Shown here one piece after another: positions 1 to 64,000 of a DNA stretch of 64,000 nucleotides. Each line of letters starts with the position of its first letter. The stretch's first letter is position 1. Position numbers and translations under genes: made by a program. The notes under the pieces were generated by a model. The model worked only from the letters and a program-made list of their open reading frames with translations, made no database searches and was not told the DNA's origin. Origin of the DNA: Nonlabens marinus S1-08 (GTDB lineage: Bacteria; Bacteroidota; Bacteroidia; Flavobacteriales; Flavobacteriaceae); the NCBI RefSeq assembly GCF_000831385.1, contig NZ_AP014548.1, forward strand, positions 2,347,779 through 2,411,778. The letters are read 5' to 3'.

Positions 1-288
1 ACGAATGCTTTCTTTTTCTAAAATACTGTTCTCAATTCCTAGCAACTGTAACTCCCGATCTATGGGGTCAAATCCATGATTAGGTATGGAAAACTCAGTG
101 GTATAAGAGGATAAATACTCGTGGGTTTGCGCTAGTGAATTTTTGATGTCACTGGTTTCTGGATAGGGAACCACATTTGCCATACGGTCTTTACCGTCTT
201 CAGTACTGCAATAAACCGTGGCTTGTTTGATGACCTTGTCAAACTCAATATCCTGCAAGGTCTTTTTAGAAATTTTCCTCATGCGCAT
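1..288 (-). CDS. mutS2: MutS2-family ATPase, N-terminal part (cut by window edge)
   Basis: Only the first about 95 codons are in the window. The translation begins RMRKISKKTLQDIEF and continues with HEYLSS and IPNHGFDPI blocks, which match the N-terminal region of Bacteroidota MutS2 proteins, ABC-type ATPases implicated in recombination control or ribosome rescue. Two ATGs are possible, at 288 and 282. The second gives MRKISKKTL, the usual family start. A TATTTTTG promoter box lies directly upstream (291-298), so the message would have almost no leader. The ATPase and Smr domains lie outside the window. The gene is divergent from ung. Confidence 0.8.
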   Translation of the reverse strand, partial: MRMRKISKKTLQDIEFDKVIKQATVYCSTEDGKDRMANVVPYPETSDIKNSLAQTHEYLSSYTTEFSIPNHGFDPIDRELQLLGIENSILEKESIR

Positions 289-290
289 TA

Positions 291-298
291 CAAAAATA
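291..298 (-). promoter_or_regulatory. -7 promoter box TATTTTTG for mutS2
   Basis: Read on the minus strand the bases are TATTTTTG, an exact fit to the Bacteroidota TAnnTTTG element. It sits 2 nt before the ATG at 288 and 8 nt before the ATG at 282. No clear TTG at -33. Confidence 0.5.
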
Positions 299-434
299 GG
301 GTAGTAGTGGCAGTTGTTATGTGGGATTTTCGCTTTTTTAACGCCCTAAACCTCTTTCTTTATTGTGGACTACTTCATGGCTTTGACCTTGGAGTTTGCT
401 AGTAGACTTATTTAAATTTACAAAAAACAAGTGC

Positions 435-1100
435 ATGCCCATAAAAATCGATGAGAGTTGGAAAGAACTATTGCGAGAAGAATTTAGCCAAGAGTATTTT
501 GAGCAACTGATTGAATTCGTCACTGCGGAATATAAGCGTACCACCTGTTACCCGCCGGGTAGCAAGATATTTGCGGCATTTGATCGTACACCCTTTGAGC
601 AAGTTAAAGTGGTCATTATAGGGCAAGATCCTTATCATGGTCCTGGACAAGCTAATGGTTTATGCTTCTCAGTTGCTGATGGGGTAGCGCATCCACCATC
701 GTTGATGAATATTTTTAAAGAACAGCAAAAAGATCTTAATAATCAGTACCCTAATTCTGGAAACCTAGAAAGTTGGGCAGATCAAGGCGTATTATTACTG
801 AATACCGTGCTCACCGTAGAACAGGGAAAGGCTGGAAGTCACCAGAATAAAGGCTGGGAGCGCTTTACTGATCAAGTCATCAAGACCTTGTCTAATGAGC
901 GCGAACAATTGGTTTTCCTTTTATGGGGTGGCTTTGCCAAGGGTAAATTAAAATTAATTGATGAGAAAAAACACTTTGTATTGACCAGTGGCCATCCTTC
1001 ACCATTGAGTGCTAATCGCGGCTATTGGTTTGGAAATAAACATTTCTCTAGGACTAATCGATACTTGCAGGAAAAAGGCAAGGAGCCGATCAATTGGTAA
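435..1100 (+). CDS. ung: Uracil-DNA glycosylase, family 1
   Basis: Removes uracil from DNA as the first step of base excision repair. The 221-residue protein carries the water-activating motif [10 protein letters not shown] (63-72, Asp65 catalytic), a GVLLLN block and the DNA-intercalating HPSPLSA loop (187-193, catalytic His187). The start is set at ATG 435 (MPIKIDESW), which matches family N termini; an upstream in-frame ATG at 396 would add 13 residues with no family match. The stop abuts the stop of the convergent gene at 1101. Length is normal for the family. Confidence 0.96.
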
Positions 1101-1973
1101 TTATTCCTCCTCGTCTGGAAATGGTAAGTCGTATATGAGTTTTTCAAGCGTGATTTCTTCTTTAGAAATTCCCACCGCTTGAAACTGTTTGTTAATTTTT
1201 GCAACGGTTTTTGCTTTCAGTTGTTGGTCTGTAAATTCAGTTCGTAGCAACCATTGTTGAACATCTCCTACCTGCAAATCGTAATGTGAAGCAATGGTTC
1301 GGTCGATACTTGGAATGTGTTTGAAATCAAGTGAGTAGGTGTTTATTATTTGAATCATTTTAATCAATGCTTCTTCCTTCTCAGCAATACAGTTATCCGT
1401 TGCAGCGATCACAAAACTAGGCCATGGAGTAGCAATGGTTTCTAGCCTTTTAAATATCCCTTGATCCACATAAGGCTGTGTCATATAGCGTTCCCATAGG
1501 AACAATTGCGCTTCTCCAGCACTTAGGGATTTTACAGCACCATCTAACGTATTTACCAACTCAAACTTTAAAGTTTTTGGGTTCCAGTCGTGCCTTCTTG
1601 CGAGAAGGTAGCTCATCAAATGAGAGCCACTACCATAGCGACTAATGGCAATTACTGGATCAATAAGCTGTGCGGTATCTTCTGCAATTAGACTTGCAGG
1701 CGCATGGACACCCCATAATAAAGGGGATTCAACATATACCTGCAAGATTTTGGATGGATTTCCAGCAATTATATCCTTGACAATCCCATCAGTTAAAATA
1801 CAGGCTACGTCTAGTTCTCCATCCCTTAAAGATTGGCACATGCGACCGGTACCTTCTGGTATGTCTTGCCACTGTAAGTCGATGTTCGCTTTCGCGAAAG
1901 CGTTATCCTCTAGAGCTAAGTGCCATGGAAGATTGAAGTGTTCAGGAACGCCGCCTATGGTAATGGTTGTCAT
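1101..1973 (-). CDS. Type 2 periplasmic-binding-fold protein (SsuA/NMT1-like), cytoplasmic form
   Basis: A 290-residue protein resembling ABC solute-binding proteins for sulfonates, nitrate or thiamine precursors: an early GGVPEHFNLPW block, then ELDVACILTDG and IAISRYGSGSH typical of this fold. No signal peptide or lipobox is visible and no permease or ATPase gene lies nearby, so it may be a cytosolic sensor or enzyme-like relative rather than a transporter part. Residues 25-29 (AFAKA) are encoded by the dispersed palindrome at 1887-1902. It follows ppk1 by 2 bp and is probably cotranscribed with it. The substrate is unknown. Confidence 0.7.
   Translation of the reverse strand: MTTITIGGVPEHFNLPWHLALEDNAFAKANIDLQWQDIPEGTGRMCQSLRDGELDVACILTDGIVKDIIAGNPSKILQVYVESPLLWGVHAPASLIAEDTAQLIDPVIAISRYGSGSHLMSYLLARRHDWNPKTLKFELVNTLDGAVKSLSAGEAQLFLWERYMTQPYVDQGIFKRLETIATPWPSFVIAATDNCIAEKEEALIKMIQIINTYSLDFKHIPSIDRTIASHYDLQVGDVQQWLLRTEFTDQQLKAKTVAKINKQFQAVGISKEEITLEKLIYDLPFPDEEE
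1887..1902. repeat. Dispersed palindrome CGCTTTCGCGAAAGCG, copy 1 (in CDS)
   Basis: Exact 16-bp copy inside the binding-fold protein gene, read as AFAKA at residues 25-29. Confidence 0.95.
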
Positions 1974-1975
1974 GA

Positions 1976-4030
1976 TTATGAGTTATGCTTGTGTTTCTTT
2001 TTTAAGTACTTGTAAATCTCCTGTTGGGAGCGCACAATGTCGCTAGCCTCTTCATCCACCATTGGGTTGTCTTCTTCTGGTGTATGCATTCTTGCTTTAA
2101 TATTGTCTTGCAATTGGATCTTCAATATTTGATCCAACTCCAGGTACACATCATTGTCGTAGATAGGGGTAAGCACCTCAATTCGACGATCCAGATTACG
2201 GGACATCCAGTCCGCACTTCCCATGAAAATAAGTGGCTCTCCATTATTATGGAACTTGTAAATACGGCCATGTTCTAGAAAACGATCTACTATGGAAGTC
2301 ATCTCAATGTTCTCACTGATTCCTTCTAACCCTGGAACTAGACAAGTAAACCCTCTAACAATCAATCGGATTTCTACACCGGCCTGACTGGCTTTATAAA
2401 GTAAGTTGATCATACCTTGATCCTCCAGCTGATTCATTTTGGCTGTGATTTTAGCTGTTTTTCCACTTTGGGCACTGTCAATCTCCCTTCGTATCAACTC
2501 TTCAAATGTGCGTCTGGTAGTAAAAGGGGAGATAAGTAAATGTTTAGCTCTAGGAATGATCAAATCGCCTTCCAAGACTTGAAAAACACGCAAGAGATCC
2601 TTGGTAATCCCTTTATGTGCGGTAAACAGTCCGTGATCACAGTAAATTTTAGAGGTTTTAGCATTAAAGTTGCCAGTACCTATGTAGGCGTATCTTCTTA
2701 ACTTTCCATTCTCTTTTCTTAGAACGAGCAGTACCTTACTATGTACCTTAATTTTAGGATAACTGTAAATGACGGTAGCACCATGTTCTTCAAAAATACG
2801 CCCCCACTTGATGTTATTTTCTTCATCAAAACGGGCTTTAGCCTCTACAAAAACGGTGACTTTTTTACCATTTTCCAAGGCAGTTAGCAGTGAATCAGTC
2901 AAGGCACTTTCATCTGCTACACGATAGAGACTTATTTTTATATGTTCCACTTTAGGATCAAGCGCTGACTGATCTATAAACCGCTGTACGTAATCAAAAG
3001 ACATGAATGGAAAATGAACCAGCTGATCTTTTTGCTTAATCACATCAAAATAATCTTTACCGTGCAAGGCCTTGTGCTCTATAGTCCTTAGATCTGGAGC
3101 ATGTAGCTCTTCATTATCTGTAGGATCTGGAAAACCGAAAAAATCGTGGAAATTATGATAGGTACCCCCTGAGACCATGTCAATTTTTCCAAGTCCTAGG
3201 CTTTTTCTAATGTTTTTAATAACCTCTTTTGGGATACGCTCATCATACAGGAACCGGGTAGGTTGACCATCAGTGCGCTGCTGCAAAGATTCATATATTT
3301 TGTCAGCCAATTCACCTTCTAAATCTTGATCTAAATACAGCTCTGCATCTCGTGACAGTTTGATAGAGTAACTATCGACAACCTCTTCATCTGGAAAAAT
3401 GTTTTTCAATTGGAGCTTGATAATATCGTCAAGAAAGCAGAGGTAGTGTTCTTCATCTTTTTGACCTAAGGATATAAATCGATCCTGCTCTGTTGAGGGT
3501 ATTTCAACGACGCCGTAACGATTTTCATTTTTAAAAGTGACTAGGAAATAGAGGCTTTGATTTTTTAAAAATATATCACTGGACTTACTGGCTTCCACAT
3601 ATTGAGAGTCTAATTTATTTTTTAGATTCTTTTTAAAGTATTCTGCTACCTCTTTAGAAAAATCAGATTTCAATTTTGAGGCGGTCAATAAGTGAATGTG
3701 GTTTGCGGCTAATTCTGGTACAATCTGATCAAAAAATATGTCCCCTAGCTGGTGCTGTTGTTCTCCCACTTTTTTGAGAAGTTGCTTGACAAATTTAGAA
3801 GGTCTTAAAGCCAGTTTTTTACGCAAATTTTTGTCAACCCTTTTTAATTGTCGCAATTGCGATACTCGAACCCTAAAATATTCGTCCAGATTAGAAGAGA
3901 AAATGGCGATAAACTTGAGTCGTTCATACAAAGGGTTGCTTTGATCAGCTGCTTCTTGCAAGACTCGATCATTAAAACTCAGCCAATTGATGTCTCTATG
4001 CTGGTATGGGTATTCTTTTATGGGTTCCAA
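1976..4030 (-). CDS. ppk1: Polyphosphate kinase 1
   Basis: Makes long-chain polyphosphate from ATP. The 684-residue length is normal. The N terminus has the family block INWLSFNDRVLQEAAD, and IFSSNLDEYFRVRV follows. The phosphorylated histidine is His430 in KVHSKVLLV, and the second phospholipase-D-like half carries IGTGNFNAKTSKIYCDHG. The start is TTG at 4030: an in-frame stop lies about ten codons upstream and no ATG precedes the conserved region. Gap to the following nucleoside phosphorylase gene is 46 bp and to the downstream gene 2 bp, which suggests an operon read leftward. Confidence 0.96.
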   Translation of the reverse strand: MEPIKEYPYQHRDINWLSFNDRVLQEAADQSNPLYERLKFIAIFSSNLDEYFRVRVSQLRQLKRVDKNLRKKLALRPSKFVKQLLKKVGEQQHQLGDIFFDQIVPELAANHIHLLTASKLKSDFSKEVAEYFKKNLKNKLDSQYVEASKSSDIFLKNQSLYFLVTFKNENRYGVVEIPSTEQDRFISLGQKDEEHYLCFLDDIIKLQLKNIFPDEEVVDSYSIKLSRDAELYLDQDLEGELADKIYESLQQRTDGQPTRFLYDERIPKEVIKNIRKSLGLGKIDMVSGGTYHNFHDFFGFPDPTDNEELHAPDLRTIEHKALHGKDYFDVIKQKDQLVHFPFMSFDYVQRFIDQSALDPKVEHIKISLYRVADESALTDSLLTALENGKKVTVFVEAKARFDEENNIKWGRIFEEHGATVIYSYPKIKVHSKVLLVLRKENGKLRRYAYIGTGNFNAKTSKIYCDHGLFTAHKGITKDLLRVFQVLEGDLIIPRAKHLLISPFTTRRTFEELIRREIDSAQSGKTAKITAKMNQLEDQGMINLLYKASQAGVEIRLIVRGFTCLVPGLEGISENIEMTSIVDRFLEHGRIYKFHNNGEPLIFMGSADWMSRNLDRRIEVLTPIYDNDVYLELDQILKIQLQDNIKARMHTPEEDNPMVDEEASDIVRSQQEIYKYLKKKHKHNS

Positions 4031-4076
4031 TTGTTTCTGTTGATTTGTTCTTTTAGTTCAATAGTCAGTCCGCTAT

Positions 4077-4955
4077 TTAAATGGCGGCAATGCGCTCTAA
4101 GGTAAATTGAATCAATTCATCTACCGTCTTCTCTGGCTGCTCAGAAAAATTGCCAGTCGCTCGATTTGCCAAAACAGCATTTAAAGAAACCGCTCTGTGC
4201 CCTAACAAATTAGCCATAGCATATATTCCAGAGGTTTCCATTTCTAAATTGGTAATCTGATGGCCTTCATAATTGAAGTTGGCAATCAAATTTTTGAGTT
4301 CTTTATTAGATGGGGCTAATCGCAACCGTCTGCTTTGAGGTCCGTAAAAGCCAACATTAGTTATGGTAGTACCATTTAGCATTTCGAACGTTTGAAAATG
4401 CTTGGACAATTCTTTGTTGCATTGAACGATATAAGGTGTTGCCATGTCATCAGATAGCTTCAATTCTTTAACCAGCGCATCTGCAAAGGTTTTGTCTGCT
4501 AGATCATTGTCATACCAGTGTAGTAAACTATCAAATCCTATCCCTCGCTGTGATAATAAGAAAGAATCTACTGGGATATTAGGTTGTACCGCTCCAGTAG
4601 TCCCTACTCGTATAATGTCTAGCGAAATCAACTCTGACTTGATTTTTCTAGTCTTAAAATCAATATTGACTAACGCATCTAATTCATTGAAAACGATATC
4701 AATATTATCCGTTCCGATTCCAGTGGATATGACGCTGATGCGTTTACCCTTATAAGTTCCTGTGTGCGTATGAAATTCTCGTTTGCCTGTTCTGAACTCG
4801 ATATGATCAAAGTATTTAGAAACCTCTTGAACCCTTTCAGGATCACCCACCGTGATAATTGTATGAGCTAACTGGTCTGGTCGTAAGTTGAGATGGTAAA
4901 TACTGCCATCATTATTGAGTATTAATTCTGAATCTGAAAATACGTGTTTATCCAT
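4077..4955 (-). CDS. Nucleoside phosphorylase (uridine phosphorylase-like)
   Basis: Phosphorolysis of nucleosides for base salvage. The 292-residue protein fits PNP_UDP family 1: ITVGDPERVQ near the N terminus, ISTGIGTDNIDIV (phosphate site), IRVGTTGAVQP, and NLEMETSGIYAMANLLGH (about 245-262), the base/ribose site characteristic of uridine phosphorylases. Nucleoside preference cannot be settled from motifs. The start ATG overlaps the end of ridA by 8 bp, so translation of the two is likely coupled. Confidence 0.88.
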   Translation of the reverse strand: MDKHVFSDSELILNNDGSIYHLNLRPDQLAHTIITVGDPERVQEVSKYFDHIEFRTGKREFHTHTGTYKGKRISVISTGIGTDNIDIVFNELDALVNIDFKTRKIKSELISLDIIRVGTTGAVQPNIPVDSFLLSQRGIGFDSLLHWYDNDLADKTFADALVKELKLSDDMATPYIVQCNKELSKHFQTFEMLNGTTITNVGFYGPQSRRLRLAPSNKELKNLIANFNYEGHQITNLEMETSGIYAMANLLGHRAVSLNAVLANRATGNFSEQPEKTVDELIQFTLERIAAI

Positions 4956-5349
4956 CTATTGCTATTGCTATTGCTGAAATTTCTACATTGACAAACTTAG
5001 GTAGGTTAGCCACTTCTACAGTTTCCCTTGCTGGAGCATCTTCTTCATTAAAATAACTGCCGTAAATTTTATTGACGGTCCCAAAGTTGTTCATGTCGCT
5101 CAGGAAAATACTGGTTTTAACAACACTACTAAAATCCATATCAGCGGCTTTCAAAACCTCCTCTAGGTTTTTCATTACTAGATGAGTTTCTTTTTCAAGG
5201 TCTTCTATGTCTAGCTCTCCTGTTTCTGGATTGATGGCGATTTGACCACTGGTGTATAAAGTTCGTTGGCTGCCAGAAGTCCATAATATCGCCTGATTAT
5301 AAGGTCCAATTGGGCTGGGCGCCGATTTTGTGTAGATAATTTTCTTCAT
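4948..5349 (-). CDS. ridA: RidA/YjgF/YER057c enamine-imine deaminase
   Basis: Hydrolyses reactive enamine or imine intermediates, such as 2-aminoacrylate from PLP enzymes. At 133 residues it carries the family marks PIGPYNQAI, TSGQIAINPETG, ARETVEVANLPK (arginine that binds the carboxylate) and a final VEISAIA strand. The last codons are a threefold TATTGC hexamer (4957-4974), giving AIAIAI at the C terminus; three units in frame look like protein sequence rather than a phase switch. Overlaps the nucleoside phosphorylase gene by 8 bp. Confidence 0.93.
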   Translation of the reverse strand: MKKIIYTKSAPSPIGPYNQAILWTSGSQRTLYTSGQIAINPETGELDIEDLEKETHLVMKNLEEVLKAADMDFSSVVKTSIFLSDMNNFGTVNKIYGSYFNEEDAPARETVEVANLPKFVNVEISAIAIAIDG

Positions 5350-5382
5350 AAGATAAAGATACCTTAAAAGATGTGAGGGAAT

Positions 5383-5412
5383 AAAAAAACGTGCTGCAAG
5401 GCAGCACGTTTT
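5383..5412 (-). terminator. Intrinsic terminator after the cyclophilin-FKBP gene
   Basis: On the minus strand AAACGTGCTGCC and its complement form a stem of about 11 bp with a very short loop, followed by a run of seven T. It separates the lipoprotein gene from ridA. Confidence 0.85.
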
Positions 5413-5434
5413 AGAATAGATTTAGCAATTGAGG

Positions 5435-6574
5435 CTATTCTCTCTCAGCCATTTTCATTTCAAAGATCAAATTAGAGTTGGGTGGGATAGGACCACCGCC
5501 GTTTGCTCCATAAGCCAATTCAGATGGAATGAAGGCAACAATTTGATCACCGTATTCCATACTTAGTAATGCTTCTCTAAATCCAGGAATCATTCCTACT
5601 TCAGGGCTGTATTCAACAGGCATGCTTCTGTAAGCGTTAGCACGCTGCTTGTTAGGATTCACCGCGTCAAACAATAATGCCGTTTCAAGATCACTGCTGT
5701 CAAATAAAGTACCGTTTTCTAGGTAACCGCTGTAATCTAATAGCACATTTGTTCCTATAGCTGGTTTTTCACCACTTCCTTTCTTGACCATATAGATGCT
5801 TACGCCACTAGGTAGCTTGCGTGCTTTCTCTTTTAAAGCGGCTAGCTCAGCTGCTTTAGCTTCTCTTATCGCTGGTGCTGCTTCACGACGCTCTTCCGCT
5901 AGTTTTTCTTCATTCACACGACGTTCCTCTGCAATTTTCTGTTGTTCTTTAAAAACTTCAGGAGCGTCCCACTTTTTAGCTTCCTTTCCTTTACGAATGA
6001 TACGTACCTTTTTCATTACCACACTATCTACTGGTCGATCTGCCGGTCCAGTTTCTACTGTAGCGATGGAGTCTACCACTGCAAGACCTTCGATTACCTT
6101 TCCAAATACATTATAACCGCCGTCCAGGTTTGGGTTAGGCTCATCCATTATAAAAAACTGACTTCCATTTGTGTTAGGGCCAGCGTTAGCCATGGAAAGA
6201 ACACCTTTAGCATCATGCTTCAACGTGTCAACAATTTCCTGATCAAATTGATATCCTAATTGGCCAGAACCTGTTCCTGTAAAATCACCTCCTTGAATCA
6301 TAAAACCATCGATCACACGGTGAAAAATCAATCCGTCATAAAACGGCTTTCCTTTTAAGGAGTCGTTTACCTCTGGGTGAGTTCCTTCAGCTAATGCGAC
6401 AAAGTTTGCAACAGTTGCTGGAGTTGCTTCATAATATAACTCGGCAAACATGGTACCGTGAGTAGTAACGATTTCAGCATAGATCCCGTCTTTGGCATCT
6501 GGATACTCTTCTTTACAAGAAGATGCTGTGAGTATAATGGCTAGTGCGATAAGTAAGCCGTTAATTTTCTTCAT
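5435..6574 (-). CDS. Cyclophilin-FKBP fusion peptidyl-prolyl isomerase lipoprotein
   Basis: A 379-residue envelope foldase. An N-terminal lipoprotein signal ends in the lipobox TASSCKEE (Cys20). Residues 30-195 are a cyclophilin domain (LIFHRVIDGFMIQGGDFTG, NTNGSQFFI). A charged helical linker rich in E, A, R and K spans about 200-255. Residues 265-379 are an FKBP domain (VLLDYSGYLENGTLFDSS, GYGANGGGPIPPNSNLIFE-like end). Two unrelated isomerase folds in one lipoprotein suggest a periplasm-facing chaperone. It lies downstream of gldI, also an FKBP lipoprotein, separated by a palindrome copy. Confidence 0.9.
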   Translation of the reverse strand: MKKINGLLIALAIILTASSCKEEYPDAKDGIYAEIVTTHGTMFAELYYEATPATVANFVALAEGTHPEVNDSLKGKPFYDGLIFHRVIDGFMIQGGDFTGTGSGQLGYQFDQEIVDTLKHDAKGVLSMANAGPNTNGSQFFIMDEPNPNLDGGYNVFGKVIEGLAVVDSIATVETGPADRPVDSVVMKKVRIIRKGKEAKKWDAPEVFKEQQKIAEERRVNEEKLAEERREAAPAIREAKAAELAALKEKARKLPSGVSIYMVKKGSGEKPAIGTNVLLDYSGYLENGTLFDSSDLETALLFDAVNPNKQRANAYRSMPVEYSPEVGMIPGFREALLSMEYGDQIVAFIPSELAYGANGGGPIPPNSNLIFEMKMAERE

Positions 6575-6615
6575 TTTTTTATTTTTAATTATAGTTAAAC
6601 GTGTTATGGTAAGTT

Positions 6616-6631
6616 CGCTTTCGCGAAAGCG
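6616..6631. repeat. Dispersed palindrome, copy 2 (intergenic)
   Basis: Exact core; the symmetry extends to TTCGCTTTCGCGAAAGCGAA at 6614-6633. Lies between gldI and the cyclophilin-FKBP gene, both leftward, 42 bp upstream of the latter's ATG. Confidence 0.95.
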
Positions 6632-6645
6632 AATTTAAAATTATC

Positions 6646-7209
6646 TTATTTGGTACTTTCTATTTTCAGTAATTTGACGCGGCTTATTAGTGGAGTATTT
6701 ATCCCAATACGCTTGTTATCACCGTAAAATCCATAGGCAGTATAGGAAGGGAAGTAAAATAACACCTCGTCGTTCTCTTGCATCAATTTTAATCCTTCTC
6801 GCAAGCCTTTAAAAACACCGTACTCTTGTTCTAAACTCTTAGTCACAGGAGAAAGTTCTTCTTTAGAATAAATAGTTTCACCTTCTAGATTGCGCAAATC
6901 GTACTCAAAAGTCACCCGGTCACCAAATTCTGGACGGTCTCCAGCGATACTATCTTGAACGATAAACCGGTAATAGAAACCATTAGGAGACCTAGTAAAC
7001 TCAATAGAATCCTGAGCGATTACACTCTCGATATAAGCTTCCTCTGCTGCATTACGCTCTTTATTGAGTTCAATGGAAAAATCAGTAGTAGTGCTTGATT
7101 TCCTGCTTTTAGGCTCCCGTACTTCTATTTGATTTTTACAACTGCTAGCCATGATCACCAAAAGGGCGACAGGGAGACTAGATTTTAGTGCGTTGCAGAT
7201 CTGCTTCAT
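6646..7209 (-). CDS. gldI: Gliding motility-associated FKBP-type isomerase lipoprotein GldI
   Basis: A 187-residue lipoprotein (lipobox MASSC, Cys24) with an FKBP-like domain: SPNGFYYRFI, FGDRVTFEYDLRNLEGETIYS, GLREGLKLMQENDEVLFYFPS and YGFYGDNKRIGINTPL. This layout matches GldI, a foldase needed for gliding and type IX secretion in Flavobacterium. Several canonical FKBP active-site aromatic positions look diverged, so isomerase activity is not certain. Its first 32 nt overlap the end of nrnA. Confidence 0.85.
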   Translation of the reverse strand: MKQICNALKSSLPVALLVIMASSCKNQIEVREPKSRKSSTTTDFSIELNKERNAAEEAYIESVIAQDSIEFTRSPNGFYYRFIVQDSIAGDRPEFGDRVTFEYDLRNLEGETIYSKEELSPVTKSLEQEYGVFKGLREGLKLMQENDEVLFYFPSYTAYGFYGDNKRIGINTPLISRVKLLKIESTK

Positions 7210-8203
7210 AGTGCGGCAATATACTAATTAATTTATCCACTGTTTCTTGCATAGATGCCTCTGATCGACCACCAGCCGCATTCTTGTGTCCACCGCCATT
7301 CCAGTGTTCCCGAGCCAATTGGTTCACGTCAAAGTCGCCTTTAGACCGCAAGGAAGTCTTGATGATGCTTTCATCTGCTTTTTCGATAAAGATCTGTGCA
7401 AACACAATACCATCTAGACTTAACGCATAGTTTACAAAACCTTCTGTATCTCCTTTTTGGAAATTGTTGTCGTCCAGTTCTTTTTGAGTGAGCGTGATAA
7501 AGGCAGTTCTATAGTTCTCTAAAATAACCATATTATTCAGGGCCACACCTAGAAGTTTCATACGAGTAGGCGTATTGACATCATATATCCTTCTATTAAT
7601 GTGCTCGCTATCTGCCCCTAAATCCACTAGATTTGCCGCAACACGCAGTGTAGTAGAAGTGGTAGAGCGGTATTTAAAACTACCTGTGTCTGTCAGGATA
7701 CCCGTGTATAAACTAGAAGCCATTGCAGCATCAATAGTATTTACAGCGTCTAAATTCTCTAGAAAATGATATACCATCTCGCAGGTGCTACTCATTCCCG
7801 TATCACTGTACATATAATTAGCAAAATCATCGGGTTGCTGGTGGTGATCAATCATGATAAATGTTGCCTTTGCTTTAGAAAGCGGAGTTTCTAGATCTCC
7901 TGCACGGTGAAAGGCATTATGGTCAAGAATAAATATAAGGTCTGCGTCTGCGATAAGATCATCTGATTGATCTCTTGTCATCTCGTAATTGAGAATTTGA
8001 TCGCTGTGTTCCATCCATTTTAAGAATGTAGGGAAATCATTAGGCGATATCATGGTGGCAGAGTGTCCCGTTTTAGTCAGGTATCCATAAAGGGCTGTAA
8101 TGGATCCAACGGCATCACCATCAGGACTTTTATGTGGAACTATCACAATGTTTTTAGGGGAGGAAAGCACTGCTTTCAAGCTTTCGTACTGTTCTTTTTG
8201 CAT
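7178..8203 (-). CDS. nrnA: DHH/DHHA1 phosphoesterase (NrnA-type oligoribonuclease/pAp phosphatase)
   Basis: Degrades short oligoribonucleotides and/or dephosphorylates pAp. The 341-residue protein has the Mn-binding motifs PHKSPDGDA (23-31), ILDHNAFHRAG, and IDHHQQPD (about 118-125), plus the C-terminal DHHA1 substrate motif GGGHKNAAGGR. ATG 8203 is chosen: a TATTTTTG box at 8210-8217 leaves only 6 nt of leader, while the upstream TTG at 8212 would lie inside that box. The 3' end overlaps gldI by 32 nt, so the two are read together. Confidence 0.9.
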   Translation of the reverse strand: MQKEQYESLKAVLSSPKNIVIVPHKSPDGDAVGSITALYGYLTKTGHSATMISPNDFPTFLKWMEHSDQILNYEMTRDQSDDLIADADLIFILDHNAFHRAGDLETPLSKAKATFIMIDHHQQPDDFANYMYSDTGMSSTCEMVYHFLENLDAVNTIDAAMASSLYTGILTDTGSFKYRSTTSTTLRVAANLVDLGADSEHINRRIYDVNTPTRMKLLGVALNNMVILENYRTAFITLTQKELDDNNFQKGDTEGFVNYALSLDGIVFAQIFIEKADESIIKTSLRSKGDFDVNQLAREHWNGGGHKNAAGGRSEASMQETVDKLISILPHYEADLQRTKI

Positions 8204-8209
8204 AGGGGA

Positions 8210-8217
8210 CAAAAATA
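8210..8217 (-). promoter_or_regulatory. -7 promoter box TATTTTTG for nrnA
   Basis: Exact TAnnTTTG box 6 nt before the ATG at 8203, so the transcript probably starts at or very near the start codon. Confidence 0.55.
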
Positions 8218-8320
8218 AGATTAATACTCTATATACAAATAGGGGGTTCCTTATTTAACCTTGATCTATTATGTACTGAAAAAACGCGCTAGCCCTTGCG
8301 GGAAGCCTGATTTAAAGCAT

Positions 8321-8328
8321 TACTTTTG
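8321..8328 (+). promoter_or_regulatory. -7 promoter box TACTTTTG for ndk
   Basis: Matches TAnnTTTG. A TTG lies at 8296-8298, 22 nt upstream, a possible -33 element. The ATG follows 23 nt downstream of the box. Confidence 0.6.
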
Positions 8329-8351
8329 CAGCGCAATTTTAAAAAAGAGAA

Positions 8352-8771
8352 ATGGCAACAAATAGAACATTTACAATGATCAAGCCTGATGCTGTCGAGG
8401 ATGGACACATCGGTGCAATATTGGAAAAAATTACAAGTAGCGGTTTTAAGATCGCAGCTTTGAAACTTACTCAAATGACGGTAGCTGATGCGCAAGAATT
8501 TTACGCAGTACACAGCGAACGTCCATTCTATGGTGAGCTAGTAGAATTCATGTCTCGCGGCCCAATTGTAGCAGCAGTTCTTGAAAAAGATAACGCCGTT
8601 GCAGATTTCCGTACGTTGATAGGAGCAACCAACCCAGCTGAAGCTGCTGATGGAACGCTTAGAAAACTTTTTGCTAAAAGTGTAGGTGAAAACGCTGTTC
8701 ACGGTAGTGATAGCGATGAAAATGCAGCTGTTGAAGCAGCATTCCACTTTGCTGGACGCGAAATGTTTTAG
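8352..8771 (+). CDS. ndk: Nucleoside diphosphate kinase
   Basis: Transfers the gamma phosphate between nucleoside triphosphates and diphosphates. The 139-residue protein is colinear with the family: [16 protein letters not shown] at the N terminus and the active-site motif [12 protein letters not shown] with phosphohistidine His117. It stands alone, with its own promoter and a strong terminator, divergent from nrnA. Confidence 0.97.
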
Positions 8772-8790
8772 AACTTATTCGTCACATATT

Positions 8791-8824
8791 GAAAAACCTA
8801 TCTCTTAATTGAGATGGGTTTTTT
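8791..8824 (+). terminator. Intrinsic terminator of ndk
   Basis: A 12-bp stem (AAAACCTATCTC / GAGATGGGTTTT with one G-U pair) around a TTAATT loop, running into a T tract. Confidence 0.88.
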
Positions 8825-8856
8825 GCTTTAGTTCACTTTCGCTCCTGTTGGTTTAT

Positions 8857-9078
8857 TCAATCTTCTTTATCCTGAAAATCCTTTAATTTATACCTGCTTC
8901 GCCACCAATAATAAATAGCCATCGCAATTAATGGAGCTAAGAGTTGTAAGAAAATTTTAAGAAAGTTTGTCCCATTGAAATATTCATATTGAAAATTAAT
9001 ATCAGAGCTATAAAACAAAAAAGACAGAATAGTTGCTGCAATGCTTCCAGCTAGTAGACCTTTGGTGACTTTATTCAT
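8857..9078 (-). CDS. Small two-helix membrane protein, unknown
   Basis: 73 residues with two hydrophobic segments (about 7-24 and 41-59) and a charged C-terminal tail ending KDFQDKED. I do not recognise a family. Its ATG overlaps the stop of the upstream lipoprotein gene by 4 bp (ATGA), so it is translationally coupled to it and belongs to the kdsC-maf operon. The function is unknown. Confidence 0.7.
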   Translation of the reverse strand: MNKVTKGLLAGSIAATILSFLFYSSDINFQYEYFNGTNFLKIFLQLLAPLIAMAIYYWWRSRYKLKDFQDKED

Positions 9079-9470
9079 ATACGGATCATTTCAAACTCTT
9101 CTGGACCATCGTTTGTGTAGGAAATGCACTTATACCCATAGTCGGTCACATCAGTTATTACCACGCGCAGTGTTTCATTTACCACATTCATATTGTCGTT
9201 TTTATCCACGTCTTCAATGTGTAATTCATACTCACAATCAGATATCCAGTTGACGGTGCTGTATATTTTCATTTCAGTACTGGGACTGGTTTCAATGCTC
9301 GTACTGTCTGTACGGGTTATGATCCACTCTCCATAAGCTTCATTAGCATACTTGAAAGTTCCAGTTTTTACACTAGAACAATCTAGCACTTCAACCAGGT
9401 CATCTTTTTTGTTTTGCTTACAGCTTATGGTGATGAAAGCCAATAGCGAAATCAATATTACTTTATTCAT
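9075..9470 (-). CDS. Small lipoprotein, unknown
   Basis: 131 residues starting at ATG 9470 with a lipoprotein signal and lipobox ITISCKQN. The mature part is acidic and probably beta-rich, with cysteines in LDCSSVKTG, WISDCEYEL and YGYKCISY that could form disulfides. It overlaps maf and the next membrane protein gene by 4 bp each (ATGA), placing it in the operon. An upstream in-frame start at 9497 would disrupt the signal peptide and is rejected. No named family recognised. Confidence 0.75.
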   Translation of the reverse strand: MNKVILISLLAFITISCKQNKKDDLVEVLDCSSVKTGTFKYANEAYGEWIITRTDSTSIETSPSTEMKIYSTVNWISDCEYELHIEDVDKNDNMNVVNETLRVVITDVTDYGYKCISYTNDGPEEFEMIRI

Positions 9471-10060
9471 AATCGATGTGAATTTGTTTTGAGCCATTCA
9501 TAAACTTTGGGCAACGGCAATCCCATTACATTATAATAACAACCTTCTAATTTATCAATGCCCGTATATCCTATCCAGTCTTGGATACCATAAGCACCAG
9601 CTCTATCAAATGGCTTGTAGGTTTCTACGTAATAGTTGATTTCAGCCTCAGAAATTTCTTTAAAGTAAACTTCAGTACAGTCCGTAATGGTTTCTTGTAA
9701 TTTTGAAGATGTAAAGCTTACTGAGGTGAAGACTTCATGTCTCTTATTGCTCATGGAGTGAAGCATGTTTTTAGCCTCTTGGGCATTCTTCGGTTTGCCT
9801 AGTGCTTTGCCCTCTAACCATACGATAGTGTCGCTAGTAATGATCAATTGGTTTTCCTGGATGTCATCGCTAAATGCTTTCGCCTTGAGCGTAGAAAGAA
9901 ACTCTGTGATTTGTCCTCCCTGAAGGTAATCATCATAAACCTCATCTACTGGTCTGGTCTCGATGCGAAAATCAATATCCAGCCCTTTTAAGAGCTCCTG
10001 ACGTCGTGGTGATTGCGACGCCAAAATAATTTCTACCTGTTGTAATTTTTCTTGCAACAT
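9467..10060 (-). CDS. maf: Maf-like nucleotide pyrophosphatase
   Basis: House-cleaning pyrophosphatase of the Maf/Ham1 fold, probably YhdE-type (dTTP/UTP). The 197-residue protein starts with the substrate loop ILASQSPRRQELL, followed by ITSDTIVWLEGKALGKP (catalytic acidic and lysine residues) and PFDRAGAYGIQDWIG, with LEGCYYNVMGLPL at the end. The start ATG overlaps the stop of the prenyltransferase gene by 1 nt. The protein has been linked to septum inhibition in other bacteria. Confidence 0.93.
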   Translation of the reverse strand: MLQEKLQQVEIILASQSPRRQELLKGLDIDFRIETRPVDEVYDDYLQGGQITEFLSTLKAKAFSDDIQENQLIITSDTIVWLEGKALGKPKNAQEAKNMLHSMSNKRHEVFTSVSFTSSKLQETITDCTEVYFKEISEAEINYYVETYKPFDRAGAYGIQDWIGYTGIDKLEGCYYNVMGLPLPKVYEWLKTNSHRL

Positions 10061-10968
10061 TAAACCTCAAATTTTATAATTCCCATACCCAATACACCAA
10101 AAAGCAAGACCAATTTACAAACTAATGAGAGTACCTTAAATTCCTTCAAAGTGCTAGCAGTGAAGAGTCGTAAACCTACAAATAGGAGTGGAGCCACGAT
10201 TAAAAACAAAATATAATAAAGACTTCGTTGATCTTTATACAACTCAAATGTGGCCAAGTATCCAAGAATAACAACACACACCAAGGTATAAATCGCCATG
10301 AACTGAACGGCTCTTTTATTGCCTAAAACTATAGGTAAACTTGACCTGCCGCTAGCGTGGTCACCCTTGACGTCTTGACAATCCTTAATCCATTCCCGCA
10401 GTAAATTGACGAGAAATGCAAATAAGGCAAAGACAGCTAAATGTTGCAATGCGCTCAGTTGAGTAGCGCGATTTAAAGCTGTAACAGCAGGAAACAATTC
10501 GAACAATGCTGTTATCAGAACAACTGACCCTACTAGAAATGAGATCACAATGTTGCCTACAATCAAAATACTTTTCAGTGTCGTGGCATAGGTGTACAAT
10601 AAAAAAGCAACACCTATAAACAGCCCTGCCAGCGATGGTTTTTGAATGCTGTTTGCCAGTATGAAACCGCAAGCGATGGCTGTACTAGTAAGGAAGATGT
10701 AAATAGTGAATGCTCGTTTTTCAGTAATTGATTTCCCAACAATGACTTGGTCTGGTTTGTTAATGACATCAGTAGCAACATCATAGATATCATTGATGAC
10801 ATTCCCACTGGCAGTTAATAGTGCGGTGGCAAGTATCAGGAGAATTTCTTGCCATGTTTCTAGTCCTTTAACAGCAGCAGTCGATGGAAAATACCAATAG
10901 ACAATCACAACCTGAGTGATGATTGTCAATAGCACATTAGGCCAGCGTATGAGTCTCAAATAGATCAA
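10060..10968 (-). CDS. UbiA-superfamily prenyltransferase (geranylgeranylglycerol-phosphate transferase-like)
   Basis: An integral membrane enzyme of 302 residues with about eight hydrophobic helices. The first Asp-rich site is NDIYDVATDVINKPDQ (about 59-74), the Mg-diphosphate motif of UbiA proteins; the second is in the LREWIKDCQDVKGDHASGR region (about 188-206). Bacteroidota members are often annotated as DGGGP synthase-like; the true acceptor is unknown. It starts at TTG 10968, overlapping the kdsC stop by 4 bp (TTGA). Confidence 0.85.
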   Translation of the reverse strand: MIYLRLIRWPNVLLTIITQVVIVYWYFPSTAAVKGLETWQEILLILATALLTASGNVINDIYDVATDVINKPDQVIVGKSITEKRAFTIYIFLTSTAIACGFILANSIQKPSLAGLFIGVAFLLYTYATTLKSILIVGNIVISFLVGSVVLITALFELFPAVTALNRATQLSALQHLAVFALFAFLVNLLREWIKDCQDVKGDHASGRSSLPIVLGNKRAVQFMAIYTLVCVVILGYLATFELYKDQRSLYYILFLIVAPLLFVGLRLFTASTLKEFKVLSLVCKLVLLFGVLGMGIIKFEV

Positions 10969-11498
10969 CTGCTAGCTGCATTAGTTCCAGACACCACATT
11001 CCAACGGCTTTGCACTTTTAAAACTTGTTCTATCACATCACGCACGCAAGCATCGCCACCATTGCGATGGGAGATGTAGTCACAAACCCTTTTCACTTCA
11101 GGAATAGCGTCTTGAGGGCAAGCGGCTAATCCTGCAAATTCCAAGGCGGGAACATCAGGCATATCATCACCCATGTATAGGATTTGCTCTGGTTTTAAGT
11201 CGTGTCTGGTCATGTATTCAGTGAGTTGAACCATTTTATCATGTGCGTTTAAAAAAACATCAGTGATGCCTAAACCTTCTAAACGTGATTTTACACCGTC
11301 GTTTTTTCCACCGGTGATGATGCAAACTAAATAACCTTGATTGAGCGCCGTTTTTAGAGCGTAACCGTCTTTAGCATTCATAGTACGCAGTAGCTCGCCG
11401 CTTTCTGAGATCAGCAAACGTCCATCTGTTAAGACACCATCGACATCAAAAATAAAGGCTTTGATTTGGCGTAGTAGTTCTTTATAATTTTTTTCCAT
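10965..11498 (-). CDS. kdsC: 3-deoxy-D-manno-octulosonate 8-phosphate phosphatase (KdsC-type HAD)
   Basis: Dephosphorylates KDO-8-phosphate in lipopolysaccharide core synthesis. The 177-residue capless HAD protein carries FIFDVDGVLTDGR (nucleophile Asp18, acid/base Asp20), IITGGKND, and the Mg site YMGDDMPDVPAL, with the C-terminal HRNGGDACVRDVIE tail typical of KdsC. It overlaps the upstream Rossmann gene by 17 bp. The short HAD family has related phosphatases, but the RNGG tail favours KdsC. Confidence 0.88.
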   Translation of the reverse strand: MEKNYKELLRQIKAFIFDVDGVLTDGRLLISESGELLRTMNAKDGYALKTALNQGYLVCIITGGKNDGVKSRLEGLGITDVFLNAHDKMVQLTEYMTRHDLKPEQILYMGDDMPDVPALEFAGLAACPQDAIPEVKRVCDYISHRNGGDACVRDVIEQVLKVQSRWNVVSGTNAASS

Positions 11499-12237
11499 GA
11501 GAATTTTTAATTGAATGAGTAATCGCGCGGTACATCTCGCGATCGCTGTCTATTAATAGTGCTATGTGCTTATTTATCGTGTTTTGATCTCCACGCATAG
11601 CGGGTCCAGTTTGTGCGTTTTTAGGTCCTAACTCTTGTGCTTTTTTCAAGGTTTCGATCATCAACGGTTCTAACAAGTCAGTATCCATAGCCGATTGCTC
11701 TAGTAATTCCGCGGCTTTATGATAACAATGATTGACGAAATTGTTCATATACACAGCCGCAAGATGCAACTGTCGACGCTGGGCAGAGTTGACTTTTTTC
11801 CGCTTTCGCGAAAGCGTGCTCGCCACAAGCTCAAGTTGCTCCATAGTAGAGTCGTTGCTGGCTTCAAGACAAAAGGTAACCTCGCTTAAATCTATAGATC
11901 GACCTTTACTAAAAGTTTGAGGAATGTAAAAAACGCCGTAATCGTCAAACCTCGACAATAAGTTTACATCAACACTTCCACTGGTGTGTACTACAGTGGC
12001 TTGTGATTTTGATAAACCATCGGAAACTAGTTGTATTTTATCATCAGGAACCGCTAATACGACCAAATCACATAAAGGAATTGATCCCACAAATAATGGG
12101 GCTTTGATGTCATTTATCTTACGGTTACTATCATTGCTATAGCCCACAACTTGCACGTTATCGCTGTGAGATTTTTCCATCGCTTGACACAACTGTGTTC
12201 CTAAATTACCTGTACCGATAAAAAATACCTTGATCAT
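11482..12237 (-). CDS. Rossmann-fold / DUF2520 domain protein
   Basis: 251 residues starting at ATG 12237. An N-terminal NAD(P)-binding fold (FFIGTGNLGTQL) resembles F420/P5C reductase-type enzymes and is followed by a DUF2520 helical domain (QRRQLHLAAVYMNNFVNHCY, GPAMRGD). Related proteins are described only as putative oxidoreductases; the substrate is unknown. The palindrome at 11801-11816 encodes LSRK near residue 142, close to the domain boundary. First gene of the leftward operon that continues through kdsC and maf. Confidence 0.85.
   Translation of the reverse strand: MIKVFFIGTGNLGTQLCQAMEKSHSDNVQVVGYSNDSNRKINDIKAPLFVGSIPLCDLVVLAVPDDKIQLVSDGLSKSQATVVHTSGSVDVNLLSRFDDYGVFYIPQTFSKGRSIDLSEVTFCLEASNDSTMEQLELVASTLSRKRKKVNSAQRRQLHLAAVYMNNFVNHCYHKAAELLEQSAMDTDLLEPLMIETLKKAQELGPKNAQTGPAMRGDQNTINKHIALLIDSDREMYRAITHSIKNSHGKKL
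11801..11816. repeat. Dispersed palindrome, copy 3 (in CDS)
   Basis: Exact core inside the Rossmann/DUF2520 gene, read as LSRK at about residue 142. Confidence 0.95.
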
Positions 12238-12283
12238 AGCGTAAAAATACACCCTAACAACCGACTCACAAACTATGGCTGTG

Positions 12284-12305
12284 CCGCATTTGTGCGGTAT
12301 CTTTG
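12284..12305 (+). promoter_or_regulatory. ccsBA promoter: inverted repeat abutting a TATCTTTG box
   Basis: TATCTTTG (12298-12305) fits the -7 consensus. Directly before it lies CCGCA-TTTG-TGCGG (12284-12297), a perfect 5-bp inverted repeat that could bind a regulator. The start codon is 19 nt downstream. Confidence 0.55.
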
Positions 12306-12324
12306 CAGCCTGTTAATTTGACCT

Positions 12325-15300
12325 ATGAAAGACAGGATTCAAGCACTACTTTTCTCCACCCGTACCATGTCCGTTTTATTACTCACGTTTGCCATTAGTA
12401 TGGCGGTTGGAACATTTATTGAAAACTCTTACGACACGCCTACTTCAAAGCTGTGGGTGTACAATACCTGGTGGTTTTCACTACTCATGTTTTGGTTAAT
12501 GCTCAATTTTATTGGGAACATCAAAAGATATCAACTTTGGCAATGGAAAAAATGGGCAACCTTGACCATGCACTTATCCTGGATCCTTATCATCATTGGT
12601 GCTGGAATTACTAGGTACATTTCCTATGAAGGGATGATGTTAATTCGAGAAGGGCAAACAGAGAACACGTTTTTAAGCGATGAAACCTACTATAGCGTAT
12701 TAATCCAAGGGAATGATCCTGATGGGAACCCAATGCAGCGAGAGGTTAAAGAAAAAGTATTGATCACTCAGTATGATTATGACCATACAGAGACTTTTGA
12801 TTACTACGATCAGGAAATCAGTTTTACTATCGACACCTTGATTTATGATGCCGTGGAAGGTTTGAAGCTAAATGATACTGGCGGTAAATATTTGAAGATC
12901 GTTGAAACAGCTGGCGGTAATCGTCACGATCATTTAATTAAAGACGGTGAGGAAGCCAGTATTCATGGTGTTTTGTTTGCAGTCAACAAAGATCCTGAAG
13001 AAGCCCAAGAAAAAGGGATGATCAATATTATCGAAAACTGGAATGGCTATTCTATTCAAACTCCCTTTGCCGGCGATTATTTCAGAATGGCAGACCAACA
13101 AAAAGGAGATGTCTATGCGGATAGTCTCCAACCGTTGCAATTGCGTTCTTTATACAACATGGCAGGAATGCAATTTGTAATCCCAGAACCAATTCAACAA
13201 GGTGAAGTGGGTATTGTAGCTAGTTCAGAGCCTACGGCTGCTAAAGCCTATGGATTGATAGGAACGGTACGCAGCGGCGATGAAGAGAAACGCATAGAAA
13301 TGCGAGGCGGTAAAGGAATAGAGAGCGATTACTCTGATGTAGAGCTTAATGGGATGAAATTTTATATTAAGTATGGTAGTATTTCTAAAGAACTTCCATT
13401 TTCCATTACTCTAGAAGATTTTATTGCTACCAAATACCCTGGAACTGAAAAAGGATATTCCGCCTTTGAAAGTAAAGTGGTAGTGAATGATGCAGACAGC
13501 ACTATGACTCAAGAGCGTATTTATATGAACAACGTCTTAGACAAGGACGGGTATCGTTTTTTCCAGTCTGGTTTTGATCCTGATGAATTAGGAACGCATT
13601 TATCGGTGAACCATGATTTTTGGGGTAAGCTCTTTTCTTATGCAGGTTACATTTTGTTGTACATAGCGATGATGGCACTAATTTTTGATAAGAATACGCG
13701 TTTTGGTGAGTTGCGTCGATTGATCAATCGTATAGAAAAGCGCAAGTCTAAATACATAAGTATTTTAATAATTGGTTTAGGAACCTCTCTGTCCTATGCT
13801 CAAACACCAATTGTAGATCATACGGGTCACAATCACGCAGTACAGCCTGCGGTGCAAGAAGATCACACTGGTCATGATCACGAGGTAAACGATAACGATA
13901 CTTCCATGGAAGTTCGGGAAGGTGGTGTGAGCACAAATATGGATGCCGACGCGATGAAAACCACAGAGGCTGGACCTATAACTCCCCAAGTTATTCCTGA
14001 AATACCTCTAAGGGTTTTAGACAGTATTATTGTAGCTAACATGGTACCGCAAGCGCAAGCAGATCGTTTCGGTAGAGTAGTGGTGCAGGACAATGGTCGT
14101 ATGAAACCTATGAGCACCCTAGCTTCTGAAATCCTTAGACGCATGTCTGAAAGAGATTATTATGAGGCTAAAGTGGGCGACTCAACAGTTCGTTTGTCTC
14201 CAGAGCAGACGTTGATCAGCATGATGCAATTTGGTCAATTATGGTTTGAAGTACCGGTAATTAAGCTGAATCGTAAAAACGATTCTATCAAGAATGTTTT
14301 AGATCTAGATACTTCTCGGTCTTACGCCAGTGGTATGGATTTCTTTAGAAAACCGAACGGTGAAGTTGGTGGTTATAAATTAAGCCCGTTTCTAGATGCT
14401 GCAAATAGTGCTGATGTCAAAACAAATATTCAAAACGAATTTATCGATATCAACTTTAGTGTTGGTTTGTTAGACCAAGTGATTACTGGAAGTATTCTAA
14501 AAATCTTCCCAAATCCGAATGCTGAAAATAACAAGTGGTTTGCAAGGCCAGAGCTTGAAGATGCCGGTTTTGAGCGTGAGGGAGATTATAATTTTGTAAG
14601 AGATTTTATACCAGCTTACACCACATTGCTCAATGAAGGGAATCAAACTGGAGATTATCTGAGAGCCAATACAGCATTGAACAGTCTTTTTGAATTCCAA
14701 AAAGCGTATGGAGGTGATATTATCCCATCCCTAGAGAAAATAGAAGCAGAAATCCTTTACAACAAATATGATGTTTTTAAAGGCTTGTACAAATGGTACG
14801 TTTGGTTTGGAGTCGTAATGTTGATCTTACTCGTGGTAGAAATCGTGCGCCCTATGAAAGAAATTCGCTGGGCCATCGTCTTTCATAAATATGCGGTAGT
14901 TGGAATTTTCTTAGTTCATACAATAGCACTGGGAGTTCGCTGGTACTTGAGTGGTCATGCACCCTGGTCAGATGCTTATGAATCCCTTATATATGTGGCC
15001 TGGGCAACCATGGCATTTGGTCTCATGTTCGGTCGTAAAAGTGAGATGACGATTGCAAGTACTGCCTTTGTGGTGGCTATTATATTGTGGGTCGCGCAAT
15101 TGAACTGGTTGGATCCATCGATAGCCAATTTACAGCCTGTATTGGACTCCTATTGGTTGATGATTCACGTGGCGGTTATTGTGGGTAGCTATGGACCGTT
15201 TGCGTTAGGAATGATTTTAGGTATTGTGTCCATGATTCTCATGATCTTTTCAACCGAAAAGAATAAGAAAAAGATGGATCTCAACATTAAGGAGCTTACT

Positions 15301-15708
15301 TACATCAATGAAGTTTCCTTGACTGTAGGATTGATCATGTTGACCATAGGAAACTTTCTAGGCGCAATGTGGGCTAATGAGAGTTGGGGACGTTACTGGG
15401 GTTGGGATCCTAAGGAAACCTGGGCACTCATCACCATATTTGTTTATGCCTTTGTATTACACTTGAGACTAGTTCCAGGCTTGAAAGGTCGATGGACCTT
15501 TAACTTGTGGTCGGTACTGGCATTTTACAGTGTGATGATGACTTACTTTGGGGTGAACTTCTACTTATCTGGATTGCACAGTTATGCAAGTGGAGATCAA
15601 ATATTCTCCTATCAAGCGGTAGTCATCTCGCTCGCAGTTATTGGCGCATTAGCTGCAGTGGCGCGCTGGAGAGAGAAGAAAGTTTATGGGAAGAAGAGGA
15701 TGAAGTAA
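12325..15708 (+). CDS. ccsBA: Cytochrome c biogenesis fusion protein CcsBA (ResB-CcsA)
   Basis: Heme export and attachment to c-type cytochromes (system II). The 1127-residue protein has an N-terminal ResB-like part with four membrane helices and a large periplasmic domain, a His-rich segment (DHTGHNH and DHTGHDH, about 498-520), a second extracytoplasmic domain, and a C-terminal CcsA part with the tryptophan-rich heme motif WGRYWGWDPKETW at about 1020. Both halves are fused, as is common in Bacteroidota. The His-rich insert may bind metal or heme; this is inference. Preceded by a clear -7 box. Confidence 0.93.
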   Translation: MKDRIQALLFSTRTMSVLLLTFAISMAVGTFIENSYDTPTSKLWVYNTWWFSLLMFWLMLNFIGNIKRYQLWQWKKWATLTMHLSWILIIIGAGITRYISYEGMMLIREGQTENTFLSDETYYSVLIQGNDPDGNPMQREVKEKVLITQYDYDHTETFDYYDQEISFTIDTLIYDAVEGLKLNDTGGKYLKIVETAGGNRHDHLIKDGEEASIHGVLFAVNKDPEEAQEKGMINIIENWNGYSIQTPFAGDYFRMADQQKGDVYADSLQPLQLRSLYNMAGMQFVIPEPIQQGEVGIVASSEPTAAKAYGLIGTVRSGDEEKRIEMRGGKGIESDYSDVELNGMKFYIKYGSISKELPFSITLEDFIATKYPGTEKGYSAFESKVVVNDADSTMTQERIYMNNVLDKDGYRFFQSGFDPDELGTHLSVNHDFWGKLFSYAGYILLYIAMMALIFDKNTRFGELRRLINRIEKRKSKYISILIIGLGTSLSYAQTPIVDHTGHNHAVQPAVQEDHTGHDHEVNDNDTSMEVREGGVSTNMDADAMKTTEAGPITPQVIPEIPLRVLDSIIVANMVPQAQADRFGRVVVQDNGRMKPMSTLASEILRRMSERDYYEAKVGDSTVRLSPEQTLISMMQFGQLWFEVPVIKLNRKNDSIKNVLDLDTSRSYASGMDFFRKPNGEVGGYKLSPFLDAANSADVKTNIQNEFIDINFSVGLLDQVITGSILKIFPNPNAENNKWFARPELEDAGFEREGDYNFVRDFIPAYTTLLNEGNQTGDYLRANTALNSLFEFQKAYGGDIIPSLEKIEAEILYNKYDVFKGLYKWYVWFGVVMLILLVVEIVRPMKEIRWAIVFHKYAVVGIFLVHTIALGVRWYLSGHAPWSDAYESLIYVAWATMAFGLMFGRKSEMTIASTAFVVAIILWVAQLNWLDPSIANLQPVLDSYWLMIHVAVIVGSYGPFALGMILGIVSMILMIFSTEKNKKKMDLNIKELTYINEVSLTVGLIMLTIGNFLGAMWANESWGRYWGWDPKETWALITIFVYAFVLHLRLVPGLKGRWTFNLWSVLAFYSVMMTYFGVNFYLSGLHSYASGDQIFSYQAVVISLAVIGALAAVARWREKKVYGKKRMK

Positions 15709-15712
15709 ATTT

Positions 15713-15728
15713 CGCTTTCGCGAAAGCG
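15713..15728. repeat. Dispersed palindrome, copy 4 (intergenic)
   Basis: Exact core 4 bp after the ccsBA stop, in the convergent gap before the TPR gene. No T tract follows. Confidence 0.95.
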
Positions 15729-15835
15729 ATTTAATCAACCATGCCTTTATCTACAGTAAAAGATCTATGTATATTATTATTTGATATACATTAAGGTATC
15801 TGCCAATCGCCACCTTTAAAAGGTTGCAGAAGGAA

Positions 15836-16507
15836 TTAAAAGGATAATGGAACTAGGATTCCGCGATCTTTCAGCGTTCTATTAATCCCTTTATATGTAG
15901 CGGGTTTGTAAGAGGTTGTCGTTTCAAATATCTCTTGGAGTATTTCGATTTGTTTTAAGGTAAGTTGTTGATCATCTGTCTGTATATGAATGTTTCCACT
16001 ATTGTCTACGTCTTGAAATACCATGATAACGCCTCGCACGGGCTTTAATTCGTCATAACTCCTAAATGCATATTGAAATAATTTGGTATACTTCGGGTTA
16101 ATTTTATTACCAATTCTAAATTCTTCCCACTGTCCTTTGTATTTAAATTTTGGCATTTCATCCACATCTGTTGAAAACATGGCTTCTGATTCAATTACGC
16201 CGTTGCAATATGTTTTGATCAATTCAAAAGAACCACTATCACCAGCGGAATATGCTTTTTGTAACCATGTACACCCGCCATTCTGATTTCCTAAATTGAG
16301 CTCTAATGCTCCCAGATTAAACAAAGCCGTCTTATTCAACGGCTCTTTTTCAACTATTGCCTTAAATTTTGATTTCGCTGTTTGAAAATCAGCTTGCTGG
16401 AACGCTTGATTTCCTTCTAGCATCAACTGGTCTATCTGTGCTTTTTGTGCATTACCCTCAACTAGGACAAAGAAGATTAGTAGCGGTAATAGTATGAATA
16501 TTCTCAT
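15836..16507 (-). CDS. Secreted TPR protein with a possible degenerate TonB-C-like domain
   Basis: 223 residues with a signal peptide (MRIFILLPLLIFFVLVEGNA). Two TPR-like repeats follow (LMLEGNQAFQQADFQTAKSKF and ALFNLGALELNLGNQNGG regions, about 28-80). The C-terminal half (GVIMVFQDVDNSGNIHI, LKQIEILQEIFETTTSYKPATYKGIN) has the order seen in TonB C-terminal domains of the TPR-TonB-C genes at 26-29 kb, but with little identity; this relation is inference. No operon partner is clear. Confidence 0.65.
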   Translation of the reverse strand: MRIFILLPLLIFFVLVEGNAQKAQIDQLMLEGNQAFQQADFQTAKSKFKAIVEKEPLNKTALFNLGALELNLGNQNGGCTWLQKAYSAGDSGSFELIKTYCNGVIESEAMFSTDVDEMPKFKYKGQWEEFRIGNKINPKYTKLFQYAFRSYDELKPVRGVIMVFQDVDNSGNIHIQTDDQQLTLKQIEILQEIFETTTSYKPATYKGINRTLKDRGILVPLSF

Positions 16508-16546
16508 TGGAAAGATTTGTACAAGGATACTAATAATAAGTCCATG

Positions 16547-16586
16547 TCTAGTCCTAAATAATCTGTATCCATTATTCAGGACTAGA
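16547..16586. other. 16-bp inverted repeat, possible terminator of the endonuclease gene
   Basis: TCTAGTCCTAAATAAT (16547-16562) and ATTATTCAGGACTAGA (16571-16586) pair with one mismatch around an 8-nt loop. It lies just past the endonuclease stop. No strong T tract follows on either strand, so terminator function is uncertain. Confidence 0.5.
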
Positions 16587-16598
16587 ATAAAAATGAAG

Positions 16599-18602
16599 TT
16601 ATTCTACAATGAGTTTAAATACTCTGCCTATAGTTCTTGATTGAATTTTTACGAAATAAATCCCAGATTTATCTAGGAAGAATTGATTATGATCTAGACC
16701 TTTCTGCACTAATTTCCTACCTGCTACATCATAAACAATAACTTGAACTGACTCTTGTAAACCTTTGACATAGAACACACCTGTTGATGGATTAGGATAA
16801 ATTGAAACAGAAGCTAAAAGTTCATCTTGTTCTCCTGCAGTGTTTCCATACGTATGACGGCCAACATCTGAAAACGTATTTACTGGAAACGAATTCCATT
16901 CTGCCGTAAGGTTGAAGTTGACGTTAGGATTTGCAATCTCAGGTTTTCTGACAAGTGTTTTGTTCTCTCCAAAAACTACATTAGATCCTGCCCCAAATGT
17001 TCCTACAATATCGATTAATGTTCCATTTTTGAAAAGGCCAACGGGATCATTACCATTGTAATCTAATGCGGCACCATTGCCTGCAAGAACATCTGATTTA
17101 TCCTGTAGCGCCTGATCTGCTTGCGAGTTAGCTATGACAAAAACTTGTCCAGTTGCAAGGGTACCAGAGAGTGGTGTGTTATTTTGCCAGTTACCGCTAC
17201 CATTACCATCTTTTTGAAGGCTGTATGCTGATAAATCTACGGGACTGCCCGTAAAGTTGGCAATTTCTATTGCTTTATTGAAGCTGGTTCCCTCTACATA
17301 TTCTGAAATGAACAATTCGTCAGCGTTCAATCCCGTGCCTTGGAAAGGAAGATTAGTTACCGTGACGTCATCAGGCTGACCATCATTGTCTGTATCGACA
17401 TTGGCAATATCATTGGGATCATCACTAATTCCACTCACTATAGAACCTGTATTGGTAGGATCTGTATTTGCGTTAAACTCCGTTTGGTTGGTGACACATT
17501 TACAACTACTGTCTAAATCTGCTTGCGTAAGGTCGTATCTTAAAATTCCAAATGGATTGGTACTTGTAGTTCCAGGTGTAAGATTATCTAATTGTCCAGA
17601 ACTGTCAAAACTACCTTTATCTCCAGCAATGTTGATGTTATATAAGGTTACCGTTCCAATATTAGTTACTGAGTAAAAATATTCTATCTCATCACCTAAG
17701 TTTACCATGTTGTCGCCGTTCGTATCAACATATGTTCCTGTTAATTCACCTCGTATAGCAACTTCTTCTGCACCGTTACCCCAAATCATTTGCACGTATT
17801 CTGGGTTATCTATATAAGGATTGCGATTGTTTTGATGTTTATAAACTTCGTTGTTGCGATCAATCTCTCGATCTCCTACGGGATCTTGCGCATGCCATTT
17901 GAGTAGTAAATTGATGTACCAGTCTTCATACCATTGGTCTGGTGTTCCATTTCTAGGGTCATTTTGCCCATCTGGACTGTCCCAAGAACTGTCGTTAAAA
18001 TTATCCTCATATCGAGTGGAAAAATAAAGCAGGCTGCGAGCTATGTCACCTTTAAACTCATCTATAGGCTCGAATACCGTTCCTGAAAATCCGGGAGTAA
18101 CTGACGGTCCCTTTTTGCTACCATTCTGTGATGTGTATGTAGGATTATCTACCTCTCCAAAAGGAAAACTACCTCGCTGCCCATTGACTTGCCCGTCTGT
18201 TGGAACCACATGGTGCGCATCGCTGCGCATAGGCTCTTGAGAATTAAATCTTCCTTGAGGGAATAAGTGCTCTCTATTATAACAAGTTCCTTCAGGACCA
18301 ACATTTCCACAATTTTCACTGAAAGAATAGTTGTAGGGATCTGCTCCATCTGGATTTTCTGAATAAATATCTAAAATAGTGGATGCTTGACTACTATCGT
18401 AAAACTCGTCATTATCTGAAGTCTGGTAGAGGCCGATTAATGCACTATAACTTTGCCCATTGTACCCATCGGTAATAATTTGCTTTAAGGCCGTTTTTAG
18501 CTCGTAACCCGTTTTTCCATCAGCATTGCTATAATAACCAGCTGGTGCTTGGGCTGCTCCAAAAAGGGAAAGCAAAAAAATGAATAAGGTTATAGTTCTC
18601 AT
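16599..18602 (-). CDS. Secreted endonuclease I with lamin-tail domain and T9SS sorting signal
   Basis: 667 residues. After a signal peptide (cleavage near AAQA) comes an endonuclease I domain with CYNREHLFPQGRF and DAHHVVPTDGQVNGQRGS (about 100-150), a beta-beta-alpha metal nuclease site. Next is a DUF11-like beta domain (about 275-350) with Asp-rich calcium-type loops (DTNGDNMVNLGDE, DTDNDGQPDD), then a lamin-tail domain (LFISEYVEGTSFNKAIEIAN, about 425-560). The last about 75 residues (SIYPNPSTGVFYVKG) are a type A sorting domain for type IX secretion. Probably releases nucleotides or phosphate from extracellular DNA. Confidence 0.9.
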   Translation of the reverse strand: MRTITLFIFLLSLFGAAQAPAGYYSNADGKTGYELKTALKQIITDGYNGQSYSALIGLYQTSDNDEFYDSSQASTILDIYSENPDGADPYNYSFSENCGNVGPEGTCYNREHLFPQGRFNSQEPMRSDAHHVVPTDGQVNGQRGSFPFGEVDNPTYTSQNGSKKGPSVTPGFSGTVFEPIDEFKGDIARSLLYFSTRYEDNFNDSSWDSPDGQNDPRNGTPDQWYEDWYINLLLKWHAQDPVGDREIDRNNEVYKHQNNRNPYIDNPEYVQMIWGNGAEEVAIRGELTGTYVDTNGDNMVNLGDEIEYFYSVTNIGTVTLYNINIAGDKGSFDSSGQLDNLTPGTTSTNPFGILRYDLTQADLDSSCKCVTNQTEFNANTDPTNTGSIVSGISDDPNDIANVDTDNDGQPDDVTVTNLPFQGTGLNADELFISEYVEGTSFNKAIEIANFTGSPVDLSAYSLQKDGNGSGNWQNNTPLSGTLATGQVFVIANSQADQALQDKSDVLAGNGAALDYNGNDPVGLFKNGTLIDIVGTFGAGSNVVFGENKTLVRKPEIANPNVNFNLTAEWNSFPVNTFSDVGRHTYGNTAGEQDELLASVSIYPNPSTGVFYVKGLQESVQVIVYDVAGRKLVQKGLDHNQFFLDKSGIYFVKIQSRTIGRVFKLIVE

Positions 18603-18613
18603 AAGCCGATGAA

Positions 18614-19828
18614 TTAATTCTTTCTGAGCAGGCGCGCCATGTAAAATCCGTCAAACCCATCACGGTGCGCTAAAAGAGATTGTGAATCCAATAATTCAAA
18701 GTTTGATCCTGCTTCAGAAGCTAGAAATTTTTCTACTTGCAATTCATTTTCTGAGGGTAAAATGGAACATGTCGCATATACCATCAAACCTTCAGGTTTT
18801 ACCACACGACTATAGGATTGGAGGATCTCTTGTTGAGTTGCTCTGATCTCGTCAAGAAATTCTGGCTGTAATTTCCATTTCGCATCTGGGTTGCGTCGCA
18901 GTACTCCTAAACCGCTACATGGTGCATCAATAAGTAATCTATCAATCTTGCTGTCCAGCTTTTTAATGACTTTAGTAGAGTCAATCAAGCGTGTTTCAAT
19001 ATTATGGGCTCCAGCACGACGGGCTCGACGCTTCAATTCGTGTAGTTTTCCTTTATAAATATCGGTTGCTATTACTTGACCCTTATTTTCCATTAAAGCT
19101 GCAAGGTGCAAGGATTTTCCACCGGCACCGGCACAAGCATCCATTGCACGCATGCCTGATTCTACTTGTAAATAAGGAGCGATAGTCTGTGATCCAGCAT
19201 CTTGAACTTCAAAAAGGCCATTTTGGAAAAGGTCGGTTTGAAAAACATTAGCCCGTTCATTGAGAATCAATGCGTCTGGGAAACGCTCATCTGTAGTTGT
19301 TTGAATTTCTTCCGCTAGAAGTTTTTCTTGAAGGGTTTTGACATCTGTTTGTAGTGTGTTGGCACGCAATACCACATCAGCTTGTTTGTTCAAAGCAGAC
19401 ATTTCTTTAGCCCACAACTCTTCTCCCAGTTCTTTTCTACCTAAGTCATCAAGCCAGTCTGGAATGGATTCCCGGTATTTCAAATCTGAAGACAGTTCAT
19501 CAAATTTTCCTTTGATACGGCGTACGGGAGTGTTATAGTATTCTTCCCAGGCAGGTACATCATGTCCTTTAAGAACAATCCATACCGCCGTCAAACGCCA
19601 CAAATCTGCCGGATTAAATGGCTCTTTTACATTTGCAATGGCAGCGTACAATCGCTTGTAACGCACAATGTCATAGGTAGTTTCCGCAATGAAACCGCGG
19701 TCTCTGGAGCCCCAGCGCGTATCTCTTTTAAGGATTTTTTGAATAGCTTGGTCGGCATATTTGCCTTCGTTGAAAATCTGATGCAATGCATCGACAGTTC
19801 CTTGTAGTAAATTATGATGAAATCTCAT
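18614..19828 (-). CDS. RsmB-family RNA (cytosine-5) methyltransferase
   Basis: 404 residues. An N-terminal NusB/RsmB-like helical part is followed by a SAM domain: MDACAGAGGKSLHLAAL (motif I), LLIDAPCSGLGVLRRNPDAKW (motif IV, Cys near 300) and YATCSILPSENE (catalytic Cys near 352). The two-cysteine arrangement is that of m5C methyltransferases. Whether the target is 16S rRNA C967 or another site cannot be told. A TATTTTTG box ends 4 nt before the ATG. The endonuclease gene follows 11 bp downstream. Confidence 0.9.
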   Translation of the reverse strand: MRFHHNLLQGTVDALHQIFNEGKYADQAIQKILKRDTRWGSRDRGFIAETTYDIVRYKRLYAAIANVKEPFNPADLWRLTAVWIVLKGHDVPAWEEYYNTPVRRIKGKFDELSSDLKYRESIPDWLDDLGRKELGEELWAKEMSALNKQADVVLRANTLQTDVKTLQEKLLAEEIQTTTDERFPDALILNERANVFQTDLFQNGLFEVQDAGSQTIAPYLQVESGMRAMDACAGAGGKSLHLAALMENKGQVIATDIYKGKLHELKRRARRAGAHNIETRLIDSTKVIKKLDSKIDRLLIDAPCSGLGVLRRNPDAKWKLQPEFLDEIRATQQEILQSYSRVVKPEGLMVYATCSILPSENELQVEKFLASEAGSNFELLDSQSLLAHRDGFDGFYMARLLRKN

Positions 19829-19832
19829 GCTG

Positions 19833-19840
19833 CAAAAATA
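19833..19840 (-). promoter_or_regulatory. -7 promoter box TATTTTTG for the RsmB-like gene
   Basis: Exact TAnnTTTG box only 4 nt before the ATG at 19828, implying a leaderless or nearly leaderless message. Confidence 0.55.
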
Positions 19841-19907
19841 CAGTTATCTTATGGGGTAGAATGTTACAAAAAGGTTGTTTTTTGTAATGCGGTTGCTGGG
19901 GAAGTCC

Positions 19908-19923
19908 CGCTTTCGCGAAAGCG
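19908..19923. repeat. Dispersed palindrome, copy 5 (intergenic, divergent genes)
   Basis: Exact core between the divergent RsmB-like and BNR lipoprotein genes. Because neither gene ends here, this copy cannot be a terminator. Confidence 0.95.
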
Positions 19924-19959
19924 TAATTTTTCTCAACTTTATTACTAATAAATACAACC

Positions 19960-21018
19960 ATGCATTACAGACTTTTACTTGCGTTACTACTAGTACTCAA
20001 CTCATGCAAACCAGAATCGGAATTAAAAGAGGATATATCTCCTGTGACTGGGATTGAGCTTCTAGAGATTTCCAATGATTCTTTAAGTGTAAGAGCATTA
20101 GAATTTTCAGGAAACACCTTTTGGTTTGCCGGAAACAAAGGAAGTTATGGATCCATCATCGATAGTTCAAAGCAACTAACTAAAGGCCGAGTGATTTATG
20201 AAGGAAATGAGTCGCTGGAGTTCCGTTCTATTGCCGTCACTGATAATTTTACTTTTATTCTTACTGCTGGGAATCCTGGATTGATCTATAGAATTTCTCA
20301 TGAAAATGACTCCCTAGCTCTTGTATATAAAGAAGTAGGAGAAACGGTTTTTTATGATAGTTTGAAATTTTGGAATGATAATGAAGGTATAGCAATGGGT
20401 GATCCTCAAGATGGTTGTTTTACCATTTTAATGACAAAAGATGGAGGGAATAACTGGGATAAAGTACCGTGTGAAGCATTGCCAAATATGATAGAAGGAG
20501 AAGCTGCTTTTGCTGCGAGCAATTCCAATATAGCAATTAATGGCAATCACATTTGGATCGTTACTGGCGGTGCTGCCGCCCGTGTGTGGCATAGTGCTGA
20601 TAAAGGCAAAAGTTGGCAAGTCATGGAGTCTCCTATTTCACAAGGTGGAGCGATGACAGGAATCTATGCTGTTGATTTTTATGATGAGAATCTAGGTGTT
20701 ATCATGGGCGGAGATTGGAATGCCAAAGAAATTAATACATCTAATAAAGCGATAACAAGGGATGGTGGTAAAACATGGAGCCTGCTGGCCGATGGAGTAG
20801 GTCCCGGTTATTCTAGTGATATTAGTTTTGTACCTGGAACACAAGGACAAGAACTTCTTGCCGTGGGAACACCTGGGATATGGTGGAGCAGTGATCAAGG
20901 AGAAAACTGGATTCAGTTAAGTGAATCAGGATTTTATACTGCTGCATTTTCTCAAATGGATGAAGGTGTACTTGCCGGAAATAATTTGATCAGTAGTTTT
21001 CGGTTGATACGTAAATAA
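19960..21018 (+). CDS. BNR/YCF48-like beta-propeller lipoprotein
   Basis: 352 residues with a lipoprotein signal (lipobox VLNSCKP). The mature protein has Asp-box-type repeats (TKDGGNNWDKV, SADKGKSWQVM, TRDGGKTWSLL, SSDQGENWIQL) spaced through a seven-bladed propeller-like region resembling the photosystem assembly factor Ycf48 and sialidase-like folds. In flavobacteria such proteins are often labelled oxidoreductase, without proof. The gene stands alone between a palindrome copy and a terminator. Confidence 0.8.
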   Translation: MHYRLLLALLLVLNSCKPESELKEDISPVTGIELLEISNDSLSVRALEFSGNTFWFAGNKGSYGSIIDSSKQLTKGRVIYEGNESLEFRSIAVTDNFTFILTAGNPGLIYRISHENDSLALVYKEVGETVFYDSLKFWNDNEGIAMGDPQDGCFTILMTKDGGNNWDKVPCEALPNMIEGEAAFAASNSNIAINGNHIWIVTGGAAARVWHSADKGKSWQVMESPISQGGAMTGIYAVDFYDENLGVIMGGDWNAKEINTSNKAITRDGGKTWSLLADGVGPGYSSDISFVPGTQGQELLAVGTPGIWWSSDQGENWIQLSESGFYTAAFSQMDEGVLAGNNLISSFRLIRK

Positions 21019-21223
21019 ATTAATCGATAAACGACACTGATTAGTGATATATAACAAACTGAAAAACAAACATATATATTGAGTCTTGTGTTAAAACTCA
21101 TATTTTAAGCGATGAAATGCTTTGAAGTCCATTCGACATACTACATTTATATCGGTTTAAGTAAATAAGCACTGATTTTACAATTTGTTGTTTATTAAAA
21201 TATAGCGGTGGAGATCGCTAGCT

Positions 21224-21253
21224 AAAAGAGAGGAGGAGTCCTCTCTTTTTTTA
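21224..21253 (+). terminator. Intrinsic terminator, possibly bidirectional
   Basis: An 11-bp stem (AAAAGAGAGGA / TCCTCTCTTTT) with a GGAG loop and a T tract, located between convergent genes. The rest of the 250-bp AT-rich gap (21019-21269) shows no gene. Confidence 0.88.
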
Positions 21254-21269
21254 TGCGTATTATTTTGAC

Positions 21270-22223
21270 TTACTTGACAGAATTTAAAATCTCGTTCACT
21301 GCAGTCACATAGTTGCGAGAACCCCCAGCTTTTTTAATCTTCTTCATGGTTTTTTGAGGGTTGTCAAACTGCTCTGCAAAATAGCCCCAAAACCCCTGCA
21401 TTTTCATTTTTATAGGAGTAGGCCCTTGCAAGAAGGCATCATAATCTGCATATATGGTGTCGTGAAATTCCCTAAATCGTTCCCAGCGGTCTGCGGGATA
21501 TGCTGAAAGATTATTTTGAATCATATATGGCAACCACGGGTCTGCAATCAAGCCTCTACCTATCATAAAATGATCTATAGAGGGGAAGCGATCTTGGCGT
21601 TCTTTAAAAATGCTGACGCTTGTGATATCACCATTATAGTAAAGCTTTTGCTTCGCTCGATCCACGCATTTTTGAAATGCCTCTAGATCGACACCGCCTT
21701 TATACAATTGTTTTCCTGTGCGTGCATGAATCGCTATACTCTTAAGTGGATATTTTTCAAGTGTTTCGAAAGTTTCCAAAATATCGCCCGCATGTTCGTA
21801 ACCCATGCGCATTTTCATGGAAACTACAACATCAGTTTCTGCATGAACTCGTTCCAGTATATGATCAATTTGCTCATGATTGCATATGAGTCCAGAGCCC
21901 ATACCGCGCTTAGTCACCATAGGGTAGGGACAACCTAGATTCCAGTTTAATTCCTTATATCCTAAGGACCTGATGTAGTTCGCAGCGAGTAGAAACTCTT
22001 CTGCATCTGCAGTCATGACTTGTGGGATCAATTCTGGCACTGTATTATTCTCAGGCTCTAAATCTCGTTGATAGGAAGATTTGATTTCTAATTTCCCATT
22101 GAACCGTATGTAAGGCGCGTAAAACGTATCAATACCACCAAAAAATTTATGAAACGCATTACGGAATCTAAAGTCGGTAAAACCTTGTAGAGGTGAGGAT
22201 AGAAGAGTAAAGGGTTTGGACAT
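21270..22223 (-). CDS. dus: tRNA-dihydrouridine synthase
   Basis: Reduces uridine to dihydrouridine in tRNA D-loops with FMN. The 317-residue TIM barrel has SPLQGFTDFRFRNAF, the active-site ELNWNLGCPYP (Cys98), MKMRMGYE, IAIHARTGKQLY and MIGRGLIADPWL (FMN phosphate site). Sequence is closest to the DusC-like bacterial branch by general look, but the subtype is not certain. The ATG overlaps the stop of the upstream solute-binding gene by 1 nt (TGATG), implying coupled translation. Confidence 0.92.
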   Translation of the reverse strand: MSKPFTLLSSPLQGFTDFRFRNAFHKFFGGIDTFYAPYIRFNGKLEIKSSYQRDLEPENNTVPELIPQVMTADAEEFLLAANYIRSLGYKELNWNLGCPYPMVTKRGMGSGLICNHEQIDHILERVHAETDVVVSMKMRMGYEHAGDILETFETLEKYPLKSIAIHARTGKQLYKGGVDLEAFQKCVDRAKQKLYYNGDITSVSIFKERQDRFPSIDHFMIGRGLIADPWLPYMIQNNLSAYPADRWERFREFHDTIYADYDAFLQGPTPIKMKMQGFWGYFAEQFDNPQKTMKKIKKAGGSRNYVTAVNEILNSVK

Positions 22224-23833
22224 CAATTGGTTTTATAAACTCGGGTTAGGTCCAGAATATTGATCCCATTAGTTTCAAGTCCGTGAACATTTTTACTAAT
22301 AAATCTAACACTTTGATCATAGTACAATGGCACAATTGCAGCCTTGTCTATAATCATAGAATCCATTTTTATATAGAGAGCTTCTCGTTCTTTAGGGTCA
22401 GGATTAGTTAAAGCGTTTTCATAGTACGCATCAAATTGTGGATCTGAAAAATGCGTGTAATTGGGCCCGTTAGGTGAAAAGTTTTTAGAATAAAACAGAG
22501 ATAAGTAATTTTCTGCGTCTGGATAGTCTGCAATCCAACTGGAGCGGAAAACGTCCAATTGACCAGCACTTCGCGCTTGCCTTAAGGTGGAAGGTGGCAT
22601 TACTTCAACCTCCACTTGAATACCTACTTTCTCTAATTCTTTTTGAATGTATTCACACAGGTCCAGATAGTTTGCGTTTGTACTTATCGTAATTTGTGGG
22701 TTTGGGTTACCAGATTCGCTCACATATTCAGAAACTAATTGTCTGGCTTTTGTAGGATCATACTCGTAGCCTTGAACCTTGCCACCTGCAGGTAGTCCAG
22801 CAGGGATAAACCCGCTGTTTGCGGGAGTTCCTATATTATTGCGCAAATACTTGATCATTTGCTTGCGATCAAAACCTAGATTGATAGCCTTGCGTATTTT
22901 TTCACTTTGTAGTTCTGGCGTGTTGCTATCTAATTGTAATCCTAAATATTCAGTATTCAGGAACGGTGCCTTGATCATTTGAACGCGAGTTGCATAGGCA
23001 GGTTTCAATTCGCCTTGTGTTGTCAGCAATTCATCCTTATAACTGGGATCGAGAGCGTTTATAAAATCTAAATTCCCTTGTGCAAATTCTAAAAATTCTG
23101 ATTGTTTATCATTTTTGAAAGTGATAGCTACGGCTTCTAAATAGGGAAGGGCTTTACCTTCATCGTCCACCTCATGATATAAATCATTTCTACGCAATAC
23201 CAATTTTACGTTTTCCTCCCAACGCTTCATGTAGAAAGGTCCCGTGCCTATGGGGTTGGACCGCTGATCGTAATCTGCATCTAAGCGTTCAGGTCTAGGA
23301 ATAACAGAGCAGTATTTCATGGTTAATAAACCCAAAAAAGCAGGGAAGGGGTTTTTGAGCTTAATGATTAACTCATTTTCACTTACTACGGAAATGCTAT
23401 CCACGTTACTCATGATCCAAGACCCAGGAGATGCCACTGTAGGATCGGTCAATCGTTCCAGAGAGTATTTTACATCAGCTGCAGAAACTTCCAATGCACT
23501 TGTAGCGTTTTCCGCTTTCGCGAAAGCGATATTCTCATGAAAATAGAGACTATCTTTAAGTTCGAAGTGATATAGAAGTCCATCCTCGCTGACGTGCCAA
23601 TTCTCGGCCAAATCAGGCACTACCTCCAGATTCTGATCTAGTTTTACCAATCCATTGTAGATAAGGTTACAAGCCCAAATATTGCGCTGGTCTTTAGAGA
23701 ACGCAGGATCCAGACTGGTAATGTTTGCATGTTCATTATAACGGAAGACCGTAGTTTCATCAATCGCCTCACCAGAATCAGCACAGCGCACTACAATTAG
23801 TGCTAATAATAAGAGAAGAAAACCCTTTTTCAT
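22223..23833 (-). CDS. Family-5 ABC solute-binding lipoprotein (peptide/oligopeptide type)
   Basis: 536 residues from ATG 23833, with lipobox VVRCADS. It has the family-5 extracellular solute-binding fold: TSLDPAFSKD, LIYNGLVKLD, PDLAENWHVSEDGLLYHF, SNPIGTGPFYMKRW and WIADYPDAENYLSLFYS. No permease or ATPase gene is near, so partners must be elsewhere. Residues about 103-107 (AFAKA) come from a palindrome copy. The start is fixed by the signal peptide and a TATCTTTG box 5 nt upstream; earlier in-frame codons do not encode a lipoprotein signal. Confidence 0.88.
   Translation of the reverse strand: MKKGFLLLLLALIVVRCADSGEAIDETTVFRYNEHANITSLDPAFSKDQRNIWACNLIYNGLVKLDQNLEVVPDLAENWHVSEDGLLYHFELKDSLYFHENIAFAKAENATSALEVSAADVKYSLERLTDPTVASPGSWIMSNVDSISVVSENELIIKLKNPFPAFLGLLTMKYCSVIPRPERLDADYDQRSNPIGTGPFYMKRWEENVKLVLRRNDLYHEVDDEGKALPYLEAVAITFKNDKQSEFLEFAQGNLDFINALDPSYKDELLTTQGELKPAYATRVQMIKAPFLNTEYLGLQLDSNTPELQSEKIRKAINLGFDRKQMIKYLRNNIGTPANSGFIPAGLPAGGKVQGYEYDPTKARQLVSEYVSESGNPNPQITISTNANYLDLCEYIQKELEKVGIQVEVEVMPPSTLRQARSAGQLDVFRSSWIADYPDAENYLSLFYSKNFSPNGPNYTHFSDPQFDAYYENALTNPDPKEREALYIKMDSMIIDKAAIVPLYYDQSVRFISKNVHGLETNGINILDLTRVYKTN
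23513..23528. repeat. Dispersed palindrome, copy 6 (in CDS)
   Basis: Exact core inside the solute-binding lipoprotein gene, read as AFAKA at about residues 103-107, in a surface-type stretch between HENI and ENATS. Confidence 0.95.
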
Positions 23834-23838
23834 GGTGG

Positions 23839-23846
23839 CAAAGATA
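23839..23846 (-). promoter_or_regulatory. -7 promoter box TATCTTTG for the solute-binding lipoprotein
   Basis: Exact TAnnTTTG box 5 nt before the ATG at 23833; near-leaderless message likely. Confidence 0.55.
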
Positions 23847-23927
23847 CTGGTTTGAGTGAGTAGCGATTTGCTAGTGTGGGAGAATGTTATTAAGTCATTG
23901 AAAGTTTTTTCAGTCTTTAAATGAAGG

Positions 23928-23935
23928 TATCTTTG
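23928..23935 (+). promoter_or_regulatory. -7 promoter box TATCTTTG for mtaB
   Basis: Exact TAnnTTTG box 20 nt before the mtaB ATG, in the gap shared with the divergent lipoprotein gene. Confidence 0.55.
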
Positions 23936-23955
23936 CAGTCTGGTAAAATAGGAAC

Positions 23956-25281
23956 ATGAACGCAGTCGCAGACAAGAAATCGGTCGCATTTTATACCTTA
24001 GGTTGTAAGCTTAATTTTAGCGAGACTTCTACTATTGCTCGTGATTTTGATAAGCAAGGTTTCGAACGTAAGGAGTTTGAAGAAGCTGCTGATATTTATG
24101 TCATCAATACCTGTAGCGTAACGGAGAATGCAGACAAACGTTTTAAGTCCATAGTGAAAAAGGCTCAAAAACAAAATAAAGATGCGTTTACCATTGCGGT
24201 AGGTTGTTATGCGCAATTGAAACCAGAAGAACTAGCGGCTGTTGACGGTGTCGATTTGGTTTTAGGGGCAACAGAGAAATTCAAGATCACAGATTATATC
24301 CACCAACTTTCAAAAGATGAGCCAGCGCAAATCCACTCTTGTGAGATTGATGAGGCAGACTTTTATGTGGGAAGCTATTCGATAGGTGATCGCACCAGGG
24401 CGTTTTTAAAAGTTCAAGATGGGTGTGATTATAAATGTACGTATTGCACGATACCATTAGCGCGAGGAATCTCTCGCAGCGATACTATGGAAAATGTAAT
24501 CGAAAATGCTCGCGAAATTGCCGCTCAGGACATTAAGGAAATCGTATTGACTGGCGTCAATATAGGGGACTATGGTAAAGGCGAATTTGGAAATAAAAAG
24601 CATGAGCACACCTTTTTAGACCTTGTAACCCAATTAGATCAAGTAGAAGGGATTGAACGACTTCGTATTTCTTCCATTGAACCAAATTTATTGAAGAATG
24701 AAACCATAGAATTGGTTTCAAAGTCCAGAGCTTTTGTACCTCATTTTCACATACCGTTACAGTCAGGAAGCAATGAGTTGCTGGGTAAAATGAAGCGTCG
24801 CTATAAGCGTGAACTGTATGTCGATCGAGTAAAAAAAATCAAGGAACTAATGCCCGATTGCTGCATAGGCGTTGACGTGATCGTCGGTTTTCCTGGCGAG
24901 ACAGACGATCACTTCATGGATACCTATAAGTTCCTAAGCGATCTTGATATTTCATATTTGCACGTATTTACCTATTCTGAACGCGACGATACAGAGGCTG
25001 CGGTAATGGAAGGAGTTGTTCCTATGAATGTGCGCAAGAAACGCTCTAAAATGCTGCGCGGACTCTCGGTTAAAAAACGTCGTGCATTCTATGAAAGCCA
25101 ACTAGGCAAAACAAAAACAGTCCTTTGGGAAGCTGAAAACAAGGAAGGCTTTATTCAAGGTTTCACAGAGAATTATGTCAAAGTAAAAACCTATTACAAT
25201 CCAGAACTTGTCAATCATTTGCAGCCGGTACAATTGTTAGAGATCGATGAAGATGGTACCGTACGCGTGGATATTTTATAG
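23956..25281 (+). CDS. mtaB: tRNA t6A37 methylthiotransferase MtaB
   Basis: Radical SAM enzyme that thiomethylates N6-threonylcarbamoyladenosine 37 in tRNA. The 441-residue protein has an N-terminal UPF0004 domain with three cysteines for the auxiliary cluster (TLGCKLN, NTCSVTENADK, VGCYAQ), the radical SAM motif CDYKCTYC (Cys157, 161, 164), HIPLQSGSN and a C-terminal TRAM-like part. The NTCSVTENADKRF block separates MtaB from MiaB and RimO. A palindrome begins at the last base of its stop codon. Confidence 0.94.
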   Translation: MNAVADKKSVAFYTLGCKLNFSETSTIARDFDKQGFERKEFEEAADIYVINTCSVTENADKRFKSIVKKAQKQNKDAFTIAVGCYAQLKPEELAAVDGVDLVLGATEKFKITDYIHQLSKDEPAQIHSCEIDEADFYVGSYSIGDRTRAFLKVQDGCDYKCTYCTIPLARGISRSDTMENVIENAREIAAQDIKEIVLTGVNIGDYGKGEFGNKKHEHTFLDLVTQLDQVEGIERLRISSIEPNLLKNETIELVSKSRAFVPHFHIPLQSGSNELLGKMKRRYKRELYVDRVKKIKELMPDCCIGVDVIVGFPGETDDHFMDTYKFLSDLDISYLHVFTYSERDDTEAAVMEGVVPMNVRKKRSKMLRGLSVKKRRAFYESQLGKTKTVLWEAENKEGFIQGFTENYVKVKTYYNPELVNHLQPVQLLEIDEDGTVRVDIL

Positions 25282-25283
25282 TT

Positions 25284-25299
25284 CGCTTTCGCGAAAGCG
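25284..25299. repeat. Dispersed palindrome, copy 7 (intergenic)
   Basis: Exact core; the symmetry extends to GTTCGC...GCGAAC over 25281-25302, starting on the last base of the mtaB stop. Confidence 0.95.
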
Positions 25300-25348
25300 A
25301 ACTATTTATCAATCGCTCTTGCACGTTTGAAATTAATTGTTAGTTTTA

Positions 25349-25367
25349 TACCTATGTTACATAGGTA
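25349..25367 (+). promoter_or_regulatory. Probable PadR operator overlapping the padR start codon
   Basis: TACCTATG-TTA-CATAGGTA, a perfect 8-bp inverted repeat (25349-25356 and 25360-25367), contains the ATGT...ACAT type symmetry seen in PadR operators. Its last base is the A of the padR ATG. This layout points to autorepression. Confidence 0.7.
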
Positions 25368-25702
25368 TGTCAAACCCTTCCTTATTTCGTGGTAATCTTA
25401 CAGCTATTGTGCTCCAATTATTGGAAGCAGAAGGCCGGATGTATGGTTATGAAATCACGCAAAAAGTCAAGGAAAAGACCAATGGATCTTTAAGTATTAA
25501 GGAAGGTGCTTTATATCCCATACTTCACAAACTAGAAGCTGAAAATTTCCTTACAGTAGAGGTAGAGAAGGTGGACAAACGCATCCGTAAATACTATAAA
25601 ATCACAGAAGCTGGTGAACAAGAGCGTGTGACCCAATTGCAAGCCCTAAAAGAATACATGAATACTATGGAGCAACTGTTTCAACCTAAATTGAGTTATT
25701 GA
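25367..25702 (+). CDS. PadR-family transcriptional regulator
   Basis: 111-residue winged-helix repressor: an N-terminal GNLTAIVLQLLEAEGRMYGYEIT block, the recognition helix and wing region EGALYPILHKLEAENFLTVE, then VDKRIRKYYKITEAG and a short C-terminal dimer helix. Start ATG 25367 gives the standard MSNPSLF N terminus. A perfect inverted repeat covers the start, indicating self-control. The stop overlaps the next gene by 1 nt (TGATG). Such pairs usually control the membrane partner gene. Confidence 0.93.
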   Translation: MSNPSLFRGNLTAIVLQLLEAEGRMYGYEITQKVKEKTNGSLSIKEGALYPILHKLEAENFLTVEVEKVDKRIRKYYKITEAGEQERVTQLQALKEYMNTMEQLFQPKLSY

Positions 25703-26406
25703 TGTCGCAATTAACGGACCAGCAAATCGAATCTTTATACAAATTCACAAGACAACATTTTGTAGAATATTACGACCTTCAAACTGAACTTGTAGATCAC
25801 ATGGCCAATGGCATTGATCAACAATGGAATGAAAATACTAATCTAACTTTTGAGCAAGCTAGAGATCGGGAGTTTAAAAAATTTGGTGTTTTTGGATTTA
25901 TGGATGTTTTAGAACAGCGTCAAAAGGCGATGAGTAAGAAGTATGCAAAAATCGTTTGGCAACATTTCAAGGATTATATGAGATTACCTAAAATTTTAGG
26001 TTTTGTGCTCAGCATCTTGATTGCGTATACCATTTTAAAATATACAAGTGTTTCAGAGGAGTTTTTCTTAGGAGCTATAGTTACTAGTGCCATTATCTAC
26101 ATTTCAGCTACTTTTTATAGAAGGAAACAAATTAAGAAGACTCGGGTAGCCAGTGACAAGAAATGGATGTTTGAAGATATTATTTTTAGTCAAGCAGCAA
26201 CAGGAGGTGTTGCATTAATACCCCTACATTTCTATAACATTTTCGGTCGGCTCTCTGGAATTTCAGAAATGAATTCAGTCTGGATTTTGATTTTAAGTAT
26301 GATTATTTGCAGTTTCTACCTTTTCCTTTACATCATGACGGTTGAAATTCCACAGATGGCAGATGAATATCTGGAGCAGACGTATCCTGAGTATCGAATG
26401 GTGTAA
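25702..26406 (+). CDS. Membrane protein coupled to PadR regulator
   Basis: 234 residues. The first about 90 are soluble, with YDLQTELVDHMANGIDQQW and FEQARDREFKKFGVFGF, a helical layout common in proteins encoded next to PadR regulators (DUF1048/HAAS-like). Four or five hydrophobic helices follow (about 93-112, 118-137, 165-185, 193-215). Starts at ATG 25702 inside the padR stop codon. The job is unknown; by analogy it may sense envelope state or act as an anti-regulator, which is inference. Confidence 0.75.
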   Translation: MSQLTDQQIESLYKFTRQHFVEYYDLQTELVDHMANGIDQQWNENTNLTFEQARDREFKKFGVFGFMDVLEQRQKAMSKKYAKIVWQHFKDYMRLPKILGFVLSILIAYTILKYTSVSEEFFLGAIVTSAIIYISATFYRRKQIKKTRVASDKKWMFEDIIFSQAATGGVALIPLHFYNIFGRLSGISEMNSVWILILSMIICSFYLFLYIMTVEIPQMADEYLEQTYPEYRMV

Positions 26407-26420
26407 AGTTGTTCCAGCTG

Positions 26421-27209
26421 CTACTTTACGTCAAAAATGATAGGTAATCCATAAATTACACCTACTGGTTTTCCTTTTTGCCTCCCAGGCTGCATTTTAG
26501 GAAGTCGCTCTATGACTCGGATTGCTTCTTCTTCCAGAATAGGGTGAACTGCCTGGGCATTGATACCTATGATCTCCCCAGACTTATCAATTTTAAATTG
26601 GACGTTGATATTTATTCTGCCGCTTAATCCTATGGGGCCAGCGACTGAAGCTCTGAAATTATTAGAAACATGGGTAGTAATGCCTTTTTGCATGCATCTT
26701 TTATATTCTGCGTTGGTAGTACCTGACTCACAACCAGGGAACACGGGTACTTGTTCAATAATGGCAAAGGCAGTAATTTCTGAAATACTGTCCGTTTCCT
26801 TTTTAATGGACTGCTTCTCTATTTCAAACTTCTTTTTTGCTTCTATTTCTTTCCTTATGTTGATTTTTTCCATGCTGCGGGCAAGGCCCACTTGAGCGAT
26901 AGAAATGGCGGGATCGTTGGGCTTAGACAATTGAATCGCTTTTAAATACGAAGCTTTTGCAAGTTCCAAATCTTCCAGTGCAAAATAAATATTGCCCTCT
27001 AGCATATGAACCAATCCAAGTTTTTCTAATTCCTCAGATGCCATACTCTCTTTGACTAGATCCAGCGCTTTCTCAAAATTTTGAGCAGAATAAGCTTTTA
27101 AGGTTTTGTTCAATAATCGGATCTCTTTTTTATTGAGATCAGGCATTTGCGCAAAGGCTGTAACGCATGTAGAAATAGCTATGCAAAATGTAAGAATGTA
27201 AAATCTCAT
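26421..27209 (-). CDS. TPR-TonB C-terminal domain protein, copy C
   Basis: 262 residues from ATG 27209 with a signal peptide cleaved near AFAQ. Residues about 25-115 are TPR-like helices (EKALDLVKESM, GNIYFALEDLELAKASY). After a linker, the TonB-C-type domain runs from VPVFPGCESG through GRININVQFKIDKSGEI to EEEAIRVIERLPKMQPG and GVIYGLPI. There is no N-terminal membrane anchor of TonB type, so it is probably periplasmic, perhaps a TonB-like adaptor. One of three tandem paralogues. Confidence 0.8.
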   Translation of the reverse strand: MRFYILTFCIAISTCVTAFAQMPDLNKKEIRLLNKTLKAYSAQNFEKALDLVKESMASEELEKLGLVHMLEGNIYFALEDLELAKASYLKAIQLSKPNDPAISIAQVGLARSMEKINIRKEIEAKKKFEIEKQSIKKETDSISEITAFAIIEQVPVFPGCESGTTNAEYKRCMQKGITTHVSNNFRASVAGPIGLSGRININVQFKIDKSGEIIGINAQAVHPILEEEAIRVIERLPKMQPGRQKGKPVGVIYGLPIIFDVK

Positions 27210-27258
27210 AATTTTTTGATTCAATGTGATTGAGCTTTGGTCGTAGTAAAGAGGCTAT

Positions 27259-28053
27259 TTAATTCCAAATATGAACATGCATAGATTCTTTCACAGCAAT
27301 AGGTTTTCCATTTACAGTTGCTGGTTTTAGTTTTGACATTTCTCGTAAGATTCTGATTCCCTCTAATTCTAGCAAGGGATGTGCAGCATAAACTTCAATA
27401 TCACTTAATGTTCCCTCGTTTGTAACAGTAAAGAACGGGTAAATTACGGTAGGTACATTGATTCCAATATCCTTCAAAATCGTTTTATCAAAATTGAAAC
27501 TAATTAAATCGTTTACATAATAATGAAAACATTTGTCGGTTGTTTTTTGATCTTCATAGACGCTACAGCCTGGATAAATAACCATACTGTCCAGACTTGT
27601 TACTTTTTCAAAATTATTAAGATTCACAATGCCACTAGCAACTTCACCTTCAAATGATTGTTTGGGAACTTTTAAATCTTTGATATGATTTATATTTTTT
27701 TGAGATCTTGAAATAGCATTCTGTAAAAAAGTTCTCCGATCATCGGTAATGTCAAGTCCAGTTAATATCTTATAGTAAAGTTTCCTCGATTCATCAAAAG
27801 CCTTTTCAGCGAAGTAAATATTAGCTAATAGAAGCTGTGCGTCAGGTTGCTCCTTCAAATCATCTTTTTCCATAGCTTTCAAACACAGTCTCTTGGCTTT
27901 TTTGAGATCAAGTTCTCCATAGGCAGCTTTTGACCTTTGAAATAATCTAGAATTTAAATCTATGGATTGCGCATGACCCTTATGAATAAGTGCCATTAGT
28001 AAAATAATGGTCAATAATTGCAATCTTTTTATAGTTGGTTTACTAATGCTCAT
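27259..28053 (-). CDS. TPR-TonB C-terminal domain protein, copy B
   Basis: 264 residues, signal peptide ending near GHAQ, TPR-like helices (KAAYGELDLKKAKRLCLKAM, ANIYFAEKAFDESRKLYY), then a TonB-C-like domain starting VIYPGCSVYE and ending LELEGIRILREMSKLKPATVNGKPI. It is more diverged than its neighbours: the final strand is MHVHIW rather than LPI-F. The ATG overlaps the stop of copy A by 4 bp (ATGA). Confidence 0.78.
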   Translation of the reverse strand: MSISKPTIKRLQLLTIILLMALIHKGHAQSIDLNSRLFQRSKAAYGELDLKKAKRLCLKAMEKDDLKEQPDAQLLLANIYFAEKAFDESRKLYYKILTGLDITDDRRTFLQNAISRSQKNINHIKDLKVPKQSFEGEVASGIVNLNNFEKVTSLDSMVIYPGCSVYEDQKTTDKCFHYYVNDLISFNFDKTILKDIGINVPTVIYPFFTVTNEGTLSDIEVYAAHPLLELEGIRILREMSKLKPATVNGKPIAVKESMHVHIWN

Positions 28054-28841
28054 TTTACAAATGTCAAATCGATGGGGAGTCTATAAATGATACTCAAGGG
28101 TTTGTCCCTTTGGATTCCTGGAGATAATGCTGGAATAGTATTTAAAACCCTTATAGCTTCAATTTCTAATAGAGGACTCACTCCTTTTACTTGCAGGATT
28201 TCTAACTTACCTTCACTATTAATTTTAAACTTGGTCTCAATTCGTCCTTTAGGATATGGAAATACAGAACTTATTAGACCTTTCTGAAATCGACTAGTTA
28301 TCAAGTTATTCATGGAAGATTGCATGCATGATTTGAGCATGGCGTTTCCTGATACTAGTTCACAACCCGGATAGATAGGAACTCGCTCAAAAACCTTATA
28401 GTCCTCTGGATTGTACTTTTTTTTGACCTTAGGTGCTAATTTTAAGGAATCTCGATAAAGTTGATCCTCTTTGTCCTGCTCAAAATAATTCAAACGAGCA
28501 GTAGCTCTACCCAGGCTCAATTGACCTATGACCTTTCGTGAATCATTTGAATCTAGATCTTTTATGAAATTGTAGTAAGCAACTCTAGATTCTTCAAAAT
28601 TTCCTAAAGCAAACTCAATGTTTCCTAGTAAGTAATCTATTTCTGAGGTAGGTGATAATGCGGAGTCTTCTGAATCGATATCCTCAAATAGTCGCTTCGC
28701 TTTTTCAAATTTTTGAGAGCGGTAGAGTTTTTCGACCTTTTGAAAATCTTTTTCTATTTTTTTATTTTCAGAATATTTTTCTTGTGAATAAACATTTGAA
28801 ATCATCAGTGAAAGAATCACAAAGAAAAACCGGTAAAGCAT
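28050..28841 (-). CDS. TPR-TonB C-terminal domain protein, copy A
   Basis: 263 residues from ATG 28841, with a signal peptide ending near VYSQ. TPR-like helices cover about 25-105 (EKLYRSQKFEKAKRLFEDI, GNIEFALGNFEESRVAYYN). The TonB-C-like domain begins VPIYPGCELVSG, with GRIETKFKINSEGKLEI and LEIEAIRVLNTIPALSPG. First gene of the tandem triplet, behind a good promoter (box 28857-28864). The upstream TTG at 28859 would lie inside that box and is rejected as start. Confidence 0.8.
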   Translation of the reverse strand: MLYRFFFVILSLMISNVYSQEKYSENKKIEKDFQKVEKLYRSQKFEKAKRLFEDIDSEDSALSPTSEIDYLLGNIEFALGNFEESRVAYYNFIKDLDSNDSRKVIGQLSLGRATARLNYFEQDKEDQLYRDSLKLAPKVKKKYNPEDYKVFERVPIYPGCELVSGNAMLKSCMQSSMNNLITSRFQKGLISSVFPYPKGRIETKFKINSEGKLEILQVKGVSPLLEIEAIRVLNTIPALSPGIQRDKPLSIIYRLPIDLTFVK

Positions 28842-28856
28842 CGTAGCAACTTTTTC

Positions 28857-28887
28857 CAAATATAGTGATCCCTAGAGGCTGTTTCAA
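28857..28887 (-). promoter_or_regulatory. Promoter of the TPR-TonB-C cluster
   Basis: On the minus strand TTG (28887-28885) is followed after 20 nt by TATATTTG (28864-28857), the best -33/-7 pair in the window. The ATG is 15 nt further on. Confidence 0.7.
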
Positions 28888-28925
28888 AACTTAATTCAAG
28901 GTTAAAATTTATACTTTGCAAACCT

Positions 28926-28933
28926 TATATTTG
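28926..28933 (+). promoter_or_regulatory. -7 promoter box TATATTTG for aroC
   Basis: Exact TAnnTTTG box 6 nt before the aroC ATG, divergent from the TPR-TonB-C promoter. Confidence 0.5.
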
Positions 28934-28939
28934 CTTCCT

Positions 28940-30016
28940 ATGGCTGGAAATACATTTGGGACTGTTTTTAAATTGACCACATTTGGTGAGTCTCATGGAG
29001 TAGCGATTGGGGGTATCATTGACGGCTGTCCAGCAGGAATTCAGCTAGATTTTCAAGCCATTCAGCGTGATTTAGACCGTCGTAAGCCAGGCCAAAGTAA
29101 AATTGTAACTCAGCGCAAAGAATCGGATACTGTGCAATTTTTGTCTGGAATCTTTGAAGGTGTGACTACGGGTACGCCTATTGGTTTCCAAATAGTTAAT
29201 GAAAATCAAAAGTCCAAAGACTATTCGCACATCAAGGATTCGTATCGACCCAGTCATGCAGACAAGGCCTACGATGACAAGTACGGTACGAGAGATTATC
29301 GTGGCGGTGGCCGCAGTAGCGCGCGGGAAACAGCTTCCAGAGTTGTGGCGGGTGCCGTTGCAAAACAAATGCTGGCAGGCCTTCAAATTCATGCCTATAC
29401 CAGTAGCGTCGGCGATTTGAAATTAGATAAAAACTACAAAGAACTCGATTTTAAAGAAATTGAGAATAATGCAGTGCGTTGTGCAGATTCCGCTTTCGCG
29501 AAAGCGTGTGAAGACAAAATAATGCAAGTGCGAAAGGCAGGGGATACCATTGGAGGTGTTATAAGTTGCGTGATTCAAAACGTACCGGCATCTTTAGGCG
29601 AGCCTGTTTTTGATAAATTGCATGCAGATTTAGGCAAAGCCATGCTTTCTATTAACGCCGTCAAAGGTTTTGAATATGGTAGTGGTTTTGCTGGAAGTGA
29701 AATGTTAGGTAGCCAGCACAACGACCTCTATGAGAAGGATGGAAGTACCAAAACCAATCATAGCGGCGGTATTCAGGGAGGCATTTCTAACGGAATGGAT
29801 ATCTATTTCAAAGTGGCTTTCAAACCAGTCGCCACGATCATGCAGTCCCAGCCTACAATTGATAAACAAGGTAACGCTACTGAAATGCAAGGCAAAGGCC
29901 GCCATGACCCTTGTGTTGTACCGCGGGCCGTGCCTATAGTAGAAGCTATGGCAGCGCTGGTCCTTGCAGATCACTTTTTAAGAAATAAAACAGCTAGAGT
30001 TAACACGTACTCTTGA
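28940..30016 (+). CDS. aroC: Chorismate synthase
   Basis: Last step of the shikimate pathway (EPSP to chorismate, FMN-dependent). The 358-residue protein has [18 protein letters not shown] (Gly-Glu-Ser-His-Gly 16-20), the [17 protein letters not shown] flavin region, [27 protein letters not shown] and [21 protein letters not shown] 28940 gives the exact family N terminus; the upstream TTG at 28916 falls in promoter-like sequence. A palindrome copy encodes AFAKA at about residues 185-189, in a variable loop between NAVRCADS and [11 protein letters not shown]. Confidence 0.96.
29491..29506. repeat. Dispersed palindrome, copy 8 (in CDS)
   Basis: Exact core in aroC, read as AFAKA at about residues 185-189. 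Confidence 0.95.
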
Positions 30017-30058
30017 ATAGATTTTGATATTTACAAAAAGAAATAATACCCCACTTAC

Positions 30059-31387
30059 ATGAAGAAGTTAGCATTACACTGGCAAATATTAATTGGAATG
30101 ACCTTAGGGATTCTGTTTGGATTTCTAATGATCCAATTTGATTGGGGTAGAGGCTTTGTAGAAGATTGGATCAATCCGTTAGGGACCATCTTCGTTAATT
30201 TATTGAAGCTGATTGCAGTTCCATTGATTTTAGCATCCCTGATCAAAGGGATTTCTGATCTGAAAGATATTGCTAAGTTTCGCAAAATGGGATTGCGCAC
30301 TATTCTAATTTACATTGCAACGACTGTTATTGCTATTACTCTAGGATTGGTATTAGTTAACGTGTTAAACCCTGGTGCTGGAATCTCACAGGAAACTATT
30401 GATAATTTAAGCGCTACTTATGAGGGGAACTCGGACATAGCAGGTAAACTTACTACTGCTGCTGCCCAAAAAGACGCCGGACCCTTACAAGCCTTAGTTG
30501 ACATGGTTCCGGATAATGCGGTAGCTGCTATGGCCAACAATAGCTTGATGCTTCAAGTAATTTTCTTTGCTATATTTCTAGGTATTTCTATGCTACTCAT
30601 AGGCGAGAAACGAGCAGAACCATTGAAGAACTTTTTCGATTCTTTAAATGATGTTGTACTTAAAATGGTAGACCTGATCATGTTGACAGCTCCATTTGCT
30701 GTATTTGCACTGCTAGCTAATGTTGTTGTTAGTGCAGATGATCCAGATATTTTATTGGCCTTGTTGTTTTATGCAGGAACGGTAGTTTTAGGTTTGCTTT
30801 TGATGATAGGCGTTTACTGTTTGATTTTCTGGCTCTACGTCAAAAAATCCCCACTATGGTTTTTAGATAAAATTGCACCTGCACAATTGCTTGCATTTTC
30901 TACCAGTTCTAGTGCGGCCACGCTACCGGTAACTATGGAACGTGTTGAAGAACATATGGGGGTTGAAAAAGAAGTAGCCAGTTTTGTACTTCCTGTAGGG
31001 GCTACCATCAATATGGATGGAACTAGTTTATACCAAGCTGTAGCTGCGGTTTTTGTGTGTCAAGCTCTAGGTATTGAACTTGCATTGACGGCTCAATTAA
31101 CTATTGTTCTCACAGCGTTGCTAGCATCTATTGGTTCTGCTGCTGTGCCTGGTGCAGGAATGGTGATGCTGGTGATTGTTTTGGAATCTATCAGTTTCCC
31201 TAGCGACTTGCTTCCCATTGCGCTGGCTTTAATCTTTGCGGTTGATCGACCTTTAGATATGTTGCGTACAACTGTAAACGTTACTGGAGATGCTACTGTA
31301 GCTTCTATAGTGGCAAAATCTCTTGGAAAATTTGGTGAGCCTAAGGTGGAAGATTGGGACGACAACCTGGATGAGGTGACTTCATAA
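30059..31387 (+). CDS. Dicarboxylate/amino acid:cation symporter (DAACS family)
   Basis: 442-residue inner-membrane transporter of the GltP/DctA family. It has about eight helices, PLGTIFVNLLKLIAVPLILASLIKGI, the serine-rich hairpin STSSSAATLPVTME (about 280-293), GATINMDGTSLYQAV (NMDGT motif) and a second hairpin SIGSAAVPGAGMVML. Substrate (glutamate, aspartate or C4-dicarboxylate) cannot be fixed. It follows aroC by 42 bp. Confidence 0.93.
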   Translation: MKKLALHWQILIGMTLGILFGFLMIQFDWGRGFVEDWINPLGTIFVNLLKLIAVPLILASLIKGISDLKDIAKFRKMGLRTILIYIATTVIAITLGLVLVNVLNPGAGISQETIDNLSATYEGNSDIAGKLTTAAAQKDAGPLQALVDMVPDNAVAAMANNSLMLQVIFFAIFLGISMLLIGEKRAEPLKNFFDSLNDVVLKMVDLIMLTAPFAVFALLANVVVSADDPDILLALLFYAGTVVLGLLLMIGVYCLIFWLYVKKSPLWFLDKIAPAQLLAFSTSSSAATLPVTMERVEEHMGVEKEVASFVLPVGATINMDGTSLYQAVAAVFVCQALGIELALTAQLTIVLTALLASIGSAAVPGAGMVMLVIVLESISFPSDLLPIALALIFAVDRPLDMLRTTVNVTGDATVASIVAKSLGKFGEPKVEDWDDNLDEVTS

Positions 31388-31467
31388 TTTAGCCCAGGTC
31401 GCACACGATTTTTCTCATTTCCTATTCAGTGGGTTGAGTTTTCTTGTAGTAGATAATTGGTGGATTA

Positions 31468-31483
31468 CGCTTTCGCGAAAGCG
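31468..31483. repeat. Dispersed palindrome, copy 9 (intergenic)
   Basis: Exact core in the 195-bp gap between the symporter and the ATP-grasp operon, about 100 bp before the ATG at 31583. Confidence 0.95.
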
Positions 31484-31582
31484 AACAAACCAACAGCTCT
31501 CTGCTTCTAACTATTGCATTTACTTAACATCAATCTATATCTTTTATTCATAGTTTGCGCGTACCAACCAATATCCAAAACT

Positions 31583-32614
31583 ATGAATGTCTGTTTTTTA
31601 ATGTATCCCTGGGAAGAAATTGCGCCAGAAACTGACTCTACTCTTGCCATTATTCATGAATGCGTGAAACGCGGTCATCGAGTAGCTATCGCAACACCTG
31701 CAAACCTTACCATTAGAGATAGTGTAGCCTATGCTTTTTCTAAAATGATACGAAAAATGGACAATGTTCCAGCACAGCAGCGTTCCTTTTACAAACGTGC
31801 AGAACTTAAAGAAAAGATGTTGCCTTTGGCAGGTTTTGATGTCTTAATGATGCGTGCAAATCCTCCCCTGGATCCTATAGCACTTAACTTCCTAGACAGC
31901 GTTAAGGATGATGTTTTTATTGTTAATGATATAGAAGGCCTGCGAGAGGCAAATAACAAGTTATACACCGCATGTTTTGATGATCCAGACAATACCATCA
32001 TACCGCGCACTCACGTTTCTAAAAACAAAGAATATCTAAAGTCAGTAATTAAAGAGAATCCCAGAGAGAAAATGATTATGAAGCCTTTGAATGGCTATGG
32101 AGGTAGTGGGGTGATCATGGTGGAGAAGTCTGCCATGGGAAATGTAAATAGCTTATTGGATTTTTATATTGATAATAAGGATGGAACCACAAACTACATC
32201 ATCTTACAAGACTACATTGATGGTGCAGAGAAAGGAGATTCTAGAATATTATTATTAAATGGGAAACCTATTGGCGCAGTGCGTCGCGTTCCAGGTGGCG
32301 ATGATCATCGCTCAAACATTAGTGCTGGCGGGACTTTTGAAAAGCACACTTTGACTCCGGAGGAAAAATTACTCTGCAAGAAAATTGGGCCTAAATTAGT
32401 AAAAGATGGACTTTACTTTGTGGGTATTGATGTTATCAACGGCATGCTGGTCGAGGTAAATGTGATGTCCCCTGGAGGAATTATACAAATCAACAAAGCT
32501 TCAAAAACAAAGATTCAACAAAAGATTGTCGATTATTTTGAAGAGGAAACCAGTATACGTGTACAAGCACTTGATAGAACCACTAAATTAAAAAGCAAGC
32601 TGATTAATGAATAA
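31583..32614 (+). CDS. ATP-grasp ligase (glutathione synthetase-like)
   Basis: 343 residues from ATG 31583. The N-terminal GshB-like part (NVCFLMYPWEEIAPETDSTL, FDVLMMRANPPLD) is followed by an ATP-grasp domain: KMIMKPLNGYGGSGVIMVEK (ATP-binding lysine and Gly loop), YIILQDYIDGAEKGDSRILL, RRVPGGDDHRSNISAGG and a metal-binding VEVNVMSPGGI. These residues match glutathione synthetases, but partners suggest another amino-acid or peptide ligation. First gene of a four-gene operon; overlaps the next gene by 8 bp. Confidence 0.9.
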   Translation: MNVCFLMYPWEEIAPETDSTLAIIHECVKRGHRVAIATPANLTIRDSVAYAFSKMIRKMDNVPAQQRSFYKRAELKEKMLPLAGFDVLMMRANPPLDPIALNFLDSVKDDVFIVNDIEGLREANNKLYTACFDDPDNTIIPRTHVSKNKEYLKSVIKENPREKMIMKPLNGYGGSGVIMVEKSAMGNVNSLLDFYIDNKDGTTNYIILQDYIDGAEKGDSRILLLNGKPIGAVRRVPGGDDHRSNISAGGTFEKHTLTPEEKLLCKKIGPKLVKDGLYFVGIDVINGMLVEVNVMSPGGIIQINKASKTKIQQKIVDYFEEETSIRVQALDRTTKLKSKLINE

Positions 32615-33446
32615 AATGTCCATACGTAAGATCTTGAGTAAGATCGAGAATGAGGAAACCTTTCACGCAGTAGCTGATGATTATTCCTTTTCCATCAAGA
32701 TTGATGATTACGTCCCATATGTTTGCGCTGCAGTGCATGATGGGCACCATTTTGATAAACGACTATGGAGCAAATGCTTGCATACGGAATATGACAGGTG
32801 GTATGAGGAAGATCCTTGTACTGGCAACATGATTTCCTTATTACCCATAACCATTATCGCGCATGATAGTAGGTTTGAATACGATTTGAACCGTGACCCT
32901 AAGGAGGCTATTTATGAAACTGCCTGGGGAAAGACGCTTTGGAAAACACCACTTTCTGAAGCTGAAAAAATGCGAGCTTTAGAAAAACATGATAATTTTT
33001 ACAGGGTAGTTTTACAATTGATTGTTAAGCTAGAGGAGCAATTCGGCACTGCTGTTTTTTATGATTTTCATTCCTACAATAGGAAACGTTGGGATCGTGA
33101 AGTTCCTGTTTTCAATCTAGGAACCTCAAATGTGGATCAGATGAAATACAATTTAGCAATCACTCAATGGCAGGAAATTCTCAACAATGTGACTTTGCCT
33201 ATTGATCAAAAAGTAACCTGTGCAATTAATGATGTCTTTCAGGGTAATGGATATTTTTTGAAATACGTTACTTCTAACTCGCTGAACTCTTTAGTTTTGG
33301 CCACTGAGGTTTCTAAAATTTATTGCGACGAGGAGACTGGTGTCATTTTCCCTGAAGTAGTGCATACCCTTAAGGATAAATTGAAGTATTACATACAATC
33401 ACACGCACACAGATTTTATGATCGCCACCATACCTATGAATCTTAA
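32607..33446 (+). CDS. N-formylglutamate amidohydrolase-like zinc hydrolase
   Basis: 279 residues. Family marks are CAAVHDGHHF (44-49 HDGHHF, likely zinc histidines), FEYDLNRD (91-97) and FYDFHSYN (DFHSY 153-157), the layout of N-formylglutamate amidohydrolases, which belong to the same broad zinc carboxypeptidase clan as M14 and aspartoacylases. The substrate in this operon is unknown. ATG 32607 overlaps the ligase stop by 8 bp; ATG 32616 is a close alternative. Confidence 0.85.
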   Translation: MNKMSIRKILSKIENEETFHAVADDYSFSIKIDDYVPYVCAAVHDGHHFDKRLWSKCLHTEYDRWYEEDPCTGNMISLLPITIIAHDSRFEYDLNRDPKEAIYETAWGKTLWKTPLSEAEKMRALEKHDNFYRVVLQLIVKLEEQFGTAVFYDFHSYNRKRWDREVPVFNLGTSNVDQMKYNLAITQWQEILNNVTLPIDQKVTCAINDVFQGNGYFLKYVTSNSLNSLVLATEVSKIYCDEETGVIFPEVVHTLKDKLKYYIQSHAHRFYDRHHTYES

Positions 33447-33455
33447 ACTTAATGT

Positions 33456-34622
33456 TTGGAATCAAAAATCACTAAGGAATTTCAAGTAGTTCACGAGATT
33501 GATGACAATATCCACCGGCTGGTGCGTAATCTTGAGTTACTTGCCTTCATTAATCCATTAAACATTGCTCAGGAGCGAAAGAAATTTTTCAAGGAAAAGT
33601 ATAAATACGATCCTGAATTCAAATATCGTAAGGTCCGGTTCGATACTTATAAATTGCATAGGCTGTTTTTTAGCCAGCGATTGAAAGACATAGATGACCC
33701 TATGATACGGGAGCTCTATAAGGATGTAGTTTATACCTATAGCGGTATGCTACAATGTATTGAGACCATAAGTGAACCAGGCAATCGGTTCTATTTCAAC
33801 AGCCTGCGCTTTTACGGCACTCCTACGGATAAGATGGTAGAGAATGCAAAGTTTATCCTCCATCACGATGAGGGCGCTGTAGAGCAAACAGCTTTATCTA
33901 TACCTACTATATCCACCTACGATGCCATTGAATTCTTCAATGAGTACAAGCGTATTTATGACTTTGATTTTGGTATAAAGACGAGTAGCGCGATGAGTGC
34001 AGCTGCCATGGTCTCCAATAAAGACCAAATGCTGATTTTAAAAAAGAATCATTTGTTTTCTCAGCATCAACTTAATGTATTAGCTCACCACGAGATTGGA
34101 GTGCACTTGGTAACCACATTCAATGCAGCAGAACAACCCTTACATATTTTTAGTAACGGATTTCCTAATAATGTAGAAACACAAGAAGGACTGGCGGTAT
34201 TTGCTGAATATATGAGCGGTAACCTTACTGTTTCCCGGTTGAGAGAGTTGGCTTATCGTGTCATAGCCACAGATTCTTTAATTAAGGGGAATGACTTTAG
34301 TGAGACCTTCAATTTAATTCATAACCAGTTCGGTTTAGATCGCGAACGAGCTTTCAATATTGTATTGAGAGTACATCGTGGTGGTGGTTTTACTAAAGAT
34401 GCGCTGTACCTCTCAGGATTACAAAAAATTTATTCGCGATATGAAGCAGGAATGAGTATGGAATCATTGTTGTTGGGTAAATGTTCCATAGAATATGAAC
34501 CAGTAGTGAATCATTTGAAGGAATTGGATTTGGTAAAACCTATATCTTTCCCTTGCAAATCGTTTCAAAAAAACCACAATACTAATCAACGTGTCGAATG
34601 GATCTTAGAAAACTTAAAGTAA
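33456..34622 (+). CDS. DUF1704 / QEGLA-motif metallopeptidase-like protein
   Basis: 388 residues starting at TTG 33456; no ATG exists before the conserved region. It carries an HExxxH zinc motif (His212, Glu213, His217 in HHEIGVH) and the family signature TQEGLAVFAEY (Gln243-Ala247), followed by RVHRGGGFTKDALYLSG. Bacterial members are labelled flavohemoglobin expression-modulating proteins; eukaryotic relatives (MATCAP) remove C-terminal tyrosine from tubulin. Peptidase activity here is inferred from the motif. Overlaps the next gene by 25 bp. Confidence 0.87.
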   Translation: MESKITKEFQVVHEIDDNIHRLVRNLELLAFINPLNIAQERKKFFKEKYKYDPEFKYRKVRFDTYKLHRLFFSQRLKDIDDPMIRELYKDVVYTYSGMLQCIETISEPGNRFYFNSLRFYGTPTDKMVENAKFILHHDEGAVEQTALSIPTISTYDAIEFFNEYKRIYDFDFGIKTSSAMSAAAMVSNKDQMLILKKNHLFSQHQLNVLAHHEIGVHLVTTFNAAEQPLHIFSNGFPNNVETQEGLAVFAEYMSGNLTVSRLRELAYRVIATDSLIKGNDFSETFNLIHNQFGLDRERAFNIVLRVHRGGGFTKDALYLSGLQKIYSRYEAGMSMESLLLGKCSIEYEPVVNHLKELDLVKPISFPCKSFQKNHNTNQRVEWILENLK

Positions 34623-35908
34623 ATGCCCTCTTTTCCATATGCTTGATTAGCATTACAACAGCTTTTGCTCAACACCCTATTGAGGTTCCTATCTATGTGA
34701 CTACATCCCAAGAACCTGCTGATAAATCTATTATAGCTATAGCTGCAGATCCAGTAGTAGATTATGTGTATAGAAAAGTTGACACCGCTTATAGGTGGGG
34801 TTATTCAGGATTCAATAATCTTGTGGTTGGAAACCAAATTTATCCGTTACACTTAGAAGAATATGACGATTTCAATATCGCCGTATTTCAACAAGATTCA
34901 ACAACTACTATAGTATACTCTGGCGCTCAAGGCGCAGTTAAAAACGATTTTTTATTACAGCGCCGTAAAGCATTTAAAGAATACAGTAATTTACCAGGTT
35001 TACTTCAAAGACCTATTGAAGATTTAACTGTTTCTTTGGATAGCTTAAGCTCTACATGGATTACAGAATTAAATTCTTACCCATTTTCAGCTCGTTTTAA
35101 AGAAGACGAAAATCAATACTACAGCTCTTATAGCAACTATGTATTGCTTACTCATCAAGTGTTAAAAGAAAAAAAGTCAGACTTGACGGAGTTGGAGTTA
35201 GTAGATTTCCCTAAAATTGATTTTAATAATCATCGCTATTATACGACGATACCTTTTTATAGAGAAATGGCTCGAGCGTACCATTTTAAAAGGTTAGTGA
35301 ATTTAGATTCAAAAGGTAAAGGCCGTCGCTACTTGAGAGATTTGAACGGTTATGCGATGATCAATGATTTGCAAACAAAAGCATTCGTACAATCTACGGA
35401 ACATCATCCTAAAGCAGAATATTTATTTGATGTTGCAAAGCCTCAATATACTCCACATGATAGAGAAGACCGGCGTCTGCACCGTAGGAGTAGGAAAACA
35501 GGAGTTGGAACTGAGTTTATGAACCCACCTAGTTTCGCTTTAGACGGCAAAGCTGTAAGTTTTGATCAACTTAAAGGAAAAAAAGTGTATCTCTTTGTTT
35601 ACAGTCTTAAGGATCCAAATTTTATTCAAAACTTGAATCGCTGGAATCAATTTCATGCCAATAAAAAACAAGAAGATGTTTATTTTGTCACCTATTCGCT
35701 TGATAACGAATTGAACAAGGAGCTATGGAGATCCCTTCAGTTGAATTCTCAAATCGCTGGCTGGAATCTAGGCAGCAACCTCAAAAAATCGAATGAGTGG
35801 TGCAAAGATTTAGGAATTGTAGTACTCCCTAGAGTTATTTCTATTGATGATACAGGAATTGTGATTGACCCTAATGTGGATTTAGGCTTTCAAAAATCAA
35901 AGTACTAA
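34598..35908 (+). CDS. Secreted protein with C-terminal thioredoxin-like domain, no CxxC
   Basis: 436 residues with a signal peptide (cleavage near TAFAQ). The central part (about 100-290) is unfamiliar. The last about 120 residues (FALDGKAVSFDQLKGKKVYLFVYSL, FVTYSLDNELNKELWRSL, GIVVLPRVISIDDTG) look like a TlpA/thioredoxin fold with the typical VLPRV cis-proline, but the CxxC is missing. Overlap of 25 bp with the DUF1704 gene makes it part of the operon. A redox role is therefore unlikely; binding or structural role possible. Confidence 0.75.
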   Translation: MDLRKLKVNALFSICLISITTAFAQHPIEVPIYVTTSQEPADKSIIAIAADPVVDYVYRKVDTAYRWGYSGFNNLVVGNQIYPLHLEEYDDFNIAVFQQDSTTTIVYSGAQGAVKNDFLLQRRKAFKEYSNLPGLLQRPIEDLTVSLDSLSSTWITELNSYPFSARFKEDENQYYSSYSNYVLLTHQVLKEKKSDLTELELVDFPKIDFNNHRYYTTIPFYREMARAYHFKRLVNLDSKGKGRRYLRDLNGYAMINDLQTKAFVQSTEHHPKAEYLFDVAKPQYTPHDREDRRLHRRSRKTGVGTEFMNPPSFALDGKAVSFDQLKGKKVYLFVYSLKDPNFIQNLNRWNQFHANKKQEDVYFVTYSLDNELNKELWRSLQLNSQIAGWNLGSNLKKSNEWCKDLGIVVLPRVISIDDTGIVIDPNVDLGFQKSKY

Positions 35909-35955
35909 TTAGGTATTCACCATTCTGATTTAAGTAGGGTCAAAGTATAGAAGTT

Positions 35956-35971
35956 CGCTTTCGCGAAAGCG
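35956..35971. repeat. Dispersed palindrome, copy 10 (intergenic)
   Basis: Exact core, extended to TTCGC...GCGAA at 35954-35973, between the thioredoxin-like gene and the PhnA-like gene. Confidence 0.95.
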
Positions 35972-35994
35972 AACTCTCCCTCAACTGAACTAAC

Positions 35995-36002
35995 TACCTT
36001 TG
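35995..36002 (+). promoter_or_regulatory. -7 promoter box TACCTTTG for the PhnA-like gene
   Basis: Exact TAnnTTTG box 17 nt before the ATG and 23 nt after a palindrome copy. Confidence 0.55.
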
Positions 36003-36019
36003 CATTTTAATCTTACCTC

Positions 36020-36592
36020 ATGTCAGAATTGCAAAAAGAACTCGAAGAACGATCAAATAACAGCTGTGAGCTATGTGGTTCCAAAGAATCTTTAATGATT
36101 TATGAAGTGCCAGATTCACCAACTGATGTCAAAGATACCAGCGTCTTAGCTTGTTCCACCTGTGTCAATCAACTTACAGATGAAGATCAAGTGGAACCAA
36201 ATCACTGGCGATGTTTAAATGATTCAATGTGGAATCAAACGCCTGCTGTACAAGTTATTGCATACCGTATGCTCAACCAATTAAAGAGCGAAGGCTGGCC
36301 AGCAGATCTTCTAGAAATGATGTACTTAGAAGAGGAGACTAAAACCTGGGCAGAGGCAGGAATCCAGAGAGGTCCACAGATTATTCATAGGGACGCCAAC
36401 GGTCATATATTGAGCAAGGGTGACAATATTGTTTTAATCAAAGATCTTGACGTAAAAGGAGCAAACTTTGTAGCAAAGCGAGGTACCGCGGTTCGTAATA
36501 TTTCACTAGTACACGACAATGCAGATCAAATTGAGGGTCGTGCTAACGGTCAGCATATCGTCATTTTAACGCAATACGTAAAGAAAACTTAG
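36020..36592 (+). CDS. PhnA-like zinc-ribbon protein
   Basis: 190 residues. The N-terminal half has paired cysteines CELCGSKESL and LACSTCVNQL (zinc ribbon), and the C-terminal half (about 125-190: DANGHILSKGDNIVLIKDLDVKGANFVAKRGTAVRNI) is the PhnA domain. The name comes from the E. coli phosphonate locus, but the protein is not a phosphonate enzyme there; function is unknown. The stop overlaps the stop of convergent gldG by 4 bp. Confidence 0.85.
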   Translation: MSELQKELEERSNNSCELCGSKESLMIYEVPDSPTDVKDTSVLACSTCVNQLTDEDQVEPNHWRCLNDSMWNQTPAVQVIAYRMLNQLKSEGWPADLLEMMYLEEETKTWAEAGIQRGPQIIHRDANGHILSKGDNIVLIKDLDVKGANFVAKRGTAVRNISLVHDNADQIEGRANGQHIVILTQYVKKT

Positions 36593-38271
36593 TAAGCGTA
36601 CTTTCTTTTACGCATCCACAAAAACAAGAAACCAGCTCCTAGAATGAGCATCAATGGTACAAGAATGTTAACAGCTTGCCAATAGGTGCGGTTGTCATAA
36701 CTACGCTTGATATCTAGGAAGGGCACCTTTACATTCTTATTACGCAGTTCCATCAAATTATCATCGGCGAGCATGTAGTTGACTACATTCATTAAAAACT
36801 CTTTATTGCCATAAAATTGACCCGTACGCATGTCGTAGCCTAAATCTTGTGGTTGACCACGATCCACCTGATTTTTCATAATATCACCATCGGCAGATAG
36901 AAATAGGGCTGTGGGCTGACTTTCCTCTAGAGCATTAGGTAAATCAAAAGGTTTCACTCTGTTCTTGTAGGCGCTGATAAATTGACCTTCAGCCATAGCA
37001 GCTAAAGGTTTAGATCCAGACCTATAGAGCGCTGGGTCAATATCCACGTCAATTTCTGATAATGATAAAGCAGCTGGTAGGGTGACCTGTTGGGTTTCTT
37101 TACTGGAGGCGAGCAAAATTTTCTTTTTGGTCGCTGTCTTCAAGGTATCTAGACTCCCGGTATACTCAAACTTTACATCTTCCAGATTGCGGGTAATGGT
37201 ATTGCTGCTATCACCACTAGCCAGCGGGTAATACGGCCATTGAAATGCTTCATATTGCGTATTTCGACCTTCCCCAGTAGCAAGAGCTAGTGCGCCACTC
37301 TGTATATCTTTGATTAAACCACGATTGAGTCGCATCCCATAACGGAAAAGCATGTCGTCTAGTTTTAAATCTCTAGGTAATGCATAGGCTATTGCTTCAG
37401 GGTTAGCAAGACTGTCATTTTCCATGATTATAGGGTCTATTGCCATGAGCAATTGGCCACCATTCATGAGGTACTGGTCTAGAATAAATTTCTTTGTCTC
37501 AGATAATGCCACTGTCGGCTTCGCCTCAATGACTAGATCGTAATTTTTTAACTCTTGGAGTACTTGTACAGGTGTAATGCTATCACTTTTAGTAACAAAC
37601 TCAATCCCAAATGGTGCCACACGATAATATGCCTGAAGCGACCCGATGAAGTCTGCAAGTTGTAGATCAGTTAACTCACCGCTATCGCGCAGTACAGCTA
37701 TTTTTTTGTCTTTGGATTTTGAAACTTTACGCAGTCCATCTGCCAGCTGGTATTCCAACTGCTGTATCGAGGCATTGACACGCTCCTCAGTAGTGGAACG
37801 AGCTACTTTTTTGAGTAAGGGAATCGCAGTGCGTTTGCCGTCATATGCAATAATTGCATAGGGAATCACAGTCACATTAGTCTGCTTTCCTTTCTCCATG
37901 ATGGTTGCCATGGCAGGTTGCACACCTTCCGCAGCCAGTCTTTGAATGACTTGATTTGATTCTTCCTGATTCAAATCCTCTAAGGGATTTAGAAACTCAT
38001 ATTTCAAGTTGGGATGAATTGAAGCCAGTTCTTCCAATAATTGACGGGTTTCTTGTTTCAACTTCAGGAATTCAGCAGGTAATTCTCCATCTAGAAAAAC
38101 ATCTACATAGATATCCATAGGTGCTTCATCCAGCAAACTCTTCGTTTCTTTAGAAATAGTGTAACGCCCATCTTCAGTCAAGTCAAATCGATGATGGTAA
38201 CGACTGGACAGGAAATTGAGCGCGACAAGCGCAACGATCCACAGGACAATATTTCTTACACTGTTCCCCAT
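36589..38271 (-). CDS. gldG: Gliding motility ABC transporter auxiliary protein GldG
   Basis: 560 residues: an N-terminal helix, a long extracytoplasmic region of the DUF4350/ABC-type uncharacterised family (YTISKETKSLLDEAPMDIYVDVFLDG, KKIAVLRDSGELTD, MAIDPI) and a C-terminal anchor followed by RKRKYAY. This matches GldG, which works with GldF and GldA in gliding. The start is ATG 38271, overlapping the gldF stop (TGATG); GTG 38274 is an alternative. gldA is not in this window. Confidence 0.92.
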   Translation of the reverse strand: MGNSVRNIVLWIVALVALNFLSSRYHHRFDLTEDGRYTISKETKSLLDEAPMDIYVDVFLDGELPAEFLKLKQETRQLLEELASIHPNLKYEFLNPLEDLNQEESNQVIQRLAAEGVQPAMATIMEKGKQTNVTVIPYAIIAYDGKRTAIPLLKKVARSTTEERVNASIQQLEYQLADGLRKVSKSKDKKIAVLRDSGELTDLQLADFIGSLQAYYRVAPFGIEFVTKSDSITPVQVLQELKNYDLVIEAKPTVALSETKKFILDQYLMNGGQLLMAIDPIIMENDSLANPEAIAYALPRDLKLDDMLFRYGMRLNRGLIKDIQSGALALATGEGRNTQYEAFQWPYYPLASGDSSNTITRNLEDVKFEYTGSLDTLKTATKKKILLASSKETQQVTLPAALSLSEIDVDIDPALYRSGSKPLAAMAEGQFISAYKNRVKPFDLPNALEESQPTALFLSADGDIMKNQVDRGQPQDLGYDMRTGQFYGNKEFLMNVVNYMLADDNLMELRNKNVKVPFLDIKRSYDNRTYWQAVNILVPLMLILGAGFLFLWMRKRKYAY

Positions 38272-38999
38272 CACTTCTTACTTAAGCTTGTTTTGAGTGA
38301 AATTTCGCTTAAAGCGAAAAAGAATACCGCTACACTAACAAAGTAAATCACATCTCTAGTGTCTAAAACGCCTCGAGCCATACTTTCATAATGAAACTTC
38401 ATCCCAAAAGAGGGCAATAAGGTGTCGCTAGATACATAACCTGCAGCACCTTCAAACCCGAAATAAATGGCGAAACACAGGACTGCCGCTGCTAAAAACG
38501 CCACGATCTGATTACTAGTTATGGTCGAGCAGAATATAGAAATAGAAGTATAGCCTAATGCTAATAACAAAGTGCCTAAATAACTACCTAGCGTACTGCC
38601 TAAGTCAATGTTGTAACTAGAAGTTCCCAGTTCACCAATGGTGATGACATATATCAATGTGGGAATCAGTGCTATAAAAATAAGGCTTAATGCAGCTAAG
38701 AACTTTCCGCCTATCAAACTACGAATGGAAATAGGTCGTGTCAAGAGAATTTCTAAGGTACCTAAATCCCGTTCTACTGTAAAGCTGCGCATACAAATCG
38801 CCGGAATCAAAAACATAAACAACCATGGAATCAATAGGAAAAATGGCGTCAAGTCTGCAAAACCGTAATTCAGAACATTAAACTCACCGTCAAAGACGAA
38901 AACAAACAAACTGCTGATTAAAAGAAATATGCAGATGACCAAATAGCCGCTTAGGCTACAGAAAAATCCACGTAATTCCTTTAAATATATGGCTTTCAT
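38271..38999 (-). CDS. gldF: Gliding motility ABC transporter permease GldF
   Basis: 242-residue ABC-2 type permease with six hydrophobic helices. AIYLKELRGFFCSLSGYLV at the N terminus, and MRSFTVERDLGTLEILLTRPIS between helices 2 and 3 (the coupling region of ABC-2 permeases) match GldF. It overlaps gldG and the upstream monooxygenase gene by 1 to 4 bp, showing an operon of four genes with the SAM hydroxide adenosyltransferase first. Confidence 0.93.
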   Translation of the reverse strand: MKAIYLKELRGFFCSLSGYLVICIFLLISSLFVFVFDGEFNVLNYGFADLTPFFLLIPWLFMFLIPAICMRSFTVERDLGTLEILLTRPISIRSLIGGKFLAALSLIFIALIPTLIYVITIGELGTSSYNIDLGSTLGSYLGTLLLALGYTSISIFCSTITSNQIVAFLAAAVLCFAIYFGFEGAAGYVSSDTLLPSFGMKFHYESMARGVLDTRDVIYFVSVAVFFFALSEISLKTSLSKK

Positions 39000-39292
39000 T
39001 TCAGGCTATGGATTTTATTCACTGTATGAGCGATAGGTTTGCGATCAAATAAAGCCTTGGTTTTAGGCCATATTTCTTTAAATAACGTGGAGTGTCGGTA
39101 ATTATTTAAATCAGCTTCAGATTCCCAATAGCTGTAGGTAAAAAAGGTCTGTGCATCATCCGCGCCTTGATACAACTCCAGTAGTTGGCACCCTGGCTGC
39201 TCGCGTATGTTTTCTTTGATTTCTTCAAACATGGTTTCAAAGTCGGCTACCAGATGGGCGTGAAAATGCATTTGTACGATACGGACAATCAT
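38996..39292 (-). CDS. Antibiotic-biosynthesis-monooxygenase (ABM) domain protein
   Basis: 98 residues of ferredoxin-like fold: VRIVQMHFHAHLVADFETMFEE, QPGCQLLELYQG, FFTYSYWESEADLNNYRHS. This resembles small quinol monooxygenases and heme-degrading ABM proteins. Substrate unknown. Coupled by ATGA overlaps to the gene before and to gldF. Confidence 0.85.
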   Translation of the reverse strand: MIVRIVQMHFHAHLVADFETMFEEIKENIREQPGCQLLELYQGADDAQTFFTYSYWESEADLNNYRHSTLFKEIWPKTKALFDRKPIAHTVNKIHSLK

Positions 39293-40125
39293 GAGTTCTC
39301 AAAGTTAATAATTACTGGAGCATCAATTTGTAACCCGAATAATGTACTAGCACTACCCACCGTCATAGGATTAGATCGATATGTTGCAATTTCGATAAGC
39401 CCGGAACTGTTGAATACCACCATTCCCTTACCATCCACATCGCGTTTGTTAGGCTCTACTTCAAAATTAACAATGTCAGAATATCTATCATAGATTGCCT
39501 TCAACTTCTCACTTCTTGTGGATAAAACAAATTTCCTCCCACGACCTACTTGATGGAATAGTTCCCGGCTAATGTTAGTCACGCTATTCCCATAATTATC
39601 TATGTAAATCACTTGACCATTGATATAACTCTGGCTTTCTGAAACAATTGGATGAATGCCAGTAATGGATCTCAAAGATTCTATAGGTCTCCCTATAACC
39701 TCAAGAGTCCCGCCACGAGCAATGTGACATGCAGTGCTCACAAATACGTCTAGCGTGGTAAAATTTGATGAGATGCGATCATGAATATTGATCTCAACCA
39801 TCTTTTCAGCCTTCAGTTTGCTCATGATCAAACACAAAACACCATTGTCTGCACAGATAAAGTAATGACCATTTAATAGTATGGCTACATGCTTGTTCTC
39901 TGGAGTATGCTCGGCATCAACCCCTATAATGTGAATAGTTCCCTCTGGGAAAGAAGCATAAGCATTTTGAATGATGTAAGCAGCCTCTGCAATATGAAAA
40001 GGGGACACATCATGTGAGATATCCACAATGTTTACCGTTTCCAATTCTTTATAGATCGCTCCTTTAACTGCGCCTACATAGGGGTCTTTCCAGCCAAAAT
40101 CAGTAGTCAAAGTAATTAAGGGCAT
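39289..40125 (-). CDS. SAM hydroxide adenosyltransferase (DUF62 family)
   Basis: 278 residues from ATG 40125. Family marks: LITLTTDFGWKDPYVGAVKG at the N terminus, DISHDVSPF, GVDAEHTP, ADNGVLCL, and IYIDNYGNSVTNI in the C-terminal domain. The family splits SAM into adenosine and methionine; fluorinase and chlorinase are relatives, but the hydrolase form is far more common. First gene of the gldFG operon. The in-frame start at 40176 adds residues without family match. Confidence 0.9.
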   Translation of the reverse strand: MPLITLTTDFGWKDPYVGAVKGAIYKELETVNIVDISHDVSPFHIAEAAYIIQNAYASFPEGTIHIIGVDAEHTPENKHVAILLNGHYFICADNGVLCLIMSKLKAEKMVEINIHDRISSNFTTLDVFVSTACHIARGGTLEVIGRPIESLRSITGIHPIVSESQSYINGQVIYIDNYGNSVTNISRELFHQVGRGRKFVLSTRSEKLKAIYDRYSDIVNFEVEPNKRDVDGKGMVVFNSSGLIEIATYRSNPMTVGSASTLFGLQIDAPVIINFENS

Positions 40126-40278
40126 AAAAAGACGGTGCAGTTGTTGATTAAATTCAGCATTAAAAGTGAGTGGCACTTGAACGGTTGAAGATAGTTTTTA
40201 CTATTTTCATAAGCCCATGGGCACTCCCAACAAAACTAAAAAAATAATAGACGTAACACGTCACTTAATTTACCGCTT

Positions 40279-41229
40279 TTGAACGAACTTGTTATCGACC
40301 TTGCCGACGCCAACCCTAGAGAATTTTTTGGGGTGAAAAACAAAAATCTCACCTTCCTCAAACAACACTATCCCAAGCTCAAGATTGTAGCTAGAGGATC
40401 TGTTATGAAAGTCTATGGTGATGAAGAACAACTGCAGGAATTTGATAAGCGACTGGAAATGCTCCTGAATCACTTCACTAAGTATAATAAGCTGGATGAA
40501 AATACCATCGAGCGTTTACTTACTGCAAACGAGACGGAAAATTATGAATCTAAAGGAACTAGTGATGTGCTAGTTCATGGTAATAATGGCGCATTGATTC
40601 GGCCTAAAACGCCTAATCAGCGCAAGTTGGTAAGCTTGTGTAAGCAAAACGATATGGTATTTGCGATCGGCCCTGCAGGTACAGGAAAAACTTATATAGG
40701 AGTGGCGCTAGCCGTGCAGGCGTTAAAAAACAGAGAGGTTAAACGAATTATTATTACTAGACCGGCGGTGGAAGCAGGGGAGAACCTAGGATTTTTACCA
40801 GGCGATTTGAAAGAGAAACTGGATCCTTACATGCAGCCTATTTATGATGCCTTGCGCGACATGGTTCCTGCAGAAAGGCTCGCAAGCTACATTGAAAAAG
40901 GAACGATACAAATCGCTCCTTTAGCATTTATGCGTGGTCGCACGCTCGATCAGGCTTATGTGATTCTTGATGAGTCGCAAAACACTACACATGCTCAAAT
41001 GAAGATGTTTTTGACCCGCATGGGGAAAGATGCAAAATTCTTTATCACGGGAGATCCTGGACAAATCGACTTGCCACGACGCACCATTTCTGGTCTCAAA
41101 GAAGCTCTTTTGATATTAAAAGATGTAGAAGGTGTTGGCATGATGTATCTAGACGATAGTGATGTAGTGCGCCACCGATTGGTTAAGAAGGTAATCGCTG
41201 CGTATAAAGAAATTGAAAACCGCAATTAG
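40279..41229 (+). CDS. PhoH-family ATPase
   Basis: 316 residues from TTG 40279 (no ATG precedes the conserved block). A KH-like N-terminal part (ISPREFF-type NPREFFGVKN) is followed by a P-loop ATPase/helicase-like domain: GPAGTGKT (132-139), RPAVEAGENLGFLPGDLKEK, VILDESQNTT (Walker B) and ITGDPGQIDLP. PhoH/YbeZ proteins act with YbeY in RNA handling. Followed by a palindrome copy and purC. Confidence 0.92.
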   Translation: MNELVIDLADANPREFFGVKNKNLTFLKQHYPKLKIVARGSVMKVYGDEEQLQEFDKRLEMLLNHFTKYNKLDENTIERLLTANETENYESKGTSDVLVHGNNGALIRPKTPNQRKLVSLCKQNDMVFAIGPAGTGKTYIGVALAVQALKNREVKRIIITRPAVEAGENLGFLPGDLKEKLDPYMQPIYDALRDMVPAERLASYIEKGTIQIAPLAFMRGRTLDQAYVILDESQNTTHAQMKMFLTRMGKDAKFFITGDPGQIDLPRRTISGLKEALLILKDVEGVGMMYLDDSDVVRHRLVKKVIAAYKEIENRN

Positions 41230-41243
41230 TGATGGTTCAAGTT

Positions 41244-41259
41244 CGCTTTCGCGAAAGCG
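41244..41259. repeat. Dispersed palindrome, copy 11 (intergenic)
   Basis: Exact core 15 bp after the phoH stop, upstream of purC. Confidence 0.95.
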
Positions 41260-41363
41260 AATACCCTATTCAAAAAAGTAAATAACTAGTTAATAAAATA
41301 GCAACCCACAGGTCAAGTTACACTTAGGATTTCTGACCTTTGCCGAAGTTTTAAATTCCCTAT

Positions 41364-42320
41364 ATGTTCCTTTTTGATACGATCACAGATACCAACTTCA
41401 ATTTTCCCGGACAACAGTCCGTATACAAAGGTAAAGTACGCGAGGTGTACGGTTTAGAAAATGATGTATTAGTGATGATTGCTAGTGACCGTTTGAGTGC
41501 TTTTGATGTGGTGATGCCACGAGGGATTCCTTTTAAAGGTCAAATCTTAAATCAAATAGCTACTAAAATGATGGCAGCTACTGAAGATATAGTGCCCAAT
41601 TGGTTGATCGCAACTCCAGATCCTAACGTTGCGATAGGGCATAATTGCGAACCATTCAAAGTAGAAATGGTGATACGCGGGTATATGAGTGGACATGCAG
41701 CGAGAGAATACAAAGCAGGAAAACGAGAATTATGCGGTGTTTCCATACCAGAAGGGATGAAAGAAAATGATAAGTTTCCAACACCAATCATCACACCTGC
41801 TACTAAAGCGGAAATGGGAGATCACGATGAGGATATCTCTAGAGAGAATATTCTAGCTCGTGGTATAGTTTCAAAAGAAGATTATGAAGTTCTAGAAAAA
41901 TATACACGAGCGCTTTTTGAACGAGGAACTCAACTGGCTGCAGCTCGCGGGCTCATTCTTGTCGATACTAAATACGAATTCGGAAAAACGGCAAATGGTA
42001 CTATAGTTTTGATCGACGAAATTCATACTCCAGATTCCTCCAGATATTTTTATGCAGATGGCTACGAGGAACGCCAGCAAAAAGGAGAAGCTCAAAAACA
42101 GTTGAGCAAAGAATTTGTTAGACAATGGCTTATTTCTAATAATTTTCAAGGGTTGGAAGGTCAAACCGTTCCTGAAATGACAGATGAATACATCCTTTCT
42201 GTAAGTGAACGCTATATAGAACTCTACGAGCAAATCACGGGAGAGGAATTTGAAAAGGCAGACACCAACAACATTTTAGATCGTATTGAACAAAATATAG
42301 AAGGTTGGTTGACTCGATAA
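41364..42320 (+). CDS. purC: Phosphoribosylaminoimidazole-succinocarboxamide synthase
   Basis: Purine synthesis: CAIR + aspartate + ATP to SAICAR. The 318-residue protein has [55 protein letters not shown] and [11 protein letters not shown] with [13 protein letters not shown], the full set of active-site blocks. Length is that of the longer, fungal-like PurC group used in Bacteroidota. Alone between phoH and the proline operon. Confidence 0.96.
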
Positions 42321-42395
42321 AACAGGGCAATTTCAAATCTTAATAATGTTCTCAATTGACGTAAAACACTATTTTTTCTGCAATACGTGACTATC

Positions 42396-42435
42396 TAGCA
42401 GCATATGTGCCGATCTGGCAGTGATGCTATTTTTT
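42396..42435 (+). terminator. Possible terminator of purC
   Basis: An imperfect two-part stem (TAGCA-CAT with ATGCTA; TGCC with GGCA inside) followed by TTTTTT. Confidence 0.45.
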
Positions 42436-42457
42436 AAAGCACCATACTAATAAGTCT

Positions 42458-42485
42458 GTTAACTACTGTAAAACAGTGGGTTAAC
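42458..42485 (+). promoter_or_regulatory. Long hairpin in the proC leader region
   Basis: GTTAAC-TACTGT-AAA-ACAGTG-G-GTTAAC folds into a 12-bp stem with one bulge and one G-U pair. No T tract follows. It may be an operator or RNA element upstream of proCBA. Confidence 0.5.
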
Positions 42486-42535
42486 AAGGAGTTTTATCAT
42501 TATAGTGAAATACTTTCTCTAAGAGGCTCCATCGC

Positions 42536-42582
42536 ATGAAGCTTGCACCTGGTTAGGTAACTAGAAACTAAATTAAGTTACC
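42536..42582 (+). promoter_or_regulatory. Mini-ORF and start-proximal hairpin before proC
   Basis: A six-codon reading frame (MKLAPG, 42536-42556) ends at the first base of a hairpin GGTAAC / GTTACC (42556-42582) that stops 2 nt before the proC ATG. This could couple ribosome movement to proC translation; function is inferred only. Confidence 0.35.
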
Positions 42583-42584
42583 AA

Positions 42585-43385
42585 ATGAAAGTACTTGTAA
42601 TAGGAGCAGGAAATATGGGACTGGCGTATGCCAAGGCTCTTGTAAAATCTGAATACCTAAGTAAGGAAAATCTGATGATCTCAGATACGAGCCCTGAAAA
42701 AACTTTAGAGCTTAAAAAAATCAGTCGTTTTGATGTGTACACAGACTTAAATGAATGTTTGCCACTCGCAGACATCGTTTTCATAGCTGTTAAACCATAC
42801 CACTCTGGCGATTTACTCCAAGAGCTAAAACCGATGACCAAGAAAGACCAAGTTATCGTGTCAATCATGGCAGGCGTTACCATTAAAACCATACAAGACG
42901 GTTTAGGCATTCGTAAAGTAGTTAGAGCGATGCCTAATCTCCCAGCCCAAGTGGGTAAAGGGCTCACATCATTTACAGCATCTGAAGAGGTTTCAAGACT
43001 GGAGCTTTCCACAGTTCAAAACTTGTTGAATACTACCGGGAAATCTGTGTATTTAGATACAGAGAATGATATTGATGCTTCTACTGGTATTTCAGGTAGT
43101 GGTCCAGCATATGTATTTTATTTTATGCAGTCCATGATGGATGCTGCAAAAAAAATGGGCTTTTCAGACCATGATTCTAAAGTACTAGTAAGCCAGACCT
43201 TTGAAGGGGCAGTAGAACTTTTTAACCAATCAGATTTAAGCCCAAAATCTTGGATGAATCGGGTAGCTTCTAAGGGTGGAACCACTAGAGCTGCTCTAGA
43301 CTCTATGGATGACAATAATGTAAAGGAAAAGATTGAAGAGGCAGCATATGCAGCTTTCAATCGTGCTGTAGAACTTGGAAAATAA
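42585..43385 (+). CDS. proC: Pyrroline-5-carboxylate reductase
   Basis: Last step of proline synthesis. The 266-residue protein has the NADPH fold LVIGAGNMGLAYAKAL, FIAVKPYHSG, VRAMPNLPAQVGKG and the C-terminal family signature ISGSGPAYVFYFMQSM with KGGTTRAALDSMDD. First of three tightly packed proline genes (2 bp to proB), behind a structured leader. All three enzymes of the glutamate-to-proline route are thus in one transcript. Confidence 0.95.
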   Translation: MKVLVIGAGNMGLAYAKALVKSEYLSKENLMISDTSPEKTLELKKISRFDVYTDLNECLPLADIVFIAVKPYHSGDLLQELKPMTKKDQVIVSIMAGVTIKTIQDGLGIRKVVRAMPNLPAQVGKGLTSFTASEEVSRLELSTVQNLLNTTGKSVYLDTENDIDASTGISGSGPAYVFYFMQSMMDAAKKMGFSDHDSKVLVSQTFEGAVELFNQSDLSPKSWMNRVASKGGTTRAALDSMDDNNVKEKIEEAAYAAFNRAVELGK

Positions 43386-43387
43386 AT

Positions 43388-44215
43388 ATGATAGATATTA
43401 AACAATCTAGAAACAGACATAAAAAGAGAGTTGTTGTAAAAGTGGGAACTAATGTGATGGTCAATAAAGACAATCGCATCGTTAGACCCATTCTTAAAAA
43501 ACTGGTAGATCAAATCGCTCGATTGTACGAAGAGGATATAATTACGATTCTCATTTCTTCTGGGTCTGTGATCGCAGGTATGGAAGTACTGGATGACAAT
43601 GATATTGAAGATATCACTATAAGAAGACAAGTTTATTCAGCCGTGGGTCAACCTCGTATGATGCGCCATTACTACAGTATATTTCATGATTATGGAATGC
43701 GTTGTGCACAAGTTCTTGCCACAAAACGAGATTTTGATGAAGGGAAGCATCGGGAGAACATGATCAATTGTTATGAAGGCTTGTTAAGTCAAGGTATCGT
43801 CCCCATTGCTAATGAAGATGATGCAGTATCTCTATCTATGTCCATGTTTACAGATAATGATGAATTAGCAAGTCTCGTCGCAGAATTGATTCATGCAGAT
43901 ATGCTCATATTACTGACAGATATCGATGGGGTCTATGATGGAAACCCAGCAGATAAGGACTCAAGAGTGATAAAATCAGTAACTACTGATCAAGCTGTCG
44001 AGCAATTCATACAATCTTCCAATAAAAAAGAAGGTGAAGGTCGCGGCGGAATGAAATCTAAAATAAATGTTGCTAAACAAACCGCAGCTAAAAACATACC
44101 CACTTTTATTGCTAACGGTAAACGTGATGATTGCATCATCGATATTGTCAATGGTAAAGAAGTAGGAACACGTATTCACCATGTGAATAATGAAATGGAA
44201 AACAAGGACGCTTAA
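43388..44215 (+). CDS. proB: Glutamate 5-kinase, short form without PUA domain
   Basis: Phosphorylates glutamate at the gamma carboxylate. The 275-residue amino-acid-kinase fold has VVVKVGTNVMV, LISSGSVIAGM, PIANEDDAVS, FTDNDELASLVAEL and GRGGMKSKINVAK. E. coli ProB is about 367 residues; the missing part is the C-terminal PUA domain, which affects feedback control there, so proline inhibition may differ here. Lies between proC and proA. Confidence 0.93.
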   Translation: MIDIKQSRNRHKKRVVVKVGTNVMVNKDNRIVRPILKKLVDQIARLYEEDIITILISSGSVIAGMEVLDDNDIEDITIRRQVYSAVGQPRMMRHYYSIFHDYGMRCAQVLATKRDFDEGKHRENMINCYEGLLSQGIVPIANEDDAVSLSMSMFTDNDELASLVAELIHADMLILLTDIDGVYDGNPADKDSRVIKSVTTDQAVEQFIQSSNKKEGEGRGGMKSKINVAKQTAAKNIPTFIANGKRDDCIIDIVNGKEVGTRIHHVNNEMENKDA

Positions 44216-44250
44216 GAGCACCACAGATTTTCAAAAACTAAAATACAAGA

Positions 44251-45450
44251 ATGAAATTATTAAATGAAGTAACTAAAAATAACGTATTACAATCCATGAT
44301 GGATCAACTTGCGCAACGCAAGGACAATATCATCGAGGCTAATAAGAAAGATCTTAACGCTTTTAGTGGCGATGATCAAGCACTTTATGATCGTCTCATT
44401 GTTGATTCAAATAAAGTCGATGACATGATAAGAGCGGTACGTGAAGTGAAAGATCAGCCAGATCCAGTAGGAAAGGTCATTACTGACGACACGCTGGATA
44501 ACGGTCTTAAAATCACTAATAAAACAGCACCATTCGGTACTATCATGATCATTTATGAATCAAGACCTGATGTGACAATAGAAGCAGCAGTTTTGGCCTT
44601 TAAAGCCAATAATAAAATTCTGCTTAAAGGAGGTAAAGAAGCACATGAAAGCAATGAAGAGCTTGTAAAATGCTGGCATCAAGCATTAAAAGACAATGGA
44701 TTGTCTACCGACTGGATTCAGTACCTAAAAATGGATCGCGCTGCCACCCAAGAGTTTTTGAGGAATCCAGATCAACCACTAGATTTAATTGTGCCAAGAG
44801 GTGGAGAGCGTTTAATTGAATTTGTAAAGCAACATGCTAAATGTGCGGTATTGGTAAGTGGGCGTGGTAACAACTTTGCCTATGTCGCTCCAGATGCTGA
44901 TATAGAGAAAGTGATTCCCGTACTAGTGAATGCTAAAACGGATAAAATCTCTGGGTGTAACGCTTTAGATAAAATTTATATCGATGCTAATCATCCAGAT
45001 TTGAAAGCTGTAAGTCGAAAAATTGAAAAAGCATTGACTGATAAGAAGGTAGAAATCGTCGCTAGTCAGGAAGTGATAGGTCATCTGGAAACTACTCAAC
45101 TTATTGAAAATGAAAGCGTTTGGTTTGAAGAGTTTCTTGCCAAAAAAGCAGCAATTGGAATGGTGGATGGATTAGATGATGCTATCGATCACATCAATAA
45201 ATATTCTGGTGGGCACTCTAATATCATCCTTACTGAGAACTTAGACGATGCAGGAGTTTTCATGGAGCAAGTCGATAGTGCTGCCGTTTATCACAATGCG
45301 TCCACTCGATTTACAGATGGAGGTCAAATGGGCGTAGGGGCAGAGCTCGCCATAAGCACTGATAAATTGCATCACCGCGGTCCATTGGGCTTAAAACAAT
45401 TGGTAACTAATAAATATTACGTGTCTGGAACCGGACAGATCCGTGAATAG
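44251..45450 (+). CDS. proA: Gamma-glutamyl phosphate reductase
   Basis: Reduces glutamyl-5-phosphate to the semialdehyde. The 399-residue ALDH-fold protein has IYESRPDVTIEAAVLAFK, LKGGKEAHESNE, IVPRGGERLIEFV, the catalytic Cys236 in KISGCNALDKIYI, and YHNASTRFTDGGQMGVGAE. Last gene of the proCBA operon, with a strong terminator after it. Confidence 0.96.
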   Translation: MKLLNEVTKNNVLQSMMDQLAQRKDNIIEANKKDLNAFSGDDQALYDRLIVDSNKVDDMIRAVREVKDQPDPVGKVITDDTLDNGLKITNKTAPFGTIMIIYESRPDVTIEAAVLAFKANNKILLKGGKEAHESNEELVKCWHQALKDNGLSTDWIQYLKMDRAATQEFLRNPDQPLDLIVPRGGERLIEFVKQHAKCAVLVSGRGNNFAYVAPDADIEKVIPVLVNAKTDKISGCNALDKIYIDANHPDLKAVSRKIEKALTDKKVEIVASQEVIGHLETTQLIENESVWFEEFLAKKAAIGMVDGLDDAIDHINKYSGGHSNIILTENLDDAGVFMEQVDSAAVYHNASTRFTDGGQMGVGAELAISTDKLHHRGPLGLKQLVTNKYYVSGTGQIRE

Positions 45451-45474
45451 TGAGTAATTCTATTTTAAAATCCA

Positions 45475-45508
45475 AACAGCCTAGACTTAGTTCTGGGCTG
45501 TTTTTTTG
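45475..45508 (+). terminator. Intrinsic terminator of proCBA
   Basis: An 8-bp stem AACAGCCC / GGGCTGTT with a 13-nt loop and a run of seven T. Confidence 0.88.
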
Positions 45509-45521
45509 TGAAAAGTAGTTC

Positions 45522-45537
45522 GCTTTCGCGAAAGCGA
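45522..45537. repeat. Dispersed palindrome, copy 12 (intergenic)
   Basis: Exact core 13 bp after the proA terminator, in the convergent gap. The nearby true terminator argues against terminator duty for the palindrome. Confidence 0.95.
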
Positions 45538-45572
45538 AATAAACGACAAACTTCTTACTAATAACAAATTAT

Positions 45573-47405
45573 CTATTGATATCCAGCTGCCTGCAAATTG
45601 AAAAGTCTTGCGTACAGATCATCGTGATCCATTAATTCTTGATGCGTTCCAATTTCAGCAATTTTTCCGTCTTGTAATACTAGAATGCGATCTGCCATTC
45701 GAACGGTAGAGAAACGGTGAGAAATGATGATGCTGGTTTTACCCTCAGTAAGGGCTATGAATCGTTCAAAAACGTCATACTCAGCTTGTGCATCAAGAGC
45801 ACTGGTGGGTTCATCTAGTACCATAATGTCTGCATCTTTCATGTAGGCTCTAGCAAGTGCCACTTTTTGCCATTGTCCACCACTTAGTTCTTGACCTTTA
45901 GCAAATCGGCGACCTAATTGTTGATCAATACCATCGGTCATTTCGGCAATTACTTGACTGGCAAGACTTCGCTCAGCGGCATCTGTAATCATTTGGTCAT
46001 TCTCAATCTGCGCAATATTTCCTACCGCGATATTTTCCCTTAAACGGAATTCATACTTGAAGAAATCCTGGAAAATGACACCAAATCGAGCTCTGTATTC
46101 TTCTTTAGAAAATTTATTGATGTTGATCCCATCTAGTAAGATCTCGCCACTAGTAGGCTCGTAGAATCGCAATATCAACTTGATCAATGTGGTTTTACCA
46201 GCGCCATTTTGACCTACAAAAGCAATTTTTTCACCTGCTTTAATCTTAAAATTCACACCTACTAAAACAGGAGTATCACTTCCCGGATAATTAAACCTCA
46301 CGTTCACTAAATTGAAACCTTGTTGGATTTTGTCTGGTAAGGGAACAGGGTCTGCGGTTTCATTTTCTAGCGGAATATCCAAGAAATCAAAATAATCTCT
46401 TAAGTAAAGGGCGCTTTCAGAGATACGCGTAAATCTGGAAAAGAACTGCTGCAGGTTGTTTCTCAAGCGGTTAAAAGATCCAGAAAGAAAGGTCAATTCA
46501 CCAATGGTAAGCACGCCAGCTATCACTTTAAAAATGATAAAGACATAAGCGCCGTAATAAGACAGCGTTCCTAGTATGTTAAAAAGCGATCCATAATTAC
46601 TTTGTCGCAACGATAAGTTTTTATTAATCAAATAATAACTATGTGATAGATTCTTAAATCTAAACGCGATATAATCTGTCAGCCCAAAAAGCTTTACTTC
46701 TTTGGCAGTGGTATTATTAGCACCCACAAATCTCAAGTAATCCAGCTCTCGACGTTCTGATGTCCAGCTGCGTGCTAGGGAATAACGGTGGGAACTGTAC
46801 TTTGCCTCACTGATAAAAGATGGTATGATGCTTAGTACTAAAAGGACTATCAACCAGGGCTCAAAATAGATCAAAGCCGCTACTAGAGCGATAATACCTA
46901 TAACGCCCTGCACTTGACTCAACGCATCACTCATCAAATTCACACGCCCGTTGGTTTGTTGTCTGGCACGCTCTAACTTGTCATAAAAATCTGGGTCTTC
47001 CAGTTGCTCTAGCGTCAACTCATTGGTTTTACGAATAATTTTTTCTGAAGAGGCATTGGAGTAGAGGTCACCTATCAATCCATCAGTCAACGTGACTAAA
47101 CGGTTGAGAAGTTCTGTTAATACCACCACACCCAGTTCGATTCCTACATAAGTCCAAAGCCTAGTAAGGTCTTGATCATCCAGCGAGATCTGTAAAATAA
47201 TCTCGTCAATAATTATTTTTCCGATCCACAATGTCACTACTGGCGATAAGGCAGTAAGCAATCGCGCCAGGCTATTGAGTGCAAATAACTTAGGACTTAC
47301 CCTCCATATTTCCTTGAAAAATCGCGGGATTGCAGATAAGGAACTGAGAGAAAATACGGAGGTTTTTTTCTTTTCGGTTATGGATTGTAATTGGGGTCTT
47401 GCCAT
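45573..47405 (-). CDS. ABC exporter, fused permease-ATPase
   Basis: 610-residue half transporter. A six-helix type 1 exporter domain (about 25-330) is followed by the ATPase: Walker A FVGQNGAGKTTLIKL (about 396-404), signature LSGGQWQKVALARAY (about 505), Walker B IMVLDEPTSALDA and switch ISHRFSTVRMADRI. Substrate unknown; it resembles multidrug or lipid exporters and would work as a homodimer. A TATCTTTG box ends 5 nt before its ATG. Confidence 0.93.
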   Translation of the reverse strand: MARPQLQSITEKKKTSVFSLSSLSAIPRFFKEIWRVSPKLFALNSLARLLTALSPVVTLWIGKIIIDEIILQISLDDQDLTRLWTYVGIELGVVVLTELLNRLVTLTDGLIGDLYSNASSEKIIRKTNELTLEQLEDPDFYDKLERARQQTNGRVNLMSDALSQVQGVIGIIALVAALIYFEPWLIVLLVLSIIPSFISEAKYSSHRYSLARSWTSERRELDYLRFVGANNTTAKEVKLFGLTDYIAFRFKNLSHSYYLINKNLSLRQSNYGSLFNILGTLSYYGAYVFIIFKVIAGVLTIGELTFLSGSFNRLRNNLQQFFSRFTRISESALYLRDYFDFLDIPLENETADPVPLPDKIQQGFNLVNVRFNYPGSDTPVLVGVNFKIKAGEKIAFVGQNGAGKTTLIKLILRFYEPTSGEILLDGININKFSKEEYRARFGVIFQDFFKYEFRLRENIAVGNIAQIENDQMITDAAERSLASQVIAEMTDGIDQQLGRRFAKGQELSGGQWQKVALARAYMKDADIMVLDEPTSALDAQAEYDVFERFIALTEGKTSIIISHRFSTVRMADRILVLQDGKIAEIGTHQELMDHDDLYARLFNLQAAGYQ

Positions 47406-47410
47406 GTTTA

Positions 47411-47418
47411 CAAAGATA
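47411..47418 (-). promoter_or_regulatory. -7 promoter box TATCTTTG for the ABC exporter
   Basis: Exact TAnnTTTG box 5 nt before the ATG at 47405; near-leaderless message likely. Confidence 0.55.
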
Positions 47419-47465
47419 CTTTACAAGAAACGACTCAGGTAATGCAATGTGATTTTAAATGAATT

Positions 47466-47481
47466 CGCTTTCGCGAAAGCG
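47466..47481. repeat. Dispersed palindrome, copy 13 (intergenic)
   Basis: Exact core, extended to 47464-47483 with flanking TT and AA, ending against the MFS gene stop codon, between two leftward transporter genes. Confidence 0.95.
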
Positions 47482-47483
47482 AA

Positions 47484-48728
47484 CTACAAACCATTTTCCA
47501 GCACAACCACAGGCTTCTTTGTCACTCGATAAAATCCAATCGCAGCCGCTAAACCTACGAGCATGAATCCAGCACACATCATAAAAACGTGTTGATGACC
47601 CAATTCACCAGGGGAACCATCCAGCAGTATACCAATAGCAGGACCCATAAAAATATCTGGAGTATACCCGACTAGAGAAATCAAACCAACCGCAGTTCCC
47701 GTAGCAATTAGCGGAATATGGCCCTCTTGCAAGGCTGCAAAATATAATGTACGGAAGGCGTAGACGCCTGTAGCAATAATCAGTAAGGAAAGAAGAAATA
47801 AGGACTCCCAAGAGCCATCTATAATACCGCTAGCAAAGAATAAACAGCCAACGAACGACAACATAAAGCCAATGATCATGAGTAGGGAGGTTTTAGTTCT
47901 ATCAGCCAGCAGTCCAACGCCTACACCTACAAAAGGCCTGATGTAGAGGAGGTAAGTGCCTACTTTGGCAGATTTAACCTCGTCATAGCCCATCACCTTG
48001 CTTGCGTAAAGCGAGAAGATATCTGTTATTTTATATCCCACGTAAGCACATAAGATGATAATCATGAGTAGCCAGACCGTTTTTATTTTGATGACAGTAC
48101 TGAAGTTTTTTAATAAGTCACGCCAGTGGTCGACTTGTATGGCTTTCTGATCTGCTGCTGGTTTTAAGAATACCACTATTAATACACCTATCAAGGCTAC
48201 AATGCTGGAACACGCATAAATCACTTGTTGGAATGCGTCCTGTTGATTTGCTGTCGCATCCAGCGCATCTGCATTTATAAAAAATGAAAAAATTAAAATC
48301 CCAACTGAACCGAATCCCGCAGCTACTAAACCACGCCCACCATCTAATAATCCGAACGCTAGTCCTTGTCTGTTTTTACCACCTATCACACGCGTGGCTT
48401 TTACCATCGCCGCCCAGAATAAAAATATTGTAGTAAATCCCCAATACCCATACAAGAGTTGCAGCGTCCAAAAGTTAGGTTCATTTGCCAGTACGAATCC
48501 ACCTGCAGCAGTGGCGATAAGTGCTATGGCTATTAAATATTTAGGCGGGTATTTATCGGCAATTGTTCCACCAAATAAATAAGATAAAAACGCAACGATA
48601 CCGTAGGTGGAGAAGCAAGCGCCCAACTCTGTATTACTCAGTTGGAAAACTTCTAGAAAAGTGGGCCTAAAAATACGCGCCAGCACAAAAGGTAATATGA
48701 ATACAGCCTCGCCTGCTAGTATAAGCAA
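47484..48728 (-). CDS. Major facilitator superfamily transporter
   Basis: At least 414 residues with twelve hydrophobic helices. The loop 2-3 MFS motif is GGTIADKYPPKYLIA; GVGVGLLADRTKTS is its repeat in the second half. The TTG at 48728 gives MLILAGEAVFILPF, which starts inside the first helix. The frame stays open upstream to encode SKTRINWLNIT, and the only plausible earlier start is ATT at 48764. The true start is therefore probably a rare ATT. Substrate unknown. Confidence 0.85.
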   Translation of the reverse strand: MLILAGEAVFILPFVLARIFRPTFLEVFQLSNTELGACFSTYGIVAFLSYLFGGTIADKYPPKYLIAIALIATAAGGFVLANEPNFWTLQLLYGYWGFTTIFLFWAAMVKATRVIGGKNRQGLAFGLLDGGRGLVAAGFGSVGILIFSFFINADALDATANQQDAFQQVIYACSSIVALIGVLIVVFLKPAADQKAIQVDHWRDLLKNFSTVIKIKTVWLLMIIILCAYVGYKITDIFSLYASKVMGYDEVKSAKVGTYLLYIRPFVGVGVGLLADRTKTSLLMIIGFMLSFVGCLFFASGIIDGSWESLFLLSLLIIATGVYAFRTLYFAALQEGHIPLIATGTAVGLISLVGYTPDIFMGPAIGILLDGSPGELGHQHVFMMCAGFMLVGLAAAIGFYRVTKKPVVVLENGL

Positions 48729-48788
48729 GGTGATGTTAAGCCAATTGATGCGAGTTTTGGAAATGATACAAGGTTTAAAGTAAAAATA

Positions 48789-49037
48789 CTAGATTTCTTT
48801 GGGCTTTAAAATAAACTTGATCAAGGAGCCTAAGGAAATCAAACTCCAACAAGCCTCTAAAAGAATAAATGGCCAATACCGCAACAGTATAGAGGCGGCG
48901 CAAGCGAGAGAAGCTCCTACAAGGTTTAATAAGATAAATGTCAAACTTACTGTTTTGACTCTACCTATTACATTCAAAAAATAAGCAAGTAAAATCAAGA
49001 ATACCCCAACAGCTCCTATCCAATCTGTCAAATTCAT
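48789..49037 (-). CDS. Small membrane protein, CBU_0592-like
   Basis: 82 residues with three predicted helices (about 5-25, 29-51, 54-75): DWIGAVGVFLILLAYFLNV, LNLVGASLACAAS and WPFILLEACWSLISL. This pattern fits the small CBU_0592-type family of unknown role. It lies upstream of the MFS gene, in the same direction. Confidence 0.75.
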   Translation of the reverse strand: MNLTDWIGAVGVFLILLAYFLNVIGRVKTVSLTFILLNLVGASLACAASILLRYWPFILLEACWSLISLGSLIKFILKPKEI

Positions 49038-49058
49038 ATGCTCTGAGTTTAAACTACT

Positions 49059-49098
49059 AACGCCTAGAAGATTTCTATATGAAATTCTTCCAGGCGTT
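49059..49098. other. Long imperfect hairpin, possible terminator
   Basis: AACGCCTAGAAGATTTC pairs with GAAATTCTTCCAGGCGTT apart from one mismatch and a one-base bulge, around TATAT. It lies between the M42 peptidase stop and the small membrane gene. No clear T tract on the minus strand. Confidence 0.45.
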
Positions 49099-49126
49099 AA
49101 AAATGTTTAGTTCGTAAGAAATCCTA

Positions 49127-50236
49127 TTAAATCAACTTTTCATTTCCTTTACCGAAATAAGAGAAACTTTGATCTGCCTTCAAAACGAGTAAAGATTCAT
49201 AAATCATTTTGATCACATTTTCCACATCATCTCTATGCACCATTTCTACTGTTGTATGCATATATCTCAATGGTAAGGAAATTAATGCACTAGGCACGCC
49301 GCCATTGCTGTAGGCAAAAGCATCTGTATCTGTTCCTGTAGACCTACTTGTCGCACGTCGCTGGAACGGGATTTTATTTTTAGTAGCGGTATCTATGATT
49401 AGATTGCGCAATTTGTTCTGAACAGCTGGGGCATAAGCTACCACAGGTCCCTTACCTATAGCCGCGTCACCGTTGGTTTTTTTGTCAATCATTGGAGTGG
49501 TGGTGTCGTGAGTAACATCAGTCACAATCGCTAGATTAGGCTTTAAGCGTTGTGTGATCATTTCCGCTCCGCGTAATCCTATTTCTTCTTGAACACTGTT
49601 GGTCACGTACAAACCAAAATCCAACTGTTTCTTATTCTCCTTAAGCAATCTTGCAACTTCAGCAATCATGAAGCCTCCCATACGGTTGTCGAGAGCGCGG
49701 CATACGAATTTGTTCTTATTCAGTACGATGAATTCGTCTGGATAAGTGATGACACAACCTACATCAACGCCTAGTTCAAGGACACCTTCTTTATTCTCAG
49801 CACCTACATCTATAAAAATGTTTTCCAGTTTTGGAGATTTCTCGTCTGACTTATCACGGGTGTGAATCGCTGGCCAACCGAATACACCAGTGACGATTCC
49901 TTTAGCTGTATGGATATTTACGCGCTTAGAAGGGGCAATTTGATGATCACTACCGCCATTGCGTACCACATAAATTAACCCATCATCTGTGATGTAATTG
50001 ACATACCATGAAATCTCGTCTGCATGACCTTCAATGACGACCTTATATTTTGCATCAGGATTAATGACACCTACAGCAGTTCCATAATCGTCCGTGATAA
50101 ATTCATCTACGTAAGGCTTCAAATAATCCATCCAGACGTTTTGACCGTTCCATTCGTAGCCTGTAGGTGAGGCAGTGTTCAGGTATTCTTCTAGAAATGC
50201 TAGTGATTTATCAGTAAGTATGCTTTTTTGAGCCAT
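49127..50236 (-). CDS. M42-family metallopeptidase
   Basis: 369-residue co-catalytic aminopeptidase/endoglucanase-type fold. Metal and catalytic marks: VIEGHADEISW, CRALDNRMGGF, NSVQEEIGLRGAE, ATDVTHD-type VTDVTHDTTT, STGTDTDAFAYSNGG and LRYMHTTVEMVHRDDV. Most likely a cytosolic peptide-trimming enzyme. Divergent from the DUF4294 gene. Confidence 0.92.
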   Translation of the reverse strand: MAQKSILTDKSLAFLEEYLNTASPTGYEWNGQNVWMDYLKPYVDEFITDDYGTAVGVINPDAKYKVVIEGHADEISWYVNYITDDGLIYVVRNGGSDHQIAPSKRVNIHTAKGIVTGVFGWPAIHTRDKSDEKSPKLENIFIDVGAENKEGVLELGVDVGCVITYPDEFIVLNKNKFVCRALDNRMGGFMIAEVARLLKENKKQLDFGLYVTNSVQEEIGLRGAEMITQRLKPNLAIVTDVTHDTTTPMIDKKTNGDAAIGKGPVVAYAPAVQNKLRNLIIDTATKNKIPFQRRATSRSTGTDTDAFAYSNGGVPSALISLPLRYMHTTVEMVHRDDVENVIKMIYESLLVLKADQSFSYFGKGNEKLI

Positions 50237-50302
50237 GGGTTTTATTTTGAGCGTGAAGATAATAATCGCGGCGGGAAAAGGTTTGATTAACTGTCGTATT
50301 CT

Positions 50303-50310
50303 TATTTTTG
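50303..50310 (+). promoter_or_regulatory. -7 promoter box TATTTTTG for the DUF4294 gene
   Basis: Exact box; TTG at 50283-50285 lies 17 nt upstream as possible -33 element. ATG is 25 nt downstream. Confidence 0.6.
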
Positions 50311-50335
50311 GAACGCTTTTTGGCAGTTTTTGGTT

Positions 50336-51154
50336 ATGAATAAAAGAGTATTATTTGTTATTGTTTCGGTTTTTGTTTTCGCTTTCGCGGAAGCGCAAAC
50401 TACACCAACTACACTACCAACTCCAGGTGATACGGTTAAAACGGCTTCACCTGACTATTACTATATAGATGGAGACAGCGTCAGCGCTATAGAGTTGGAT
50501 GAAGTTCTACTAATTCAAGATCTTAAATTCACCAGTCGCTATGAGCGCATACGTTACCTAATTTTACAGCGTAAAGTGAAGCGTGTCTGGCCTTATGCTA
50601 AACTTGCCGCAGAGCGACTGACGGAACTCGATGAGCGTCTGGCCAGTATTCCCGATGCTCGCGGCCAGCGTAAGTATGCTAAAATGGTAGAAGATTACAT
50701 CGAGGATGAATTTACTGCGGAGCTTAAGAAACTCACACGTACAGAAGGTCAAATATTGATTAAGTTGATCCATCGTCAAACTGGGGATACTGCTTATGAG
50801 CTCATACGCCGTTTGCGCAGTGGATGGAGTGCTTTCTGGTTCAATAATACTGCTAGTATATTTGATATTTCATTAAAGGAGGAATATCAACCTACTACAA
50901 ATGTTGAGGATTTCTATGTGGAGGATATATTACAACAACAATTCAAACGAGAAGGTCTTGAACCTCAAGAGTCCGCAATCGAATTTGATTATTTCACTGG
51001 TAGAAATAATTGGAAAGCTTTTCAAAGTAAGTTACCAGAGGACTACGATAAAGTAAAACTGGCAGAGCGAGCTCAGAAAATTGAAGAGTACAAAAAGAAA
51101 AAGCAAAAGAAGGAAGCGAAAAAGGCAAAACGTGAGCGTCGCAGGAAAAACTAA
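50336..51154 (+). CDS. DUF4294 secreted protein
   Basis: 272 residues from ATG 50336, signal peptide cleaved after AEA (residue 20). The core YYYIDGDSVSAIELDEVLLI and RRLRSGWSAFWFNNTASIFD is the Bacteroidota DUF4294 family, of unknown function. The C terminus is a basic Lys/Glu-rich tail (about 240-272). A one-base variant of the palindrome encodes AFAEA at 16-20, i.e. the end of the signal peptide. Confidence 0.88.
   Translation: MNKRVLFVIVSVFVFAFAEAQTTPTTLPTPGDTVKTASPDYYYIDGDSVSAIELDEVLLIQDLKFTSRYERIRYLILQRKVKRVWPYAKLAAERLTELDERLASIPDARGQRKYAKMVEDYIEDEFTAELKKLTRTEGQILIKLIHRQTGDTAYELIRRLRSGWSAFWFNNTASIFDISLKEEYQPTTNVEDFYVEDILQQQFKREGLEPQESAIEFDYFTGRNNWKAFQSKLPEDYDKVKLAERAQKIEEYKKKKQKKEAKKAKRERRRKN
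50380..50395. repeat. Dispersed palindrome, variant copy 14 (in CDS)
   Basis: CGCTTTCGCGGAAGCG, one mismatch. Encodes AFAEA at the signal peptidase site of the DUF4294 protein. Confidence 0.85.
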
Positions 51155-51157
51155 ATA

Positions 51158-51904
51158 TTAATTTGCTATAGATGGAGTGAAGAAGTACATATTTAGAAAT
51201 TTATCAGTAATCTGTACCACTTGATCTAATTGTTCTTCACGACTAATCGTCGCTTTTCCATCACCAAATTGTTTCCCGTAAAACCCAAATTGCGAGTGGT
51301 TTCCACCCTTGATGATTTCATGCGTTGCGTGAGGTGGTAATTTATCGGCGTTTGCCTCACTTTTTACAACAGGTGCAATAAAATCTCTACTTCCTGATAT
51401 TTTCAATACAGGTATTTTGCACAAGGATAAATCAATATCTCTTGGGTGTGTTGTGCCTAATAATACGAGAGCATCTGGAATAATAGGGTATTCTTTTACA
51501 AATTGAGCTGCCATTTTCCCACCTTTAGAATGCCCCATAATGACAATTTTCTTTTTGGGATTTTTAAACAGGTCTTTATCTGCGATTTCTTGATATCCTA
51601 AATCAGCCATACGCCATGGCATCTTAACGATACTAAAGTCGTAACCTTTGCTTGCAAAACTAGCAGCAAGTGGCTCATAGGCTTCTGGATCTACAAGTGC
51701 CCCTGGTAAAAAAATGATTTCTATATCATTGTTAGGTACAGCGGTATAACTAAGCATACCATCGTACTCCATAAAGGCTAGCGCCTTGGATTCACGTAAC
51801 TGCTCCTGATCAAAGCCTTGTGGTGAAAAACTGATGTACACATACACGAATATGCCTAACCCTATAACAAGCCACAGCAAACCACAATATTTCAAAAATC
51901 GCAT
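51158..51904 (-). CDS. Alpha/beta hydrolase, membrane-anchored
   Basis: 248 residues. One N-terminal hydrophobic helix (about 6-27) without lipobox, then an alpha/beta hydrolase of the YdeN/DUF-type group: IIFLPGALVDPEAYEPLA, the nucleophile elbow IMGHSKGGKMAA (Ser near 126), acid ISGSRDFIAP and His in IKGGNHSQFG. Substrate unknown. Its stop lies 3 bp after the convergent DUF4294 stop. Confidence 0.87.
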   Translation of the reverse strand: MRFLKYCGLLWLVIGLGIFVYVYISFSPQGFDQEQLRESKALAFMEYDGMLSYTAVPNNDIEIIFLPGALVDPEAYEPLAASFASKGYDFSIVKMPWRMADLGYQEIADKDLFKNPKKKIVIMGHSKGGKMAAQFVKEYPIIPDALVLLGTTHPRDIDLSLCKIPVLKISGSRDFIAPVVKSEANADKLPPHATHEIIKGGNHSQFGFYGKQFGDGKATISREEQLDQVVQITDKFLNMYFFTPSIAN

Positions 51905-51964
51905 GCTTAATAAATTGGTTGGTTAATGGTAGTACCAATTTACTAAAAATTTAATGCACAGTAT

Positions 51965-53194
51965 TTAATTCATTGCCTTAATACGTTGACTTAGACTAGG
52001 ATGCGAATAATTGAAGAAAACGTAGACTGGGTGCGGTGTTAAATTACTTAAGCTACTTTTGGATAAGGTTTTTAATGCTGCGATGAGTGGTGCGCTCTTG
52101 TAAGTTTCTTTTGCGTAATGGTCTGCCTGGTATTCAAACTTTCGCGAAAGCGAACTCATTACAATACCCGTTACCGTAGAAATAGGGGAGTACAACAAAC
52201 CAAATGCAATCAAACCTATATGAAAGGAAGCATTTGATACTCCTAATGCCTGTGCTAATAAGTCGCTATCTACAAATAAAGAAAAGAGCCATAGGGTAAA
52301 ACCAGTGGTGATCGTGCTTGCCAGCAAATTATAAATGATATGCATTTTCTTGTAATGACCCACTTCATGAGCTAGTACTGCAACAATTTCTTCTTCGGTA
52401 AGCTTGTCAATAAGCGTGTCATATAATGTCACTCGCTTCTCACTACCGAAACCGCTGAAATATGCATTTGCTTTTGTAGATCGTTTACTACCATCAATCA
52501 CATAAATTTTTTCTAATTGAAAACCTACGCTTTCTGCATAGGTCTTGATTTTGTTTTTTAATGCTCCTTCCTGCAGTGGGACTTGTTTATTAAATAAGGG
52601 TACAAATAAGCGTGCGTAAAACATATTCATCAACAAGGAAATAACGATAACTAGCATCCACACGTACCACCAAAAGTCATCTCCCGCCCATTGATAGCAT
52701 AAAATAATCACCGTGAGCAGACCGCTGCCTAAAATAGCGGTCAATAGCCAACCTTTAATTTTATCCAGTAGGAATGTTTTTCTCGAAGTTTTATTGAATC
52801 CAAAACGTTCTTCTATTACAAAAGTTCCAAAGTAAGAGAAAGGCAATGAGATCAGTTCTCCAGCGATAGCTATAATCGCAAAAAACACAATGGCTACAAG
52901 GATTTCCCCATCTACCATGGATCTTGCCCACTGGTCAACAATGGCAAAACCGTCTAGGAATAGAAAAATTAGAATTGCTGTAAAAGAAACACTGCTGCTT
53001 ATGAGACCAAATCTGAAATTAGTTTTTTTATACTCTTGTGACCGCTCATATTCTTCTATATCATAAACATCAGAGACCTCGCTGGGTATTGATTTAGAAT
53101 ACCAGGTGAAATTGAGATAGCTCAAACCTCGTTCTAAAACAAAGTCAAAAACTAAAATACCTATAATGATGTAAAATAAGGTCTGCGATTCCAT
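51965..53194 (-). CDS. M48 integral-membrane zinc peptidase (Ste24/HtpX-like)
   Basis: 409 residues with about seven helices. Zinc site VLAHEVGHYKKMH (HExxH about 275-279) with the third ligand Glu in SRKFEYQADHYAKE. The N-terminal peptidase_M48 extension (SWYSKSIPSEVSDVYD-like region) and NAYFSGFGSEKRVTLYDTL match CAAX-type Ste24 proteins. Likely envelope quality control. A palindrome variant encodes LSRK right before the FEYQAD zinc-ligand helix. Confidence 0.92.
   Translation of the reverse strand: MESQTLFYIIIGILVFDFVLERGLSYLNFTWYSKSIPSEVSDVYDIEEYERSQEYKKTNFRFGLISSSVSFTAILIFLFLDGFAIVDQWARSMVDGEILVAIVFFAIIAIAGELISLPFSYFGTFVIEERFGFNKTSRKTFLLDKIKGWLLTAILGSGLLTVIILCYQWAGDDFWWYVWMLVIVISLLMNMFYARLFVPLFNKQVPLQEGALKNKIKTYAESVGFQLEKIYVIDGSKRSTKANAYFSGFGSEKRVTLYDTLIDKLTEEEIVAVLAHEVGHYKKMHIIYNLLASTITTGFTLWLFSLFVDSDLLAQALGVSNASFHIGLIAFGLLYSPISTVTGIVMSSLSRKFEYQADHYAKETYKSAPLIAALKTLSKSSLSNLTPHPVYVFFNYSHPSLSQRIKAMN
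52137..52152. repeat. Dispersed palindrome, variant copy 15 (in CDS)
   Basis: AACTTTCGCGAAAGCG, two end mismatches. Encodes SLSRK at about residue 349 of the M48 peptidase. Confidence 0.75.
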
Positions 53195-53258
53195 GGAGCT
53201 AAGATACTAGGTGACTGACGGTACTCAAATTAAGGTCAAATGAACTTATACACCTTTT

Positions 53259-54074
53259 CTAACCAAATCCACGCTGGCGTTTTGCTTCAAATAAAAGTAC
53301 CGCAGCACTAACGGATACGTTCATGGAATCAATCGCGCCTCCCATGGGTATGATGATATTTGTTTTAGCAGCATCGCGCAAGTGCTTTGACAGTCCTGTA
53401 GCTTCAGTCCCCACAGCAATAGCCGTGGCAGTTGTAAAGTCCATGCGATCGTAGTTTTCACTTGATTGTAGCGTGGCTGCATATAAATTTATGTCGTTGC
53501 TTTTCAAGAATGCAATAGTGTCTGCCGCGCTGGCGATAGCTGTAGGAACGGTAAAAACACAGCCCACGCTGGATCGTATCACATTAGGATTGTATAAGTC
53601 TGAGACTGGATCCACAATGATTACGGCATCGATGTTTGCTGCATCTGCAGTTCGCAATAATGCTCCTATATTTCCAGGTTTTTCAGGTGATTCTGCGATA
53701 AGGATGAGCGGCGCATTAGATAAATGGAGTTGTGAAAGATGTGGGTTTTTCGCTTTCGCGAAAGCGATACAACCTTCAGTCCCACTGCGATAAGCTAATT
53801 TCTCATAGACCTCAGACGATACAGCTATTATATCAGTATTTTCCTCAAGTGTTAATTGCTTTCTTACTTGTGCAGGTTCAAAATCTTCACGACCTAGTAA
53901 AATTTCACTACAGACTAAAACCTGAGTCATTTCAAAATTTCCAGCACGCGCCAGTTGGATCTCGCGTTGACCTTCTATGAGAAATTGGCCTTCTTTTTTA
54001 CGCGTCTTACTCTTGCGTTGAAGCTGTTCCGCATATCTTATCAGGGCATTATGAGGACTGGAAATGTATTTCAA
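53259..54074 (-). CDS. TrmH/SpoU-family RNA 2'-O-methyltransferase
   Basis: 271 residues from TTG 54074. The N-terminal substrate-binding part (KTRKKEGQFLIEGQREIQLA) is followed by the knotted SPOUT domain with the three motifs: ESPEKPGNIGALLRTADAA, VGTEATGLS and IPMGGAIDSMNVSVSAAV. Targets tRNA or 23S rRNA; which one is unclear. The palindrome encodes AFAKA at about 104-108, the linker between the two domains. Confidence 0.93.
   Translation of the reverse strand: MKYISSPHNALIRYAEQLQRKSKTRKKEGQFLIEGQREIQLARAGNFEMTQVLVCSEILLGREDFEPAQVRKQLTLEENTDIIAVSSEVYEKLAYRSGTEGCIAFAKAKNPHLSQLHLSNAPLILIAESPEKPGNIGALLRTADAANIDAVIIVDPVSDLYNPNVIRSSVGCVFTVPTAIASAADTIAFLKSNDINLYAATLQSSENYDRMDFTTATAIAVGTEATGLSKHLRDAAKTNIIIPMGGAIDSMNVSVSAAVLLFEAKRQRGFG
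53751..53766. repeat. Dispersed palindrome, copy 16 (in CDS)
   Basis: Exact core in the SpoU methyltransferase gene, read as AFAKA at the interdomain linker. Confidence 0.95.
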
Positions 54075-54091
54075 ATTGATTGATATAAAAC

Positions 54092-54379
54092 TTAATAGGT
54101 CGCTGTTTTAGGCAAGTACTTATCCTTCATCCAGAAAGTGCCAAAGGGAACTACTGACATCAGTAATACAATCACCGTGTCTTTAAAATTCCATTTCAAT
54201 AACTGACCTACAACGATAGCCAAAACAATATAAGCCAAAAATAAAAAGCCGTGTGTCATACCCACAATGGTATTAGGCAAGCCTATGCCACCTAAATATT
54301 TCAACGGCATGGTAACAAATAGGATAAGTAAAAAGGAATAACCCTCAGCAATAGAGAGAATGCGGAAAATATTAATCAT
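54092..54379 (-). CDS. DUF3817 small membrane protein
   Basis: 95 residues with three hydrophobic helices: FRILSIAEGYSFLLILFV, KYLGGIGLPNTIVGMTHGFLF and VIVLLMSVVPFGTFW. The EGYSFL and HGFLF blocks are those of DUF3817 integral membrane proteins, function unknown. Start overlaps the mscS-like gene stop by 8 bp. Confidence 0.85.
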   Translation of the reverse strand: MINIFRILSIAEGYSFLLILFVTMPLKYLGGIGLPNTIVGMTHGFLFLAYIVLAIVVGQLLKWNFKDTVIVLLMSVVPFGTFWMKDKYLPKTATY

Positions 54380-55295
54380 TAGTAGACTTTTTCAAATCGT
54401 TCAATGACAAAGGTATGTTAGTCTCCCGACCATACAATTTGATTTCTTGAATATCTGCAGGTAGGTAGAACCCTTCTGCCATCAAGGCACGTTTCACATT
54501 ACCAATCACTCGTCCTTTAGTCTCTGATGCCACTCGCCCGTAATCAACTGTATCCACCCAAAACATGACTTTTAGATTAACGGTACTGGTAGCCAGCTCA
54601 TCTTCCATCACATAACTGCTGTGCTCCTCGTCAGAAACTACCTTTGGGTCTTCATTTATGGATCGCATAATGGTTTCCTTGGCTAGATTGATATCATCTT
54701 CATAATCTAGTCCCACTAGGAAATCCCAACGGAAAAATCCATCCTCAGTGTAGTTCGTTACTGGTTGTGTAATCACATCACTATTAGGAATATAAACATC
54801 TTTACCATCAAAGGTTTTGAGTTTTGTATATCGAAACTCCAATGATTTTACTTTACCAAAATTAGAGCCTATTTCAACCGTATCATTTACATTAAAAGGT
54901 CGATTAAAACTTAAAATAATACCAGCAATGAAGTTTTGACCTATGTCTTTAAACGCAAAACCTAAAATGACCGCACTCGCACCTGCAGTGGCAAAAATAC
55001 CAGCGCTAATATCACCAAAACCGGCTACCCGTAGTCCTAACACGATGACGGCAACTATCAGTAAGAAACGAATCGATCTACCTAAAAACCGACTCATCAA
55101 GGGGTCATTAGTTCTTGCTCTTGCCCTGCGAGTGGCAAAACGACTAATCATACCTGCAATTAAGAAACCTAAGATAATAATGATCAAACCCAATCCTAAT
55201 CTAGGAAGGGTTTCAATCAACTCCTCGTAATAGTGACTTAGGGTTTCAGTCAGTTGATTTTGAAAATCAACCTTGTTGGTTGTATTGTTCTGCAT
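54372..55295 (-). CDS. MscS-family mechanosensitive channel
   Basis: 307 residues, three N-terminal helices, with the pore helix AGIFATAGASAVILGFAFKD, the MscS beta domain (GIILSFNRPFNVNDTVEIGSNFGKV, PNSDVITQPVTNY) and a C-terminal alpha/beta part. The SRFLGRSIRFLLIV block precedes the pore helix. Likely an osmotic safety valve. Confidence 0.92.
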   Translation of the reverse strand: MQNNTTNKVDFQNQLTETLSHYYEELIETLPRLGLGLIIIILGFLIAGMISRFATRRARARTNDPLMSRFLGRSIRFLLIVAVIVLGLRVAGFGDISAGIFATAGASAVILGFAFKDIGQNFIAGIILSFNRPFNVNDTVEIGSNFGKVKSLEFRYTKLKTFDGKDVYIPNSDVITQPVTNYTEDGFFRWDFLVGLDYEDDINLAKETIMRSINEDPKVVSDEEHSSYVMEDELATSTVNLKVMFWVDTVDYGRVASETKGRVIGNVKRALMAEGFYLPADIQEIKLYGRETNIPLSLNDLKKSTND

Positions 55296-55383
55296 TTCTT
55301 TTTGGTTTGATGTAAAGTTACAGGCTCAGAAACTTTCAAATGTTAAGCTTAGAAAAAATTCAAGGTAGAAAGAACTACAGGTC

Positions 55384-55391
55384 TATTTTTG
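55384..55391 (+). promoter_or_regulatory. -7 promoter box TATTTTTG for the FAD oxidoreductase
   Basis: Exact box 4 nt before the ATG at 55396; leaderless message likely. Confidence 0.55.
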
Positions 55392-55395
55392 TAAC

Positions 55396-56643
55396 ATGCA
55401 ACAATCTCCAAAAGTTACCATTATAGGTGCCGGTGTTAGCGGTTTATGCGCAGCCATCGCTCTTAAAAATGCCGGAATCACGGCACAAATAATTGAGGCT
55501 CAATCCAGCCTAGGCGGTAGGGTACAAACTACTTTAAAAGATAATTTAATCTTAGACCATGGATTCCAAGTACTGCTAGACAGCTATCCTGCGGCACAGA
55601 AATACCTTGACCTAAAGACGCTTGACCTTGTCAAATTTGCTCCAGGCGCAATTATCTATAAAGGTGGAAAATCCACTAAAGTTGGGGATCCTACAAGAGA
55701 TGCGAGTTTCCTATGGGCCACTGCATTTTCTAGCATAGGTAGTATTAAGGATAAGTTGAAGATGTTTTCGCTTTCGCGAAAGCTGAAACAAAAAAGTCTG
55801 AAATCCATATTTGAAGCTAAGGAAATAAGCACTTTAGAATACCTAAAGCAAGAAGGTTTTTCAGAAAAAATCATAGAAAACTTTTTCAAACCTTTTTATG
55901 CTGGAATTTTTTTAGAAACCGAATTATCCACCAGCAGCCGAATGTTTGAATTTGTGTTCAAAATGTTTTCAGAGGGCTCTGCTACACTGCCATCAACGGG
56001 AATTGCTGCCATCTCTATACAGTTGGCACGCCAGTTAGAAGAGGGCCAGATTCAATTAAACAGTTCAGCTTCTAGGGTTCAAGGTTCAAAAATTACCATG
56101 GATGATGGAACCCAAGTTCATTCAGATTACACAATCATCGCAGGACAAGCAGATCGATTGATTCCTAATTTACCTATATCTAATTTGCAATGGCATGAAG
56201 TAACAGTGCTCTATTTCAAAACCAATCATAAAGGGTTTGGCAAACCTATTATAGGTTTAGTAGCTGATAAGGGTACTTTAACTAACAACTTCCATTTTCT
56301 ACAAGATCTTTTTAAAGGTCATGATAATGTGATCAGCGTTTCAGTGGTAAAAGCGCATGAGCATGAAGAGCATGAGTTGGCAGCAAGAGTGCGTATGGAG
56401 CTAAAAGAATACTGCCATATAGATTTAGGGGAAGTGATTGAGGTAAAAAAGATCAAAAAAGCCCTCCCTAATTTGAGAAACATCAATTATTGTATGGAAT
56501 CTACAGAAACTCAATTAACGGACCATATTTATCTGGCCGGCGATCATTTAAGTAACGGCTCCCTTAACGCTGCAATGCTTAATGGGGAAGTAGCTGCGCA
56601 AGCCGTGATCGATAAAATCGAAGGGAAAGTTCTGGTCGGGTGA
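55396..56643 (+). CDS. NAD(P)/FAD-dependent oxidoreductase (amine oxidase/carotenoid-type)
   Basis: 415 residues: the FAD motif VTIIGAGVSGLCAAIALKNAG, EAQSSLGGRVQT (amine-oxidase/phytoene-desaturase signature), and the C-terminal YLAGDHLSNGSLNAAMLNGEVAA. It belongs to the flavin amine oxidase superfamily that includes protoporphyrinogen oxidases and desaturases; substrate unknown. A palindrome variant encodes SLSRK at about residues 125-129. Confidence 0.87.
   Translation: MQQSPKVTIIGAGVSGLCAAIALKNAGITAQIIEAQSSLGGRVQTTLKDNLILDHGFQVLLDSYPAAQKYLDLKTLDLVKFAPGAIIYKGGKSTKVGDPTRDASFLWATAFSSIGSIKDKLKMFSLSRKLKQKSLKSIFEAKEISTLEYLKQEGFSEKIIENFFKPFYAGIFLETELSTSSRMFEFVFKMFSEGSATLPSTGIAAISIQLARQLEEGQIQLNSSASRVQGSKITMDDGTQVHSDYTIIAGQADRLIPNLPISNLQWHEVTVLYFKTNHKGFGKPIIGLVADKGTLTNNFHFLQDLFKGHDNVISVSVVKAHEHEEHELAARVRMELKEYCHIDLGEVIEVKKIKKALPNLRNINYCMESTETQLTDHIYLAGDHLSNGSLNAAMLNGEVAAQAVIDKIEGKVLVG
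55769..55784. repeat. Dispersed palindrome, variant copy 17 (in CDS)
   Basis: CGCTTTCGCGAAAGCT, one end mismatch, in the flavin oxidoreductase gene; read as SLSRK. Confidence 0.85.
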
Positions 56644-56754
56644 GGTAATCAACACAAGCCGATGATACCGAAACGAATCATGAAAACTGTATTTTCCTGT
56701 CTCTAATTTATTTGACCATTATTGTGGGTAAATAATTTCTTTAAATTTTAAGAC

Positions 56755-56799
56755 AAATAAAAAATCCAGAAAACTCCTCTCTATAAAGCTTCTGGATTT
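56755..56799 (-). terminator. Intrinsic terminator of the 2OG-oxygenase gene
   Basis: On the minus strand a 10-bp stem (AAATCCAGAA / TTCTGGATTT, 18-nt loop) runs into a TTTTTTATTT tract. Confidence 0.75.
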
Positions 56800-56825
56800 A
56801 GTTAATTACCGTAAAATATGGATGG

Positions 56826-57776
56826 TTACTTTTTAATCAAGCCAATTTCTACAAGTCGTTGGTGTAAAAATTCGCCAGCAGTAATATCTTCATATTCCTT
56901 AGGGTGATTATCATCTACACATTCGTCTAGACAATCTAACTTCATATCACTTCTAGGGTGTAAGAAAAATGGTATCGAATATCGGTGTGTGTGCCACAAT
57001 TCTCTAGGTGGGTTGACAACACGGTGAATGGTAGATCTCAACTTATTATTAGTATGTCTTTGCAGCATATCACCTACATTAATTACCAATTCGTCTTTTT
57101 GAGCGATAGCATCCAGCCACTGCCCATCACGACGTTGTACTTGTAAACCTGGAGCACTCGCACCCATCAACAAAGTAATCAAATTAATGTCTCCATGTGC
57201 TCCAGCTCTAACGGCATTTTCAGGTTCACTTGTAATAGGCGGATAGTGAATAGGGCGCAGGATAGAGTTTCCATTACTTGCCCAGTGGTCAAAATAATTT
57301 TCTTGAAGTCCTATGTGCAAGGCCAGCGCACGTAGCACGTATATACCTGTTTTTTCTAACATGCGGTAGGCCTCCATTCCAGTTTCATTAAAATCTGGAA
57401 GCTCTTTTACTACAACATTTTCTGGATAAGTTTCTGTCAATTCAGCATCATTGCTAGGCTCCTGACCAAAATGCCAGAACTCTTTCAAGTCGCCTTCTTT
57501 TTTGCCCTTTGCGTGCTCTTTCCCGAAGGATACATAGCCACGTTGTCCACCTAATTCTGGACGTTCATAAGATTTTTTAGTTTCCACAGGCAGTTGAAAG
57601 AACTTCTCCACCTCAGTATATAATTTTTCTTCTAAATCATCAGATAGAAAGTGGTTTTTAAGCGCCACAAATCCTATTTCTTCATAGGCTTTTCCTATCT
57701 CATCAATAAATTTCTTTTTCTTTTTAGGATCCTCGCTTAAAAAATCAGCGAGATCTACACTTGGTATATTTTGCAT
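56826..57776 (-). CDS. Isopenicillin N synthase-like 2-oxoglutarate/Fe(II) oxygenase
   Basis: 316 residues. The N-terminal DIOX_N region (IPSVDLADFLSED, EIGFVALKNH) precedes the jelly-roll with the iron ligands HGDINLITLL (His and Asp) and STIHRVVNPP (distal His) and the 2OG-binding RYSIPFFLHP (Arg). In bacteria these enzymes act on varied small molecules; substrate unknown. It stands alone with its own terminator. Confidence 0.9.
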   Translation of the reverse strand: MQNIPSVDLADFLSEDPKKKKKFIDEIGKAYEEIGFVALKNHFLSDDLEEKLYTEVEKFFQLPVETKKSYERPELGGQRGYVSFGKEHAKGKKEGDLKEFWHFGQEPSNDAELTETYPENVVVKELPDFNETGMEAYRMLEKTGIYVLRALALHIGLQENYFDHWASNGNSILRPIHYPPITSEPENAVRAGAHGDINLITLLMGASAPGLQVQRRDGQWLDAIAQKDELVINVGDMLQRHTNNKLRSTIHRVVNPPRELWHTHRYSIPFFLHPRSDMKLDCLDECVDDNHPKEYEDITAGEFLHQRLVEIGLIKK

Positions 57777-57929
57777 GATGACACTATAATTTTAAAATTC
57801 AAACTTACCTCACTTGATCTTGATTAGGTGTGTAAGAGTAAGTGCTGAACACATTATTAAATAGAGTTTAAAGATAAGATTCTTTAGCATTGGAAGAACA
57901 TAGTTGACGTCAAACTTATGATATTATTC

Positions 57930-57937
57930 TACATTTG
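57930..57937 (+). promoter_or_regulatory. -7 promoter box TACATTTG for the E1 gene
   Basis: Exact TAnnTTTG box 29 nt before the ATG at 57967; a TTG at 57904-57906 lies 23 nt upstream, slightly further than usual. Confidence 0.45.
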
Positions 57938-57966
57938 ATCCACTAACATAGACCTTCAAATTGCTT

Positions 57967-59946
57967 ATGTCTTCCTTATCAATCCCAGATTCTATAAAAC
58001 AAGAAACTTCTATTAAGCTATTCAAAGCAATGCTGTTGCCTCGATTAGTGGAAGAAAAGATGTTGATCTTATTGCGCCAAGGTCGCATTTCTAAATGGTT
58101 CTCAGGAATTGGGCAAGAAGCCATCTCTATCGGTGTAACCATGGCCATGGAAGAAGAGGAATACATCCTGCCTATGCATCGCAACTTGGGTGTTTTTACC
58201 TGTAGGAACATACCCTTATGGAAGCTGTTTGCTCAATGGCAAGGAAAAACAGATGGGTTTACTAAAGGACGCGATCGCAGTTTTCATTTTGGGACTCAAG
58301 AGTATAAGATTATAGGAATGATTTCTCATCTAGGTCCCCAACTAGGTGTTGCTGATGGTATTGCACTAGCACAAAAATTGAAAAAGACTAAAAAAGCAAC
58401 TGTGGTTTTCACGGGTGAGGGTGGAACCAGTGAAGGTGATTTTCATGAAGCACTCAATGTTGCTAGTGTCTGGGATTTACCTGTACTTTTTTGCATTGAA
58501 AATAACGGTTATGGACTTAGTACTCCTACAAGCGAGCAGTACCGCTGTAAAGATCTTGCCGACCGTGGCATAGGCTACGGGATAGAATCCCATATTATAG
58601 ATGGAAATAATATTGTAGAAGTCTATTCTAAGATCAAAGACATTTTAGAAGAAATGCGGGAACAACCACGACCCGTATTGGTTGAGTTTAAAACTTTTCG
58701 CCTGCGTGGTCATGAAGAGGCAAGTGGTACTAAATATGTGCCCGATGAACTTACCGCATATTGGGAAGCGAGAGATCCTGTCGAGCTCATGAAACAAGCA
58801 CTTTTGGATAAAAAATGGATATCAGATGAAGATATCGATCGATGGTCGCAGGAATTTAAAAATACCATTAATGAAGATTTAGAGATCGCTTTCGCGAAAG
58901 CGAAACCCACGTCATCAATTGAACAAGAATTGGCTGACGTTTATAAACCAAACACTATTAAATACCCGGCATTACCTGAAGCCACCCAAAACATACGTTT
59001 TGTGGATGCCATTCATGAAGGACTAAAAGGCGCAATGCGCAAGCATGAAGATTTAGTAATTATGGGTCAAGATGTGGCAGAATATGGAGGAGTTTTCAAA
59101 ATAACGGATGGCTTCTTGGAGGAGTTTAGTGCAGACCGTGTGAGAAACACACCTATATGTGAAAGTGCTATTGTAGAAGCTGGCATGGGACTCAGTATCG
59201 CTGGAATGAAAGCGGTAGTAGAGATGCAGTTTGCTGATTTTGTAAGCAGTGGCTTTAACCCCATTGTAAACTATCTCGCAAAATCATATTACCGTTGGGG
59301 ACAGCAAGCTGACGTTGTCATACGCATGCCATGTGGCGCCGGTGTTGGTGCTGGACCTTTCCACTCCCAGACTAACGAGTCCTGGTTCTATACCATTCCG
59401 GGATTGAAAATTGTCTATCCAGCGTTTCCAGAAGATGCTAAAGGTTTACTAGCCGCCGCCATTGACGATCCTAATCCAGTACTGTTTTTTGAACACAAAG
59501 CCTTGTATAGATCTGTATATGGAGAAGTTCCAGTGGAAGATTATGGGATTGAGTTGGGTAAATCACGACTTGTCAGAGAAGGAAAAGATCTTAGCATTAT
59601 AACTTACGGTGCAGGAGTCCATTGGGCATGTCAGTTAAACGATGAACTAATGTTAAGTATTGACATTATCGACTTGCGAACTTTAGTACCCTTAGATAAA
59701 GAATCCATTATAAAAAGCATTCAAAAAACAGGAAAAGCATTGGTGTTGACTGAGGATAATTTGACAGGAAGCATCGCTAGCGATATTGCATCAATGATAG
59801 GTCACGACTGCTTTGAGCAGTTAGACGCACCTGTGGTAAGAGTAGGAAGTATAGATACACCTATACCATTTCACCAAGATTTAGAGCGTAGGTATCTACC
59901 CATAAATAGACTTAGAGATGCGATAAAAAGTTTGCTAGAATATTAG
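57967..59946 (+). CDS. 2-oxoacid dehydrogenase E1, fused alpha and beta subunits
   Basis: 659 residues. The alpha part (about 1-320) binds thiamine diphosphate: GQEAISIGVTMAM, GEGGTSEGDFHEALN (about 148-162), IENNGYGLSTPT. The beta part (about 345-659) starts IRFVDAIHEGLKGAM, with VVEMQFADF and HSQTNESWFYTIPGLK. It is closest to branched-chain (2-oxoisovalerate) dehydrogenases, which supply branched acyl-CoA starters for lipids; pyruvate is not excluded. ATG 57967 is used; TTG 57961 is an alternative. Palindrome copy in the linker. Confidence 0.9.
   Translation: MSSLSIPDSIKQETSIKLFKAMLLPRLVEEKMLILLRQGRISKWFSGIGQEAISIGVTMAMEEEEYILPMHRNLGVFTCRNIPLWKLFAQWQGKTDGFTKGRDRSFHFGTQEYKIIGMISHLGPQLGVADGIALAQKLKKTKKATVVFTGEGGTSEGDFHEALNVASVWDLPVLFCIENNGYGLSTPTSEQYRCKDLADRGIGYGIESHIIDGNNIVEVYSKIKDILEEMREQPRPVLVEFKTFRLRGHEEASGTKYVPDELTAYWEARDPVELMKQALLDKKWISDEDIDRWSQEFKNTINEDLEIAFAKAKPTSSIEQELADVYKPNTIKYPALPEATQNIRFVDAIHEGLKGAMRKHEDLVIMGQDVAEYGGVFKITDGFLEEFSADRVRNTPICESAIVEAGMGLSIAGMKAVVEMQFADFVSSGFNPIVNYLAKSYYRWGQQADVVIRMPCGAGVGAGPFHSQTNESWFYTIPGLKIVYPAFPEDAKGLLAAAIDDPNPVLFFEHKALYRSVYGEVPVEDYGIELGKSRLVREGKDLSIITYGAGVHWACQLNDELMLSIDIIDLRTLVPLDKESIIKSIQKTGKALVLTEDNLTGSIASDIASMIGHDCFEQLDAPVVRVGSIDTPIPFHQDLERRYLPINRLRDAIKSLLEY
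58887..58902. repeat. Dispersed palindrome, copy 18 (in CDS)
   Basis: Exact core in the E1 gene, read as AFAKA at about residues 308-312, near the alpha-beta junction. Confidence 0.95.
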
Positions 59947-60005
59947 CTAGTAAGCACTTAATTTTTTTAAATTTGAAACACCCCTCAAAACTAAATTCTA
60001 CTATT

Positions 60006-60224
60006 ATGAAATTCATGGATGAAGCGGACAATTTTAGATACGTCCTTTGGTTCTTGACCGGCTTGTTTGCAATATTAGTTTTCTTTGGACCTAGTGAGGG
60101 AACTCTCGGTTTGACGGGTAGATTGTTATTTGGTTTGTTCTCAAGTCTTTTAGTTATTTATTTGATTTTGAAGTTCATTCAAAAGAAGTATTACTCGCGA
60201 AAGGTAGAAGAGTCTCAATCTTAA
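60006..60224 (+). CDS. Small two-helix membrane protein, unknown
   Basis: 72 residues from ATG 60006 (MKFMDEADNFRYVLWF) with two hydrophobic segments (about 12-28 and 40-58) and a basic tail (FIQKKYYSRKVEESQS). An upstream in-frame TTG at 59973 adds 11 residues but no better start. No family recognised. It lies between the E1 gene and the polyketide operon and could belong with either. Confidence 0.6.
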   Translation: MKFMDEADNFRYVLWFLTGLFAILVFFGPSEGTLGLTGRLLFGLFSSLLVIYLILKFIQKKYYSRKVEESQS

Positions 60225-60258
60225 CTTTTATAATTCTTCAATAGCGACTTTCCGCTTC

Positions 60259-60266
60259 TATCTTTG
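60259..60266 (+). promoter_or_regulatory. -7 promoter box TATCTTTG for the polyketide operon
   Basis: Exact TAnnTTTG box 4 nt before the GTG start at 60271; the message probably starts at the start codon itself. Confidence 0.6.
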
Positions 60267-60270
60267 AGAA

Positions 60271-61386
60271 GTGGATACAAACTTTGATATTATCATAGCA
60301 GGCGGTGGACTTTCTGGTCTTTGGGCTGCCATAGAACTCGGCGGGAGTTATAATGTTTTAATGCTTGATCTTGATACGTACCCCAGACACAAAATGTGTG
60401 GCGAGTATCTTAGCGCAGAAATCTCCGATTTATTACAATCTAAAGGCATCAACCTGAGCAAATTATCGGACGTTCACATTGATAACTTTCAAATTTCATT
60501 ACACAACGGCAAACGCATTTCAAGTAGACTTCCTTTGGGTGGTTATGGTATTTCTAGGTTTTATTTGGATAACGAACTTTTCAAAAAAGCAAGTGAGACT
60601 TGCACTATTAAAAAAGAACGAGTCGTAGAAATTTACGATGATCAAGAAATTCAAAAAGTAATTACAAATGAGTCTTCCTATACCTGTAAACAAGTAATTG
60701 TTGCCACAGGAAAACGCTCTCAACTGGACCGCCAGTTGAAAAGAGAGTTCATGCAAACCAAATCAGAATGGCTAGCGGTGAAGATGCACTATGATTATGA
60801 ATTCCCTACAGATCGCGTAGAGTTACATAATTTTGACGGTGGTTATGCTGGTCTTTCTAAAACCGAATCTGGAGCGGTCAATTTATGTTATCTGACTAGT
60901 TTTAGATCCTTCAAGCGTTACAAGGATGTCGCCGTTTTTCAAGAAAAAGTTTTGAGTGCTAACCCTCACCTCAAAGTTTTTTTTGAGAAAGCAGTTCCCT
61001 TATGGAAAAAGCCGATTACCATATCGCAAATTTCTTTCGGAGCTAAAAAGCAAGGCGCACACCAACTTTTATTTATTGGAGATTGTGCGGGATTAATACA
61101 TCCCTTATGTGGAAACGGTATGGCCATGGCAATACATAGCGCACACATCGCTGTTAGTGCTATTGATGAGTACTTAAACGGACGTCTCAACAGGAAACAG
61201 ATGATCCAGCGATACAATAAAAACTGGCGTTCTACTTTTAGCTCACGCATGCTCATGGGACGCTGCATGCAAGCGATTTTAATACATCCAGGAATTACTC
61301 GAGTAATGTATAATATATTACACCGACTCCCTTTCTTGATGCCTAAGATTATCAAAAAAACCCACGGTAAACCAGTTCAGTCTTGA
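60271..61386 (+). CDS. FAD-dependent oxidoreductase of the geranylgeranyl reductase/UbiH type
   Basis: 371 residues from GTG 60271; the next ATG lies beyond the FAD motif. FAD fold: FDIIIAGGGLSGLWAAIEL, PRHKMCGEYLS, and GDCAGLIHPLCGNGMAMAIHSA (second FAD motif). This fold includes hydroxylases and double-bond reductases. Next to a type III polyketide synthase it is a candidate tailoring hydroxylase or reductase. First gene of a tight operon, directly behind a -7 box; overlaps the methyltransferase gene by 4 bp. Confidence 0.88.
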   Translation: MDTNFDIIIAGGGLSGLWAAIELGGSYNVLMLDLDTYPRHKMCGEYLSAEISDLLQSKGINLSKLSDVHIDNFQISLHNGKRISSRLPLGGYGISRFYLDNELFKKASETCTIKKERVVEIYDDQEIQKVITNESSYTCKQVIVATGKRSQLDRQLKREFMQTKSEWLAVKMHYDYEFPTDRVELHNFDGGYAGLSKTESGAVNLCYLTSFRSFKRYKDVAVFQEKVLSANPHLKVFFEKAVPLWKKPITISQISFGAKKQGAHQLLFIGDCAGLIHPLCGNGMAMAIHSAHIAVSAIDEYLNGRLNRKQMIQRYNKNWRSTFSSRMLMGRCMQAILIHPGITRVMYNILHRLPFLMPKIIKKTHGKPVQS

Positions 61387-62099
61387 GATTTCAGTCCCAT
61401 CGCCGCAATACGGAAGCCGAATGGATGGATGATCCATTACTAGACCCCATAATTTTAGATCAGGCGGTAGCAGACATCAACACGGTAAATCACCTATTAG
61501 GCGGCTACAAATTCACAAAGGCGGCTGTCCAACAAGTAATTAATGAAAACCCACAGGAATCGTATAAGATCATCGATTTTGGCTGTAGTGATGGCGCGAT
61601 GCTCCGGTATTTAGCACAGGAATTACCGCAAGAGCAACTGGATCTATTGGGAGTGGATTTAAGCCCTAGATCGATCCAACAAGCTCAAGAAAAGAGCAGG
61701 GATTTTGAACGTATTCGCTTTCGCGAAAGCGATATTTTCAAAACACCCGTGCAAGATTTGAAGTGTGACATACTTTTAGTGACATTGACACTACATCATT
61801 TTGCGGAAGAAGAGGTATTGAGGTTTCTAAAACGATTTCAAGAAATGGCAGGTATAGCAATCATCATCAATGACTTGCATAGAAGCCCAATTGCCTATAA
61901 CTTCTTTAAAATATTTAGTCCTATTTTTATAAAGAATGAGATTTCCATGCATGATGGATTAATCTCCATTGCCTCTGGTTTTAAGCGATCTGATTTTAAG
62001 CGATACGCAAAACAACTGGAGATCATTAATGACCGATTGACATGGAAGTGGTCGTTCCGTTTTATCTGGATCATACCCACACATGAGCGTAACAATTAA
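61383..62099 (+). CDS. Class I SAM-dependent methyltransferase
   Basis: 238 residues from TTG 61383, overlapping the oxidoreductase stop (TTGA). After an N-terminal helical part (AEWMDDPLLDPIILDQAV, INTVNHLLGG) the SAM fold has motif I IIDFGCSDGAMLRYLA, VDLSPRSIQQAQ and a motif IV-like DILLVTLTLHHF. Probably an O- or C-methyltransferase acting on the polyketide product. The palindrome encodes RFRES (about 113-117) just before the conserved Asp of motif III. Overlaps the PKS gene by 17 bp. Confidence 0.87.
   Translation: MRFQSHRRNTEAEWMDDPLLDPIILDQAVADINTVNHLLGGYKFTKAAVQQVINENPQESYKIIDFGCSDGAMLRYLAQELPQEQLDLLGVDLSPRSIQQAQEKSRDFERIRFRESDIFKTPVQDLKCDILLVTLTLHHFAEEEVLRFLKRFQEMAGIAIIINDLHRSPIAYNFFKIFSPIFIKNEISMHDGLISIASGFKRSDFKRYAKQLEIINDRLTWKWSFRFIWIIPTHERNN
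61716..61731. repeat. Dispersed palindrome, copy 19 (in CDS)
   Basis: Exact core in the methyltransferase gene, read in the third frame as RFRES. Confidence 0.95.
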
Positions 62100-63138
62100 A
62101 AGCGTTGCCACAGTAACGCCTCAATATTCTAAACAAACGTCTGAAATTCTTCCATTCGTTGAAACCTGGTTAGCAGATCAAGACGAGCGCCTGCGCCGCA
62201 AAACCATTAAGATTTTTGAAGGTGCTGCAGTAGATAAACGATATTCCATAATGGACCCAGTTGAAGTATTTACAAAGACTTCATTTCAAGATCGTAACGA
62301 TATCTATAGGAGGGAAGTGGTGCCACTGGCAAAGACCGCTGTGGAACAAGCCTTATCTAAAGCCAACTGGGTACCCCAAGATTTGGATTACATTATTACC
62401 GTCAGCTGTACGGGTATTATGATACCATCTATTGATGCGTATCTGATCAATGAAATGAACATGCGTCAAGATATTGTAAGGTTACCAGTAACTGAGATGG
62501 GTTGCGTGGCTGGAATATCTGGACTTATATATGCTGATAATTTTCTAAGGGCTAATCCTGGAAAGAAAGCCGCTGTCGTGGCTATTGAAGCACCTACAGC
62601 AACCTTTCAAATCAATGATTACTCGATGGCTAATATGGTTAGCGCTGCGATCTTTGGTGATGGATGTGCTTGCGTCCTTTTATCATCAGTGGAAGGAGGG
62701 GAAGGACCACAAATTAAAGGTCATGAGATGTACCATTTTCCTGATGCCACTCATATGATGGGTTTTGACCTTGTGGATAGCGGTCTCAAAATGGTGTTGG
62801 ATAAAGAGGTGCCAGAAACTATTGCAGCTCATTTTCCTGCAATCATCCATCCATTTCTTAAGAAGCATGAATTGGAAATTAAAGATATAGATCATTTGAT
62901 ATTCCATCCTGGTGGGAAGAAAATAGTCCAGACCGTGGAAGCCTTGTTTAGTGATTTAGGTAAGAATATAGATGATACAAAGGAAGTGCTGCGACTTTAT
63001 GGAAATATGAGCAGTGCGACGGTGCTTTTTGTTTTAGATCGTTTCATGAATAAGTCAAATGTAAAAAAAGGCGATACTGGATTGATGCTCAGTTTTGGTC
63101 CAGGTTTTACCGCTCAACGTATTTTAGTACAATGGTAA
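62083..63138 (+). CDS. Type III polyketide synthase (chalcone/stilbene synthase family)
   Basis: 351-residue homodimeric ketosynthase that extends an acyl-CoA starter with malonyl-CoA without carrier protein. The catalytic triad is complete: Cys141 in TEMGCVAGISG, His275 in IFHPGGKK and Asn308 in YGNMSSAT; the GFGPG-equivalent is SFGPGF. Bacterial relatives make alkylresorcinols, alkylpyrones or tetrahydroxynaphthalene; the product here cannot be read from sequence. It overlaps genes on both sides (17 and 7 bp). Confidence 0.94.
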   Translation: MSVTIKSVATVTPQYSKQTSEILPFVETWLADQDERLRRKTIKIFEGAAVDKRYSIMDPVEVFTKTSFQDRNDIYRREVVPLAKTAVEQALSKANWVPQDLDYIITVSCTGIMIPSIDAYLINEMNMRQDIVRLPVTEMGCVAGISGLIYADNFLRANPGKKAAVVAIEAPTATFQINDYSMANMVSAAIFGDGCACVLLSSVEGGEGPQIKGHEMYHFPDATHMMGFDLVDSGLKMVLDKEVPETIAAHFPAIIHPFLKKHELEIKDIDHLIFHPGGKKIVQTVEALFSDLGKNIDDTKEVLRLYGNMSSATVLFVLDRFMNKSNVKKGDTGLMLSFGPGFTAQRILVQW

Positions 63139-63911
63139 AAGATCTAGAAGGAACCTACGGTTTAATATTAGGGGGCAGTAGTGGTCTAGGCTATGCTAGC
63201 GCAGTTAAATGTGCCAACCACGGCATGAAGTTGATCGTTATCTATCGTTCAGGTAGAGCACAACAAGATGTTGTAAATCAAAGATTTGAAATTTTAAAAA
63301 ACTCCTCCAATCACCTCTTTATAAATGCAGATGCAACAAACGAGCTAAAGATCCCTGGTTTAATTGAAGAGCTTAAAAACTATCTGAATGGTCAGCGTTT
63401 ATTTTTACTGCTTCACAGTATTTCTAAGGGAAATTTGAAACCCATGAAGGGAGAGAGTGCATTGAACACTGGTGACTTCACGCAAACAATTCAATCCATG
63501 GGGATCAGTTTATACGCCTGGGCTCAAGCCTTGCGATCTGCCGGTCTTTTAGCAAATCCATCTCGTGTGATCAGCTTTACCAGCGAGGGCAACCAGAAAC
63601 CTATGCCCGGGTACGCTGCTGTGAGTGCCGCTAAAGCAACTCTAGAGGCGATTACCAGGAATATGGCGCTAGAATTTGCAGTAGAAGGGATTACAACCAA
63701 CTGTATTCAAGCTGGGGTGACTGATACAGAGAGCTTGCAGCGCATTCCCATGTATGAAGAACTCAAAAAAAACAGCCTGCAACGCAACCCGTTCAACAGA
63801 TTGACTCAGCCAGAAGATGTAGCAAATACCGTTTACCTATTGTGCCGTCCTGAGGCTGCTTTCATCAATGGCAGCGTTATTAAAGTCGATGGAGGGGAAT
63901 CCCTAACTTAG
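63132..63911 (+). CDS. Enoyl-ACP reductase-like short-chain dehydrogenase
   Basis: 259 residues. The SDR fold shows LILGGSSGLGYASA at the N terminus. The catalytic pair is Tyr-x6-Lys in GYAAVSAAKATLEA, the spacing of FabI/FabL enoyl reductases rather than the Tyr-x3-Lys of ketoreductases. VDGGESL closes the C terminus. It may reduce an unsaturated acyl starter or intermediate for the polyketide synthase. Overlaps the PKS gene by 7 bp. Confidence 0.87.
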   Translation: MVKDLEGTYGLILGGSSGLGYASAVKCANHGMKLIVIYRSGRAQQDVVNQRFEILKNSSNHLFINADATNELKIPGLIEELKNYLNGQRLFLLLHSISKGNLKPMKGESALNTGDFTQTIQSMGISLYAWAQALRSAGLLANPSRVISFTSEGNQKPMPGYAAVSAAKATLEAITRNMALEFAVEGITTNCIQAGVTDTESLQRIPMYEELKKNSLQRNPFNRLTQPEDVANTVYLLCRPEAAFINGSVIKVDGGESLT

Positions 63912-63916
63912 CACTC

Positions 63917-64000
63917 ATGTTACTATCTCAACTAGAAAAAATAGTCGCAAATCTTCCCTACGGCGAGGGTTTTAAGTTTGTGGATCAATTATTAGAATTA
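63917..64000 (+). CDS. Hot-dog dehydratase-like protein, N-terminal fragment (cut by window edge)
   Basis: Only 28 codons are present, from ATG 63917, 5 bp after the SDR stop. The peptide LLSQLEKIVANLPYGEGF then KFVDQLLEL resembles the N terminus of 3-hydroxyacyl-ACP dehydratases (LPY-x4-FxFVD). If right, dehydratase and enoyl reductase act together in this operon. Too short for certainty. Confidence 0.5.
   Translation, partial: MLLSQLEKIVANLPYGEGFKFVDQLLEL

Follow-up and report, generated by a model that had tools for sequence, protein, structure and literature searches.

An evenly spaced and conserved palindrome in Nonlabens chromosomes as a possible binding site for a putative chromosome-maintenance protein

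The window analysed here is a stretch of 64,000 nucleotides (positions 2,347,779-2,411,778) from the genome of Nonlabens marinus S1-08, which consists of one contig of 2,915,920 bases. It contains a 16-bp palindrome in 16 exact copies and three near copies with one or two mismatches, the same number as counted in the initial annotation, whose coordinates were also correct except for one copy that was placed at 45522 and starts at 45521. In 100 dinucleotide-preserving shuffles of the window, the mean number of matches at two or fewer mismatches was 0.01 and the largest was 1. The copies are as follows, with the state of the site in those relatives that could be aligned.

1887..1902, unstranded: exact copy in ORF 1101..1973 (minus strand); exact in all five aligned relatives (seven tried)
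6616..6631, unstranded: exact copy between two minus-strand genes; exact in three of six aligned relatives, core in a fourth
11801..11816, unstranded: exact copy in ORF 11482..12252 (minus strand), 517 bp before the start of the ResB/CcsA gene; core in all six aligned relatives, exact in three
15713..15728, unstranded: exact copy between convergent genes; no alignment
19908..19923, unstranded: exact copy between divergent genes; no alignment
23513..23528, unstranded: exact copy in ORF 22223..23989 (minus strand); no alignment
25284..25299, unstranded: exact copy between co-directional genes; no alignment
29491..29506, unstranded: exact copy in the chorismate synthase gene 28916..30016 (plus strand); no alignment
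31468..31483, unstranded: exact copy between co-directional genes; no alignment
35956..35971, unstranded: exact copy between co-directional genes; no alignment
41244..41259, unstranded: exact copy between co-directional genes; no alignment
45521..45536, unstranded: exact copy between convergent genes; no alignment
47466..47481, unstranded: exact copy between co-directional minus-strand genes; no alignment
50380..50395, unstranded: near copy (one mismatch) in ORF 50330..51154 (plus strand); exact in the one aligned relative
52137..52152, unstranded: near copy (two mismatches, at the leftmost two bases) in ORF 51965..53194 (minus strand); absent in the one aligned relative
53751..53766, unstranded: exact copy in the SpoU-type methylase gene 53259..54074 (minus strand); exact in one of two aligned relatives
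55769..55784, unstranded: near copy (one mismatch, the outermost base) in ORF 55396..56643 (plus strand); core in all three aligned relatives
58887..58902, unstranded: exact copy in the E1/transketolase-type gene 57961..59946 (plus strand); exact in all three aligned relatives
61716..61731, unstranded: exact copy in ORF 61383..62099 (plus strand); exact in three of five aligned relatives, core in a fourth

Ten of the 19 sites could not be aligned, owing to differences of gene order in the stretches that were fetched from the relatives. No Rfam match was found in the window or in five stretches with long gaps between copies, and the latter also held no tRNA. Among the 16 window genes scanned, those flanking the palindrome are functionally unrelated, and the regulon of a single regulator was rejected on this ground. 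The tightest pair seen within the same genome (L262), with copies 260 bp apart, is associated with two serine-hydrolase-type genes (PF00144), and no regulator is present there.

Across the whole genome (2.916 Mb) the 16-mer occurs in 653 exact copies, or 224 per Mb, and the pattern read backwards, used as a mirror control, does not occur. The suggestion that it is distributed over the whole chromosome is therefore borne out, as the copies are neither restricted to the window nor near the expected frequency elsewhere. Exact copies were present in all 23 Nonlabens genomes examined (180-737 each). In a survey of 397 genomes of the family, the 12-mer core was found in two other genera, with 445 and 917 copies, and in none of the others did it exceed 21; these two genera are sisters in one gene tree, and the carrier genomes G234 and G250 lie outside Nonlabens. 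Twenty stretches from other genera were fetched, of which two (from G033) were chosen for holding the site and four (L051, L057, L059, L060) have a G+C of 0.00 and are presumably masked; none of the remaining 14 had a palindrome of at least 10 bp more than twice. Literature searches judged by titles and the starts of abstracts returned nothing concerning the repeat, either for TTTCGCGAAA or for Nonlabens together with palindromes, although it may already be described in print.

The copies are evenly spaced. For the first 100 copies of the N. marinus genome the mean spacing is 4.1 kb with a CV of 0.61, compared with 0.985 for random placement, and two of the 99 gaps are shorter than 1 kb where 21.5 would be expected. 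A second genome gave a similar picture (CV 0.66 against 0.98 for the first 61 copies listed for one contig). The variance-to-mean ratio of sampled copies per 20-kb bin was 0.36 (23 bins), and the sample showed no correlation between copies and distance from the origin (rho 0.03), which was located by a parS pair. An origin or terminus marker was rejected by this uniform origin-to-terminus density. The spacing is imperfect, with a 16-kb gap across the ribosomal-protein operon and a CV of 1.17 in the stretch at 1.20-1.34 Mb, which contains mobile DNA. Inside called ORFs lie 108 of 173 sampled copies; the other 65 fall in the intergenic 9.4% of the sampled DNA, which is an excess.

Chromosome-scale sites for known proteins resemble the palindrome in part. 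MatP matS and SlmA sites are likewise bound at the scale of the chromosome, as is putatively the case here, but they are far fewer and either restricted to the terminus or excluded from it, whereas the sampled density of the palindrome is uniform. The parS and Noc NBS sites are 14-16 bp palindromes that are origin-linked or few; they share TTTC/GAAA arms with the palindrome, and would share a domain-scale function, but have a spacer of four between the arms rather than two. All seven palindrome genomes tested also have a parS-like pair, apart from the palindrome. One ParB of approximately 300 aa is encoded in all 28 genomes compared, long second copies (602-657 aa) occur in two of seven carriers and three of 21 others, and no extra ParB-family protein was found in carriers that the non-carriers lack. 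A ParB or Noc site was rejected on the separate parS-like pair, the uniform density and the lack of a carrier-specific ParB.

The palindrome is conserved at the DNA level between species. Where the flanks were 60-70% identical, 142 of 252 site pairs were exact over 16 bp compared with 0.5% of control 16-mers, and 194 of 252 kept the 12-bp core compared with 1.5% of control 12-mers; a site was counted as kept within eight columns of its aligned place, control words were accepted only in register, and the counts are not independent as pairs were counted in both directions and the relatives are related. Windows encoding the same peptide were DNA-identical in 366 of 486 cases at sites below 75% identity (controls 3.9%), although these 486 windows overlap, with several per site; the values were 75 of 114 (controls 7.5%) at 75-85% identity and 138 of 157 (controls 42%) above 85%. 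The position of a site can differ, as at the ResB/CcsA gene, where 15 of 21 Nonlabens genomes have it 513-556 bp before the gene, five have it at 174-181 bp instead, and one has it at neither place. Where a site has been lost and the context sufficed (44 places), a further site lies at most 1.5 kb away in 59%, compared with 75% of random positions at the same loci; the median distance to the other site is 384 bp against 937 bp, with the near cases coming from only two places, and lost sites are not generally replaced nearby.

It is the sequence rather than the potential stem that is conserved, the 14-bp core being intact in 168 copies and changed once in 16, with no compensated pair change. 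Mismatches cluster at the two ends of the motif, with 32 of 52 on its first or last base. The extension of the repeat to 20 bp, which had been noted from the window, was confirmed as a preference, with T at a frequency of 0.90 at position -2 and 0.83 at -1, mirrored on the right, in 45 intergenic copies. The flanks are C-poor for approximately 18 bp on each side, with a signal of 7.5 bits over -1 to -20 for both sides together, which is symmetric and weakly detectable to approximately 31 bp. No left-right covariation was found in the flanks, and C-poor flanks lacking such pairing suggest that the motif is read by a dimeric protein rather than formed into a hairpin.

We tentatively favour the explanation that the palindrome is an evenly spaced binding site for a putative dimeric protein involved in chromosome maintenance. 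In this model a homodimeric, sequence-specific DNA-binding protein would occupy sites spaced approximately every 4 kb over the chromosome, with each subunit predicted to read one half-site, composed of CGCTTTCG and approximately 18 bp of C-poor flank. Its role would be general, most likely in nucleoid or domain organisation or in DNA topology, and not in gene regulation. What is selected may be the presence of a site no more than a few kb away, and a lost site could therefore be replaced, as we propose, by one arising nearby through point mutation; the lack of general replacement, the 16-kb gap and the irregular stretch at 1.20-1.34 Mb count against the model. No palindrome was found in 35,000 of the 35,700 bases of the Nonlabens phage P12024S or in a 33-kb conjugative element of the N. 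marinus genome, and DNA can therefore live in these cells without it, which also weighs against the maintenance site. The initial suggestion of a chromosome-wide binding site nevertheless holds up in putative form, as the repeat is genome-wide, genus-wide, evenly spaced and conserved at orthologous places. Even spacing and conservation could also be given by a palindromic signal for uptake or repair.

The main rival, which we regard as unlikely, is a DNA uptake signal, in which DNA carrying the palindrome would be preferentially taken up and recombined so that exact copies accumulate by molecular drive. The repeat is present in hundreds of near-identical, genome-wide and clade-specific copies, within and between genes and with an intergenic excess, and site-free stretches occur in mobile or foreign-looking DNA; these features would fit uptake, as would the even spacing and the conservation at orthologous places. 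The DUS of Neisseriaceae and the USS of Pasteurellaceae are similarly kept in many near-perfect copies within a clade, but the USS is asymmetric and the Nonlabens repeat palindromic. The symmetry also argues against a signal of the DUS kind, a 10-12-mer that is asymmetric and linked to the minor pilin ComP (PMC3630211). A PilB/PilT-type ATPase (T2SSE) was above the cut-off in one of seven palindrome genomes (G004) and not in that of N. marinus; its absence from the other six carriers counts against uptake, and uptake of the pilus type is disfavoured. In a limited literature search, nothing on Nonlabens and natural transformation was found.

Appreciably less probable is a HIP-type site, in which an orphan methyltransferase and methylation-directed repair would use the palindrome as a strand mark for mismatch repair, with sites ratcheted up until each is within reach of a mismatch. 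The resemblance to highly iterated palindromes that was first proposed stands, given a great excess over the whole chromosome and the whole genus. According to PMC4390886, HIP1 (GCGATCGC), which has alternate HIPs beside it, is also a palindrome in great chromosomal excess, but has 8 bp, occurs at 300-2700 per Mb in most cyanobacteria and is tied to methylases, whereas the Nonlabens repeat has 16 bp, approximately 18 bp of flank per side and the lower figure of 224 exact copies per Mb; GCGATCGC is not contained in the 16-mer. Deviations from HIP1 are concentrated at the first and last base, as they are here, and the saturation-by-distance idea in Elhai's model would give even spacing (PMC4390886). 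For the C5 class, which was the class covered, no methylase was found in seven of 16 palindrome genomes, so that one common to all carriers was rejected; moreover, constraint over 14-16 bp and the flanks would exceed what a methylase needs.

Two further explanations are each improbable. A Chi-like bidirectional signal would stop a repair helicase-nuclease arriving from either side, with 5' G/T-rich DNA favouring RecA loading. The 5' flanks are indeed C-poor and G/T-rich on both strands, the copy density is similar to that of Chi in E. coli, and even spacing would limit degradation; known Chi sites, however, are short, asymmetric and read as single strands, and the flank preference of the palindrome is position-specific. 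A strong site for a topoisomerase (gyrase or topo IV) would set topological domains, the long symmetric flank reflecting DNA wrapping. The flank signal and even spacing would agree with this, as would a Mu-like phage contig that carries the palindrome, but a nearly invariant 14-mer differs from the weak consensus of known gyrase sites, and the palindrome is not enriched between convergent genes, which flank 8 of the 63 intergenic copies and 31 of 222 gaps.

The least probable reading, a structural or mobile palindrome (a transcription terminator, an RNA or DNA hairpin, or a REP-like spreading element), is already largely refuted: the 24-nt consensus does fold as a DNA hairpin (-9.3 kcal/mol, z -3.3, against a z of only -0.9 for the bare 16-mer), and intergenic copies lie nearer to stop than to start codons (medians 29.5 and 97.5 bp), but an intrinsic terminator is rejected by sequence after the stem that is A-rich, not T-rich, and by the many copies in ORFs, and the stem shows no compensated changes. 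REP/BIME elements are also dispersed palindromes near gene ends, but the Nonlabens copies lie in reading frames, with sequence rather than stem conserved. The Y1 transposase (RAYT) is absent from four of the seven carriers tested (N. marinus S1-08, G004, G022 and G234) and present in G002, G015 and G250, and no non-matching aligned pair showed a clean 16-bp absence. On these two grounds a mobile element is disfavoured, although some intergenic alignments are interrupted within the site, by as many as 11 gap columns or 24 inserted columns, which could reflect single mobile cases. Of the original idea of a spreading sequence, the mobile unit is accordingly disfavoured, while spread by uptake or conversion may still have taken place.

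The repeat is perhaps a new kind of chromosome landmark, a chromosome-wide array in which palindromes of 14-16 bp, flanked symmetrically over a wide stretch, recur approximately every 4 kb, selected for spacing and with a putative dedicated dimeric reader, in Nonlabens and one other lineage of Flavobacteriaceae. With an evenly spaced, highly conserved and chromosome-wide mark in a small bacterial genome, it becomes directly testable whether bacteria measure out chromosome domains. If the palindrome is an uptake signal instead, it would to our knowledge have no palindromic precedent, and an uptake receptor independent of type IV pili would be implied for Bacteroidota. Either answer would bear on the function of HIP1.

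The initial annotation had counted 16 exact and three near copies of the palindrome CGCTTTCGCGAAAGCG in the window; this count was reproduced, the near copies having one to two mismatches, with one coordinate corrected from 45522 to 45521. Dinucleotide shuffles of the window gave a mean of 0.01 matches. The complete N. marinus S1-08 genome, a single contig of 2,915,920 bases, carries 653 exact copies (backward control, 0); the inner 14-mer occurs 728 times and the inner 12-mer, or core, 759 times, and the majority of core copies are therefore complete.

Among 59 genomes counted, all 23 Nonlabens genomes had 180-737 exact copies each, and 35 of the 36 others had none; the exception, G033, has four, all on one contig. 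In a survey of 397 Flavobacteriaceae genomes, at least one core was found in 104 (mirror control, 0-3): four Nonlabens with 586-759 copies, two genomes of other genera with 917 (G250) and 445 (G234), and 98 with 1-21 copies each. Across the phylum the 14-mer was found in 22 of 395 genomes, with more than six copies in N. marinus alone. In a tree of the ResB/CcsA protein (1127 aa), whose gene in the window has a copy upstream, G234 and G250 grouped with full support and separately from Nonlabens; as the backbone is weak, the palindrome may still have a single origin.

Alignments of orthologous DNA covered 21 of the 23 Nonlabens genomes, and all 16 bp were kept in 378 of 637 site pairs, which were counted in both directions and are not independent, with the core alone kept in 134 more. 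At 60-70% flank identity, 142 of 252 pairs keep the 16 bp and a further 52 the core, and identical control 16-mers amount to 0.5%. In coding windows of less than 75% identity that encode the same five-residue peptide, the DNA was identical in 366 of 486 cases at sites, against 3.9% of 272,816 controls and 2.0% of 11,410 alanine-rich controls, and the constraint therefore acts on the DNA. A site within 20 bp was kept in 541 of 625 mapped pairs (up to two changes in the 14-mer being allowed) and absent in 44; in the other 40 it was lost but too close to an end for judgement. Lost sites showed altered bases (for example CGCTTCCGCGAAAGCG), unrelated sequence or gaps over part of the site. General replacement of lost sites nearby was not seen, as a site lay within 1.5 kb at 59% of the 44 losses compared with 75% of random positions. 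Upstream of the ResB/CcsA gene the site lies at 513-556 bp in 15 of 21 genomes and instead at 174-181 bp in five, one of which (G015) has a further site at 723 bp; neither was found in G006. Relatively many one-sided variants, of which CGCTTCCGCGAAAGCG is again an example, occur in the Nonlabens genome G009 (loci L074 and L163-L165), and are perhaps an incipient dialect or decay. Genome G005 has a hairpin-like insert opposite L081:5344, where G007 has the palindrome, and a second hairpin-forming sequence, of the GCCTGCC...GGCAGGC type (e.g. L136:11446), is found in Flavobacteriaceae.

The flanks of 172 copies prefer T at -1 and -2, T or G at -3 and A at -4. C is avoided as far as about -18, and a weak signal reaches -31; the two sides summed hold 7.5 bits over -1 to -20. 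The C-poor left flank is likewise present in relatives (157 copies) and G250 (19), is not clear in G234 (nine copies, higher G+C), and in 66 viral copies, many from near-identical contigs, C is at 0.12 and G at 0.23 between positions -3 and -12. Left and right flanks of the 172 copies showed no covariation as pairs (summed z -1.2; position -1 singly, z 2.8). The 14-mer was intact in 168 copies of N. marinus and 155 of relatives, with a one-sided change in 16 and 14, and pair-compensated in 0 of either. These compensation and covariation results are at odds with a stem that is read as structure. The motif and its pattern of change fit a putative dimer on duplex DNA, in which each half-site is read independently.

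Placement was examined in 730,002 bases (25%) of the N. marinus genome, comprising the window and other stretches, four of them picked for long gaps, with ORFs called by a simple longest-ORF scheme. Of 173 core copies, 65 lay in the 9.4% of this DNA that called ORFs do not cover (P 2e-23); of the 108 inside ORFs, 57 use the Ala-Phe-Ala-Lys-Ala frame. Intergenic copies lie a median of 29.5 bp from a stop codon and 97.5 bp from a start codon. At 63 of them the flanking genes were co-directional (22 on each strand), divergent (11) or convergent (8), with no excess of convergent gaps over the background of gap orientations.

The copies are evenly spread. Over the first 100 exact copies in N. marinus (9-417 kb) the mean gap is 4118 bp and the CV 0.61, against 0.985 at random (P 5e-5); only 2 of the 99 gaps are shorter than 1 kb, where 21.5 would be expected. 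The CV was 0.37 for all 19 window copies, exact and near (no gap below 1.6 kb), 0.44 for 27 cores at 1.50-1.60 Mb, and 0.66 against 0.98 for the first 61 copies listed on one contig of genome G004; across 23 bins of 20 kb in N. marinus, the variance/mean of the counts was 0.36. The sole contradicting result was a CV of 1.17 for 24 cores at 1.20-1.34 Mb, a region with a conjugative element inside. Density showed no dependence on how far a bin lay from the origin (rho 0.03), which parS-like sites mark at about 0.854 Mb; by this origin the window lies close to the terminus. Copies were missing over some 10 kb or more in nine places (in the first 417 kb by exact copies, at 1.20-1.34 Mb by cores), five of which were scanned for genes. 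The 33-kb core-free gap at 1,282,027-1,315,046 (L269-L270) is taken up by the conjugative element and its genes for TraG, RteC, a tyrosine integrase and efflux. Of the others, one is a type I restriction/AAA-ATPase region, two adjacent ones contain a long ParB together with multicopper oxidase and metal ATPase, and one covers the ribosomal-protein operon.

Low counts outside the carriers are partly clustered, as though by transfer. All 19 cores of G120 lie on one contig (C3:32,332-110,017, about 80 kb; L276-L280) among genes for AcrB-type and outer-membrane efflux, multicopper oxidase, Fic and Zot-like proteins, and this stretch looks acquired from a palindrome-bearing lineage. In G330, 20 of 21 cores fall in two stretches (C4, 9-41 kb; C5, 178-240 kb); in G188, G086 and G360 they are scattered, and for G095 the positions cover the matches listed. 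A pair with a spacing of exactly 933 bp is shared by G145, G122, G259, G131, G120, G330 and G204.

The exact 16-mer was found in 41 IMG/VR stretches, and ten proteins taken from four of them were scanned against each library. Six exact copies lie in the parts fetched of a Mu-like contig, which has genes for portal, terminase and sheath; a contig with portal and major head genes has three, and another, where genes of integrase and tape-measure-like type are present, has four. Several G+C-rich single copies differ in their flanks and seem to reflect chance or other hosts. Nonlabens phage P12024S (L292) has neither the palindrome nor TCGCGA in 35,000 bases (about 3-4 of the latter expected from base composition, by our estimate), and no integrase annotated among its 57 listed features. 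Our reading from these few phages is that resident DNA acquires the palindrome and that a phage can manage without one.

In number and dispersal the palindrome resembles both HIP and uptake sequences, and to that extent, as a likeness, the earlier comparison with HIP1 stands. Uptake of palindrome DNA through a hypothetical receptor is the main rival reading, though rather unlikely. Uptake of the pilus type is disfavoured because a PilB/PilT ATPase scored over the cut-off in only one of seven carriers. C5 methylases are missing in seven of 16 carriers, and a Y1 transposase in four of seven. Since the 16-mer does not contain the HIP1 sequence, the methylase link was covered for the C5 class, and the pilus ATPase of uptake systems is missing from six of the seven carriers, the palindrome is classed as neither. 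Each of the 28 genomes tested has one ParB of about 300 aa, and the parS-like pair is separate from the palindrome. This pair (853,237 and 855,130 in N. marinus), 1.89-1.90 kb apart, is kept in all seven palindrome genomes tested, from both lineages; G069, which lacks the palindrome, has a comparable pair 2.0 kb apart.

This leaves a general role in maintenance, with a benefit that depends on the presence of a site no more than a few kb away. The candidate user would be a putative dimeric nucleoid or domain protein, a role that we propose tentatively, at somewhat below even chances, for the palindrome in these bacteria.
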